A stretch of 64,000 bases of DNA from Siphonodentalium dalli. Lineage: Eukaryota > Mollusca > Scaphopoda > Gadilida > Siphonodentaliidae. Below the pieces are notes generated by a model. It did not search any database. It worked only from the letters and a program-made list of their open reading frames with translations, and was not told where the DNA came from. Where the stretch lies: positions 206,360,978 to 206,424,977 of the forward strand of contig CP136066.1 in the NCBI GenBank assembly GCA_032622095.1, written 5' to 3'. The translations under genes and the position numbers were made by a program. Shown here piece by piece: positions 1 to 64,000 of this stretch. How positions within the stretch are numbered: the first letter of the stretch is position 1; each line of letters starts with the position of its first letter.

Positions 1-1256
1 TTGAGAGATTCCCGACTTTGAATTAAGGCACGATCCCGAACTTCAAATTAAATTAATGCACGATCCCAAATTCACGAACAGTCTCACGAAGCACGTGGCC
101 CGACGAGAGTTGGGAGTATTTTTCCGATTTTTTCCTTCAATTTGTTTAATAAAAATGATTTCTGAATCTGCTTAGTCCCTTACATAAAGTTCATAAACTA
201 CTAGTAATTATTTTGTTTTTATTGTTTAATAGAGGCATTTGAATTTATATGGGAGCAAATTCTCAGAACTAATGCCCTTCATTTCCGACGTGCGGTGCCC
301 GTAAAACGGGAGTTCCCGTTATACTTAATTACCATCTTACACTTACCAGACGCACCTCTTAATAGTCTCTTTTTTTGGCATCTATTTACTACAAATTAAA
401 TCTCTATTTGAGATTTAATTTCATGGGTTGAAAAATCAATTAAATGTCGATTATAGCCACTGATTAATCCCAAATCGCGGCAAGCCTAGTCTAAGTTGAT
501 CAGAGCATGCGAATAGTTCTTTACAAGAATAAATCTCGTCTTCGACTCGATTGATTCTGGTAACGAACAATTCTTGTGCTCTAACCCTTACTTACAAAAC
601 GGAAGTTCACCAATTTCCAGCACACACCTAACATAATGTTGAGATTCTTAAAGCAGTATTGAACTCAATTAAATTGCCATTCCACCCTTTTACTAGTTCA
701 GATCATGTCATTTTTATGGCAGTTTATATTCATTTCCACTCAATTTGAATACCTTCTAAGAACGTCTTCACACAATTTCCTTTCTAAAACTATGATTAAA
801 GTCATCTTTTTGACATTTTTATTTTTATATAATATGTTCTAATGTGGTCTTCAGATAACTATAGATTCCTTCATGTGGTGTACTATAGCTTAACAATTAA
901 GTAGTTTTCTGTATTTTTCCATCTAAACTTTCCACCTCATGACGTAGCTCAGGCATTGAAACCCCTTTATTTTATTATGGCAATGTTGAAGACGCCCCAC
1001 ATCAGCACCACCTTAAGTGCAGTCGCCGGCAGATTTACAGGTTTTGTTCATTGTAATTTACAGGAGATTTTCTTCTGAAACAAATCAATAATCCCCAAAT
1101 CAGCGAGGCGATGGTGTGCATTGTGTACGTCACGATTCTTTTCTGATGGAATTTAGTTGTGCTGTTACTTTATCCTTCCCATTGGTGACGACAATTGAAG
1201 CATGTATATGTATCGAAGCATGAATCTTTGTTCAGAGTTAAGATTCCTCAGCTGAT
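1..1256. other. No recognised feature
   Basis: AT-rich sequence without a credible exon, RNA gene or repeat that recurs in the window. It may hold the promoter or a 5' exon of the SLC6-like gene, but nothing in it shows this. Confidence 0.4.
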
Positions 1257-1655
1257 CAAGTCTGAGTTTAGTGCGCCTGTTATTTGCAGAATGAGGTCCC
1301 CAGAGGGTATTTTAGTGAAGCTATCTCGCATAGCGGGCTAGCATCACTAAATTTGCCCTCTTGGGACCTCATTCTGCATAGGCCTCATCTTCTCTGGAAA
1401 GTTTCTTTATTATCAAATTTCTATAGAAACTTCTTTGCATAGATTCTATTTCTTTTTTAGTTTCTCTATAGCCCCATTTCTCTATATTCAGCATTTGGGA
1501 ACCTTTTTTTTTTAGAATCTGAGTCTATGTCTCCCATAGCAGATAAGGCCATGAAAAATGAGGTCCCCAGAGGGTGAATTTGGTGATGCTAACCTGCTAT
1601 GTGGGATAGCGTCACTAAATTCACCCTCTGAGGACCTCATTCTGCCAATGATTCC
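1257..1655. mobile_element. Family B double-hairpin MITE
   Basis: Two hairpins built on GCAGAATGAGGTCCCCAGAG (1288-1378 and 1555-1645), joined by a segment with CTCATCTTCTCTGGAAAG and GAGTCTATGTCTCCCATAG. Outer arms resemble CAAGTCTGAGTTTAGTG. Confidence 0.78.
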
Positions 1656-1797
1656 TCAGCTAATTAGCTGATATAAAAGGGATAATAAATTTTTTGTATT
1701 CCCATCCACCCCTTCACATCACTATTCTGTACAGGTACAATTGTCCCTATATGTTGTAACAGCACATTACTATAAGTATAACATGATTGTTGTTATA

Positions 1798-1982
1798 CAG
1801 TAATGCAGAATTATGGGTAACTTTTCAGGATTTATTCGGAAATATGGCTTGTTGCCATTCATCGGAAAGCTCTCAGTGAGAGCTTTCCGATAAATGGCAA
1901 CAAGCCAGATTTCCGACTAAATCCTGAAAAATTACCCATAATTCTGCTGTGGTTAAGGAGTCTATTATTTAGGGCATTACAG
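1798..1982. mobile_element. Family A foldback MITE (left arm shortened)
   Basis: CAGTAATG directly followed by CAGAATTATGGG: about 27 bp of the left arm is missing relative to complete copies. The arms TTTCAGGATTTA...GGAAAGCTCTC fold back. The right end is ATTACAG in a TA target. Confidence 0.8.
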
Positions 1983-2517
1983 TATATTACTATAAGGGCC
2001 CTGCACTACACGCTATGTTTTGGTGGGGTCCTCCTGTTGTATTTATAATATATATTCTTTATTATCAAATAAATTATATTGAATTAAATTGAATTGGTAT
2101 CAAGCCTTGAAATAGTGTCTGTCATGTTGCATGAAAGGTTAAAGTTTGTAGAATATTGTTATGATCTGTATAAAAGGACACCACTGTCTTGCTTCTAATG
2201 TTAATATTACCATGAGCCATATTTAGATCGTAATTATTTTTGCATCTGCCGACAATGGTACTGACATTGGTATGTGCTAATATCCTATGTTCCATGAAAG
2301 GTTAGAGATCGTAGAATATTGTTATGAACTGTATAAAAGTACGCCACTGTCTTGCTTCTAATGATAATATTACCATGAGCCTTATTTAGATCGTAATTAT
2401 TTTTGCATCTGCCGACAATGGTACTGACATTGGTATGTGCTAATATCCCATGTTCTATCAAAGGTTACAGATTGTAGAATATTGTTATGATCTGTATAAA
2501 AGGACACCAGTGTCTTA

Positions 2518-2733
2518 CAGTAATGCCCTAAGTAATCGACTCCTTAACCACAGCAGAATTATGGTAACTATTCAGGATTTAGTTGGAAATATGGCTTGTT
2601 GCCATTCATCGGAAAGCTCTCGGTGAGAACTTTCTGATGAATGGTAACAAGCCATATATATTTCCGACTAAATCCTGAAAAGTTATCCATAATTCTGCTG
2701 TGGTTAAGGAGTTGATTATTTAGAGCATTACTG
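2518..2733. mobile_element. Family A foldback MITE, complete
   Basis: CAGTAATGCCCTAAGTAATC at the left, inverted at the right as ATTTAGAGCATTACTG, with TA on both sides. Arms of about 105 bp pair over nearly their full length. A 2-bp TA target fits Tc1/mariner-type MITEs (inference). Inserted in the 2095-3775 tandem array. Confidence 0.85.
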
Positions 2734-3203
2734 TACTTCTAATGATAATATTACCATGATATTTAGATCGTAATTATTTTCCATCTGCCGACAATGGTAC
2801 TGACATTGGTATGTGCTAATATCCCATGTTCTATTAAAGACTAGAGATTGTATAATATTGTTATGATCTGTATAAAAGGACACCACTAAATTCACCCTCT
2901 GGGGACCTCATTCTGCAAATGACAGACACACTATTTGCAATATTACTGAATCTACTGCTGTCTTTGTGTCCACTAATGTTAATATAACCATGATCGTTAT
3001 TTAGTTCAGAAAAAAAGGCCTTCATATAAACATAAGTTACATGAAAGGTTAAAGGTTATAGAATATTGTTATGAACTGTATAACAGTACGCCACTGTCTT
3101 GCTTCTAATGTTAATATTACCATGATCCTTATTTAGATGAAATTATTTTTCAATCTGCCCGCAATGGTACTGACATTGGTATGTGCTAATATCACATGTT
3201 CTA

Positions 3204-3406
3204 CAGTAATGCTCTAAATAATCGACTCCTTAACCACAGCAGAATAATGGGTAATTTTTCAGGATTTAGTCGGAAATATGGCTTGTTGCCATTCATCGGA
3301 AAGCTCTCATTGAGAGCTTTCCAATGAATGGCAACAAGCCATATTTCCAACTAAATCCTGAAAAATTCTGCTGTGGTTAAGGAGTCGATTATTTAGAGCA
3401 TTACTG
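3204..3406. mobile_element. Family A foldback MITE, complete
   Basis: Ends CAGTAATGCTCTAAATAATC and TTTAGAGCATTACTG in TA. The right arm lacks GTTACCC (a small deletion). It lies at a different place in the host repeat unit than the copy at 2518. Confidence 0.84.
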
Positions 3407-3942
3407 TATGAAAGGTTAGAGATTGTAGAATATTGTTATGATCTGTGTAAAAGAACACCACTAAATTCACCCTCTGGGGACCTCATTCTGCAAATGACAG
3501 ACACACTATTTGCAATATTACTGAATCTACTGCTGTCTTTGTGTCCACTAATGTTAATATTAACATGATCGTTATTTAGTTCAGAAAAAAAGGCCTTCAT
3601 ATAAACATAAGTTACATGAAAGGTTAAAGGTTATAGAATATTGTTATGAACTGTATAACAGTACGCCACTGTCTTGCTTCTAATGTTAATATTACCATGA
3701 TCCTTATTTAGATGCAATTATTTTTCCATCTGCCCGCAATGGTACTGACATTGGTATGTGCTAATATCACCAAGGTTTCTCTTCACAGATTATGGATGGT
3801 GTGACGACAAACGCTGAGTATTCTGCACGGTGCTGTGACATTTGTTCCTCATGATGACAGACTCCGTAGCAATTTCACCATTATCACGATAATTGCAGCT
3901 GATTCATATATTGCTCGGATTATTTTCAACTGAGCAGTCAAG

Positions 3943-4045
3943 ATGTCGGACACGGACAACGTTATTATGTCTCCTGTGAACATGCTGCAGTTTGCACTCA
4001 TATCCATGTATCCTATCTTCATTTCATTCATCTACATACCAAATG
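3943..4045 (+). CDS. SLC6-like exon 1 (N-terminus and TM1)
   Basis: The ATG at 3943 has A at -3 (context AAGATGT) and an in-frame TGA at 3931. It encodes 34 residues plus one base, ending ...IPNG before the donor GTGAGT at 4046. A hydrophobic stretch at about residues 15-31 is in the place of TM1, and NG joins exon 2 to make the family's NGG. The bases before the ATG (TTTTCAACTGAGCAG, ending 3936) also resemble a weak acceptor, so an upstream exon with a longer N-terminus is possible. The N-terminus is short for the family as it stands. A TTAA-type MITE starts 24 bp after the donor. Confidence 0.72.
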
Positions 4046-7000
4046 GTGAGTTGATACTTTATTTCATTTTAACCCTTTACCCAACAGAAGGGCCCTGTGC
4101 CAATGCATTCTCTTATATATGCGAGTCGACCATAGGTCGCCTCGCATATATAAGAGAATGCATTGGCTTAACACATTAAAAATTATAAAATTGTTAAAGA
4201 ATGTAAGAAAAAATGGTAAAAAGTGTTAAAACAAAGATTTTTTTTAGGCCAATGCATTCTCTTATATATGCGAGGCGACCTATGGTCGACTCGCATATAT
4301 AAGAGAATGCATTGGCACAGGGCATAACTGTAACTATCACAATGTGGTCAAGGAGCCGGTTTCAATGATGTCCATATTTGCATGGTGTTATTGAGACAGA
4401 CCGAAGATATTTTAGGCTGTTGAAGCTTTATTTGGCCGGTTTTGGTCGGTTTGTTGGGTAAAGGGTTAAAGATGCTCTATGAATCTCTACACTGCAGCTG
4501 ATTCATATAGTGCTCGGATTATTTTCAACTGAGCAGTCAATTCTTAATTCTCAGTAATTTCACAAACTAACTCTACAATCATGGACTATGTGTCAAATAA
4601 AATTTCTCCTAATCTAACCATTTGATTAGGCTGACTAACAACTGCATAATTATGTGATATTCATACTACATGTGCTTCTTCTACTGTGTTAGACACTTCT
4701 GATATATACCAGAAACTGATTGGTGCTTCAATAGAAGATCACAACATACCTGTTTCTACAGGGTTCTCTGAAGACAACGGAGGAAGCTACTTGAACCAAC
4801 CAACCAACCATGGCTATGCATGTAGAGATCATATTCCATCAGTACAAAACCATGGAAATTGTTTATGTTCTGACCTGTTCTGACAGGGAACTTTATCACA
4901 TTGAACAAACAATGCAGGGACCATATTTCTTTGTTAATACTTGTTCCTCAATAATCTACTTAATAGTAGGAGGTGGACCCAGCATGAGATTGCATGCTTT
5001 TTGTGACTTTTGTGAGTCGACATCGCAATAAACTTTGAATTATTTACCCAGTAAGAAGCCATGATTGTATCCAATATCACACACAAAGTCACTTAACTCG
5101 TGCAATTTTTTAGTTGGAACCTTCACCTACAGTTAAGTGTATTATTAATGAACATGCATTAACCCTTTCAGTGCCAGGGGCCGATCTCATCGGCCCTAAT
5201 TTACGGTCTGTAAAATCGGCCCTAAAAAAAGTTTTGTTTAAATGTTTTTTTTTTTTAGATTTTATTTTTTTTTTAATTCTTTTTGGGCATGCTATAGCGA
5301 ATTTAAAAACAAACTGGTTAAAACCTTAGGGGCATGTTATAACTCAAAACTATCACCAAGTATTCATAGTAATAATTTTGATGCCCATGAAAAACGTAAG
5401 ATTCCCTGGCACTAAACCTATAAGTCTGACACTGAAAGAGAGTAGAATATAAGAAAAAATTATTAAAATTGTAAAACATTGTAAAAAATAATAACAAATG
5501 ATGAAAATTTGTTAGGCCAATGCATTCTCTTATATATGCGAGGCGACCTATGGTCGACTCGCATATATAAGAGAATGCATTGGCACAGGGTATATGGGTT
5601 GATACAAAAATCGGACTTGGCACTGAAAGGGTTATATAAGAAATATATTAACTGCACTGTTTTTTCAATGTTATAAAGTTCCCTCTCACAACATCAAAAA
5701 GTTCTGAGGTTTTGTACTGGTAGAGTATAATCTATGAGTGTACATGTAACTATAGATGAGAGATTCATGGCATGATCTACTCGATCTCATATAACAAAAT
5801 ATTTTGTATGAAACTATTATTGAAGGCACGTTTCCATTGTAATATATTCTCAACAAAAAAAACCCAGGAGAAGCATCTGGTATTTCATTAAATTTTCAAT
5901 AAAAGCAGCTTAAAGGCACTCGCAGTGTGTAAATGTGCAAAAAATATATGTATGTAAAACATCACCATTAAACAGACCCAAGGCACTCACAGTGGGTAAA
6001 TGTGCAAAAAATATATGTATGTAAAACATCACCATTAAACAGACCCAAGGCACTCACAGTGGGCAAATGTGCAAAAAATATAAAAATCTGTAAAAACATC
6101 ACCACTAAAGGGACCCAGGGCACTCGCAGTGCATTAATGTGCAAACAATTTAAAAGTCTGTAAAAACATCAATAAAGGGACCCAAGGAACTCACAGTGGA
6201 TGAATGTGCAAAAATATAAAAGTCTATGAAAATTACATTTAAGGGACCCAAGACACTTGCAATGGGTAAATGTGAAAAAATTAAACACTTCACTCTACGA
6301 AATTTTACCAATAATACTTGTGACTAAGAGAGGGATATTTTTCCCTGAAAGAAGTCTTGTATGACCCATGGTTGTATATATTTTCTCAGTTGTGACTTGT
6401 ATTAACCCTTTCTATACTAAATGGATTCTCCCACCCAGTTATAAAAGTATTCATTGGAACGGTCTATTATTCATTTGGAGGGGTGTTGATGTAATTAAAA
6501 GCAGATGACAGTCAGAAAAACAGATAATACAAGAGCAGAATTATTCATATTCATTGGTGGGGAATGTTCAAACCTATGGTCGATTGTTGGCATCACTAAA
6601 CATTATGAATCCAAAAACTAAAATAAGATATGACGTAATATTTTGGTCAGAAGTTCTGAACTGTAACCTATAACTTAATTATAATATGACATAACTTTAA
6701 CTTTGATTCAGTCATCGCGGCACCATTGCGGAGTGTGTAACAAGGTTGTAATCATTTTTGGAATGCAAAGTTCTGTGAACTTGATGCTGACTGTCACATA
6801 CCGTTATAGATCAGTTGTTTGCAAGCACGAGTTTAGCATGCCTGTCATTTGCAGAATGAGGTCCCCATGAGGTGAATTTAGAGACTACCCCACATAGCGG
6901 GCTAGCATCACTAAATTTACCCTCTAGGAACCTCAATCTGCATGGCCTCATCTTTGGAATTTATTCTTTATAAAATTTCTATAGAAACTTCTTCACATAC

Positions 7001-10000
7001 ATTCTATTTCTTTTTATACCCCCCACTTTCGAAGAAAATGGGGGTATACTGGATTGACTGCGTCCATCCGTCCGTCACACTTTCTCCCTCCGTGTGTCCG
7101 TCCGTCCGTCCGACCTCATAACTCGAACAACTATGAACCGCCTCCTCTCCGCATGATGCTAATTGCGTTCCGACTTTCTTTTTTTAAGTTACGCCTTACT
7201 TTTCGACTTATTTTGACTTAGAAAATTCTGTCCGACTTAATAACTTTAACAAATATGAACCGATTTCAATCATTTTTGGTATACATGCTTCTCACAAACC
7301 CTCTCTACATGATGCGGCTCAGGGTTGGCTTGGACTGTTTTTCCTAACATTACACTTCATTTTCGTCTTATTTTGGGATTTATTTTTTTAGGATACTTTT
7401 TTCCCTGGAGTTGTGTGCCTTCTTAGCAGAAATTTGGTTTGACTGACGAAACACTCAACAAAAGCCATCTTAGATGTTAAGGTTGCGTTTCATTTTCTAC
7501 CCTTTTTTGGGTTTCTGCAATCATTCGAACAAATATGAACCAATTTGAATATTTTTTTTCTGTACAAGCTTCTTGCGACACCATATCAATATTATTAATC
7601 CAAATTTTTCTTTAAAGTTAAAAATCTTTTTGTTGGGTTTACGGATAATGTGGGTTGAATTTGCCACGGTGGGGGTATGCTAGCATACGAGTGCACACCT
7701 CTTGTTTAGTTTAGTTTCTCTATATCCAAAATTGGCAGATGACACATTGCATAATCAAGGTTCCCAATGGGTGTAAATCACAATATTCACCATTTGGGAA
7801 CTTCAATATGAGTGTATGCCTCCCATTGCAGAGGAGGCCATGCAAAATTCTTTGTATGCTGGTAGTAACAGACCTGGAAAAAAGCATCCGGTCACCGAAT
7901 GTTAGTTTGTGCTGTAAATTGGTAAGCATCCATTTTGCAATTGCTGTTACCTTGAAGAACCAGCCCAATTAATACACATGTTGATATGCAGGTCATTCAC
8001 TCAAGCAGGGAGCAATCAACTTTAAATAGACCACAGTGTTAGAGATAGCTGGTCAGCTGGGGATTTGGCTGGGAACATATGTCCAAAAACTCATCTCGGC
8101 CCAAAGGTTTATATTAGTTCTTGCAAAATGGATGCTTACACATTTCCAGCACAAACTAACATTCTGTTAACAGTCTTGAAGCACTATTGCTCTCTATTAA
8201 ATACTCATTCAAGCCTTGTAATAGTTAAGCTCATGTACTTTTTATGGCAGTTAATCATTTCCAATATCTTTTTATAATCCCTCAGAATTACCAAAATTTC
8301 CCTTCTAAAAATATGATTAAAGTCACCTTTTTGGTATTTTTATGTTTAGTATGGTAGACATATATATAGTGTCGACGTCTGGATTGACCACTCATCATTC
8401 ATCTGTCCATCGTCTGTCTGCCCGTTAATAGACACTTTACGCATAATGCGATAACTCAAACATTTTCTATCCGATTGGAACCAAATCGTATATGGGTTTC
8501 TCATCCCAAAATACAGATCGAGTTTGAATATGGGTTTGATCCGATTTATTTTAAAGGAGATATGGCCCTTTTTCGGAAGAAAAAAAAAATTTGGAAGGAC
8601 CCTGTGCCAATGCATTCTCTTATATATGCGAGTCGACCATAGGTCGCCTCGCATATATAAGAGAATGCATTGGCTTAACACATTAAAAATTATAAAATTG
8701 TTAAAGAATGTAAGAAAAAATGGTAAAAAGTGTTAAAAAAAAGTTTTTTTATGCCAATGCATTCTCTTATATATGCGAGGCGACCTATGGTCGACTCGCA
8801 TATATAAGAGAATGCATTGGCACAGGGCATAACTGTAACCATCACAATGTGGTCAATGAGCCGGTTCCAATGATATCCATATTTGTATGGTTTTATTGAG
8901 ACAGACCCAAGATAATTTAGGCTGTTGCAGCTTTATTTGGCCGTTTTTGGCCGGTTTGTTGGGTAAAGGGTTAAATCATTCACGACTTTACACAAGGAAA
9001 AACTTTATTTTAAAATCACACAAGACCTTAAGAAATTCTTAAACCTGAAGGGTGGGGGGGGGGGGGGGTACCTGAGTTGTAAATTCATTCCAAATGGGAA
9101 GGGTGCAGTTCAAAATTTGAAATTAGGTATCTCTGCCGAAAAGAAGTCCCTAGCAACAAGTTACAATTCTGTCCGAATGTTACCAATTTCATTACAAAAT
9201 CATGTTAGCCTCCTAAAAGATTTTTCCAATTTCACAAAGAGCCAAATATTAAATTAACTCAAATCCAATATTGAGAATCTGTCACGATCAGTCTGCCCAT
9301 TTTTGTGTTCAATCTTTTCATTAATATTCCTCATCATTTTGAAGCTCTGGTCTGCTCCAGTGATTAATATCGAACAAGTATAAAATTGCGTCATACAGAT
9401 TGACCCTAAAGTTGTGTGTCTGTGTACTAATCGTAGTGCAGGTCTCAAAATATGGTGCTGGACATTTGCAGAATGAGGAAGAATTTAGTGATGCTACCCG
9501 AGCTCCACATCAGGCTAGCATCACCACATTCATCTTTGGGGACCTCATTCTGCATTGTCTCATCCGATGTGGGAGACCTAGACTCAGATTTAGGTTCCCA
9601 GATGATGAAGATGTTGATGTGCAGCCATTGGGCACCTCGATTATACATTGTGTCTTCTGCCAATTTGGGGATGTAGAGAAAAAGTAATTTCTAAAGAAAC
9701 AAAATAATTTTTTATATTGATAATAAAGATACTTTCCATTGAAGATGAGGCCTAAGCAGAATGAGGTCCCCAGGGGGTGAATTTAGTATGCTGGCCCACT
9801 GTGCGGGGTATCAACACTAAATTCACCCTCTGGGGACCTCATTCTGCACATGTCGGCACCGTATTTTCAGGCCTGGCAGCTATACAATGAATCCATGTCT
9901 GTTGCCTTTAAAAAAAAAAAAACGGGACATACATTATTGGTCCGTCTGTCCGTTTGCTACATGTAGGTTCGTTTCTGGATGATAAATTTAGTAAAATTTA

Positions 10001-13000
10001 ACTGAATGGTATGAATTTTGGTACATGGGTTTACTAGCACAAATTGCAGGTAAAGTTTAATTTAACGCATTCCAATTGTCACCAGAGTTATGGCCCTTTT
10101 TGTTGGAATTTGCACTCAATATTCATTTCCGGATGATAACTTTAGAAATCTGAACTGAATGAAATGAAATATAGTATGTGAATTTACTAGCCCAAAATAC
10201 AGGTGAAGTTCAAATTTGGGTTCCGCCCACCAATTTTCACCAGAGTTATGGCCCTATGTTAAAATCACCACCTGCATATTTTGTCACGCTATAATAGCGA
10301 TGCTCTTGTTATATCCTCACTTTGAAGAAAAATTGTGGTATCCTGAATTGACTCGATGCTTCTGTCTGTCCATCTGTCCTGTCCGTCTGTCAGTTCGAGA
10401 AATATATCTCAGCCATGGGATGAAATTTGTAATATATGTTTGTCAAGTGGAGTATTTTCAATAGATGGAAGTTGTTCATTCATGATTTTCCTTTCTAGTT
10501 TATATGGAAATAATGGTATTTTGTCTGTCCGCGCAGTTATCTGAGCCATGATTTGTCAAAGGTCAATGAAATTTAACGTAGGTTAACCTTTCCATGACTG
10601 GAACTTCCTGAAATTTTGCGAAAACCCTGTGACTTTCAAAATGTTACTCAATGACTTATCCTACTTTGTTTATCTGAAATATTTTATATAGAATATCAAA
10701 ATCACCACGAATGAAGAATGAGCCATTCCAAAGCATACTTTTAGTACTGAATGGGAAAGTCCATTCAGAATCAAAGGTTTAACCCTTCCTATACTAAAAC
10801 TCATTGACGAATAAGTTCCCTTAGTAAATGTTCAGTAGGTCATTTGTTGAACTAAATACAGTAATGCCCTAACTAATCGACTCCTTTAACCACAGCAGAA
10901 TTATGGGTATCTTTTCAGGATTTAGTCGGAAATATGGCTTGTTGCCATTCATCGGAAAGCTCTCGGGGGAGAGCTCTCGGGGGAGAGCTTTCCGATGAAT
11001 GGCAACAAGCCATATTTCCGACTAAATCCTGAAAAGATACCCATAATTCTGCTTTGGTTAAAGGAGTCGATTACTTTGGGCATTACTGTAGCTGAACATT
11101 TCCCCACCACTGAATATGAATCCTACTGCTCTTATATTATCTGTTCATCTGTCTGAATGTCTGCTTATATATCCTGAACATCCCAACAAATTAATAGTGG
11201 ATCATTCTAATGTATACTTTTATAACTGGGTGGGAGAATCCATTTTGTATAATAAGGGTTAACTTCAGTCATTGAACCTGGCAACATTTCACACTAAGCC
11301 AATCATCTCACATTTCTGCTGATGTGGGACTTTAGTGATGTGTCTCTAACGCTCACAAGTCTTGAAATAGTGTGTCTGTCATTTGCATAATGAGGTCCCC
11401 AGAGGGTGAAATTAGTTAGGCTATCCCGCACAACTGGCTAGCCTCAGGAAACTCTGTGAGCCTCTGGGGACCTCAAACTGCTTAGACCGCATCTTTTGGG
11501 AAGTATCTATAGTCTCAAATTAACATTGTTTTAGTTACTTTTTCTCTTCTGCGAAGTTTCTATATCCCCTAATTTGCAGAAGATAAAATGCATAATTGAG
11601 GTGACTAATGGGTGAATATCACCAACTTCAACTGGGGAACTTCAATCTGATCCTAGGTCTCCCATAGCAGTTGAGGACTCAGCAAAATGAGGTCCCCAGA
11701 GGGTGAATTTGGTGACACTAGGATGTGGGATGTGGGATAGCACAACTAAATTCTCCCTCTGGGGGACCTCATTCTGCAAATGACAGACACAATATTTCAA
11801 CGCTCTCGCACTCAAGTTTCATATATTCCATTGGATAAATATAAAGCCTCAGATGTCCTTTATTTGTGCCGTATGCTTTGAACTGGTATCCGATATCAAC
11901 ACTGAGCCTCGAGGGATAAAATATAATAACTTGTTGAAAAGTGATCAGGGATCAGAGGTGTCAATAATCCATACTCCATTAGCGATGAAGAGGTCTGTGT
12001 CACTTTACACCAGTATTGACTCATATTACCATCGGAACCGACCAGGTATACTCTCATACTAGTATCATGTAGACGTAATGCATGGGTAAATTTTACTGCT
12101 GGAACTGACCAGGTACAGGTTTGGCCTCATAACACTCTATTTGAACCAACCAACTATGCCCTCATATCATGTAGACGTAATGCATGGGTAAATTTTACTA
12201 CCGTGACTGACCAGGTATGGGTATGCCCTCATATCATGTAGACGTAATGCTTGGGTAAATTTTACTGCGGTGACTGACCAGGTACGGGTATGCCCTCATA
12301 TCATGTAGACGTAATGCTTGGGTAAATTTTACTGCCGGAACTGATGTAATCATAAAGCAAATCTTACGGCCAGAACCAAGCCTGGAAATATGGCGTCTTA
12401 CATTCGCGGAATGAGGTCCTCTGAGGGTGAATTTAGTGACACTATCCAGCACAGTGGAAATATTGTTATGACAATTGCAGAATGAGGTCCTCAGAGGGTG
12501 AATCATGTGGGCTAGCATCACCAAATTCACCCTCTGGGGATCTTATTCTGCTTAGGACTCATCTTATGGGAAGTATCTGTAGTCTCAAATTAAAAAAGTT
12601 TAGTTACTTTTTCCCCTTCTGTTCAGTTTCTATATCCCCTAATTTGCAGAAGATACATTGTATCTGGGGAACCAGTCGACATAAATTTCGACTCAGTATA
12701 TCATATAAATTCATATTATAATTATCTGGGGAACCAGTCGACATAAATTTCGACTCAGTATATCATATAAATTCATATTATAATTATTACGGAGATGTTT
12801 ACGTCGACTGCTGGGGAACGAACTTCAATCACCCACTCATTTTCTTCCTTATTATGTCCCTCAACATTAAAGCAATGTTAACATGAAACACGGTGGGTAG
12901 TGGTATATTGTCTATTAACAATGGTGGGATTAAAGAAGTTTAGACACGGTATTTGAAGGTATGGATATAATTATGTAGAATGTTACATAAAACTAAAATA

Positions 13001-16000
13001 TTTATTAATTGTGAAACTGGCAAATGAGGATATAATTTGGCCAAAGTTCTTTTAATTTGGCCAAAAGAAATCAGAATTTGCCAAAATATTTTTCCACCCA
13101 GTGTGAACACTGGATGCTAGCCCGCTGTTCACTCTCTGGGGACCTTATTATGCAAATGTCAGACACACAACTTCAAAAACACAGGACCAAGGTTTTCCAA
13201 GTTTTTTCTAAATCCTGTTTTCATGGTTAACCCTTTCAGTGTCAGGTCCGATTTTTGTATCAACCGATATACCCTGTGCCAATACATTCTCTTATATATG
13301 CGAGTCGACCATAGGTCGCCTAGCATATATAAGAGAATGCATTGGCCTAACAATTTTTCATCATTTGTTATTATTTTTTACAATTTTAATAATTTTTTCT
13401 TATATTCTTTAACACTTATTTTGTAGGTTTAGTGCCAGGGAATCTTAAGTTTTTCATGGGCATCAAAATTATTACTATGAATACTTGGTGATAGTTTTGA
13501 GTTATAACATGCCCCTAAGGTTTTATCCAGTTTGTTTTTAAATTCGCTATAGCATGCTTAAGCATACCCAAAACAAATTCAACCCAAAACAATCTAAAAA
13601 TAAATTATTTTTTTATTTTTTTTATTTTTTTAGGGCCGATTTTACAGACCGTAAATTAGGTCCGATGAGATCAGCCCCTGGCACTGAAAGGGTTAAAGCT
13701 CAAGGATATCAGAACTTTGATGATATGTGACATTTTTCATTTGAAAAACATGTCCTCAGGGCCGGCTGCTCAGAAATCCTTTTATTTGCTAGGATTTCCT
13801 AATGAATGAAAGATTGCATTTCTTTTTGCAACGACTGTGATATCTTTGTTGAACCAATTATCAAAGGAAGAGCATTCGGTTCTTCAGCTGCAGAAACCTG
13901 TTCTGTTACAGTATCTGGGCTGGGGAACTATGTCATATCAATTTGCCCGAAAATGACAGCAAGATATAATGCACAGCGGGATAGCATCACCAAATTCTTC
14001 CTCTGGGAACCTCATTCTGCTTAGGCCTCAACTGCTATGGGAGACCTATGACCAGAAGTTCCCCAGTTGAAATTAGTGATGTTCACCAATTACTAGTAGT
14101 CATTAGTCACTACCTCATTCTGGTTAGGCCTCATCTTCTGGAAAATATCTATAGTCTCAAATTAACATTGTTTTTAGTTACTTTTCCACTTCTGTTCAGT
14201 TTCTACATCCCCTAATTTGCAGAAGATAAATTGCATTATCGAGGTGACTAATGTGTGAACATCACCAAGTTCAACTTGCAAACTTCAATCTGATCCTTGG
14301 TCTCCCATAGAAGTTGAGGCCTAAGCAGAATGAGGTTCCCAGTGGGTGAATTTGGTGATGCTATCTCACTGTGCGGGATAGCGTCACTAAATTCACTGTC
14401 TGGGGACCTCATTCTGCAAATGTCAGACACATATCCAGACTTGATTCAACAACTAATTTTGGATATAGATTCGCTTTTAATGAGATTTTGGCATTAAATT
14501 TCACAACCTTGCAAACAAAATGGTGACCAATGTCACTTGAACACATCTTTTGAACAGTCTTATTTATATGGGGACGGGATGACTATTATGCAAATCTGGA
14601 AATAAGCATCCGGTCAAGGTCAATGACCAGCCGAAAAGCCCAAAATAACCAGTGCTTTTTTGTTTGTACCTGTCGTTATCACTGGTGCTCATTTATTTAT
14701 TATGCACTGATCAAAATTACGGAATTTTTTGTTGATTTAATGTGTATAAGATAATTAATTGGTTACTTGTAAGTTGTTGTAACTACATGTTTTAAGCCTT
14801 TCATGACTGAAGCTTCTGAAATTTTATGAAAACCCTGTGCCAATGCATTCTCTTAAACATGCAAGTCTCCCACAGGGAGCCTCGCATATATAAGAGAATA
14901 CATTGGCCTAACAATATTTAACCTGACCTTGTAAGCCAGTGTATCCTCTTATATATGTGAGGCTACATGTACCTGGATAATGCACTGGCACAGGATCTTC
15001 AATGCTGCCCATCATGAAAACTACTTATTCTCAATATGGCTTAATAACAGTGTATTTCCTTATGTCTGTCGCTTGTGTATTAAAAAATGAAAACAAGCAA
15101 CATTCCATTGTCACTTTTGACAAAACGCCCAATAAACATAAACATACAGCATATATTTTGTGAAAATTTATGTGACAAAATTATTAATGACCGGCAGAAA
15201 CCAATACAGTAGTGCCCTAATTAATCGACTCCTTAACCACAGCAGAATTATGGGTAACTTTTCAGGATTTAGTGGGAAATATGGCTTGTTGCCATTCATC
15301 GGAAAGCTCTCGGAGAGATCTTTCCGATGAATGGCAACAAGCCATATTTCCCACTAAATCCTGAAAAGTTACCCATAATTCTGCTGTGGTTAAGTAGTCG
15401 ATCAATTAGGGCATTACGTAGGTGCCTGTCTTTTTGAGTTATTTCCAGGCTTGTGAGTATGGCAGGAATATTTCACTCATGTCAAACAATTGCTGTGATA
15501 GGGAGTTCAATGAATGCAACAGTTCACAGGTTCATGTTTTAATATTACCACAAGCCTATCTATTTGAAAAATGCACGAGAGCTACAAAGGCTGTCCTTAA
15601 CTCTTTCATGACGGGAGTTTTTTGAAATTTTACGAAAACCCTGTGCCAATGCATTCTCTTATATATGCGGGTCTCCTATAGGGAGCCTCGCATATATAAG
15701 AGAATATGTTGGCCTAACAATATTTACCTTGACCTTGTAAGCTATTGCATTCTCTTATATATGTGAGGCTCCCTATGGGAGACTCACATATACATGTATA
15801 AGAGAATGCCTGGCACAGGATATATACTACTGCACCAGCACAGCTCCCTTCGCGAAAAGGTTAACATTGTCCAATACAGCAACAGGGAAAGCCCCACCCC
15901 AGACATAACCAGAGAACACCTCAACGAGATCCTGTATGATTGTATTAAGGAGATAGTTATTGTCATTATAGACTCATTACATCTCGGCTACAAACATGAC

Positions 16001-19000
16001 ATACAACACTTGTCGCATTGGACTGCATGCAATCATGTCGGCCACAGCAGGGACCAGCCGAGAGGGCGACGTGGGCGACTTCTTCGTCCTAGCGCCGTCC
16101 GCTTCGCCTTATTTTTGCAGTCGGGCGAAGTTCAAGTCGCCCTGAAAATTCCAAAGTTGACTGACGAAAATCGGCAAAATTCCCCAAATAATTTATGATA
16201 ATTTACAACTGACAACAGTGATTGCACACAATACTCCACTATCATGGTGTTGTAAAACAATTAACACCTGTATTGCTCCAATCCGGAAGCATGTTGGCAA
16301 CAGAGTCTGATTACTGGCAGCTGTGAAAACATCGTCGGGCCTCAAGTGTTAATCTGGTTGTTGTGATTTTTAGATTACCGTCATTACCACACCTTACTAT
16401 GAAGATTACAACTCACAGCTCTCACAATGTGTCAGTTCATCACTCCCTCTATGGAGTTTGGTTAAAGAAATTTTAAAACAAATTCATTTGTGAAGCATAT
16501 TAAATTTTCAAACGGGATTACTAATAGAGCGCAGTGAAAGTGTTCATGATTTCGTTTCGTTTCGGTTTGATAAATATTGTTGGCATTTTTAAAAACCCGA
16601 AAAATATGAAATAAAATCTTGTCATTCTCCCACAATTACGATATAAAATGCTGCTATCCTCTCACAATTATGTTTGGGTATTATTAATAGTCATTAGGGT
16701 CATGAAGTGAACATAAAGACTCCATATTTCAACCATTGTTTCATAAGTTTAATTGACATATTACATCTCTCCTATTTTCGTTCTATAGCGACTCCTGTCG
16801 TAGTAGGCCTACTGTTCAATTTAAGTTTTGTAGACTCACTTCGCCCTATAGAACGGCCACTTCGCCTTATTTTTATAGTAGGGCGAAGTCATTTCGCCCT
16901 GAAAATATGGTCTAGGCTGGTCCCTGGGCCACAGTATATCCAACCTTTCATACCAAATCATTGATATACTGCCCGGGGACTCAGTTAATGACTCAAACAC
17001 CAAAGTCTGCGAAATTAGGGAATCATACTTTACATTTTAAACAGAATACTGTTTCCTTATACAGTAATGCCCTAAATAAACGACTCCTTAACTACAGCAG
17101 AATTATGGTTAATTTTTCAGGATTTACTGAGAGCTTTCCGATGAATGGCATCAAGCCATATTTCCGACTAAATCCTGAAAAATTACCCATAATTCTGCTG
17201 TGGTTAAGGAGTCGATTATTTAGGGCATTACTGTAGCTTGAATAGGAAGGACTTTTTAGTCACCTCTCTTCTTAACCCTTTGAGTGCCAGGCCGATTTTT
17301 GTATCAACCCATATACCCTGTGCCAATGCATTCTCTTATATATGCGAGTCGACCATAGGTCGCCTCGCATATATAAGAGAATGCATTGGCCTAACATTTT
17401 TTTTGTTTTTTTTGTTTTTTTTTACAATTTTTTACAATTTTAATATATTTTATTATATTCTTTAACAGACTTATTGTGTAGGTTTAGGGCCGATGAGATC
17501 GGCCCCTGGCACTCAAAGGGTTAACACTAGCTGTCTGTTCCAAGAAGATAATATTTTCAGAAGGGCCTCCCTGCTGCACGCTAATTTATATTTTGATTAG
17601 AATTATATTTGCATCATATGTTTCCCAAGAGCCCGCTAAAAACATAAACTAACAAATACTTCGTTTCAGTTGGGTTCAGAGTAGAATTACGGAAATAAAT
17701 AAAAACAATGTAACAACCGCTAATGTTGACTGTAGAGAGATATAGCGTGAACTCTATTCTTGCCAATAACTTCCCCAGGACATGGAAAATTGCAATCATA
17801 TATGGTATACATGTAGGTCAGGATTCTATTTGTCACTATTATTATTGGCCTGTTTACTTGTTGTGTTGTTATTATTATTATTATTGTTTATTGATACAGG
17901 CAAGCCTTGAAATAGTGTGTCTGACATTAGCAGAATGAGGTCCCCAGAGGGGGAATTTAGTGATGGTACCACGCAGTCTTGGCTCACTGTTATAGCACCA
18001 CTCAAGCCTGAGTTTAGTGGCCTGTCATTTGCAGAATGATGTCCCCAGAAGGTGAATTTAGTGATGCTAGCCCGCTATGCGGGATATCATCACTAAATTC
18101 ATCCTCTGGGGACCTCATTCTGCAAATGACAGGCACACTAAACTCAGACTTGGGTGTACACGAACGACACTGTTTGTCAGTCCGGGCATATAACTCAGTC
18201 TTGGGTTATTGTATCTGACTGACATTTTGCTTGGATGTTCACCATCATGACTGCTTTCAAAAGAGGGGCAAATGACATTCCCATTTTTCGATCTAGACTT
18301 ATCTTTCTTTATTTTCTTTTGCAGGAACATCGATTTTAGCCGTCTACCTCTGCCTTGTCTTACTCGCCACCCCAGCGTTGTTTATACAGCTCAAACTTGG
18401 GGCTCACGCACAAGTGGGAATCGTTGCGCTCTTCGCAAAATATTTTCCTGTCTGGAAAGGTAAGATATTTCTTAGACATTGAAGTGGTACTGTATAATAA
18501 ATCTGGCCATTTTCATTATAATTACCATGTTGTTTGTGATATTCATGAGTGTATTTTGCACTAATTCATGGCTCCAATTCATTCATTTGTTGCATATATT
18601 CTGTTGAGTATAAAAGCAGATGGTCCCACATTCCCCTTTAAACGGCCAACAAACAATAGTTTACTGTGTTTTCTATTATCATTTAAAACTGGGTTATATC
18701 ACTTGAAAAACACTCAGCCCTTGGAAATGGCTTAGGCAATAAGCAAACCTACCAGTTTGTGAAAGCAGACACAAAATCAGTTTGCCTAGGCTATGCTATT
18801 GCCTAGATAAGCATTGCCTAGGTAAATTATGTTTATTATACCCCCCGCAACGAAGTTAGGGGGGGTATACTGGAGTCAGCTTGTCGGTCCGTCCGTCGTC
18901 CGTCCGTCGTCCGTCCGTCCGTGGACACAAATTTGTCCGGAGTTTTTCTCAGTCGTTTTTTGATCAATTTCCGTGAAACTTGGCACAGACATCAACCACC

Positions 19001-22000
19001 ATGGGAACCTGTGCACCTGCGATTATGACGTCTGTTGGACATTGTTTTTTGGAGTTATCCCCCCTTTTTCGACTTAGAAAATTTTCGCAGCATGTATACT
19101 TTTGTCCGAGCTTTTATTCCTACATTTTTTGGTCAATTTTTTTAAAACGTGGCACAGATATTTAGTACCATTGGAACTTGTGCATCTGCGATTATGACAT
19201 CTGTCCGACATTTTTTGGTGGAGTTATCCCCCTTATTCAACTTAGAAACTTTTTTTGCAACATGCATAATTTTGTCCGAGCTTTTATTCCTACATTTTTC
19301 GGTCAATGTTTTTTAATCTTGGCACTGATATTTAGTACCATGGGAACCTGTGCACCTGCAATTATGACGTCTGTCCGACATTTTTTGTGTGGAGTTATTC
19401 CCCATTTTCGACTTAGAATTTTTTTCGCAACATACATAATTTTGTCCAAGCTTTTATTCCTACAATTTTCGGTCAATAGGTTTAAGATTAGGGTTATGGT
19501 TGTACACCTGCAATGGGAACTGTTATTTCATTATTATACCCCCCGCAACGAAGTTAGGGGGGGTATACTGGAGTCAGCTTCTCCGTCCGTCCGTCGTCCG
19601 TCCGTCCGTGGACACAAATTTGTCCGGAGTTTTTCTCAGTCGTTTTTTGATCAATTTCCGTGAAACTTGGCACAGACATCAACCACCATGGGAACCTGTG
19701 CACCTGCGATTATGACGTCTGTCGGACTTTATTTTTTGGAGTTATCCCCCCTTTTTCGACTTAGAAATTTTTCGCAGCATGTATACTTTTGTCCGAGCTT
19801 TTATTCCTACATTTTTTGGTCAATTTTTTTAAAACGTGGCACAGATATTTAGTACCATTGGAACTTGTGCATCTGCGATTATGACATCTGTCCGACATTA
19901 TTTGGTGGAGTTATCCCCCTTTTTCAACTTAGAAACTTTTTTTGCAACATGCATAATTTTGTCCGAGCTTTTATTCCTACATTTTTCGGTCAATGTTTTT
20001 TAATCTTGGCACTGATATTTAGTACCATGGGAACCTGTGCACCTGCAATTATGACGTCTGTCCGACATTTTTTGTGTGGAGTTATTCCCCATTTTCGACT
20101 TAGAATTTTTTTCGCAACATACATAATTTTGTCCAAGCTTTTATTCCTACAATTTTCGGTCAATAGGTTTAAGATTAGGGTTATGGTTGTACACCTGCAA
20201 TGGGAACTGTTATTTTATTATTTTAACTAAATGTTTACTGACATGTCAAACATCTTAGTATTTTTTAAAAAGGGGGGTATCCGTAGTCCCATTGGGACAG
20301 TCACACCTCTAGTTTTAACTAAATGTTTACTGACATGTCAAACATCTTAGTATTTTTAAAAAAGGGGGGTATCCGTAGTCCCATTGGGACAGTCACACCT
20401 CTAGTTGGTTACTAAAATTTTGTGTCAATCAGAAGATAAAATGCACAATCAAGGTGACTAATGGGTGAACATCACCAATCAAGATGACTAATGGGTGAAC
20501 ATCACCAATCGATAATAACTAATGGATGAACATCACCAACTTGATGAGGGGAATTTCAATATGATCCCATAGCAATTGATGCCTAAGCAGAATGAGGATC
20601 CCAGAGGGTTAATTTGGTGATGCTAGCCCGCTATGCGGGATAGCATCACTAAGTTGACCCTCTGGGGATCTTGGGGAAGCACTGATTCAAGGCTCGCACC
20701 TAGCCATATATTAACATCCTCGGAAATAATATGTGTAACTGATATCTGAGAGAAACTTGACCTTTATATGCTCTGAGCATTTATAAAATAGCCTTTACTC
20801 CACTACATCTGAACCGTTTACGAAAATAACTAATTTAACCCCTGAAATTTTGTAAGAACCCTGTGCCAATGCACTCAGAGAGATGCCAACGTGCGCAAAA
20901 ATGTAATAAAAAATAATTAAAAAAATAATTTCACTGTATTTTACTTAATTTATTTAATTTAATTTAATGTTAGCAAAAAAAGACAATTACAATCTTCAAT
21001 AATTTGATTTAGGGGATAACAGTGTGGTGTTTCATAGCATACAACATCTGAACCGTTTACAAAAATAACTAATTTAACCCTTCCTTGACTGTAGCTTCCT
21101 GAAATTTTGCAAAAACCCTGTGCCAATGCATTCTCTTATATATACGAGTCTCCCATAGGGAGCCACGCATATATAAGAGAATACATCGGCCTAACAATAT
21201 ACACCTTGACCTTGTACGCCATTGCTTTCTCTTATATATGTGTTCTCTTACCGGTATATATGTGAGGATTTGCATATATTAGAGAATGTACTGGCACAGT
21301 GTCTTTAATGCTGCACCAGTGCACTCCCATCTTGAAAGGGTTAAGCAAGATTATTGCTGCTCGGTTCTGGACACCCCAACATCACTATAAAGCAAGCACC
21401 ATAAGCAGAATGAGGTCCCCAGAAGGTGAATTTAGTGAATCTAGCCTGCTGTGGTGTGTGGCATTACTAAATTCACCCTCTGGGGACCTCATTCTACAAA
21501 TGACAGGCATCCTATTTGCAGGTTTGACTATGATAAAGAAGGCACCATTATATGAAGCCTTGTCTCTGTGTGTTATCTTTATGGTGTGGGTGTGTGGTCC
21601 CATTACTAGGTGCCAATCTCAATGGCTCCACCATTTCCCCTCTCCCATAAATAGACACCATATTCTCATAAGGCTACAATGCATGGCCCAAACTCCAGGC
21701 AGAGTTATCTCCCATCGCTCCACTGAGATATCACTGCCTTAATGACATTTGGTAAGGATTTCTTACCTGTTCTTAGTTCTTATGTTTTAGGATTAAAATT
21801 TCTTTGTTGTTCTTATCAATACCGAAAGAATTACCATTATTGCAAACTTTTGGTGGTCATAATAAGATATTAGGTGACTAAATATAGTTCCGACGATAGA
21901 TAAAAATATATGTATCCGTCCGCAGGACCATCCTTGTGGCAGTGCTATATCGTAGTGATAACGTAGAGGGCGCTGCATGGCCCTGGTAATAAGGTGATGA

Positions 22001-25000
22001 CCTTGACTCATTATTATATTGCGCAGTTTAGGATAATGCAGATGTTTAAAGGTACTCAATCCGATTAAGCACCCCTCATTTACTATTTATTTGGCTTCGG
22101 GGGGGGGGGGGGGGGGGGTAAAAAATATCTGATTTGAATCAAGGAACCCATTCGTCAAAGCTCAGAGTGAGCAGATATCAATTTTTTAAATCTATTAATT
22201 TTCACCACCTGGAATATTTAGTGGCCCAGTAAAAGTCAATGAGAAGACCAAATAGTAGATGAAATCAAGTGGCCTTTTTGTGTTAGATATTTGAAAAACC
22301 GGCAAAATTTCATTGTCCAAAATGTTGATAAATAACAGGTTTTGGGCAATTTTATACTCTAGTGGACTGTGGTTAGCTTTATTTTTGGGCAATTAGTCGA
22401 TTCTGATAACTGAAGTGGCATTTCAAAAAAATTGTTGTTGTTGGAATCTGATAATATGGGGACCATCGAATCGGATTTAGTACCTTTAAATAAATAAACA
22501 TCTACATCTATATCTATATTTACGACTGTCTGTCTGTCTGTCTGTCTGCCTGTCTGTCTGTGTTCTATAGAAATTCACAGGGGACCACCTAGATGGCACA
22601 AAATGGGTATAATAGGGTTAAGAAAGTGACGCCATTGTTGTCAGGGCAGAAAATGGGGAGGGGTAGAAAAAAAATTTGTCGCCGATTGCCACCAAACTTA
22701 TATATAATCATCCCCATAATATGAGTAATCTAATGGTGTGGTTTAAATATGCCAAAAAAAAGAATTGGTTTAGTCGCGATTGCCACGAAACTTATACAAA
22801 TTCATCCCCATGGTATGAGGTATCTAATGACGTGGCTTAAAGCTGTCAAAAGTGGCGTCATTCGAGTCAGGGGTGCACTGAAAGGGAGAGGGGCACCAAA
22901 ATTGATACACAATTATTTTTAGCGCCAATTTCCACCAAATTGATAAACATTCTTATCCATGATATGGGGAATCTAATCGTGTGATTTTAAAGACGTCATA
23001 TTGGTGCTGCTTTGGTGAGAGATTGGGGTGGGCACTAAATTTGATAAAAAATTGTTTAGTCGCGGATTAGCACCAAACTTACAAATAATAATCTCCATGA
23101 TATCAGGAGTCTAATTGTGTGGTTTAAAGATGTCAAAAGTGGGGCCATTCGATTCAGGGGTGCCTAGAGGGTGAGAGGGACACAAACATTGTTAAACAAT
23201 ATGTTTAGCGCCGATTTCCACCTGGTTGATACATATTCTTCTCCGTGATACAAATAATCTAATCGTGTGGTTTAAATGCGCCAAATTGGTGCCTTTTGGG
23301 TGAGAGATATGCAATGGTGGCCCTAAATTTGATACGAATTTGTATACTTTATAATGAGTCTAAGTGTGTGGTTTAATGATGTCACAAGTGGTGCCGCTTG
23401 AGTCCGAAATAGGGACGGGAGGATCACCAGAAACTTATAAAAATATGTTTAGTGCCAATTACCATCAAACTCATACACGTTCTTCTCAAATGATACAATG
23501 AATCAAATATTTGCGAATATCTGTCTGTTTTCTATATATAACTTTAAGGGTACAATCGAGATGGCACCAAGGCGGTCTAACAGCGGTAACTTTTTAGGAG
23601 TAAGATAATGGTGTGGGTTAAAATTTTCTAAAGCGACGTTGGTGTCAGTGGAGGGGCTATTTTTAGCACAGATTTCGACCAAATTGATATATTCTTCTTC
23701 TCCGTGATACGAGGAATATAAACGTGTGATACAAATATATTTAGCACTGATTCTACCAAATTCATGCACGTTCTACTCTAATGATATGATGAATTAAATC
23801 ACACTTGGAATCGTTTGGGTCATGGATGGCGAGGGGAGATTCACTAGCATTTATAAGATTGTTCAATTCGCCGATATCCAACAAAGTTATATATAGTCAT
23901 CTCACAGGCCATCTCCGTGTCTTCTAAGGAGTTTTTGGCACTCCAATTTAACAATCTCGACAAATGGTGACCGAATTAAGTCACTTGAACAATTATATCT
24001 ACTCAACTGTCATATTTATATGGGGATGGAAATCAGGGCATTCCTATAATGATCTAGCAACACAGATACATAGAAGAAAGCATTAAAAGTATATTTATAT
24101 AAATCTATTTAAGAGATACATATATTCATTCAAACTGAGGGACCTTGAATCGTCAAAGGATTGCATATTAGAATGGCTAATGTATATATTATAACACGAT
24201 TGAGTCTGTCCCATTCAATATAGTTTCCACACAAAAAGTTACAATTGCCAAGAGATATGGAAATGTAGAGCAGGCCTGTTTAAAAATAGTGGTCACAGTG
24301 TGCAGTCAAATATGGTTACTTCTGAGATAAAGGAAAACGCAGTGTAGCACATGACTTTTCAGGATCCTCCAATATTGACATCTGACAAGGGTATATCTGC
24401 CCGATAGAGAGGATTTCTTTCATTTTTTTAAACAGACTCATCGCCTAACATAAACAACTATAAATCTCGCTGTGTCAGGCACATGAAGCTGCTATACATG
24501 CATAACATCAATTCTTTTAAACTGAAAATGATTAGCCAGTATATAGCACCAGAACAGAGGAGCACCTGGACATATCTTTAAAACATCTGTATCTTCATGA
24601 AGATATGATAAACTAGATTGATTGATTGATTGATACATCTCTATGTAACACACAATTGTCGTCTTTTATTTTTTTCGAACTAATGTGTTTATGATGTTCA
24701 TGTTTCATGCTATAACGTCTGAAGTATACACAGTTGTAAATAAATAAATACTTCTTTATTGGTGGGACGGATTAAACGCGATAAACAAAATGATAATCGT
24801 TCCGACCTTACAAGGTGAGCCACTGCTTATATTCCATGTGTAAGAATCATGTTCTGCGATGCCATTTGGATATAAAATTTATGAGAATACGTGTAATACT
24901 TTGAGAGCAAGAGTATTCTCTATTCCCACCAAATATCCACAGAGGGTTTCACATCACTTTAACATGGGCAACGCCGGGTAACCCTGCTAGTATAGCAATA

Positions 25001-28000
25001 AATGGTGATAAATAGCTGATAAATAGTAATAATTAGTTCAAGTTCGACAGACGAGTTTCCAGGTCAACATACAAATTTCCTGTTAGCATGCACATGATCA
25101 ATTACACGATTGAAATATTGCGGCAGATATGGTGTCTATTAATGGTTATTTCCATGTGAAAGAGGAAATGGCCAAGTCATGAGTGTGTATCGTAGGCGTG
25201 TGGTCCTCCGTTACTAGGTGAATATGTCTCCATGAAGCCATTAGCCACATCTTAACAGTCTAGGAATAATATGTGTAACCGATATCCGAGAGGTAATTGA
25301 CCTTTATATGGAAAGGACCTTTTAGCAGATTGTAGTGTGTCTGTGGTAAGAGATAAGTCTGTGATCTTATAGTGCTATTGGTACACATGCCTACACAAGG
25401 GAGATCTAGATATGCCCTAAGCATTCATAAAATAGCCTTCACTACAGTTATAGAGTGTTAGATCATTGATAATTATGTCTGGAATACAAACATGTTAGTC
25501 TTATGTTCTTCTTATTGGCTCGCTGCCTTATTTGAAACATTAAGGGATTTCCATGCCTGAGCTTTGGAGCTTTGTCAGGGGTGGTGCAGCATTAAAGATC
25601 CTGTGCCAGTGCATTCTCTTATATATGTGAGTCTCCCATAGGGAGAGTAATTAAACAAAGTGTATGAATCCCAAATGGATTCACACACTTTGTTTATTTA
25701 CTCCCGAAGGGATTTGTTTAATTCCTCCCAAATGGATTCACACACTTTGTTTATTTACTCCCGAAGGGATTTGTTTAATTCCTCCCAATGGGATTCACAC
25801 GAACTTTGTTTAATTACTCTGCGGGCCATAACCCAAATGACCCCAATAGATCTGCCAGTCATTTCATATAAGGATTAACTGTCATGTGGACTGTTTTTAT
25901 GGAGATGTAACCGTGAGGTAAGTGGGCATAACTTGTGTAAAACCCGAAGGGTTTTACATACAAGTTATGACCACTTACCTCACGGTTACATCTCCATAAA
26001 AATAGTCCACATGACAGTTAATCCTTATATGTATATACATTTAGCGAAAAAGCCACTTTTGTAAATGTATTTAAATCGAAAAGTGTATCGTGACAAAAAC
26101 AGCCCAAAATACCCAATAGCACCCTTGGCAAAAGTTAATAGGAACAATTTCTCTTCATATTGAAACCCGATGATGTATTAAGTCAATCCTGCGCGAGTCC
26201 AAATGCGCCCAAAACATTACGCTTTCGTCTTTCCAAACCCAATGACATATCGATGGTGTTATGAGCTTGGTGTTATGAGCCATTGCGCATTCACCGAGAA
26301 ATAACTGCAACTAGCCACGTGGGCGCCGACCAATCAGAATGCTGGATTTAGTGATGACAACACTTAGTATGTAAATATATAATCATATACTAGTATATTC
26401 ACTGGCATTATGCAAATAAAACTAGACAATTCCTGAAATACAGTAATGCCCTAAGTGAGAGCTTTCCGATAAATGGCAACAAGCCATATTTCCGACTAAA
26501 TCCTGAAAAATTACCCATAATTCTGCTGTGGTTAAGGAGTCGATTATTTAGGGCATTACTGTATCTCTATGATTTTTTCCAGCCTCAACCGAGTTAATTC
26601 ATATCGCAACGCAAATGAGCCCAAAACGTGAATACGTGTTCAATCACAAACATAAACAAACCATCATCATAACAGCTGACTCGAAAATCTCAACAACTGG
26701 AGTCGAAAGTGCACCCAATTTAACAACATGCGACAACCGCGTGTTTGTATGGAAGAGGCGGGCATGGTTCATTGCTTTTTATGAATTGCCGAGTCTGGCG
26801 ACTTCAGTTATTGCCTAATCAGCCCTAATGAACGTCGGAAACGTTCGTTTAACCCTATCGCCATTTGGACTGATTCTTACAGAAGCTAATTGTGTGAATG
26901 CAGCTAGAGGTTGTATGATTATATAAATTTATGTTGATTTCTGTTTTCAGGTGTTGGTATAGCGATTCTAGTTAATGTTTTATGTATATTAATTAGGCCC
27001 CTGCGAAGCTTCGAGATTCGATTCGCGAATCGGTCGTCCTGATTTGATTTGATTCGATTCGACTGTCCGATTCGAGTATTTTCGAATCATTCATGATCAG
27101 ACATCATATATAGGCAATCAACTCATTCAACTGTCATAACCCGATGAAAACAACCCAATTGTTATGCCCTATAAACAAAGAAATAATCGTGCGGCTCGAG
27201 ACATCCAAATCAAACGGATCGCCGCGTCGACCAATAATCTATAAATAGAACCAAAGTAGGTAATGTCGTAATGACTTTTGAAGTGATGTAATTGGGAATT
27301 CCTGAGGCGCGTGTTTACAAAATAATACAAAACCAAAATGGCTGAGTTTCGTTGCCTGTTCAATTTATTAAAAGGTGAGAACAAATATGCGTGTAAGCAC
27401 TGCACCACGCTTTTGTCTGTTCAACCCACGGGTACAACAACACACCTTAGGCTGCATGTCCAGCAGAAGCACCCCGCTCTGTTCAAGAGAACGACACAGA
27501 CGGAAAATTCAAAAAAGCCTAAAGTTGAACTTCCAGAAAATTCGCAATTAGGTGATCATGATTCTGCACCCAAGAAACAGTCCACGATGGGCCAACATTT
27601 CGTCCCCAAACGCATAATTATGCCAGACACAAAAAAAAGTTTGATACAGCCCTTCTAACATTTGTTGTCGTTGATGGGAGACCTTTTGAGTCTGTATCGT
27701 AACGTTGTTGATTTTTTGATCGAAACGCATGACTGTTTTGCGCGATGGTTAACGCCGATGTTTGAACCCGAGCCATGTAAATGACTAAAATAGTACATTA
27801 TATTCTTAATTTCTTACGCAGAAAAATGAAAATAATACACACGTCGAGTTGTTTATGATTTACACGAATCTAATGGTGTTTGTTCAACTTTTCTTCGGTA
27901 CAATCATGTTAAATTTCGATGTCCGCGAAAGGTGTAGATTTGATTCGAGATTCGATTCGCGAATCATTCTCGTGATTCGATTCGAGATTCGATTCGAAAG

Positions 28001-31000
28001 GAAATCCCCGATTCGCAGGGCCCTAATATTAATGTTGATTTCTGTTTTCAGGTGTTGGTATAGCGATTCTAGTTAATATTTTATGTATATTAATGTTGAT
28101 TTCTGTTTTCAGGTGTTGGTATAGCGAATCTAGTTAATATTTTATGTATATTAATGTTGATTTCTGTTTTCAGGTGTTGGTATAGCGATTCTAGTTAATG
28201 TTTTATGTATATTTATGTTGATTTCTGTTTTCAGGTGTTGGTATAGCGATTCTAGTTAATGTTTTATTCCATTGTATCTGCTTCGGGACCATCCTGACAC
28301 ATATTGGATCATACGCTTTCATCTCCATTTCCGAGACGCCGTACCCATGGGCATACTGTGACCACAAATGGAATACTCCGGAATGTGTTCACAAAAAGTG
28401 AGTTTTCTGCATGTTTTTGTTTATTCTTACAATGGATAAATAAGTATTCAGGGTTTCAGACATCTACTGACATCCACAACATACAGTAATGCTCTAATTA
28501 ATCGACTGCTTAACCACAGCAGAATTATGGGTAACTTTTCAGGATTTAGTCGGAAATATGGCTTGTTGCCATTCATCGGAAAGTTCTCCCTGAGAGCTTT
28601 CCGATAAATGGCAACAAGCCATATTTCCGACTAAATCCTGAAAAGTTACCCATAATTCTGCTGTGGTTAAGATCATCTTATCTATCTATTATATATTTTG
28701 AAAGATCTGTGTGTGTGTTTGTGTGTTTGAAATCGATGGACTCGAAAACGACTAAGCCAATTTCGATGAAATTTGGTATTTTAGGGTATTTTCGGCCGGA
28801 GACGAACATAGGCATATTTATTTGTCCGTGCGACGTCAACTTTTCACGTGCGGAGGTCAAATCTGTTTTTACGCCGTTTTGCGCTAATATATTTCATTTC
28901 GGTGCTCACAAATCGATACGATATAGCGCGAATAATAAATTGCCAGTCATATAATTTGCACGGTTAGAATCTGTGTGGCTTCATCTTTCCAACGATATAT
29001 AATATGTATGTATCCGTTTTAGTTATCTGCCTCAATTATTAGGTACAAGTGGTGCGATCTTTTATCAGGATAAAACCAATGCGTAAATTCTATGACGTCG
29101 TCAGAGGTCATAAAGTTAGATTACGTTAACTCTCACCCTGCCGATGCATTTGACTGTGTCGCGTTAACTCATCACCGGCCGAGGTATCCGCAAATGACAT
29201 TGGGCTATATATCTCGGAAACGGGTGTAGCTATCGACTTGAAATTTGGTATGTGAATGTATCTTGCCCCGGATACGAATTTTATCGGGTCGCCGAGCACG
29301 TGCGACGCCAGCTTCGCGCATGCGCAGACGAGATCTCGGAAACGGGTTGAGATATTGACTTTAAATTTGGTATGTGAATGTATCTTGCCCCGGATACGAA
29401 TTTTATCGGGTCGCCGAGCACGTGCGACACCAGCTTCGCGCATGCGCAGACCAGATCTAGGAAACGGGTGGAGCAATCGACTTGAAATTTGGTTTTTTAA
29501 TAGCCCGGACGAAGTCGGGTCACCTTCTAGTACTATATATTTTGAGACTTCCGTATATATATACCGGTATGTGTGTACTTCATAGAATCGAAAACGGCTG
29601 CGCGGATCGAGCTCAAATTTCGTATATAATTGTAAAAACCCACGGGGATCGTCGACTTCGCATTTTGGAGAAACTCAGAGCACCCGTTCTCCACTCTCAG
29701 TCACAAAAAACGGCACTGTGGTGGTTAATCAAGTGATAATTTAATGAGCGTTTGTAAATGATGCGTCGCTATAAAAGAGCATTTGTTTACAATTCAACGC
29801 AACGTCATCGCTTGAAATTTAGCATCGAAAAAATTTAATTTCCAGGGTTATTATTTTCGATACACTGTTAAAAATTCTATGGATGCAAAATGGTCCAGTC
29901 GGGACGGGTCAACCGATTGAGGTCAATCTTGCTACCTATGGGTACATTTGTCCCGAAAGTGTCACGGACGGGTCAAATCGTGACCCCTATGTGACATTGA
30001 CCTTCAAACTGGTCAATTCAAGGTCAAATTGGGTAAAACTGGCGGATTTCTGTACTTTTGTCCGGGGAGTGTTTTGGACGGGTCAAATCATGACCACGAC
30101 CTGACCTTGACCTACAAAATTGTCAATTCAAGGTCAAATCGGGTAAAACTTGCTGATTTCGACGAAATTTGGTACAAATGCAGCACAAGTGTCTCGGAAC
30201 CTGTTGCAATTGCTTTTTCGAACAAAGCCATGGGACGAATCCCGCCAGTGGTGGGCTAACCTGCTAGTCTAATATATATTTTGAGAACTCCGTATATATA
30301 TATGTGTGTATATATGTACTTTATAGAATCGAAAACGGGTTGACCGATCGAGACCAAACGTCCTATCTAAAGGTAAAATCCCACGGGAATTGTTGTCGCG
30401 GCGTTTTGGAGAAGCTCTGAGCACTCATTCTCCACTCCCAATCACAAAAACGGCACTTCGGGGGTTAATCATGTGATAATTTCGCTATAAAAGAGCGTTT
30501 GTTTACAATTCAACGCAACGTTATCGCTCGAAATTTAGCATCGAAAAAATTTAATTTCTTTCATCAAGAACATAATTACGTGTTGGGCTCTGTCATTTTA
30601 AGAATATGTAAGTATTACACCCAGACTCACCAAGTCTCAGCTTAAAATTTTGAAAAATAAGAGTTTTATCGACATAAATCGATTTTAATGGGAAATACTA
30701 TGTTAAAATTTAGCATCGAAAAAATTTAATTTCTTCCATCTAAAACATAATTACGTGTTGGACTGTGTCATTTTAAGAACATATAAGTATTACACACAGA
30801 CACACGAAGTTTCAGCTTGAAATTTTGAAAAATAACAGTTTTATCGACATAAATCGATTTGAATGCAAAATCCTATGTTAAAATTTAAATATTACGCCAC
30901 TGGCGGCATTTGTCCCATGAAAATTCTATGGAAGCAAAATGGTCAACTCGGGACGGGTCAACCGATTGATCCCAAACTTGTTACCTATGGGTACTTTTGT

Positions 31001-34000
31001 CCCGAAACTGTCACGGACGGGTCAAATCGTGACCCCGACGTGACATTGACCTTCAAACTGGTCAATTCAAGGTCAAATGGGGTAAAACTGGCGGATTTCT
31101 GTAATTTTGGACGGGTCAAATCATGACCACGACCTGACCTTGACCTACAAAATTGTCAATTCAAGGTCAAATCGGGTAAAACTTGCTGATTTCAGAGAAA
31201 TTTGGTGCAAATGCAACACAAGTGTCTCGGAACCTGTTGCAATTGCTTTTTCGAACAAAGTCATGGGACGAATGCCGCCAGTGGCGGGCTAACCTGCTAG
31301 TCTTCTATATATTTTGGAACTTCTGTATGTATGTGTGTATATGTGTGTTATAGCCTTGAAAACTGCTTGACCAATCTGACTCAAATTTGGTATGTAGGCC
31401 TACTTTGATCCCGTGAACAATATGGGCTGGTCTAAATTCATGTGCGACCATGTCCTTGACCTTGACCATATATGCTCATATAGGCATGTTTCTGGACCTC
31501 CGACCTCGACCGATCCAACTCAAGTTTGATATGTGGGCCTACTTTGATCCCGGGAACAATATGGGTGGGTCCAATTTCACATGCGACCGTGTCCTTGACC
31601 TTGAACTTGCTCATATACGCTCATATAGGCGTGTTTCTGGACCAATCAAACAAAGAAATCGCTAAATAGCCCGGACGAAGTCGGGCACATCAGCTAGTAT
31701 ATTATAATACAGAATTTTGTGAATCACAATGGGGCAGGTAGTATTAATTAGTTTGCAATGGCAATTAGCTGGAGTAATGCTATTTTTGTGCATAAATTTT
31801 TGTCATATCTTGATTCAAATTTAACATGACATCAATGTATACTCACCCTCTAAGTTCTAAAAATGGGGGTGGGCTTATCTTCGAGGACCACCCCATGATT
31901 TGTTTGGTAGCAAAAACATAGACTGGGCTTATCCTCTGGGATGGGCTTACTGACGGGTGCATACAGTATAACAGAGGCTTATCCTCAGGGATGGACTTAC
32001 TGATGGGTGTATACAGTATAACATAGACTGGGCTTATCCCCAGGGATGGGCTTACTGATGGGTGTATACAGTATAACATAGACTGGGCTTATCCTCAGGG
32101 ATGGGCTTACTGACGGGTGTATACAGTATAACATAGACTGGGCTTATCCCCAGGGATGGGCTGAGGCCCAAAAAAACCTCTTTGTTTCCGATACCCTGCC
32201 TGGCTGAGATTTTCTTGCCTGCCTCAATTTTTTTTCAATTTTCTCCAGAAAGCTAGTCTATGTATTTACCTGTTAGAGTGTCAATGTGAATATTTATCAT
32301 TTTCCCAAACCCAAAAGCAAAAAAAGTGGGTTATTAAGCTCAACGTTGGTTGAGATCTTACTGCAGAGTGAATGAATTCAAGGGACAACATGTTTTTATC
32401 CAATGCTTCATGCTTGGCTTATTTTCAATACACATGAATCTACCATATTCCATGGGACCATGACTACACTATTATATCGCTCACAGCTGATAGGTTTAAA
32501 AACCAAAAATTTCCAAAAACCCTGCCTGTCTGGAAAATTTTCACAATGAAACTGTGTATACAGTCAGTAGTCCATTCTCATATACATAGTCCCTACTGAG
32601 ACAGACTGAAACATCAGTGAGCGATACTACAGTTAGATGCAATGGCTCTTCTCTCATATTGATTATGGGACTCTAGGGGGATCTGAGACATTATTATCCA
32701 ATCCAGCAAAGTTTGTTTGAATTAATATGCATATAGATAAATGGATTTATTCTATCGTAACGGAGGTCGATCTACTTTCTCATCAACTAATGTGCTCTTG
32801 TTGACATATATTGGCCATTTTCCTTCTTTTTACCGAATTATGCTTCCGATTTTACAATTTGCTCCGCATTCTGATCTGGCTCTGAGCCAAGCTCGCAGTG
32901 TTCTTGTCTCGTCATTCCCATCTGTAGAGTCCTTGTGCCGATTTCTAATGCCGAACGTACTCCTACTCACTGTCACAGATAAAGATTTTATGTCATTGAT
33001 TTTAAGTTTTATGATATGCAATATCTCCCAACGCTCATTATATACAGTGATTATTTGTTTGCAAAGAATAGATAACTCACCCCTTTTATTGCACCGGTGG
33101 GAATTCTGGGTAATTTGTGTTGGCAGTGGTGTCAAAAACTTAAATATTCAATGATTACACCAACAATCAGCCTCTTGATATCAAGTCTGGATATAGTGTG
33201 TCTGACATTTGCAGAATGAGATCTTAGCAGGCTAGCATCACCAAATTCACCCTCTGGGTACCTCATTCTGCTTAGGCCTCAACTGCTATGGGAGACCTAG
33301 GATCAGATTGAAGTTTCCCAGTTGAAGTTGGTGATGTTCAACCATTAATCACCTTGGTTATGCATTTCATCTTCTGCAAATTGGGGACATAGAAACTGAA
33401 TAGAAAGGAAAAAGTAACTAAAAACAATGTTAATTTGAGACTAAAGATACTTCCCAGAAGATGAAGCCTAAGTAGAATGAGGTACCCAGAGGGTGAATTT
33501 GTTGACGCAAGCCCGATGTGTGGGATAGCATCACTAAATTCACCCTCTGGGTACCTCATTCTTCAAATGACAGACACACTATTTGCAAGCTTGGATTCTC
33601 GATTAATTTGCATCTGAATTCATTTCCCTATATAATTGCATAATCTCTTTGCTGCAGATACAGTAATGCCCTAAGTAATCGACTCCTTAACCACAGCAGA
33701 ATTATGGGTAACTTTTCAGGATTTAGTTGAAAATATGGCTTGTTGCCATTCATAGGAAAGCTCTCCCCGAGAGCTTTCCGATGAATGGCAACAAGTCATA
33801 TTTTCAACTAAATCCTGAAAAGTTACCCATAATTCTGCTGTGGTTAAGGAGTCGATTACTAATTCTTAGGTCATTACTGTATGTAAAATTTCATTTGAAA
33901 CAGTTTTATGGTTCCCCACATTATATACCATGAACCCCCAGATCACATTATATAAAATATATGCCACATTATATACCATGAACCCCCAGATCACATTATA

Positions 34001-37000
34001 TAAAATATATGCCACATTATATACCATGAACCCCCAGATTACTTTATATAAAATACATGCCACATTATATACCATGAACCCCCAGATCACATTATATAAA
34101 ATATATGCCACATTATATACCATGAACCCCCAGATTACTTTATATAAAATATATGCCATATTATATACCATCGAACCCCCAGATTACTTTATATAAAATA
34201 TATGCCATATTATATATACCATCGAACCCCCAGATTACTTTATATAAAATATATGCCATATTATATACCATCGAACCCCCAGATTACTTTATATAAAATA
34301 TATGCCATATTATATACCATGAACCCCCAGATTACTTTATATAAAATATATGCCACATTATATACCATGAACCCCCAGATTACTTTATATAAAATATATG
34401 CCATATTATATACCATCGAACCCCCAGATTACTTTATATAAAATATATGCCATATTATATATACCATCGAACCCCCAGATTACTTTATATAAAATATATG
34501 CCATATTATATACCATGAACACCCAGATTACTTTATATAAAATATATGCCATATTATATACCATCGAACCCCCAGATTACTTTATATAAAATATATGCCA
34601 TATTATATACCATGAACCCCCAGATTACTTTATATAAAATATATGCCATATTATATACCATCGAACCCCCAGATTACTTTATATAAAATATATGCCATAT
34701 TATATACCATCGAACCCCCAGATTACTTTATATAAAATATATGCCATATTATATACCATGAACCCCCAGATTACTTTATATAAAATATATGCCACATTAT
34801 ATACCATGAACCCCCAGATTACTTTATATAAAATATATGCCACATTATATACCATGAACCCCCAGATTACTTTATATAAAATATATGCCACATTATATAC
34901 CATGAACCCCCAGATCACATTATATAAAATATATGCCACATTATATACCATGAACCCCCAGATTACTTTATATAAAATATATGCCACATTATATACCATG
35001 AACCCCCAGATTACTTTATATAAAATATATGCCACATTATATACCATGAACCGCCAGATCACATTATATAAAATATATGCCACATTATATACCATGAACC
35101 CCCAGATTACTTTATATAAAATATATGCCACATTATATACCATGAACCCCCAGATTACTTTATATAAAATATATGCCACATTATATACCATGAACCCCCA
35201 GATTACTTTATATAAAATATATGCCACATTATATACCATGAACCCCCAGATTACTTTATATAAAATATATGCCACATTATATACCATGAACCCCCAATAT
35301 TACTTTATATAAACCCCCAGATTACTTTATATAAAATATATGCCACATTATATACCATGAACCCCCAGATTACTTTATATAAAATATATGCCACATTATA
35401 TACCATGAACCCCCAGATTACTTTATATAAAATATATGCCACATTATATACCATGAACCCCCAATATTACTTTATATAAACCCCCAGATTACTTTATATA
35501 AAAAATATGCCACATTATATACCATGAACCCCCAGATTACTTTATATAAAATATATGCCACATTATATACCATGAACCCCCAGATTACTTTATATAAAAT
35601 ATATGCCACATTATATACCATGAACCCCCAATATTACTTTATATAAACCCCCAGATTACTTTATATAAAATATATGCCACATTATATACCATGAACCCCC
35701 AGATTACTTTATATAAAATATATGCCACATTATATACCATGAACCCCCAGATTACTTTATATAAAATATATGCCACATTATATACCATGAACCCCCAATA
35801 TTACTTTATATAAACCCCCAGATTACTTTATATAAAATATATGCCACATTATATACCATGAACCCCCAGATTACTTTATATAAAATATATGCCACATTAT
35901 ATACCATGAACCCCCAGATTACTTTATATAAAATATATGCCACATTATATACCATGAACCCCCAATATTACTTTATATAAACCCCCAGATTACTTTATAT
36001 AAAATATCTGCCATATTATATACCATTTGAAAGAGGTAGCTCCAAAACATTGTATTATCAACTTATCTGGTGTAATAAACTGTGGACATGTTGTTTTTGT
36101 TGAGTTGCCTATGCGTTTTGTCATCAAGATTGAAGTAAATATCAGTATTATTTTCAATGCAGGGGGAATAACTCTATATATTAAAGATAGAGTTCTTCCC
36201 GTTTCATTCTGTTGCATTCTGGGTTTCGGAGGGGGGAAGTCTTCAGCAGTTTTCTATTTCTCTGTGGGCATCTTCTGAGACACAGATGTTTCAAATAGTG
36301 ATGAATTATAGTATTTTAATCATATTTTATGGCATAGATTGTTGTTAAAACCGTATATCAAGTCACTATACAAAAAATAATTAGAGACTCGAAAATTAAT
36401 TGGACGTTTAATTTATTTTCTGTATCTCATTTCAGCTCACCACCAAAGTTATCGAATCAGCCATCAAAATCGGCAGAGTTGGAATTTTTCAGGTATAGCA
36501 CATATATATTATTCAGTTTTTTTAACACAAATTTCCAACTACAGTGCTACCCATGTACCTGGACTCTGACTTAGCATTTTCTACCTTTTAACCAGCCAGT
36601 GTGTGGGCTATCAGTAGTTCTGTCAATTTATCATACACTGTCACAAATAGATAATAAAAATTAGCTTCAATGTTCACATAGTTACTATGTAGAGCTGTCC
36701 GCCATTAATTATTCTGGGGTGACAATTCTCAGGTTCACCAAATTAAGTCTGAATCATAATTGATGCGCATCATGATTGATGGGCATCACATCTTGGGGAC
36801 AAAATTGTGATGCACATCGAATTGTGAACCCCTCTGCGGGTTTCATGCTGTAATTGCCAATTTTTTTTTCAAAAATGGCCAAAAAAAATTCATTTGTCTA
36901 AAGTTTTTTTTACCCCAAAATTGGAAATCTAATTTCAAAAACCCACATTTATTTTGTAACTGGAGCGACATGAGAATCAAATTTATAATATGATCATCTG

Positions 37001-37147
37001 ATAATTGATTAGGTGATACAGCTTAATGGGTAACAAAAGGCACTGTGGCAGTGAACTTCAAACATTGCCCACCAAATGCAATAAAACAGTAATGAGGATT
37101 AACCCTAATGAATCGTTTGTCTGTCATAATGCTGAATGGTAGATGGT

Positions 37148-37186
<39 letters not shown>

Positions 37187-40100
37187 AGTTGTATATTCTC
37201 AAGTAACAATGGTGGGATTAAAGAAGTATAGACACGGTATTTGAAGGTTTGGTCATAATTATATAGAAAGTTAGATGTTAAATAAAACAAACATATTCAT
37301 TAATTGTGAGTCCAGAAAATGAGGATTTACGCATATATAAGAGAATGCTTTGGCCTAACAATTTTTATCATTTTCTAGAAATTTTTCTTACATTCTTTAA
37401 CAATTTTTATCATATTTTTTTAATTTTGTCTTACATTCATTAATAATTTTTATCATTTTTTATTTTTTTTTCTTACATTCTATAACAATTTTAACTATTT
37501 TTCTTATATTCTTTAACAATTTTATAAAAAAATTTCTTGCATTCTTTATCAATTTTTATCATTTTTTCTTACATTTTTTTAACAATTTTTATCATTATTT
37601 CTTACATTTTTTGACAATTTTTTATCATTTTTTTCAATTTTTCCTTACATTTTTCAACAATTATAAAAAATAATATATAATTTGTCAGGCCAATGCATTC
37701 TCTTATATATGTGAGGCTACCTATGGTCGACTCGCATATATAAGAGAATGCATTGGCACAGGGTTTTCGCAAAAATTCAGGAAGCTCAAGTCATGAAAGG
37801 GTTTACACCATTGTTTTATAATTTCAGCTCTGCTTATCTGGGACTTAGTGATAACATCGATCAGATTGGAGGATTTCCTCGATGGGAATTTTCATCTGTT
37901 CTTAATGAGAATGAAGTGGATTTTTCTGTGATGCCAATAGCGTTGGCCGTCGTCTGGATAAAAGTGTACTTGGTTGTTGCTTTCGGAGGACGTGTTTGTG
38001 GAGTAATTCTCTCTATTCTAACTCCAATAGCCCTGGGATTTATGCTCGCGGTTCTTGGTTATGGATATGCAAATCTCCCGTCGGAATCAACAAGAAGCTA
38101 TTTAGACTTACGAGTTTTCAACATAGATCTCGGTGATACCGCCAGAGACCAAATCAAACAGCGAGTTCTCGTAAGTTTACTCATCTCATTATTTATTCTA
38201 TAACCATTTCTGTACTAAAGACTCATTGAGAACTTATCCCATAGGGAATGTTCAGATAATAAGTTTAATTAACCCTTTCAGTGCTAAGTCCAATTTTTGT
38301 ATCAACCCATATTTCCTTGATCATTTTTCAAATTTATTGATTATAATAATGTGATACATTGATGGAAAGAGCTCTTAGAGCTCATTCCATCAATGTATCA
38401 CATTATTATAATCAATAAATTTGAAAAATGGTCAAGGAAATATGGGTTGATTCAAAAATCGGACTTGGCACTGAACGGGTTAACAAACAAGCCTGCAAAT
38501 AGTGTTCAGCAGAGGCGGACTGACCGATCGGGAGACCGGGAAAATTCCTGATGGGCCGGAGGCCTGACGTGGGCCGCCACATGTGTTGTTTAACCAGCCT
38601 AATTGGCTAATCGTAATTTTGTCATTAAATGAACTTGTCAGCATCATATAACACCATGTAAAGACCCCGTTAATCTCGAGATTTTAACCGTAACTCCTAG
38701 CTGTAAATCCCAAAAATATTTCTCACGCACCCCTCCCGGATCCTCCCCCAATTGAAAATTTCAACACAATAGGAACGCTTCAGTTGAGGCCAGTCTAGAT
38801 GCTAGGATTAGCGATTTTCTTGTATAGTTTTCAAAATTTTCTCAACCCGGGTCGTAACAACCATGGACACCCGGGTCGTAACAACCATGGACAGCCCGGT
38901 GTGTCCTGGTCTCTTGTCCATAGCCGTGTGCATTTGTCTGGAGTTAGACCGCCAGATGTTAGAATTTATGCAATTTTTCAGGTAAAATTATCTGAATGGT
39001 CTCATACCGGGAATATATAGAACCATGGTTTAGGAATATATAGGATATTAGGCCAGAGCACTGAGGTGCAAGGGGGTGGAAATGGAATTATGCAATAACA
39101 TGTATTTGGTCTGATTCTGATTCAAGGGGGGAGGGGTGCAAATGGAATTATGCAAAAGCATGTATTTGGTCTGATTCTGATTCAAGGGGGGGGTGCAGTT
39201 GGAACCCAAGGTGGACACCCCCCAAACAGAGACCCTCCCCCACTTGGCGCTCTGCACCTCAGCAACTGCCTTTGGCAGATGGGCCGGTATTATATTCATT
39301 TCCCGGGCCGTTTTTTTGGCCCAGTCCGCCTCTGGTGTTCAGGGTTTCCGTTAGGCCGACTGAGAGTCCGTAAACAGGACGCATTCCCCTCCCAGACGAA
39401 CACATGTGTATAGACCATATTAAACCGATGTCACTTATCATGAGACCACATGCAATTCAAATCCTTTGATCTTCCGATATCAAAGGCAGGAAGATACCAT
39501 GTATATTTTGTTATATTTGTCATCCACTGAATATCTTTATTCATAGGAAATATTTGAATTTAAGGCCCATTCACTACTTCGTAAGGGTGGTTTATAATTA
39601 TACTCAACAGAATATATGCAACAAATAAGTGAATTTGAGCCATGGATGAGTGCAAAATACACTCATGTGCTCTATTAACAATGTAAACAACATGGTAATT
39701 ATAATTAAAAAATTAGTTTATGGCTCAGCTCGAGCCATTTATTAATTTTCGTTATAATTATCAGGTTGTTATTTGTGGTTCTTCGTGTATGGGAGTTTAT
39801 TTAACTCTCATTTTGACTCATATTAATTCTTTTATTGCATATGTTATGTTTAGTATAATAGGAGATGGTCCTATAGATGACCAAATTTATGGTCCAGTAC
39901 CCCTTTAAGGCAATGTTATACTGTTGTAATGACATTTTTCATCATAATTAAATTTTTTCTTCCCAAGGAATTCTCTGTCTATATTAACAAACATACGCAT
40001 GATTTGGGTGGATAGTACCCTTTTTCATGTGGATTGTGTTGCTATGGAATCAAATATTTACAGGAAATTAAAGGGGTACCCTACGCCATTTTCATCAAAT

Positions 40101-43100
40101 TTCCGGTGACAACAACGATCTAATATCGATAATATATAGAAACATAAGTAATTTGAGTCGAAGATGTATTCTGTAAACGCTCAGTTTAATAGGCTATCTT
40201 AAAATTTAATAATTTAAAAGTTAATAATTTGATATAAATTGAATTTATGACTGGAGCCATAAAATGGCGTCAATTAAATTACGAATTTCCGTAATCAAAC
40301 AAAGTAATTGAGGGATACGGGATTGTTAAACCGATCGCACACTTGATCGCTTAAAATATTATGATGATACGGGGAGAACACTCAAGCCACTCACTGACTA
40401 GCGACGATACAATAACTTAAATGATTATATGGGACTAGTATGCCTATAATATAACTTTTATTTGATTCATTTGGTTGAAAACTGTACAAAAATTACTCGA
40501 CAACGACAATTTGTATTTTTGCATTCCGGTAAATTTGTCATCCGTAACACTACTTCGTACTCAACAGACTTTCAAATAATGAAAAAATTGTTACCTTATT
40601 CTCCGACTCGGAGACTATAGAAACCAACAACAACATTTGGCGTACAGTACCCCTTTAACTCTTTTTGTCAATTAATCGTATATCGGTGAGTACAATGGTG
40701 TAAATTTTATTTCGGTTGGATTTTGTGATTTCACTCTATAAATGGCAAAAGAAGAAATATATTTGTACCACAGTATGTGACCACGCATTTCATGTTGTAT
40801 ATCGGTTTGATAATAAGTTGATCATATACTGGTAGCTTAAGTTTGTCATCGTAAATCACTCCGTAATCAGACTATTTCTGTTAGAAATTTTACCAAAACC
40901 AACTATATCGTTGCATTAACCCTTTCAGTGCCAGGGGCCGATCTCATCGGCCCTAATTTACGGTCTGTAAAATCGGCCTTAAAAATAAAAATTTTTAGAT
41001 TTTTTTGGGTTAATTTTTTTTGGGTATGCTTAAGCATGCTATAGCGAATTTAAAAACAAACTGGATAAAACCTTATGGGCTTGTTATAACTCAAAACTAT
41101 CACCAAGTATTGATAGTAATAATTTTGATGCCCATGAAAAACATAAGATTCCCTGGCACTAAACCTACAAAATAAGTCTGTTAAAGAATATAAGAAAACA
41201 ATATTAAAATTGTGAAAAATGTAAAAAATAATAACAAATGATGAAAAATTGTTAGGCCAATGCATTCTCTTATATATGCGAGTCGACCATAGGTCACCTC
41301 GCATATATAAGAGAATGCATTGGCACAGGGTATATGGGTTGATACAAAAATCGGACTTGGCACTGAAAGGGTTAACACATGTACCTCTGTGATGATATAA
41401 TGCTACACAAGCAAGCCTGAGTTTAGTGGGCCAGTCATTTGCAGAATGAGGTCCCCCTTCTTAGGCCTCATCTTCTCTGGAAAGTTTCTTTATACTATAG
41501 AAACTTCTTCACACAAGCCTTGAAATAGTGAGCCTGTCATTTGCAGAATGAGGTTCCCAGAGGGTGAATTTGGTGATGCTAGCCCACTGTATGGGATAGC
41601 ATCACTAAATTCACCCTCTGGGGACCTCATTCTGCAAATGACAGGCTCACTATTTCAAGACTTGTCTTCACATAGATTCTATTTCATTTATAGTTTAGTT
41701 TCTCTATATCCCCAAATTGGCAGATGACACATTGCATAATCGAGGTTCCCAATGGGTGTACATCACAATATTCACCATATGGGAACTTCAATCTGAGCCT
41801 ATGTCTCCCATAGGAGATGAGGCCATGCAGAATGAGGTACCCTGCACAATGATCTTGCGTCATCAAATTCATACCTCTGGTGATCTTTCCTCTGGGGATC
41901 TATCTCTGCATGGCCTTGTATGCTATGGGAGACCTAGACACAGATTTAAGTTCCCAGCAGACCTGTTAACTCTCCCAGATTATACAGGAGACTCCCAGAT
42001 TTGATCACGATCTCCCGCTCTCCCGGACAGGCATGACAATCTTCCGGATTCAGCTGCTTTAGAAATCACAAAAATTAGTCTCTTTATTTTATCTGTTTGA
42101 CTAGCAGACAGGCTATGAAACACATTGGGGATATAGTAATGCTCTAAATAATCAACACCTTAACCACAGCAGAATTATGGGTAATTTTTCAGGAAAGCTC
42201 TCACTCCATAATTGTAAGAAACGCAAAGCAAAATCGCTCACAAAGTTACTTAAATTGTGAAATTTCAAGTTGGGACTGTCACCTACAGTGAAGTACATTA
42301 ATTAAGAAAGAGATAATAGCAAAGAAATATATTCCCTTTGTTATTTTTTCGATTATATAAGGTTCCCTGTCAAAACTTCAATAAGTTCCCAGGTTTTGTA
42401 CTGGTGGAATATGATCTCTAGGGGCATTAGCCATAGTAGAGATTCATGGCATGATCTGAGATGAATCATGCTGTGACGGCTGTGATCTAGAAACATTGGA
42501 ATAGGTAAGAACACCATGGGCAATGGCTGATCAGTTTAACCCTTTACCCAACAGAACGGCCCTGTGCCAATGCATTCTCTTATATATGCCAGTCGACCAT
42601 AGGTCGCCTCGCATATATAAGAGAATGCATTGGCTTAACACATTAAAAATTATAAAATTGTTCAAGAATGTAAGAAAAAATGGTAAAAAGTGTTAAAAAA
42701 AGATTTTTTTTTAGGCCAATGCATTCTCTTATATATGCGAGGCGACCTATGGTCGACTCGCATATATAAGAGAATGCATTGGCACAGGGCATATCTGTAA
42801 CTATCACAATGTGGTCAAGGAGCCGGTTCCAATGATATCCATATTTGTATGGTTCTATTGAGACAGACCGAAGATATTTTAGGCTGATGAAGCTTTATTT
42901 GGCCGGTTTTGGCCGGTTTGTTGGGTAAAGGGTTAAGCTGGCGTCAAGATAGGATTTTATCCCATAATTAGGCCCTTAACCAGGCCTCATATTTTTTTAG
43001 TAAGACACACGTGTATTATCGTCATGCAGTGACGTAAGATCTTAGCGCAATGATGTCATTGTCAATGCCGGAACTTTATTGTTATATTAATTAGAATATA

Positions 43101-46100
43101 ATTATGATTATTATTCAATTTGTGTTGGGTTATATTGTGTTGACTGTGATATAAACATGGGTGATAAGGGTTGTTGAACAATTTTGTCAATATTAAAATA
43201 ACATTTAAAATGGAAATATATTATTTCTTGAAGGTGTCTTTACTTCCTCTTTGGCTGTCGTTAGGAAATCAATATTAATTTGTTTTAATCCCAGTCGTTT
43301 CAAGATCGTTTTTCCTTTCTAAAATGTGATTACAAATTTGCTCTACAAATGCCAAATGAAGAAACACAACATTAACTTGAGTCTGATAAGAATCTGAGCA
43401 AAGTACTAAACATTTTACTATTCATTCAGTAATATAGTGTGACCGCAGGCGCTGCTATTTTAAATCGTAGGTGGGGGATCACTGGTAGAGCACACACTGT
43501 GCATGCTCACGGCAAGACCGTAGGCATATTGTATCATATCGATTAAGCAATGTTTGATTTTTACGAGAAAAATCTTGGCGTGTCCTTGGCAACACACGCA
43601 AACATCAAATTTGGACTTCTTCAAAGATGACACTTTAATTAAGTTGAGGCAGGAAGGGGAACTTTATATAATGTTTCTGCCCGCTGCTATGCCGACAGAT
43701 AAAAGAGGGCCATGGTCCCGGTCAGCACAATTGCTGACATTGCGAAAGATGTGCAGAAATTGACAGGAACAAAATAAAAATAAATTTAGTTTATTGTTCA
43801 AGTTCAAATAAAAAAATAGCCTATGTTTAGTTTAGAAGCTTGAGATACATGCCATATACAGTAATGCCCTAAGTAATCAACTCCTTAAACACAGCAGAAT
43901 TATGGGTGACTTTTCAGGATTTAGTCGGAAATATGGCTTGTTGCCATTCATCGGAAAGCTCTCCCCGAGAGCTTTCCGATGAATGGCAACAAGCCATATT
44001 TCCGATTAAATCCTGAAAAGTCACCCATAATTCTGCTGTGTTTAAGGAGTCGATTACTTAGGGCATTACTGTATCTATAATGGTATAATGAGGAGAATGA
44101 AATATAAGCCTTTGTCTTTTTGGCTTTGTTTTCTTACTATATAGCTAGAGACCTATACAACATTTCAACTAGTCACAGTAGAGGTGTTTAACATCGCAGC
44201 ACCACAGCTCCTGTGGGCTTGCCACTTTTCTCCACCTGCGATTTTTTCCCCATTAGTCCAGTCAATCTGGCTAAAAAAATAGGCCAACCTCACACTAATT
44301 GCAACATAATTTTTCTCTTCATTTATGTATAGAGTAGTGTCCAGACATCACTATACAAAAAGTCCCAAAAAAAAGAGGTCGCCTACCTGGGTTTTGGCCT
44401 AGTTTTTTAGATAGAGAGCGTTTCGTTTTTCTGAAATATATGATTTCGCCATTCGGTCAATTTATGTTATTTTAGGGGCCTAATGTTTGATAAAAACCGT
44501 TTATAGTTTATGTTAGCTACCATTTAGATTGTATATATAAAGGTTTAAACACATTACATGGTATTTAAAACAAAAAGACGTCTTAGTTTTTTTTATAGAG
44601 AGCGTTTAGTTTTTCTGAAATATCTTATTTCACCATTTGGTCAATTTAAGTCATTTTAGGGGGCTAATGGTTGATAAAATCTCTAACATTTTGTGTTGGC
44701 TACTATTGAGATTGTTTATATGAAGGTTTTTAACACATCACGTGATATTTTTGAACAAAATGGTAGCTTAGACTTAGTCAAATTGAACGGCAATCATAAA
44801 CAAAGGGTTCTATAAGTTGTGCATGTTGACTAGATAGTCACTATATTGTCAGCTAAACTATATACTTTAAAAGTCGTCATCATCACTGTCTATTTGTGCT
44901 GCCGAATTTGTACATGAAGATCCTTTACAGTGACCACATGTTGCGGAACAGTTCAATCCGTTCTTCTTGCAAGAACATCGCTTGTTACTGCAATCTTTGA
45001 CACAATTACAGCGAATAATCTTCAACAGATTTTCAGGAGCAGGTGGCATGTCCATTCGAATTGGTGAAACAATATCATCTTCAATAGTCCAACCCCAATC
45101 CTGAATGTCTAAATCATTTGATAAACCCTTCCAGTGTTGGATCTGGCAATATACTCGGAGGCTGTGTTATTTTGCAGCTCCTGACGTTGGTGGAAGTTGT
45201 CGCGGCTCTATGTGCGAAGATCCCGTACCAATCCTTTTGCAAAAAACAAGAAATCTGAGTTCGTTGAGATCATTGTCAGCATCACCATTGTACAGAAGTA
45301 CCAGGGCCTTTTCGCCTGCATCTGTGATTTCATCACAAGTGGCATGTACGTTGTTTAATGAACACAGCGGCATATTGGCGGAAATCGTCATTGGAAATAA
45401 ATTTGTTCAAGGAGGACCCTTTTCCTATTCCAAATAGTCTTGATGTTGTGTCGCAACCTAAAGCAGCATGTATAAAAAGTATATTGTCACATATGGGTGC
45501 CGAGACTGCCGACAGCTGTTTCTTAACTTCATTAATATCCCAATTTTTTGGCTGTTTCTTGGCAATCGCCTTTGGTTCCGATCGAAAGAAAATATTGTGA
45601 CAATTAGCTTCAGCATAATAGCAGAGTAGAACTAGGATATCTGTATCCTCTTCAATCACGATGGTGTCATTAGTTAATGAGGCATCAATGGCAGTCTGTG
45701 CGATTAGCAAATCAGCATCGGATTCAGCGTGTTTTGTGTCACAACCCAACTTCATGAGCTGTTCTCCGAGTAGATTGATGAACTTCCGCTTGTTGGTATT
45801 GTTACTTAAGAACACTTCCTTCTTGACTGTAGCCTTCATCGTTTCATCAAACTTGACCATGCCACTGACCTTTCCTTACCCCCTTCTCTGGTGTGTCATA
45901 TCCTTGGTCGACGAAGAACCATATAGCCATCAAATATACCGCTGTTACTGATGATTTCGTGTATTTCTTCTGCACATAGTGACAATAAGCTGACAAAATA
46001 TCGCCATATGTAGCATTACCATATGACCATGGTATCCGATGAAGAAGTGCACCACCATCAAGTACATACATGTAGGAGACATTTGGACGATCAGGAATAG

Positions 46101-49100
46101 TTTCCACTTTATCTGGCAGAAGGGTCCAAATTGCGTCTGCGAGAACAGGCTTCTGTGGTTCTAGAAGAATCAGCGATCTGTTGAACAGTGATGTGGGATA
46201 ACTTGTAAGTTCATACTTGAAGAGATCTGCCCTCTCTTCTTCGTTTGGCGCAGCAATGACAAGTCGCTGGAAAAGGAGTTGTTGATCAACCTGAACTACA
46301 TCCCCTTCGATATTGATAGCAGATTTGTAAGCAAGAGTTTTTGCTTGGAATGCACGCTTGAATCCATGAGTCAAGTTAAATATCCATGCATAACAATTTC
46401 CCCTCGTATCTTCCAAGCTGATAATTGACGCTCTTTATTGATTGTTAATATATTTTATTAATCCCCCTTTAAGTCATCAGTTGCCAAACCTATACCATGA
46501 CATTCCTCTGGTCATTTTAAACCTGTTTAACAATTTTCAACCCATGTGTCCAACCATTTTAGGTATGCCTGTAATTAATTATTTAACTAAATTAATCAAC
46601 CATGAATGCCCCTTTAAATCATCTGACGCAAAGGGCACCTATCTCATAACATTCCCCGTGTCAATTTACTAATGTCTACCAATTTTCAGCTCCCATGGTC
46701 AAACTATTTGTATAGAATAAGATATACGGTACGGTGCCCATGCGTCGTAATTGCGGTGAATCGGCTTTCCATACACCGATCGCCACGTGTGCTAATCGAT
46801 TGAAAATCTCGAATCAACAGTAACTAAAACTGTCATTTGAAACATCGTTTTTATTGGTGTTTTTATCACACATACATGGTAATATATATGATTATCTTTA
46901 ATAGTAGTCGATCTGAATGGAATAAACCTATATCGTGATATTTAATACGATCTTTATTTTTATGAGTAAAACACTTGGAGTAAAAACGAAAAATATTTGA
47001 AACGGGACGTCTTACACTCTATTTATTTAAAAAAAAAAAAAAAAAAGGCTTTTTGGGTTATTGCAGATGGGGACGATTGTGTGTACTTTACACTGCCCAT
47101 TATTGGGAACAAGTGAATTGTAATGTTTATCGAGTTGCTGGCTTGTCAACTTGCCAATTAGCTTTGCACAGCGTGTTGTGTTTACATTCAAACGTGTCAA
47201 GGTCGTTTCTCACCTCAAGCGGTGGGGAACCGATTGGTGCACAATTTTCATTAGCAATTCTGAGAAATTACGAAATTTTTAGTCATCAAAAATCACAAGT
47301 TTGCAAAGTGGGACTTTTTGGGACTTTTTATATGTTGTTTGATGACCATTTCTATACATCATGGCGGTGACAGAAATTCTGTTGCAATTAGTGTGAGGTT
47401 GAATCACTATATTGACTGGACTACATCTGCGATATAAAATCGCAGCGTCTATGGTGGCACTTACAGATGTGAAGAGAGATAATTTCAGCGCTGTTAATTC
47501 AGATGATTGCAGGTGCAGACAGGTGTGAGTGCAATCGCACCCATCTGTTGGAAAGGACTGAAAAGCCAATTAAGTAATTAACATTAGGCGATAAGTAATA
47601 CCATAAATAGCATGCAATTGTCACCACGTGTGTGCAAAGTAATCTCCACGATTTTATAATATACAGGCACTCAGTGCAGAACTATGGGAATATTAACTGA
47701 TTATTGTTAATTGCCTGCCATCATAACTGATTAAGTTGCTTGATTTGAGCAGTCTAAGCTTCACATGATTAGTGATGGCAGAAACTTTGTATGTCATCTT
47801 ACACAGTCTGGATTAATTTGCATCTGAACACTTTCAGTGCCAAGTCCGATTTTTTTATCAACCCATATTTCCTTGATATCATTTTTCAAATTTATAGATT
47901 AAAATAATGTGATACATTGACGGAAAGAGCTCTAAGATTATTAGAATCAAATTTGAAAAATGATCAAGGAAATATGGGTTGATACAAAAATCGGACTTGG
48001 CCCTGAAAGGGTTAATTTCCCTATACAATTTGAAATTCTCTTGGCTGCAGATAAATAGGATAATTATGGTAACCACTTAGGGGATCATAAATCGAACGCT
48101 GGCAACTGATGACGTTTTGTGACATTTCGATCTGTTCTAAAATATGAGTAATTTAGTAATGCTAGCCCACTATGCGGGATGGCGTCACTAAATTCACCCT
48201 CTGGGACCTCATTCTGCAAATGACAGACACGCTATTTGCAGGCTTGCTTCTTTCTTATCCAAAAAAAGCCATGTATCGATTGGAGTGACACATTGAAATC
48301 CCTCAACTGAGATCAAGTGACCAATGGACGATTTTCGCCCATGTCGGACTTACGCCAACCTCATCTAGCCCAGACAGCAATGATCGTATCTTCAACATGA
48401 TAGAATTATGTGTTGCTTTGAAGTTGGGCTAACCTGACATACCAGTAGTTTTATAATATGTTATTTAAATATGTTTTTTTCCAGTTCTAAGACTTGACAA
48501 CACTTTTATAACCCTTTTATGATGGGAGATAAGCTGGTGCAGCATTAAAGACCCTGTGCCAGTGCATTCCCTTATATATGAACCTCCTATAGGAAGCCTC
48601 ACATACATGTACTAGTATATAGGAGAATACATTGGCTTATAAGGTCAAGGTAATTATTGTTAGACTGATGTATTCTCTCATATATGCAAGGCTCAATTTG
48701 GGACACTCGCATTGGCACATGGTTTTCGCAATATTTCAGGAAGCTCCAATCATGGAAGGGTTAATGCTGCACCAGAGCAGCTCCCGTCTTTAAAGGCCCA
48801 CTTAATTTTCGAGTTGCCGATTATTTTTTTTATATTGACTTGATATACGGTTTTAATAACAATCTATGCCATAAAATATGATTAAAATACTATAATTCAT
48901 CACTATTTGAAACTTCTGCGTCTCAGAAGATGCCGACAGAGAAATAGAAAAGTGCTGAAATCATAGAATGACTTCCCCCCCTCTGGATCCCAGAATGCAA
49001 CATAATTCAAATTTTTTCAATGGAGGGGGAAGAACTCTATCTTTAATATATAGAGTTATTCCACCTGCATTGAAAATAATACTGATTTTTACTGCAATCT

Positions 49101-52100
49101 AGATGACAAAACGCGTTGGCAACTCAACAAAAACAATATGTCCACAGTTTATCACACCGGATAAGTTGATAATACAATGTTTTGGAGCTTCCTCTTTCAA
49201 CTGGTATATAATATGGCAGATATTTTATATAATGTAATCTGGGGGTTCGAAAATTAAGTGGGTCTTTAACCCTTTACCCAACAAACCGGCCAAAACCGGC
49301 CAAATAAAGCTTCAACAGCCTAAAATATCTTCGTTCTGTCTCAATAGAACCATACACATATGGATATCATTGGAACCGGCTCCTTGACCACATTGTGATA
49401 GTTACAGTTATGCCCTGTGCCAATGCATTCTCTTATATATGCGAGTCGACCATAGGTCGCCTCGCATATATAAGAGAATACATTGGCCTAAAAAAAATCT
49501 TTTTTTAACACTTTTTACCATTTTTTCTTACATTCTTTAACAATTTTATAATTTTTAATGTGTTAAGCCAATGCATTCTCTTATATATGCGAGGCGACCT
49601 ATGGTCGACTCGCATATATAAGAGAATGCATTGGCACAGGGCCCTTCTGTCGGGTAAAGGGTTAAAGGGTTAAATATAAGAACAGCAGAATGATGTTGTG
49701 TATCTTCTCATCAACAGGAGTTTCTGCATGGCTTCCAGGCTGTTATGACGGCCCTGCCAGTGTGGTCAGCTGTCGCACCAACCATGGGCAAGTTTACAGG
49801 AGAGGGCCAGTGCACAAGAAACACGTAAGTCTGTCCTACCAGCGGCCAGATGCCAGTAGCATGTGTATTTTACACATGGTCATATGCGATATACAGTGAT
49901 GCCCTAAGTAATCGAATCCTTAACCACAGCAGAATTATGGGTAACTTTTCAGGATTTAGTCGGAAATCGGCGACAGCTTTCCGATGAATGGCAACAAGCC
50001 ATATTTCCGACTAAATCCTGAAAAGTTACCCATAATCCTGCTGTAGTTAAGCCATGTGTTTTATTTTTTCCAAAATTTGTTACAAAAACATGGCCATCAA
50101 CAGCTGTTTTGGACTCATCTTGGATTTTACTCTTTGCATGACTAAATTCATTGGCACCCCATACAGACCACATCCCTTATCCGAATGTCACAATATCTTC
50201 AGGGGGGACCTCTAGATGGGAGCCACAAATTATTCCCCATATTTGATAAAAAACATGGCAATCTTGGATTTCACATTTGAATCCATCGGCACATTCTGCT
50301 GCTCCACCTTATAAAGTGTTGATATATGCAAGCCTTTAAATAGTGTGTCTGTCATTTGCAGAATGAAGACCCCAGAGGGTGAATTTAGTGATGCTACCCT
50401 GCATAGCTGGCTAGCATCACCAAATTCACCCCCTGTGGACCTCATTCTGCTTACATCTCAGCAGAATGAGGTTCCCAGAGGGTGAATTTGGTGATGCTAG
50501 CCCGCTATGCGGGGTAGCATCACTAAATTCACCCTCTGGGGACCTCATTCTGCAAATGACAGACACACTATTTCAAGGCTTGGATATATGGCCTATCATC
50601 TTAAATAACAATAACATTTTAAGAAATTATCTTGGTTTCTTAATATAATTACATAGTTTAGCCATTTGTAGGGCAAATACTCATTGGTGAGTACAGTAAT
50701 GCCCTAAATAATCGACTCCTTAACCACAGCAGAATTATGAGTAACTTTTCAGGATTTAGTCGGAAATATGGGTTGTTGCCATTCACTGGAATGCTCTCGC
50801 TGAGAGATTTCCGATGAATTTTCTTCAAGCCATATTTCCGACTAAATCCTGAAAAGTTACTCATAATTCTGCTGTGGTTAAGGAGTCGATTATTTAGGGC
50901 ATTACTGCAGTTCCCTTATCAGATAATAAGTTCAACAAATGATACATTTCCCACCAATGATTATGAGATCATCTGCACTTGTATTATCATTTTATCTGGC
51001 TGTCTTCTCATATATCCTTCACATCCCTCCAAATCAATAATGGACCATTCTAATGTATACTTTTATAACTGAATGGGAGAATCCATTTAGTATAAAAAGG
51101 GTTAAAGGCATCATGCTGGCACAAACTTATAAAATATAAATGGTTAGTGATTCAACATGATGCCGTTAAACTGTGATTATCCACCTCCTACCCCTCTCTA
51201 CTATACATATAAAGCATCCTCTACTATACATATCCACCTCCTACCCCTCTCTACTATACATATCCACCTCCTACCCCTCTCTACTATACATATAAAGCAT
51301 CCTCTACTATACATATAAAGCATCCTCTACTATACATATCCACCTCCTACCCCTCTCTACTATACATATCCACCTCCTACCCCTCTCTACTATACATATC
51401 CACCTCCTACCCCTCTCTACTATACATATAAAGCATCCTCTACTATACATATAAAGCATCCTCTACTATACATATTCACCTCCTACCCCTCTCTACTATA
51501 CATATCCACCTCCTACCCCTCTCTACTATACATATCCACCTCCTACCCCTCTCTACTATACATATCCACCTCCTACCCCTCTCTACTATACATATCCACC
51601 TCCTACCCCTCTCTACTATACATATAAAGCATCCTCTACTATACATGTCCACCTCCTACCCCTCTCTACTATACATATCCACCTCCTACCCCTCTCTACT
51701 ATACATATCCACCTCCTACCCCTCTCTACTATACATATAAACTCCTACCCCTCTCTACCCCTCTCTACTATACATATAAAGCATCCTCTACTATACATAT
51801 AAAGCTCATCAGATAAACCACGCCTCTATCTCTCTACTATACATATAACCTCCTACCCCTCTCTACTATACATATAAACTCCTACCCCTCTCTACTATAC
51901 ATATAAAGCTACCCCTCTCTACTATACATATAAAGCACCTCCTACCCCTCTCTACTATACATATAAACTCCTACCCCTCTCTACTATACATATAAAGCAC
52001 CTCCTACCCCTCTCTACTATACATATAAAGCTACCCCTCTCTACTATACATATAAAGCTACCCCTCTCTACTATACATATAAAGCTACCCCTCTCTACTA

Positions 52101-55100
52101 TACATATAAAGCTACCCCTCTCTACTATACATATAAAGCACCTCCTACCCCTCTCTACTATACATATAAAGCTACCCCTGTCTACTATACATATAAAGCC
52201 CATCAGATAAGCCACGCATCCACCTCCTACCCCTCTCTACTATACATATAAACTCCTACCCCTCTCTACTATACATATAAAGCTACCCCTCTCTACTATA
52301 CATATAAAGCACCTCCTACTCCTCTCTACTATACATATAAAGCTACCCCTCTCTACTATACATATAAAGCACCTCCTACCCCTCTCTACTATACATATAA
52401 ACTCCTACCCCTCTCTACTATACATATAAACTCCTACCCCTCTCTACTATACATATAAAGCACCTCCTACCCCTCTCTACTATACATATAAAGCTACCCC
52501 TCTCTACTATACATATAAAGCACCTCCTACCCCTCTCTACTATACATATAAAGCTACCCCTGTCTACTATACATATAAAGCCCATCAGATAAGCCACGCA
52601 TCCACCTCCTACCCCTCTCTACTATACATATAAAGCCCATCAGATAAGCCACTACCCCTCTCTACTATACATATAAAGCCCATCAGATAAGCCACTACCC
52701 CTCTCTACTAGACAGATAAAGCCCATCAGATAAGCCAAGCCTCTATCTGTCTACAATACAGATAAAGCATCCTCTACTATACATATAAAGCCCATCAGAT
52801 AAGCCACGCCTCTATCTGTCTACAATACAGATAAAGCATCCTCTACTATACATATAAAGCCCATCAGATAAGCCACGCCTCTATCTGTCTACAATACAGA
52901 TAAAGCATCCTCTACTATACATATAAAGCCCATCAGATAAGCCACGCCTCTATCTGTCTACAATACAGATAAAGCATCCTCTACTATACATATAAAGCCC
53001 ATCAGATAAGCCACGCCTCTATCTGTCTACAATACAGATAAAGCATCCTCTACTATACATATAAAGCCCATCAGATAAGCCACGCCTCTATCTGTCTACA
53101 ATACAGATAAAGCATCCTCTACTATACATATAAAGCCCATCAGATAAACCACGCATCCACCTCCTACCCCTCTCTACTATACATATAAAGCCCATCAGAT
53201 AGGCCACGCCTCTATCTGTCTACAAGACAGATAAAGCATCCTCTACTAGACAGATAAACTTAATAATATGCGAGGAAGAAAGGTTACAAGAACTTGGACC
53301 AGTTAACCTCCAGCAGTTAGTGAGTGATGTCACTGGGTCGTAACAAAGTTTTGGAGCATCATTAGAACGGACCATGCTGGTTTCCATTGTTAGCGACAGC
53401 GTCCTTAGAAACGTCAACATACACAACTTATTTTCGTGCAATCGGTGGCGACACCTTTCTAAAAGATCAAGCGATGCGCCCCAAAACGCACTCAAATAGA
53501 ATGTTTCAATGTTCAGTTGGTGAAGTCTATAAATTGATTAAGCAATTGGCAGTTTCGTTACTATAAACTATACCATATTCTTCCGTGAGCTGGTGCATTT
53601 GAGCTGGTGCATTTGCACTGTCGATCTTGGTGCTGGTGCTACCGTTAAAGTTCAGATTTTCAATTCATTAATAAGTTTCAAGCACAATCATCCAAATTCA
53701 CATGACTGATATACTCGAACATTTCAGTTTTAGATTTGACAGTAACGCGAATCATTTTGATTTTATTACAAATTACACCATGCTATGATATTTTTCCGGC
53801 ATAATTTAGAAATTATAAAGCGGACTATTTCCCGGTGCAGTCGCATGAATACAAAACTGATTCATAATTTATTAGTCTCTACCATACAGATAAAGTCGCT
53901 AAGTAGGTCATCTATATCTCAGTGTATTAATTTTGAATTTGAAATATTGTTAAATATTGGGAACTTTATATTTGATGTTGCAGTTGCTTGTTGCCATGAC
54001 AAAATTCCAACACTCACATTCACTTCTGCCTTGAAGGGGTACTGTATACTTAATCTGCCCATTTGTTTGTTTATTGGGAATTTGGGATTCAACCCAGGAG
54101 GATTTGGGAGGGGCGGGACCTCTCCCCTACAACCAACTTTGAAATGATATTGGGGTTTATGATATGGTGAGACATACACATAACGATGAAGGATGAAAAA
54201 TGATCTAGACATTGATTTTTTTCTTTTTTGGTTACTTTTTTTCCCTATCGGTTGGTGCTGTTGTTGTTGTTGCAGATGATGATGCTGCCGCTAACGCTTC
54301 TTTTGTTTCTTTGTTCGATTTTTCTAAAATTTCTTTGGCCCATTGTTTTACATTTTCGCTGTAGTTCTTTATTTCTGCGATGCTGGAAGCGGCAGAAATG
54401 CTGGTGGTGTTACCGGTGTTGTTGTTGTCGCTGGTGGAGATGGAGGACACCGGGATGTGATGGTATTCATGTGTCCAAGGTGTCGATGTGTCCATCTCCA
54501 CCCCAAAGTCAGCCGCTGACCTCGGTGACGATAGCAGGGATAACCGGGGTGACATCGGCGTCCCTGCTCCTGGTGTTGATATCGTCGGGGGAGGCCAAGT
54601 GGGGGGGAGCTGGGCATCTTTCAGCTCGCCCCTGTTTCCACTTGGCCCTCCTGTCTGCATCTCTTCTTTTGCGGAGGGGGTCTTCTTACTTCTCCGCCTC
54701 CTCTTCCTCGCTCCTCCGTCCCCAGGTAGCTGGTGGTCTCCAGCTACCGGGTTACGGCCGGCAGAGGGTCCTGATAAGGACCGTGTCGGTGTAACCCGGT
54801 AAGTCAAAAACAAATCAACCTGGCTGCCTGTAAATTCCAGGTCAGGCAGTGATCCAGGTTGAATGAGCTCAGCACGAGCCTGACTTCAGCGGGGATTATA
54901 GATGAATCCATTGTCCAGCTGAAGTCAGTAATCCGATCGCCAGGTGGTCGATGTCCGGGAACGCTCAGCCACCGGCGGTCGGGTAACTTTTCAGGATTTA
55001 TTCGGAAATATGGCTTGTTGCCATACATCAGAAAGCTCTCGGGGAGAGCTTTCCGATGAATGGCAACAAGCCATATTTCCGATTAAATCCTGAAAAGTTA

Positions 55101-58100
55101 CCCATAATTCTGTTGTGGTTAAGGAGTCAATTACTTAGGGCATTACTGTACATTAGAAAATGTAGTGGATGTAATTATAGCACAATATTCAATAAACCAA
55201 CCTGGTATCTAATAATACTCAGGCCTGAGAATATATGGTGCCGGAAATTTGCAGAATGAGGTCCACAGAGGGTAAATTTAGTGATGCTACCCCACACAGC
55301 GGGCTAGCATCACCAAATTCATCCTATGGGGACCTCATTCTGCATGGCCTCATCTGATATGGGAGACCTAGACACAGAATTAGTTCCCAGATGGTGAATA
55401 TTGTGATGTGCCCCCATTTGGCACCTCAATTATGCAATGTGTTGTCTGCCAATTTGGGGATATAGAGAAACCAAACTAAAAATTTAAAAGAATCTTTGTG
55501 AAAAGTTTCTATAAAAAGTTCTAAGAAACTAAAAAAAACTGTTTAATTTGATAATAAAGATACTTTCCAGAGAAGATGAGGTCTAAGCAGAATGAGGTCC
55601 CCAGAGGTTTAATTTAGAGGTGCTGTGTAGGGTCACTGAATTCACCCTCTGGGGACCTCATTCTGCTAATATATGTACCATACTCTCAGGCATGTTGATA
55701 CTGGATCCTCCAATTATCTGATATCATGTGATATGAAGATTGTGTAACATGTAATCATAGCTTGTTAATCATAAGTGGGAAGAGATTCAAGATTACGTAA
55801 ATACATCATTGAAAGATGATTTTATAAATGACAGTCTCTTGTGAGTAATTATTGAATTGGCCACTTTGATATGGGATCGATATTCACCCTTTCATAACTG
55901 GAGATGCGCTGGTTCTGCATTAAAGATCCTGTGCCAGTCCATTCTTTATATATTTTCATTAAATTAAGTCTTGTTTCTGATGAAAGTTTCAATTCTTAGT
56001 CGTTTCTGAACACATATGTTTATTAAACACGATCATGGCAGATTTACATCCTGTAGACCATAATTGTATCATCATTTTATTGCGTTGATGGGTGTTTATA
56101 TGCTCATAATTATTATATTGAAATAGTTATGAACTTGGACATCAATGAAATGAACTTGAAACGGAAAACCACAACCGCGAAGGCAACTGACTTCAGAAAA
56201 ATCAACACTTGGCTTTGGGTTACCATAATTTATACGTCGCTTGTCTTTACAATGGTTTTGAATGTTGTATATTGGTTGATGTAATATAAATATAGGCCTA
56301 CATGTATAGGCCTAATTGTCTATTCAGTGCCTAACCTTTCATAATGTGTAACTCATCAACATAACGGGTGTGCAAAAAATAGTACTGCACGAATTTAAAT
56401 ACGAGTAAGGTATATATATTTTCCTACTTCAGGTAGAATCTGTTGGACAGAAATGTCCCCATTTAGATTAATTAAATCTCAACCACTTTATAACTGCTTC
56501 AAGTAATTAGATCTCAACTTCTTCAAGTAATTGTCCCCAAAAAACATTGTGGGGCTATAAAAATGAACAGTGTTCACCAGTCTACATGCAGGGGCCCGCG
56601 CTGGACCAAAATTTGCTTTTGCCAAATAATAATATTTTTTGCCAAATGCTATCCCTGATAGTATCATTTTCTGCAACCTTAAGTCTCATATTTCGACACT
56701 GGTGGTTTGAACAACTTTTGATATCGATAGAAAAAGCTGTTAGTTAATAATTAATTATACTCGCATCTCTTCTGTGGTGTATCATAAAATAATAAGCCAA
56801 ACACTGAACAAAACAATGGTAGAAGGGTTCCTTCATCAGAAGGGCTCATCACAGGAGGATTAGCTATGTAAACACTACCACCACACTAAATACTAGTAAT
56901 CCCTCCAACCATCAGTACTAATGCAATGATATTAACTGCATCTTAATAGAGGTGTTAACTTTTCCTAAACCTTATAAAACACCACTAATATAATTATGTT
57001 GTAAGAGTTTCCTGAAATGAATGATATTGATTGACCAATATTTTTCAAATTTCTTGAGGAATTCAAAAGTGACTTGCCAAAACTTTTGCCAAATGAAAAT
57101 ATTTTTTGCCAAATGTGAATTATTTTTGCAATTGGCAAGTGGCAGTGCGAACCCTGTCTACATGTCCGTCCATCTATCTGAAATTTTTGTTGTCCAGATG
57201 ATAACTTGAATAGTATTTGACAGAATTTGATGAAACTTGACATGTGGCCTTCATATGAGAAATTCAAAGATAAAGTTTCAATTTTGATTTGGTCCGACCA
57301 TTTCTGGCAGAGTTATTCCCCTTATCGACTTAGAATTTGCTGATTATTTTGTTTTCCGGATGATAACTCAAGTTATCATTTTCTGATAGCTTTCAAATTT
57401 AGTATGTGGTTTAACCACTTTTTATACTAAATGAATTCTCACAGTCAGTTATAAAAGTATACATTGGAATGGTCTATTATTCATCTAGAGGGATCAGGAC
57501 AAATAAGCAGATGACAGATAATGCAAGTGCAGAAGGAGTCCTAATTATTGGAGGGAAATGTTCAGATAATAAGGTCTACAATCAACACTCAGGTGTGATT
57601 AGGCTCCCATAAACAGATGTTAATAGTAACTATGGTGTTATCTAAGACAGTGTCAATGGACAACTTGGTTCCATCAATGTTGGCAGTAAATTAGGATGAA
57701 TATTTCGCTGATTATGTCCGATTGTACATACGATAGTTATGTGTTGTTATATGTGTTCCTGGAATCTAGGATAAACTTCCTTTCCTCAGTGATTGTAACT
57801 GCTAGGGTTAATTGTATAGATAAGCACAATACATAGAAGACAGATTATATAGTGTAGAAACACACACGCATAATTAACAAGATCACATTCTTAAGTGGTT
57901 ATGACTGGTAGCAACCCATGTATAAGTTAGGGTGGATAAAGGCAGTATCATTCTATAAGACAGTATAGTAATACACGTCATATCCAAGTGTATCATGTAT
58001 CTCGGACCTTATTTAGAGGCATGATACACCAGAGGTTGGAATAACTACCCGTGCTCTGAAGCGGGGGTCTCACTTATCCGACAACCTTGCTACTATACCA

Positions 58101-58727
58101 ATACCTCTGTTCTTCCGCCTATGTACTGTGCTTATCGAGAAAGACTTATACATATATAAAGTATGAAGATCTATGAACCAGTTATTGTTATCAATGTTCC
58201 CGACACGGCCAATTCAACATCTAAACCCTAGACACCGGGACAATTATCGTCGGTCAACTTCGGAAATTTCAGGGTGACTTAAACTTCGCCCGGCTGCAAA
58301 ATTAGGGCGAAGTGAGCAAGAATAGGAAAACTTCTTTGCCCATGTCGCCCTCTCGGCTGGTCCCTGGTATCGAAAATGGTATAGTTCACAAAATAATGGA
58401 TTCGCACCAGAATCGTGAAAATTCTGGCTTCGTGCCAAATTCTCGCCTTGTGCAGGAAATAGTTCAAAGGCTCTAGCCTGGGCAACAGTTTGCTCGCCGG
58501 GCAATGGTATCAAATCTACTCTCTGACATGTGATGGTGCTTCATCCAATCAAATGACAGTACGACCCTCTGTGGGCTCAAGGTATATAATAATTTGATCT
58601 ATTTATAGGACCTGGATACTCATGATGCTTGTGTTTACAATGTTGTGTCTGATTCCGACCATAACAATGGCCCCATATTTGGGCAACGCATCTGACCTTG
58701 CAGACGGAGCCACTGTCTGCAACACAG
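3943..58727 (+). CDS. SLC6-like transporter gene, 7 exons, TM1-TM7, 3' incomplete
   Basis: Seen: seven GT-AG exons join in matching phases to 342 codons plus one base with no stop. Features that match the neurotransmitter:sodium symporter (SLC6) family, in order: the NGG after TM1; QLKLG followed by a G six residues on (TM2 end); PVWKGVG entering TM3; a CDHKWNTPEC loop (C121, C130), equivalent to the conserved EL2 disulfide; a GLSDNIDQIGG...RW stretch before TM4; TM4-TM5 at about 188-236; TM6 at about 268-292; and CTRNTTW into TM7. Potential N-glycosylation sites are N302 and N329. Odd: the usual GNxWRFPY of TM1 is absent, the LGQ glutamine is alanine, and the TM6 SLxxGxG/SYN motifs are not seen. 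Family members couple solute uptake to Na+/Cl- at the plasma membrane; this one has probably lost or changed that coupling (inference). Introns are 1.3-14.3 kb. TM8-TM12 must lie beyond the right edge. Homology is strong; the substrate is unknown. Confidence 0.88.
4069..4469. mobile_element. TTAA MITE, CCCTTTACCCAACA type, with two core palindromes
   Basis: TTAACCCTTTACCCAACA at the left and TGTTGGGTAAAGGGTTAA at the right. It contains two copies of the core palindrome (CCAATGCATTCTCTTATATA inward) around an AT-rich spacer. CCC..GGG ends in TTAA are the piggyBac signature. It starts 24 bp after the exon 1 donor. Confidence 0.85.
5159..5635. mobile_element. TTAA MITE, CCCTTTCAGTGCCAG type
   Basis: TTAACCCTTTCAGTGCCAG to TGGCACTGAAAGGGTTAT, with subterminal CCGATCTCATCGG. 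It contains one core palindrome (5517-5587). Confidence 0.82.
5915..6290 (+). repeat. Minisatellite, unit about 65 bp, six copies
   Basis: GGCACTCACAGTGGGTAAAT then GTGCAAAAAATATA and AACATCACCATTAAACAGAC, decaying toward the right. Confidence 0.85.
6402..6600. mobile_element. TTAA MITE fragment, TATACTAAA type
   Basis: TTAACCCTTTCTATACTAAA, CCAGTTATAAAAGTAT and GGTCTATTATTCAT; no right terminus is found. Confidence 0.6.
6829..7866. mobile_element. Family B MITE split by a Helitron-like insertion
   Basis: Left hairpin 6855-6950; the internal segment is interrupted at about 7017 and resumes at 7706 with TTAGTTTAGTTTCTC through GGCAGATGACACATTGCATA. The right hairpin is degraded. Confidence 0.75.
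7017..7705 (+). mobile_element. Helitron/Helentron-like element nested in a family B MITE
   Basis: Begins TATACCCCCCACTTTCGAAG with GGGGGTATAC close by. Ends with the perfect palindrome GTATGCTAGCATAC followed by GAGTGCACACCTCTTGT. A 3' hairpin about 12 bases before CTTG/CTAG and no matching inverted terminus is a Helitron-type 3' end. The family B element it interrupts resumes as TTAGTTTAGTTTCTC at 7706, matching the intact copy at 60710-60725, so the boundaries are well placed. Confidence 0.6.
8599..8974. mobile_element. TTAA MITE, CCCTTTACCCAACA type, left end missing
   Basis: Starts at the core (ACCCTGTGCCAATGC) next to an unrelated A-rich sequence; the right end is TTGGGTAAAGGGTTAA. Both core palindromes are present. 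Confidence 0.82.
9437..9880. mobile_element. Family B double-hairpin MITE, complete
   Basis: Outer arms CAGGTCTCAAAATATGGTGC and GGCACCGTATTTTCAGGCCTG are inverted. Hairpins at 9468-9556 and 9755-9848. Confidence 0.8.
10779..11262. mobile_element. TTAA MITE, TATACTAAA type, carrying a nested family A copy
   Basis: TTAACCCTTCCTATACTAAA to TTTTGTATAATAAGGGTTAA. The inner right arm TATACTTTTATAACTGGGTG also occurs at 6430-6450, 51057-51080 and 57440-57455. The family A copy at 10859-11088 splits it. Confidence 0.75.
10859..11088. mobile_element. Family A foldback MITE, complete, nested
   Basis: Complete ends; the centre carries a duplicated GGGGGAGAGCTCTC. It sits inside a TTAA-type element (10779-11262). 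Confidence 0.85.
11358..11800. mobile_element. Family B double-hairpin MITE, complete
   Basis: CTTGAAATAGTGTGTCTGTC at the left, GACAGACACAATATTTCAA at the right; hairpins at 11387-11481 and 11685-11779. Confidence 0.8.
12040..12350 (+). repeat. Minisatellite, unit about 65 bp, about five copies
   Basis: CATGTAGACGTAATGCATGG, GTAAATTTTACTGC and GACCAGGTACGGGTATGCCC. Confidence 0.85.
12385..12660. mobile_element. Family B MITE, rearranged
   Basis: A left half-hairpin (12408-12460), then a second partial one (12475-12555), and the internal CTCATCTTATGGGAAGTATC segment. Confidence 0.68.
12660..12788 (+). repeat. Exact 62-bp duplication
   Basis: TATCTGGGGAACCAGTCGAC followed by ATAAATTTCGACTCAG occurs twice without change. 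Confidence 0.9.
12880..13090. repeat. Dispersed repeat, also at 37190-37330
   Basis: AACAATGGTGGGATTAAAGA, TAGACACGGTATTTGAAGG and TATTAATTGTGA are shared. Both copies follow G-rich or GGTGGGTAG sequence. Confidence 0.65.
13110..13175. mobile_element. Family B MITE right-end fragment
   Basis: CACTCTCTGGGGACCTTATT then CAAATGTCAGACACAC. Confidence 0.6.
13227..13696. mobile_element. TTAA MITE, CCCTTTCAGTG type, complete
   Basis: About 470 bp, TTAA-bounded, with one core palindrome (13269-13347) near the left end. Opposite orientation to 5159-5635. Confidence 0.85.
13970..14445. mobile_element. Family B MITE, left hairpin truncated
   Basis: Half hairpin at 13978-14020, the internal AACTGCTATGGGAGACCTA segment, a complete right hairpin at 14326-14420, and outer arm GACACATATCCAGACTTG. 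Confidence 0.72.
14792..15021. mobile_element. TTAA MITE, CATGACTG type, eroded
   Basis: TTAAGCCTTTCATGACTGAAG at the left, decayed core palindromes in the middle, CATCATGAAAA at the right without TTAA. Confidence 0.65.
15207..15418. mobile_element. Family A foldback MITE
   Basis: CAGTAGTGCCCTAATTAATC to AATTAGGGCATTAC with long, nearly perfect arms and a GGAGAGATC centre. Confidence 0.85.
15597..15864. mobile_element. TTAA MITE, CATGACGGGAG type
   Basis: TTAACTCTTTCATGACGGG to CGCGAAAAGGTTAA, with two diverged core palindromes (TCTCTTATATATGCGGGTCT...). Confidence 0.72.
16030..16180. repeat. Dispersed repeat, also at 16790-16930 and 58250-58380
   Basis: Shares GGGACCAGCCGAGAGGGCGAC, CTTCGCC and CGGGCGAAGTTCAAGTCGCC with the inverted copy at 58250-58380, and GAAGTCATTTCGCCCTGAAA with 16880-16905. 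Class unknown. Confidence 0.6.
17062..17233. mobile_element. Family A foldback MITE, left arm deleted internally
   Basis: Both termini are intact; about 45 bp are missing from the left arm between GGATTTA and CTGAGAGC. In intron 1. Confidence 0.83.
17272..17524. mobile_element. TTAA MITE, CCCTTTGAGTG type, internally deleted
   Basis: About 250 bp with TTAACCCTTTGAGTGCCAG at the left and CTGGCACTCAAAGGGTTAA at the right; one core palindrome. The paired change CAG to GAG in both termini suggests replication or conversion of both ends. Confidence 0.85.
17900..18155. mobile_element. Family B MITEs, two partial copies
   Basis: A left part (CAAGCCTTGAAATAGTGTGT) followed by a single-hairpin copy (18006-18150) with matching ends CAAGCCTGAGTTTAGTGGCC and GGCACACTAAACTCAGACTTG. 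Confidence 0.74.
18325..18459 (+). CDS. SLC6-like exon 2 (TM2)
   Basis: The acceptor TTTTCTTTTGCAG ends at 18324 and the donor GTAAGA begins at 18460. The exon enters and leaves in phase 1 and encodes residues 35-79. It starts GTSILAVYL and runs through a hydrophobic helix to TPALFIQLKLGAHAQVG and PVWKG. It aligns without gaps to the SLC6 stretch from NGGGAF through PLFxMELALGQ to PIFKG, with the conserved Q of LGQ replaced by A61. Exon 1 is 14.3 kb upstream and exon 3 9.8 kb downstream. Confidence 0.88.
18837..20404 (+). mobile_element. Tandem Helitron/Helentron-like elements, second copy complete
   Basis: Copy 1 (18837-19534) and copy 2 (from 19535) both start TATACCCCCCGCAACGAAG and are nearly identical over ~690 bp. 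Only copy 2 has the 3' tail GTCCCATTGGGAC (hairpin), CAGTCACACCTCTAG then TT. That 92-bp tail occurs twice (20221-20312, 20313-20404). The body contains four diverged ~175-bp repeats with TTATTCCTACATTTTTCGG and ACATCTGTCCGACATT. Open frames of 121-161 residues here are repeat artefacts. Confidence 0.62.
20430..20682. mobile_element. Family B MITE, left end missing
   Basis: The internal segment GGTGACTAATGGGTGAACATC is present three times (20452-20540), then one hairpin at 20586-20672. Confidence 0.7.
21074..21344. mobile_element. TTAA MITE, CTTGACTG type
   Basis: TTAACCCTTCCTTGACTG to CATCTTGAAAGGGTTAA, bounded by TTAA, with two diverged core palindromes. Confidence 0.78.
21395..21525. mobile_element. 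Family B single hairpin
   Basis: AGCAGAATGAGGTCCCCAGA to GGGGACCTCATTCT followed by ACAAATGACAGGCATCCTAT. Confidence 0.72.
22501..24990 (+). mobile_element. Helitron-like element, non-autonomous, 2.5 kb
   Basis: The 5' end begins TCTACATCTATATC and runs into a TCTG microsatellite (22527-22562). The 3' end is GCAACGCCGGGTAACCC then TGCTAG followed by T, i.e. a small hairpin and a CTRR end, as in Helitrons. The first half holds about eight degenerate ~150-bp repeats, each with a 'CGCCGATTTCCACCAAA...TCTAATCGTGTGGTTTAAA' type of sequence. No Rep/helicase reading frame is visible. The exact 5' base is uncertain because TC recurs. Confidence 0.62.
25660..25815 (+). repeat. Three tandem units of about 64 bp
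   Basis: CCCAAATGGATTCACACACT and ACTCCCGAAGGGATTTG recur. Left flank is a core-palindrome MITE fragment (25590-25640). Confidence 0.85.
25868..26029. repeat. 160-bp near-perfect palindrome
   Basis: ATAAGGATTAACTGTCATGT at the left is mirrored by ACATGACAGTTAATCCTTAT at the right; centre AAAACCCGAAGGGTTTT. Likely a foldback element, with no clear target duplication seen. Confidence 0.85.
26441..26561. mobile_element. Family A MITE, short deletion derivative
   Basis: CAGTAATGCCCTAAGTGAGA: the left terminus is joined directly to the central loop, leaving one arm. TA on both sides. Confidence 0.82.
26994..28025. mobile_element. hAT transposon, deleted, TSD ATATTAAT
   Basis: Seen: terminal inverted repeats TAGGCCCCTGCGAA and TTCGCAGGGCCCTA, with subterminal runs of GATTCGATTCGCGAAT-type motifs at both ends. 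The flanking 8-bp direct repeat ATATTAAT (26986-26993 and 28026-28033) is perfect. An 8-bp duplication and CAGxG-like subtermini are typical of hAT. It inserted into the tandemly repeated exon 3 acceptor region, so it is younger than at least one round of that duplication. It carries a broken transposase start (see 27338-27700). Confidence 0.88.
27338..27700 (+). pseudogene. hAT transposase 5' fragment with BED zinc finger, frameshifted
   Basis: The ATG at 27338 (context AAAATGG) opens a 106-residue frame. Residues about 20-48 show a BED-type zinc finger: YACKHC (C-x2-C), then THLRLHVQQKHP, preceded by the aromatic/charged N-terminus typical of ZBED/hAT proteins. The frame stops at 27656-27658. 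Another frame right after it reads ALLTFVVVDGRPFESV, the start of the hAT catalytic region. The switch falls at an A8 run (27631-27638), so a homopolymer slip broke the gene. The rest of the transposase is deleted. BED fingers bind DNA. Not a host gene. Confidence 0.8.
28235..28397 (+). CDS. SLC6-like exon 3 (TM3 and EL2 cysteine pair)
   Basis: The acceptor TTTCTGTTTTCAG ends at 28234 and the donor GTGAGT begins at 28398. The exon enters in phase 1 and leaves in phase 2, encoding residues 80-133. It starts GVGIAILVN (TM3) and ends TPYPWAYCDHKWNTPECVHK, which resembles the family's LPWxxCxxxWNTxxC pattern. C121 and C130 are the expected extracellular disulfide. The first 36 bases plus the acceptor are also present as four upstream partial copies. 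Only this last copy continues into TM3 without a stop or frameshift, which fixes the exon start. Confidence 0.92.
28484..28670. mobile_element. Family A foldback MITE, right end lost
   Basis: The left end is complete; the right arm stops at GGTTAAG, ten bases before the first Helitron-like unit. It starts 86 bp after exon 3. Confidence 0.82.
28681..29530 (+). mobile_element. Helitron-like unit 1 of a head-to-tail array
   Basis: Starts TCTATCTATTATATATTTTG and ends with the hairpin CCCGGACGAAGTCGGG, then TCACCTTCTAG and a T. Internally it has a pair of ~135-bp tandem repeats (29210-29475) with ATCTCGGAAACGGGT and GCATGCGCAGAC. No coding capacity is seen. Confidence 0.68.
29531..30267 (+). mobile_element. 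Helitron-like unit 2
   Basis: Begins TACTATATATTTTGAGAC directly after the CTAG of unit 1. Ends CCCGCCAGTGGTGGGC (hairpin), then TAACCTGCTAG and T. Internal repeats carry GGACGGGTCAAATC and TTGACCT motifs. Non-coding. Confidence 0.66.
30268..31300 (+). mobile_element. Helitron-like unit 3
   Basis: Begins TCTAATATATATTTTGAGAA right after unit 2's CTAG. Ends GCCGCCAGTGGCGGGC, then TAACCTGCTAG and T. It shares most of its right half with unit 2 and adds a ~170-bp internal duplication (30510-30690 and 30700-30880, around ATCGAAAAAATTTAATTTC). Confidence 0.68.
31301..31697 (+). mobile_element. Helitron-like unit 4
   Basis: Begins TCTTCTATATATTTTGGAAC after unit 3's CTAG. Ends GCCCGGACGAAGTCGGGC, then ACATCAGCTAG and T, i.e. 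the same 3' hairpin as unit 1. It has two ~120-bp internal repeats with TATGTGGGCCTACTTTGATC. Shortest unit, 397 bp. Confidence 0.68.
31935..32163 (+). repeat. Minisatellite, unit about 55 bp, about four copies
   Basis: GGGATGGGCTTACTGACGGG, TGTATACAGTATAACATAGA and CTGGGCTTATCC. Confidence 0.85.
33179..33594. mobile_element. Family B double-hairpin MITE
   Basis: CAAGTCTGGATATAGTGTGT to ACACACTATTTGCAAGCTTG. Left hairpin is half deleted; right hairpin 33474-33567 is complete with GGTACCC replacing GGTCCCC in both arms. Confidence 0.8.
33661..33879. mobile_element. Family A foldback MITE, complete
   Basis: CAGTAATGCCCTAAGTAATC to AGGTCATTACTG in TA. It ends 39 bp before the 48-bp minisatellite. 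Confidence 0.84.
33918..36025 (+). repeat. 48-bp minisatellite, about 43 copies, with higher-order structure
   Basis: Monomer: CACATTATATACCATGAACC, then CCCAGATTACTTTATATAAA and ATATATGC. Variants are CATCGAACCCCC and GATCACATTATA. From 35295 a partial unit (AATATTACTTTATATAAA) recurs every ~167 bp (35295, 35463, 35630, 35797, 35964). Because 48 is divisible by three, long frames run on both strands; these are not genes. Confidence 0.95.
36026..36411. mobile_element. Second copy of the 48790-type TTAA MITE, fused to the minisatellite
   Basis: Reverse complement of most of 48790-49210: TTTGAAAGAGGTAGCTCCAA, then CCGTATATCAAGTCA, and the terminus TCGAAAATTAATTGGACGTTTAA (36389-36411). Its other end dissolves into the 48-bp array. 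It ends 24 bp before exon 4. Confidence 0.82.
36436..36492 (+). CDS. SLC6-like exon 4 (extracellular loop 2 microexon)
   Basis: A 57-base exon between acceptor CTCATTTCAG (ending 36435) and donor GTATAG (36493), phase 2 in and 2 out. In the phase set by its neighbours it reads SPPKLSNQPSKSAELEFF. The SAELEFF end matches the SLC6 EL2 stretch that precedes the ...RVLG segment before TM4. The donor is weaker than those of the other exons. A MITE end lies 24 bp upstream of the exon. It is supported by the phase fit and by the match of joined exons 4 and 5, not by length. Confidence 0.8.
37144..37186. repeat. Poly-G run, about 40 bp
   Basis: Nearly uninterrupted G. Shorter runs occur at about 9053-9069 and 22098-22118. 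Length is assembly-sensitive. Confidence 0.85.
37330..37803. mobile_element. Core-palindrome MITE remnant ending just before exon 5
   Basis: Core half at 37330-37352 and a full core palindrome at 37690-37758, separated by T-rich degenerate repeats with TTTAACAATTTTTATCATTT (about eight units). The right end reads TCATGAAAGGGTTTAC. The exon 5 acceptor follows 24 bp later. Confidence 0.7.
37828..38170 (+). CDS. SLC6-like exon 5 (TM4 and TM5)
   Basis: The acceptor TATAATTTCAG ends at 37827 and the donor GTAAGT begins at 38171, phase 2 in and 0 out, residues 153-267. It starts SAYLGLSDNIDQIGGF and RWEF, like the family's RVLGISxGIxxxGxxRW. TM4 is at about 188-205 and a GGRVCGVI linker resembles the SSGKVVY loop. 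TM5 is at about 212-234, ending ANLP where the family has xLPGA. The last 30 residues form a charged loop before TM6. The open frame extends upstream into MITE sequence, which is coincidental; the exon starts at the acceptor. Confidence 0.88.
38269..38483. mobile_element. TTAA MITE, 215-bp near-perfect hairpin
   Basis: TTAACCCTTTCAGTGCTAAG to CTTGGCACTGAACGGGTTAA. The arms pair almost perfectly around AGAGCTCTTAGAGCTC. It lacks the shared core palindrome. It starts 99 bp after exon 5. Confidence 0.85.
38510..39334. mobile_element. Non-autonomous hAT element, TSD GTGTTCAG
   Basis: Left end CAGAGGCGGACTGACC and right end GGCCCAGTCCGCCTCTG are inverted repeats. They are flanked by a perfect 8-bp direct duplication GTGTTCAG (38502-38509 and 39335-39342). 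Inside are a 24-bp tandem duplication (CCGGGTCGTAACAACCATGG, 38847-38894) and three ~60-bp repeats with GGAATTATGCA (39060-39200). No transposase is visible. It lies in intron 5 of the SLC6-like gene. Confidence 0.87.
39343..40915. other. Intron 5 stretch with no recognised feature
   Basis: AT-rich. Short repeats of GTACCCCTTTAA type (39897, 40072, 40648) hint at decayed element ends. No exon that would fit between exons 5 and 6 was found. Confidence 0.4.
40916..41375. mobile_element. TTAA MITE, CCCTTTCAGTG type, complete
   Basis: 460 bp between TTAA sites, with one core palindrome (41255-41329). Same orientation and layout as 5159-5635. Confidence 0.85.
41412..41920. mobile_element. Family B MITE with a second single-hairpin copy nested inside
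   Basis: The outer element starts CAAGCCTGAGTTTAGTGGGC. A complete single-hairpin copy (41513-41665, ends CAAGCCTTGAAATAGTG and CACTATTTCAAGACTTG) interrupts its middle segment, which reads ACTTCTTCACA before and CTTCACATAGATTC after. Confidence 0.72.
42134..42210. mobile_element. Family A MITE fragment
   Basis: Left half only, from AGTAATGCTCTAAATAATC to TTTTTCAGG and then AAGCTCTCAC. Confidence 0.7.
42536..42936. mobile_element. TTAA MITE, CCCTTTACCCAACA type, complete
   Basis: 401 bp, the same length and layout as the copy at 4069, bounded by TTAA on both sides. Confidence 0.86.
43859..44071. mobile_element. Family A foldback MITE, complete
   Basis: Both ends intact in TA; the centre is CTCCCCGAGAG; compensated arm changes (GTGACTTTTC opposite GAAAAGTCAC). 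Confidence 0.85.
44867..46437 (-). pseudogene. Decayed intronless gene: FEN/PIN-like nuclease region plus CXC domain, repetitive family
   Basis: Read on the - strand from about 46437 in three frames. Segment 1 (to about 45850) has QVDQQLLFQRLVIA and ELTSYPTSLF. Segment 2 (about 45860-45335) has HAESDADLLIAQTAI, then IVIEEDTDILVLL, then IHAALGCDTTSRLFGIGKG. This acidic pattern with GCDTTS resembles FEN1/XPG-like PIN nucleases (inference from motifs). Segment 3 (about 45391-44867) has RQLPPTSGAAK, an in-frame TAA at 45167-45169, HSLRVYCQIQHW, and a C-terminal cysteine domain CSCKKNGLNCSATCGHC of tesmin/TSO1 CXC type. Two frameshifts (near 45855 and 45350-45390) and one stop break it. I recall this architecture as a multicopy family in invertebrate and fish genomes; a mobile-element origin is likely. 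No introns, and antisense to the host gene inside its intron 5. Confidence 0.72.
46450..47827. other. Intron 5 stretch with no recognised feature
   Basis: Unique AT-rich sequence upstream (on the - strand) of the decayed gene at 44867-46437. No promoter or further coding segment for it is visible. Confidence 0.4.
47828..48015. mobile_element. TTAA MITE, relative of 38269-38483, left TTAA lost
   Basis: CACTTTCAGTGCCAAGTCCG to CCCTGAAAGGGTTAA with shared arms (CCCATATTTCCTTGAT); the right arm is partly deleted. Confidence 0.75.
48130..48248. mobile_element. Family B MITE right half
   Basis: AATTTAGTAATGCTAGCCCA to CTCATTCTGCAAATGACAGA and CACGCTATTTGCAGGCTTG. Confidence 0.68.
48508..48764. 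mobile_element. TTAA MITE, TATGATGGGAG type
   Basis: ATAACCCTTTTATGATGGGAG to CAATCATGGAAGGGTTAA with diverged core palindromes containing CTCCTATAGGAAGCC. Confidence 0.72.
48790..49269. mobile_element. TTAA MITE, CCCACTTAATTTTCGA type; source of the 48-bp minisatellite
   Basis: TTAAAGGCCCACTTAATTTTCG at the left is mirrored by TCGAAAATTAAGTGGGTCTTTAA at the right. Its right end (49203-49250) is one copy, in reverse complement, of the monomer amplified at 33918-36025. An internal hairpin has GAACTCTATCTTTAATATAT. Confidence 0.84.
49266..49665. mobile_element. TTAA MITE, CCCTTTACCCAACA type, inverted orientation
   Basis: Complete copy in the opposite orientation. Its left TTAA (49266-49269) is also the right TTAA of the neighbouring element 48790-49269. 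It ends 52 bp before exon 6. Confidence 0.86.
49718..49824 (+). CDS. SLC6-like exon 6 (TM6)
   Basis: The acceptor CTTCTCATCAACAG ends at 49717 and the donor GTAAGT begins at 49825, phase 0 in and 2 out, residues 268-302. It reads EFLHGFQAVMTALPVW, then SAVAPTMGKF and GQCTRN. This aligns with VWIDAAxQIFFSLxxGxG...SYNKFxNNCYRD: Q274 and the C-x-R before TM7 are kept, while the glycines of the unwound part of TM6 and the SYN motif are replaced (ALPVW, TMG). Those positions normally line the sodium, chloride and substrate sites, so they are the strongest sign of changed function. Confidence 0.83.
49894..50050. mobile_element. Family A MITE, centre and right end damaged
   Basis: CAGTGATGCCCTAAGTAATC at the left; the left inner arm is missing after TCGGAAATCGG; the right arm ends at TAGTTAAG. 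It starts 70 bp after exon 6. Confidence 0.78.
50328..50582. mobile_element. Family B double-hairpin MITE, middle deleted
   Basis: Two hairpins (50357-50452, 50461-50555) almost back to back, with outer arms CAAGCCTTTAAATAGTGTGT and ACACACTATTTCAAGGCTTG. Confidence 0.8.
50694..50907. mobile_element. Family A foldback MITE, complete
   Basis: CAGTAATGCCCTAAATAATC to TTTAGGGCATTACTG, with long arms pairing around GCTCTCGCTGAGAG. Confidence 0.84.
50938..51105. mobile_element. TTAA MITE fragment, TATACTAAA type
   Basis: Right half, ending ATTTAGTATAAAAAGGGTTAA; the left side abuts the family A copy at 50694-50907. Confidence 0.6.
51178..53260 (+). repeat. Composite minisatellite built on CTACTATACATATAAAGC
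   Basis: Short units CTCCTACCCCTCTCTACTAT (about 30 bp) and AAAGCATCCTCTACTATACA (23 bp) are shuffled through the left part. From about 52730 an ordered ~70-bp unit (CCCATCAGATAAGCCACGCC with CTATCTGTCTACAATACAG) repeats six times. Confidence 0.93.
54232..54885 (-). CDS. Unrecognised GC-rich open frame, possible retroelement ORF1 or exon
   Basis: A - strand frame open from about 54885 (TGA just upstream) to 54232, with no ATG until about residue 75. It reads SLPDLEFTGSQVDLF, then a basic stretch ARKRRRRSKKTPSAKEE, a Pro/Ser/Thr-rich middle, and a helical, Glu/Lys-rich end (EIKNYSENVKQWAKEIL) followed by an ASSSATTTTAP tail. It is clearly richer in GC than its surroundings. No family is recognised. 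The disordered, basic, coiled-coil-tailed layout is like LINE ORF1 or gag-type proteins, but an antisense host exon cannot be excluded. A truncated family A MITE abuts the upstream side at 54981. Confidence 0.35.
   Translation of the reverse strand, partial: SQARAELIQPGSLPDLEFTGSQVDLFLTYRVTPTRSLSGPSAGRNPVAGDHQLPGDGGARKRRRRSKKTPSAKEEMQTGGPSGNRGELKDAQLPPTWPPPTISTPGAGTPMSPRLSLLSSPRSAADFGVEMDTSTPWTHEYHHIPVSSISTSDNNNTGNTTSISAASSIAEIKNYSENVKQWAKEILEKSNKETKEALAAASSSATTTTAPTDREKK
54981..55148. mobile_element. Family A MITE, left end lost
   Basis: Starts in the arm at GGGTAACTTTTCAGG next to GC-rich sequence; the right end ATTACTG is intact. Confidence 0.78.
55222..55698. mobile_element. Family B double-hairpin MITE, complete
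   Basis: Arms CAGGCCTGAGAATATATGGT and ACCATACTCTCAGGCATG; same outer-arm subtype as 9437-9880. Confidence 0.78.
55700..57410. other. Intron 6 stretch, mostly unrecognised
   Basis: A core-palindrome MITE scrap (CTGTGCCAGTCCATTCTT, about 55925) and a TCCGTCCATCTATCTG repeat start (57166, resembling 9940-10260) are present; otherwise no repeat or exon is recognised. Confidence 0.4.
57411..57571. mobile_element. TTAA MITE fragment, TATACTAAA type
   Basis: TTAACCACTTTTTATACTAA, then CAGTTATAAAAGTATACATT; the right terminus is not found. Confidence 0.58.
58609..58727 (+). CDS. SLC6-like exon 7 (TM7)
   Basis: The acceptor TTGATCTATTTATAG ends at 58608 and the donor GTATTT begins at 58728, phase 2 in and 1 out, residues 303-342. 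It encodes TTWILMMLVFTMLCLIPTI (TM7) and then a loop with NAS (a possible N-glycosylation site at N329), ending VCNT. This fits the family layout CYRDxxxxxxxN...F.aGFvvFsxLG. The donor departs from consensus at +5. No continuation was found in the remaining 5.3 kb, so exon 8 should lie beyond the window and enter in phase 1. Confidence 0.78.
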
Positions 58728-58775
58728 GTATTTAGTATTTATTCTCCTGGTGATGGACTCACATCGTGCATACCT

Positions 58776-59220
58776 AAGCCTGCAAATAACGTGTCTGTCA
58801 TTTGCAGAAAGAGGTCCTCAGAGGGTGAATTTAGTGACGCTATCCGGCATAGCGCTCTAGCATCACTAAATTCACCCTCCGGGGACCTCATTCTGCTTAG
58901 GCCCTCAACTAATATGGCAGACCTAGGATCAGATTGAAGTTCTCCGGTTGAAGTTGGTGATGTTCACCCATTGGGCACCTCAATTATGAATTTTATCTTC
59001 TGCAAATTAGGGGATATAGAAACTTCCTAGAAGGGAAATGTAACTAAAAACAATCTTAATTTGATACTATAGATACTTCTCAGAAGATGAAGCCTAAGCA
59101 GAATGAGGTCTCCAGAGGGTGAATTTGGTGATGCTAGCCTGCTATGCGGGATAGCGTCACTAAATTCACCCTGTGGGGACCTCATTCTGCAAATGACAGA
59201 CACGCTATTTGCAGGCTTGT
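58776..59220. mobile_element. Family B double-hairpin MITE, complete
   Basis: 445 bp from AAGCCTGCAAATAACGTGTC to GACACGCTATTTGCAGGCTT. Hairpins 58806-58899 and 59098-59190. It starts 48 bp after exon 7. Confidence 0.84.
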
Positions 59221-59811
59221 GCATACATCACTTACTAACAACATGGGCGTAGCTAGTTTTCCTCTAAGGCGGGTTCGTCAGCTCACACCATGACCTGGTG
59301 ACGGACGCATCACACAACAAATCGTTCAGACTTCTTGATGACGAACGAACATTTTGAATCATTAACTTTAATTTCCCCAACATAAGTTATGATCGAACCA
59401 CTGCATTGGTAGTTCGTGTAACACATATGGGTACACTATACAAATATTGTCTCAGTGGATTAACTCCAATAGTTTTGTACGATAGATTCTTAATGCTGTT
59501 TCGAGAATGGAGGGTATTCAGGTCACAACATTAATAATTAAAATAGCGCGATTCACTATTAAGCATAAGCGTCATAACAGTAAAATCTAACTGTTTCGAA
59601 CTTTGGATAATTGGTTTGTCTCTTCTGTAAATCGAAAAGATGTCTTTGGTACCTTCTTAAATTAATGTCTTTTTGACAACACAGTGTCTTGTATGTTTCG
59701 AGAACATGCATAATGTAGACATTGCATGGTCGGGGCATTGTCCTTCCCAGGTCGGGTTCATCGAACCCATTCGAACCTTAGCTGGTTACGCCCATCCTTG
59801 ACTAACAAAAT

Positions 59812-60273
59812 ATGTGACCCGCCATATCAAATCCAGTCGTAAGTCGGGATTTTTTTACCCTGTGCCAATGCATTCTCTTATATATGCGAGTCGACCATAG
59901 GTCGCCTCGCATATATAAGAGAATGCATTGGGCTAACAATTTTTTATCATTTTTTTAAAATAAATGTTTCTTACAATTTTTAGGACATCAAATAAAAAAC
60001 ATCCATTACCCTGCAGGAAGCCCGACACATATATAGAAGCATATAGATGAGTGTCGTCTGCTCATGTTTGTCTGGGGCTCTGTATGGGTGAAATTATAAA
60101 ATTGTTAAAGAATACAAGAAAAAATTATTAAAATTGTAAAAAATTGTTAGGCCAATGCATTCTCTTATATATGCAAGGCGACCTATGGTTGACTCGCATA
60201 TATAAGAGACTGCATTGGCACAGGGTAAAAAAAATCCCGACTTACGACTGGATTTGATATGGTGGGTCACATA
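59812..60273. mobile_element. Core-palindrome MITE with different termini (TGTGACCCGCCATATC)
   Basis: TGTGACCCGCCATATCAAAT at the left is mirrored by ATTTGATATGGTGGGTCACA at the right. Between them are the same CCCTGTGCCAATGCATTCTC palindromes as in the TTAA elements. The ends are not TTAA. In the downstream intron. Confidence 0.8.
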
Positions 60274-60561
60274 TAACAAAGGTCAGATAAACAAAATAGC
60301 CCCATTCTCAAAGAAGTTTTTTTTAATTAAACATGTAATGGCAGAATATATTTATATCCTGGAGATGGGTGCAATATTGTGACAAATATACTGAACAAAG
60401 AAATGCCCTCTTAAAACTTGCCATTATTTCTAACGTCAATGAACTCATGGACTCCCCTTTAAACTTTCTAATAAATCCACAGCCAGTGAATTCAACAAGA
60501 GTCTTATCTGAGTTTATAAGACAATTCTGATGAAGGTTTTGTGGCAGAACTTTAATTAACA

Positions 60562-60895
60562 GCAAGCTTGAATTTAGTGTGTCTGTCATTTGCAGAATGA
60601 GGTCCCCAGAGGGTGAATTTAGTGGTGCTACCATGCATGGTGGTCTAGCATCACTAAATTCACCCTCTGTGACCTCTTTCTGCTTAGTCTGGAAAGATTC
60701 TATTTCTTTTTTAGTTTAGTTTCTCTATATCCCCAAATTGGCAGACGACACATTGCATAATCGAGGTTCCCAATGGGTGTACATCACAATATTCACCATT
60801 TGGGAACTTCAATCTGAGTCTATGTCTCCCATAGCAGATGAGGCCATGCAGAATGAGGTCCCCAGAGGGTGAATTTAGTGTAAACATATTTTTAT
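60562..60895. mobile_element. Family B MITE, right end truncated
   Basis: CAAGCTTGAATTTAGTGTGT, one hairpin, the intact middle segment, then a second hairpin cut at AATTTAGTGTAAAC. Confidence 0.74.
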
Positions 60896-61175
60896 TTCCA
60901 AATCCAACATAACATAATATACAGATGATACAAATATGCAAATATAAGAGATAAGAGATAATGTATGGAAATGAGGATCAGACAACAAGCCTGAGGGCTT
61001 ATATGAAGTCTTCTCCTCTTTGGCGACATGCCCCTTCCCCAATAAGTGAGGGAGGGGTATCGATCAGACGGGAAAGGATTGAAATAATGTTTTTTTGGAG
61101 AAATTGAGATATCTAACTAAGTTTGAGTTAGGGATGGAAACAGGGAGAAGATAGTGTTAGGGATAGCAAGAGGCA

Positions 61176-61199
<24 letters not shown>

Positions 61200-61206
<7 letters not shown>

Positions 61207-61312
61207 GGGGTGAATTTGGTGATGCTAGCCCACTATGTGGGATAGTGTCTCTGAATTCACCCTCTGGGGACCTCAATTTGCAAATTACAGGCACACTAAA
61301 CTCAGACTTGAT
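61200..61312. mobile_element. Family B single half-element after an AG microsatellite
   Basis: GGGGGTGAATTTGGTGATGC to GGGGACCTCAATTTGC and GGCACACTAAACTCAGACTTG. An (AG)n run at 61180-61205 precedes it. Confidence 0.68.
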
Positions 61313-61814
61313 TAACAGCCTGATTGCTTTGATGCCAAATCAGTGATGTCATATGTTCCCAATTCTTATCTCTGGGGAATTTTAAATTCCTGCATTTAGT
61401 ATTAAAACAGGTCATTGTGTGAGCGTCACAATAAATGAACTTAAATACTGAATTGTCTGTGTGATGAGTTTATAGGTCATGGCTACAGTTCATTACCCGC
61501 GTGATGAGTTTATAGGTCATGGCTACAGTTCATTACCCGCGTGATGAGATGGCTACGGCAATCTCGACAGATGTTGAAAAAAAATCAGAAGTTAATCTCG
61601 GAAGTGTCAGTGGTGAACTGTTGACGATTTGACACATTTCCTATAAGATCAATCCCATGATGCCACTGAAGCATATTCACAAAAGCAGTTCTGAACATGA
61701 TTTTTCCCCTGGCAATTTTCTACGAACGACTACAGGAAATTGTATTTCTAAAGAGTTCATAGAATAAAATTTTAACCCTATTTAAAACAAAGCAGTGGGC
61801 GTAAGATAGAATCA

Positions 61815-62012
61815 AGTTTGGAAATAGTGTGTCTGACAATTGCAGATTGAGGTCTGCAGAAGATGAATTTTGTGATGCTACTCCGCACAGCTGGCTACCA
61901 TCAACAACTACACCTTCTAGTGACCTCATTCTGCTGAGGTCTCATCTTCTGTAGTCTCCAATTAACATTGTTTTAGTTACTTTTTCCCTTCTGTTCACCA
62001 ACTTCAACTGGG
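61815..62012. mobile_element. Family B MITE, left half, diverged
   Basis: CAAGTTTGGAAATAGTGTGT, one hairpin (61842-61935), part of the middle segment; an ATT microsatellite follows. Confidence 0.66.
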
Positions 62013-62359
62013 GAACTGTAATATTATTATTATTATTATTATATTTAGATTTAAAAACGCATTAGACAGTAAATTAGTTTCAATGCGCTTTACAATAGAA
62101 ATACAGTTTAAAACAAAGAGATAACACAATATGGATACTAAAAGATATGTGAGTTTAAAAGAGGCCAAGGAGAATTAAAATACTACCTAAATACAGATAC
62201 GTACACAGCTAAAAAAAAAAAGTAACGAATCTGGAATATATGAAAAAATTAGTGAATCGAAAATAAGTGCGAATAATGTCAATTTGGCAACTGAAAACAT
62301 TGACGAAACAGATATGTTTTCAGCAACTTTTTAATACTTTGAACAGAGTGACAGTGCCT

Positions 62360-62512
62360 AGGTCTCCCATAGTAGTTGAGGCATAAGCAGAATGAGGTCC
62401 CCAGAGGATGAATTTGGTGATGCTAGCTGCCGTGCGGGATAGCGTCACTAAATTCACTCCCTGGGGACCTCATTTTGCAAATGTCAAGACACACAATATC
62501 CAAACTTGTAGA
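62360..62512. mobile_element. Family B MITE, right half
   Basis: GTCTCCCATAGTAGTTGAGG, one hairpin (62388-62478) and the outer arm CACACAATATCCAAACTTG. Confidence 0.7.
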
Positions 62513-63209
62513 ATGAGAAGGTTTATTGACAGCAGTACAGTGCTATATAGGTTCAAATCGGTAGCATTACATAATAGAGATATGATCAACATTGTGTGTA
62601 TAATAAGTAAGGGTATATATATAGAATATCCATATATTATGACAAGATGCAAGGTTTATTTTCGCGAGTATGATTCAGCAAATGGGGGACCGAGCTTTAC
62701 CGAGGTCCCTCAATTGCTGAATCATATGAGCGAACATAAGCCTTGTATCTCATCAAACTATATGGATATTATTTTTATCCATCGCCCAAGTTTAAAGGTT
62801 GTTAGAGCTATAACAGTTGTTATTAACAGTTGGAAATTAATTGGGAAGTTCTTTAGGAAACATTTAAATCGATTTTAATATGGATTTATCTATATAGTAG
62901 ATGACAAAAGTTATGGATAAATAACGATTTTGTATCTAGATATATGGAGATATAAATTTCAACATTTCCCAACAAATGTATTTGGGGTCAGGTATTTCTG
63001 TATGGGATCATCCCATTGGGATGGCGTAACTATATAGACATACAAGAGCTGTCTTCCCGCCGATCTTTTGTAAAAGTAATTCATAATGTATCCTGACTTG
63101 TTCGTGGGGGGGGGGTCCTTATTCATGGGGGGGGGTCCTTTACTTGATCCAAATCCAAATCCCCTGTGGCGAGACTCCTTTATCTGTGTCGAAGAGAACC
63201 ATTTTCATC

Positions 63210-63647
63210 CAAGCCTGCAAATATTATGTCTGTCATTTGCAGAATGAGGTCCCCAGAGGGTGAATTTAGTGATGCTATCCCGCATAGCGGGCTAGCATCA
63301 CTAAATTCACCCTCTGGGGACCTCATTCTGCTTAGGCCGTCAACTGCTATGGTAGACCTAGGATCAGAATGAAGTTCCCCAGTTGAAGTTGGTGATGTTG
63401 GGCGCCTCGATTATGCATTTTATCTGCTGCAAATTAGGGGATATGGAAACTTCCCAGAAGGGAAAATGTAACTAAAAACAATGTTAATTTGATACCATAG
63501 ATACTTCCCAGAAGATGAGGCCTAAGCAGAATGAGGTCTCCAGAGGGTGAATTTAGTGATGCTAGCCCGCTATGCAGGATAGCGTCACTAAATTCATCCT
63601 CTGGGGACCTCATTCTGCAAATGACAGGCACGCTATTTGCAGGCTTG
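63210..63647. mobile_element. Family B double-hairpin MITE, complete
   Basis: 438 bp from AAGCCTGCAAATATTATGTC to GGCACGCTATTTGCAGGCTT, both hairpins nearly perfect. The best reference copy in the window. Confidence 0.86.
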
Positions 63648-63872
63648 TTTTCATCAAGTAGAGTGTGAAATAATACAAACTCAAGCAGTGAAAATAAACT
63701 TATTATGCTCCAACCCCTGAAGATGGTTAGGGGGATATAGTCGACAGCTCCATCCGTCTGTCTGTCAGTCCATTGATTTGTCCATACAAACTACCGGTAA
63801 CATATAACCTTGTAACTTAGGTGTTAATTATCCAATTTATTACCTATCTTGGGCGTGGTGATATGAAAGCTT

Positions 63873-63990
63873 GGGGAGGATACACACATACTACGGGTTT
63901 GGGGGAGGATACACACATACTACGGGTTTGGGGGAGGATACACACATACTACGGGTTTGGGGGAGGATACACACATACTACGGGTTTCTT
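63873..63990 (+). repeat. 29-bp minisatellite, four copies
   Basis: GGGAGGATACACACATACTA followed by CGGGTTTGG, exact between copies; it runs nearly to the window edge. Confidence 0.9.
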
Positions 63991-64000
63991 CCATACATTT

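Follow-up and report, generated by a model that had tools for sequence, protein, structure and literature searches.

One hairpin module behind four MITE end types in a 64-kb window

CMITEs are MITEs of the corals Acropora millepora and A. palmata (Wang et al. 2010, PMC2872659). As described there, six families with different TIRs, mostly starting CCCTTT, have in common a single 75-bp interior whose conservation exceeds that of the TIRs. An element with the interior of another family is also described, and about 1600 copies were estimated in A. millepora. The reason for a conserved interior behind unlike MITE ends was left unanswered for the coral elements in 2010. The locus analysed here resembles them in its TTAA-flanked piggyBac-type MITEs, unlike TIRs and 75-bp common interior, the interiors being compared by description. 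Judged by this analogy, the coral CMITEs are a close precedent that is already known. A hairpin interior, a non-TTAA carrier and one end with two interiors set the present case apart from it. CMITEs are about 100 bp long, and the available part of their description is without the words palindrome, hairpin or secondary structure, whereas here the interior is a hairpin (PMC2872659). All the families in that account have piggyBac-type ends, whereas one carrier here has TGTGACCC ends and TA (PMC2872659), and one end here (1A) has two interiors.

The bivalve pearl-family elements are modular MITEs with internal repeats, and in the part of the account available DTC84 has a conserved palindrome near a repeat junction (PMC5139131); here, one element has a tandem-array spacer (37356-37662). 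The account there, however, is of tandem repeats internal to elements that are related, not of a single hairpin behind unlike TTAA ends. The structural diversity of Drosophila Galileo has been ascribed to aborted repair, template switching and ectopic recombination, but Galileo belongs to the P superfamily with 7-8-bp target duplications, and the description available holds no inter-family core (PMC4168063). In the haemoglobin genes of Lucina pectinata, a MITE-like repeat of 210 bp, also compared by description, is palindromic over its central 77 bp and has inverted ends of 30 bp. Another repeat there has a 68-bp self-complementary stretch and a short segment in common with the first; one difference is that no target duplication was found there, as far as the available text goes (PMC4732748).

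The window, which is the whole 64-kb stretch of DNA analysed, contains 17 elements or fragments carrying a 75-nt module. The module consists of CCCTGT followed by a 69-nt near-perfect hairpin and is located directly inside four MITE end types (classes 1 to 4). The elements, including related ends, are as follows.

4069-4469, + strand: class 2 MITE (TTAACCCTTTACCCAAC ends), hairpins 4093-4167 and 4248-4322
5159-5635, - strand: class 1 MITE (TTAACCCTTTCAGTGCC), end A right and end B left, hairpin 5516-5590
8600-8974, + strand: class 2 MITE, right end only, left end lost, hairpins 8600-8674 and 8753-8827
10583-10631, + strand: class 3 left end, cut after CCCTGTG, outside the 17 core carriers
13227-13696, + strand: class 1 MITE, hairpin 13272-13346
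14792-15030, + strand: class 3 MITE (TTAACCCTTTCATGACTG-type ends), hairpin 14833-14907, decayed second copy, degenerate right end
15597-15864, + strand: class 3 MITE, hairpins 15639-15713 and about 15742-15819
17272-17524, + strand: class 1 MITE, short form, hairpin 17316-17390
20833-20885, + strand: class 3 left-end fragment, internal deletion in the end, core stops after ~15 nt
21074-21344, + strand: class 3 MITE, hairpin 21116-21190, second copy rearranged
25581-25646, + strand: class 3 right-end fragment, end recognised over its inner 18 bp only, core stops ~47 nt in
37305-37806, - strand: discordant element, class 3 left-type end with class 1/2-type hairpin 37689-37763
38269-38483, no strand: core-less relative, class 1 end A flanking a different palindromic interior on both sides
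40916-41375, - strand: class 1 MITE, hairpin 41256-41330, with an inverted centre not seen in the other copies
42536-42936, + strand: class 2 MITE, hairpins 42560-42634 and 42715-42789
47825-48015, no strand: second core-less relative, class 1 end A with the same alternative interior as 38269-38483
48508-48764, - strand: class 3 MITE, decayed hairpins 48552-48636 and about 48667-48713
49266-49665, - strand: class 2 MITE, reversed, hairpins 49413-49487 and 49567-49641
55886-55954, + strand: class 3 right-end fragment, core stops ~27 nt in
59812-60272, + strand: class 4 element (TGTGACCCGCCATATC ends), hairpins 59858-59932 and 60151-60225, TA on both sides

An earlier note on this DNA had placed the same hairpin core inside four end types. 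This was borne out by the 17 carriers and by the 23 matches to CCCTGTGCCAATGCATTCTC in the window with up to 3 mismatches allowed, compared with 0 in 100 shuffles. The 69-nt fold has 33-bp arms, a 3-nt loop and one conserved mismatch, with a folding energy as DNA of -36.1 kcal/mol (z = -15.9). One same 75-mer is present in eight hairpins, six of the eight in class 2 and two of the four in class 1. Of the 22 hairpin copies, 16 entered the structure count, which omitted the identical copies ending at 4322 and 8827 along with four class 3 copies that are decayed or rearranged. Hairpin changes in classes 1, 2 and 4 are one-sided, the inverted centre (41256-41330) excepted, and class 3 is set apart by two adjacent pairs changed on both sides. 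This two-sided pair count (2) is not above that of shuffles, 462 of 500 of which gave at least as high a count; the covariation score is above them (0/500 as good). Rfam at gathering thresholds gave no match, a 21-base core pattern had 0 exact matches in each of the viral contig and genome contig collections, one class 2 element had no match among phage sequences, and element sequence strings looked for in literature text were not found there.

Consensus hairpins of classes 1 and 2 have 0/75 differences (95% upper bound about 3.9%); those of class 4 have 1/75 and 3/75, and that of class 3 has 5/75. The ends of classes 1 and 2 show no detectable similarity beyond TTAACCCTTT in alignments compared with 1000 shuffles. 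Past the first 10 bp, 228 (1A-2L), 700 (1A-2R), 817 (1B-2L) and 78 (1B-2R) of 1000 shuffles were as good. Shuffles were simple for end comparisons and dinucleotide for spacer comparisons. As the end profiles were built from these elements, own-member matches occur by construction, and independent matches are only those at the core-less ends, 10583 and 55886. The TTAACCCTTT start is common to three of the four end types (classes 1-3). AT-rich spacer pieces of classes 1, 2 and 4 are related: the class 4R spacer matched four class 1 spacers and class 2 with 0/300 shuffles as good in each case. Class 4, a candidate Tc1/mariner-type MITE, is a single copy, with TA flanking both sides of TGTGACCC...GGGTCACA. 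In a correction to the earlier note, the class 2 copy at 8599/8600 has TTAACCCTTTACCCAAC at its right end only, the left one being lost.

The class 3 elements at 14792, 15597, 21074 and 48508 have the arms and CCCTGTGCC in common with the other classes, as had been proposed. The proposal did not hold for the remainder: the inner stem, where intact, is TCTCCC/GGGAGC rather than TCGACC/GGTCGC, the second hairpin has decayed or been rearranged, and the ends are variants, CATGACTG being exact in the 14792 element only. The discordant element at 37305-37806 has an end resembling the class 3 left end (0/1000 shuffles as good) and a hairpin at 2/75 from class 1/2 versus 5/75 from class 3. Its spacer (37356-37662) is AT-rich, tandemly repeated and only weakly similar to others (equalled by 7 to 171 of 300 shuffles), and its second hairpin (37305-37354) is decayed and cut off.

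Class 1 elements have a single hairpin and two unlike ends, A and B, with approximately the first 17 bp in common. Copies of end A have 93-100% identity to the 5159 copy whether or not the core is present, and the interior switches at the same base. End A is thus joined to two unrelated interiors, the hairpin core and, in two elements, another palindrome. The element at 38269-38483 had been suggested as a core-less empty site; it is filled by this different palindromic interior, and both it and 47825-48015 were rejected as empty sites. The earlier note had set its view against a single phylogeny for core and termini. A single phylogeny is not what was found, as 37305-37806 is discordant and end A has two interiors; yet three of the four end types share the piggyBac-type TTAACCCTTT. 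Further core-less TTAA MITEs form a group at 6402/10779/51050.

Variable columns were compared between hairpins and attached flanks. In class 2, 2/150 hairpin columns varied versus 16/147 in the flank (p=0.0005), a contrast that falls to p=0.04 when both hairpins are counted as one. BLAST with a single class 2 right end alone returned exactly the four class 2 elements, so that this comparison was not selected by core quality. The values were 2/75 versus 5/44 (p=0.10) in class 1, with the inverted-centre copy left out on both sides. In class 3 they were 11/75 versus 11/41 (p=0.14), from three of the six left-end elements, the comparison excluding 48508 for a deletion in its hairpin, 37305-37806 for its different type of hairpin and 10583 because it is cut off. 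When pooled, the odds ratio is 0.26 (p=1e-4), with single-class significance in class 2 only; with the inverted-centre copy, the pooled p is 0.0026 raw and 0.0003 as one event plus one substitution. By the pooled test, the hairpin is slower-changing than the ends attached to it and is thus constrained or homogenised. The slowing is not significant in class 1 or class 3 alone, which counts against the module-exchange reading given below. Arm-to-arm correction was rejected as the homogeniser, because the central T/C mismatch is kept in 11/11 distinct hairpins and, save for the inverted centre, the changes in classes 1, 2 and 4 affect one arm only. Since the mismatch is retained in all of them, homogenisation fits copying of whole hairpins only.

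Ends of classes 1-3 begin CCCTTT or variants, in agreement with CC[C/T]T, the piggyBac-type TIR start given in the coral study (PMC2872659). TTAA is present at both ends of 8 of the 13 class 1-3 elements (4069, 42536, 49266, 13227, 17272, 40916, 15597, 21074), a count read from the flanks; in the other five one end is mutated or missing. As in CMITEs, unlike TIRs enclose one common interior, and this is better conserved than the ends. A Pfam scan of 24 ORF stretches (two loci scanned twice), from a window with 334 stop-to-stop frames of at least 55 aa, found no transposase and nothing above the curated cutoff; weak matches below it were to DUF771, DUF4345, Endo_dU, zf-BED, zf-C2H2_12 and Ima1_N.

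Exchange of the hairpin is supported by near-identical hairpins behind unlike ends, end 1A with two interiors, a class 3 end with a class 1/2-type hairpin, the inverted centre at 41256-41330 and, in the pooled test, hairpins less variable than flanks. The hairpin is probably a common interior module of several non-autonomous TTAA (piggyBac-type) MITE families and one TA-flanked element, exchanged by recombination at the palindrome and then amplified along with each end, a reading held with modest confidence. The module, with no transposition of its own, would pass between families through recombination or template switching at the palindrome, by ectopic conversion or break repair. The transposase of each end type, presumably a piggyBac-like enzyme for classes 1-3, would then amplify it together with that end, and homogenisation or constraint may account for the uniformity of the hairpins. 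piggyBac has been reported to bypass DNA synthesis in transposition, according to a title in the reference list of PMC2872659, which makes gap repair a weaker occasion for template switching. Donors could lie outside the 64-kb window. Discordance between a class 3 end and its hairpin is seen in a single element, as is a carrier without TTAA ends.

That the outer boundary is CCCTGTGCC in every end type would follow more simply from a discrete mobile unit. In such nested transposition, the core would be a transposon bounded by inverted CCCTGTGCC ends that entered four MITE families, each composite being amplified afterwards. The full unit has inverted arms, 79-80 nt long in class 2 and 109 nt in class 4, which agree with this, as does TA on both sides of the class 4 unit. 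We nevertheless consider it unlikely. No direct repeat surrounds the class 2 unit (GGG before, CATAAC after) or the class 3 unit (AAAA before, TCTTTAA after), and the TA/TA of class 4 sits in a 47-bp inverted repeat, where it is expected anyway. Class 1 has no more than half a unit, core-less copies of end A enclose another interior and not an empty site, and 0/17 copies in this one window are without an adjoining recognised MITE end. Neither solo CCCTGTGCC...GGCACAGGG copies nor empty sites occur within the 64-kb window. The earlier interpretation is supported as to one interior behind different ends (0/75 between class 1 and 2 hairpins, ends unalike) and not as to nesting, for which a consistent target duplication, empty site or solo copy was not seen. 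Descent of one old family, its core kept and its ends diverged past recognition without exchange, would account for TTAACCCTTT and the TTAA flanks of classes 1-3. It is highly improbable given identical class 1/2 cores behind ends with no detectable similarity, the discordant 37305-37806, class 4 ends of another kind and the two interiors behind end A.

The hairpin may instead have a selected role, e.g. as a transposition enhancer or a site for transposase or a host factor, so that a MITE capturing it amplifies more. The lower variability of hairpins than of attached flanks is compatible with such a role, which the earlier note had also raised; copying between elements (homogenisation), however, yields the same pattern. 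A role in transposition was proposed for the conserved interior by the coral CMITE authors, in the part of that paper available (PMC2872659). Core-less TTAA MITEs exist (38269, 47825 and the 6402 group), and the second hairpins of class 3 have decayed, making selection rather doubtful, more so than nesting. The hairpin arms contain outward-reading TATATAAG, a putative TATA box that would suit a selected role, but there are 45 occurrences of this motif on both strands of the window.

Returning to exchange by recombination, the common hairpin behind four end types points to part exchange between mobile-element families. The locus is a second, compact case with controls, namely the discordant element, the two-interior end and scorable hairpin arms; given the whole genome, these let exchange, nesting and selection be distinguished. 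More speculatively, and with little likelihood in our estimate, the hairpin could be a parasite of parasites: a structure-defined, transposase-less module that plugs into TTAA- and TA-targeting MITE superfamilies, is kept uniform by inter-family copying and profits from several transposases amplifying it at once.

Elements absent from the earlier note are 37305-37806, the fragments at 20833, 25581 and 55886, and the class 3 end at 10583. One-sided truncations lie inside the core in five of six cases (10583, 20833, 25581, 55886, 37305), the one at 8600 being outside. Hairpins make up about half of a class 3 element by rough estimate, so this was not counted as evidence for breakage at the palindrome.

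The window holds 23 copies of the 20-mer CCCTGTGCCAATGCATTCTC (at most 3 mismatches); none arose in 100 dinucleotide shuffles. The 20-mer begins a 75-nt module that consists of CCCTGT and a 69-nt hairpin (arms 33 bp, loop 3 nt, one mismatch). Folded as single-stranded DNA, a stretch of 79 nt containing the module gives -36.1 kcal/mol (z = -15.9 against shuffles). The module is carried by 17 elements or fragments. Classes 1 and 2 contribute four each and class 4 one; the other eight, of which five are longer and three broken, have class 3 ends. A recognised MITE end adjoins the core in all 17, although the 8600 carrier has such an end on one side only and that of the 25581 carrier is recognisable only over its inner 18 bp. 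The palindromic core inside MITEs with differing termini, proposed in the earlier note, is real, with four classes of ends. The classes, of which 1–3 are flanked by TTAA (piggyBac-type) and class 4 by TA, are built as follows.

Class 1 (starts 5159, 13227, 17272, 40916): 253-477 bp; end A of 44-45 bp, one hairpin, a spacer and a distinct end B.
Class 2, whole copies (starts 4069, 42536, 49266; n = 3): 400-401 bp; left end of 24 bp, hairpin, AT-rich spacer of 70-80 bp, inverted hairpin, right end of 147 bp.
Class 2, copy at 8600: without the left end.
Class 3 with two ends (n = 4): 239-271 bp; left end unlike the right end.
Class 4 (start 59812): 461 bp; inverted ends of 47 bp with TGTGACCC, TA on each side, both hairpins present.

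Both ends lie at TTAA in 8 of the 13 listed class 1–3 elements. Ends A and B of class 1 have about their first 17 bp in common. Three of the four two-ended class 3 elements carry one good and one decayed or rearranged hairpin; in the element at 48508 both are decayed. An additional class 3 end, at 10583, is broken off within CCCTGTG. At 48724-48796 a class 3 element stops at TTAA, beyond which lies the outer portion of a different class 3 right end, as if the element had been inserted into the other end's own TTAA. The class 3 left flank (ACATCTGAACCGTTTAC.AAAATAACTAATTTAACCC) is present twice, before a fragment (~20805-20843) and before a whole element (21046-21083), which suggests a local duplication later than the insertion.

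Classes 1 and 2 agree in their consensus hairpin at 75/75 positions, and eight hairpins (six of eight in class 2, two of four in class 1) are identical letter for letter. From this consensus the class 4 copies differ at 1 and 3 positions and class 3 at 5 of 75. The ends were compared as nine sequences in 36 pairs, with the first 10 bp left out and 1000 shuffles. Only one pair matched clearly (0/1000 shuffles as good): the left end of class 3 and an end of the element at 37305-37806, which therefore carries a class 3 left end. Weaker pairs were class 1 end A with the class 4 left end (8/1000, a T-rich run) and, as the two ends of a single element type, class 1 A with B (12/1000) and class 2 left with right (14/1000). 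Between class 1 and class 2 ends, 78 to 817 of 1000 shuffles were equally good. The hairpin of 37305-37806 differs at 2/75 positions from class 1/2 and at 5/75 from class 3. Behind end A the hairpin is found in four elements and another palindromic interior in two (38269 and 47825), the likeness between the two kinds of copy ending at CCCATAT. On these comparisons, core and ends have different histories. The discordance at 37305-37806 and the two interiors behind end A require an exchange of interiors, whichever the mechanism. The modular reading in the earlier note is largely correct.

Each of the four class 1 spacers, and likewise that of class 2, is akin to the right spacer of class 4 (0/300 shuffles as good in every case); kinship between class 1 and class 2 spacers is weaker (0, 38, 2 and 2 of 300). 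The AT-rich, tandemly repeated spacer of 37305-37806 resembles all others weakly (7 to 171 of 300). Those of class 3 have no clear kinship to the rest (best 6/300). About 110 bp of the class 4 spacer (59981-60090) are without other match in the window.

The earlier note had also considered that the core transposes as its own unit, nested in MITEs. The strongest remaining argument for a discrete unit is that its outer boundary, CCCTGTGCC, stays constant, but such transposition is not supported here. No direct repeats surround the unit in classes 2 and 3, and class 1 holds half a unit only. The TA/TA flanks of the class 4 unit are uninformative as a target duplication because they lie inside an inverted repeat. 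The core-less relatives with end A are not empty sites: 38269-38483, suggested as one, has a different palindromic interior instead, as has 47825-48015. No solo unit was found among the 17 carriers; the search covered one 64-kb window, so solo copies may exist elsewhere.

Sequence change is slower in the hairpin than in its flanks. In class 2, 2/150 hairpin columns and 16/147 flank columns are variable (Fisher p = 0.0005; p = 0.04 with its two hairpins taken as one), the spacer being intermediate (5/78; p = 0.048 against the hairpin). With three copies each, the values are 2/75 and 5/44 in class 1 (p = 0.10) and 11/75 and 11/41 in class 3 (p = 0.14). The pooled odds ratio is 0.26 (p = 1e-4; 2e-4 without class 3, 0.03 without class 2, 0.0026 if the inverted copy of class 1 is entered raw). 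Compared with end B (5/134 and 3/70 variable columns, three copies), the hairpin of class 1 does not change more slowly. The slow change is compatible with constraint and also with copying from element to element. CpG decay was rejected as the cause of the class 2 difference, a CpG being touched by 1 of 16 variable flank columns. Arm-to-arm correction as the cause of uniform hairpins does not fit, because the central mismatch stands in 11 of 11 distinct rows and the changes in hairpins of classes 1, 2 and 4 are one-sided. The exception is the inverted centre of the hairpin at 41256-41330, which we read as recombination inside the palindrome. Two adjacent compensated pairs set the class 3 inner stem apart; the number of compensated pairs in the hairpins is not above shuffles.

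Coral CMITEs are TTAA MITEs with six TIR types and a common 75-bp interior more conserved than the TIRs; one element has an interior that fits another family. A role of the interior in transposition was suggested there, and its origin left open (PMC2872659). By description of the arrangement, the module here is the same kind of thing. Further parallels are modular bivalve MITEs and satellite-MITE networks (PMC5139131, PMC12628747), Lucina repeats (PMC4732748) and Galileo elements (PMC4168063). Among open-licence papers, a search by sequence string found these sequences in none, and no title among the matches listed concerned a hairpin common to TTAA and other MITEs. The present case renders the open question of shared MITE interiors testable.

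Repeats are abundant in the window, which looks eukaryotic and may come from a marine invertebrate; no tRNA was found in it by ARAGORN, and no Rfam matches. A core-less TTAACCCTT MITE group with TTAACCCTTTCTATACTAAATGGATTCTCCC-type ends is seen at 10779-11262, 6402-6450 and 51050-51105, the first copy having its own long central palindrome and subterminal sequences unlike each other. At 45336-46434 on the minus strand, two open frames (195 and 180 aa) overlap; they have no Pfam match above cutoff and are possibly a decayed or intron-split gene. BED zinc fingers are found in transposases, and a 110-aa frame at 27326-27655 has a weak match to this domain (19.0 bits, below the cutoff of 20.6). 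Large tandem arrays occupy 33916-36026 (48-bp units, ~43 copies) and 51182-53154 (units of ~23-69 bp), and 38 G stand in a row at 37148-37185.
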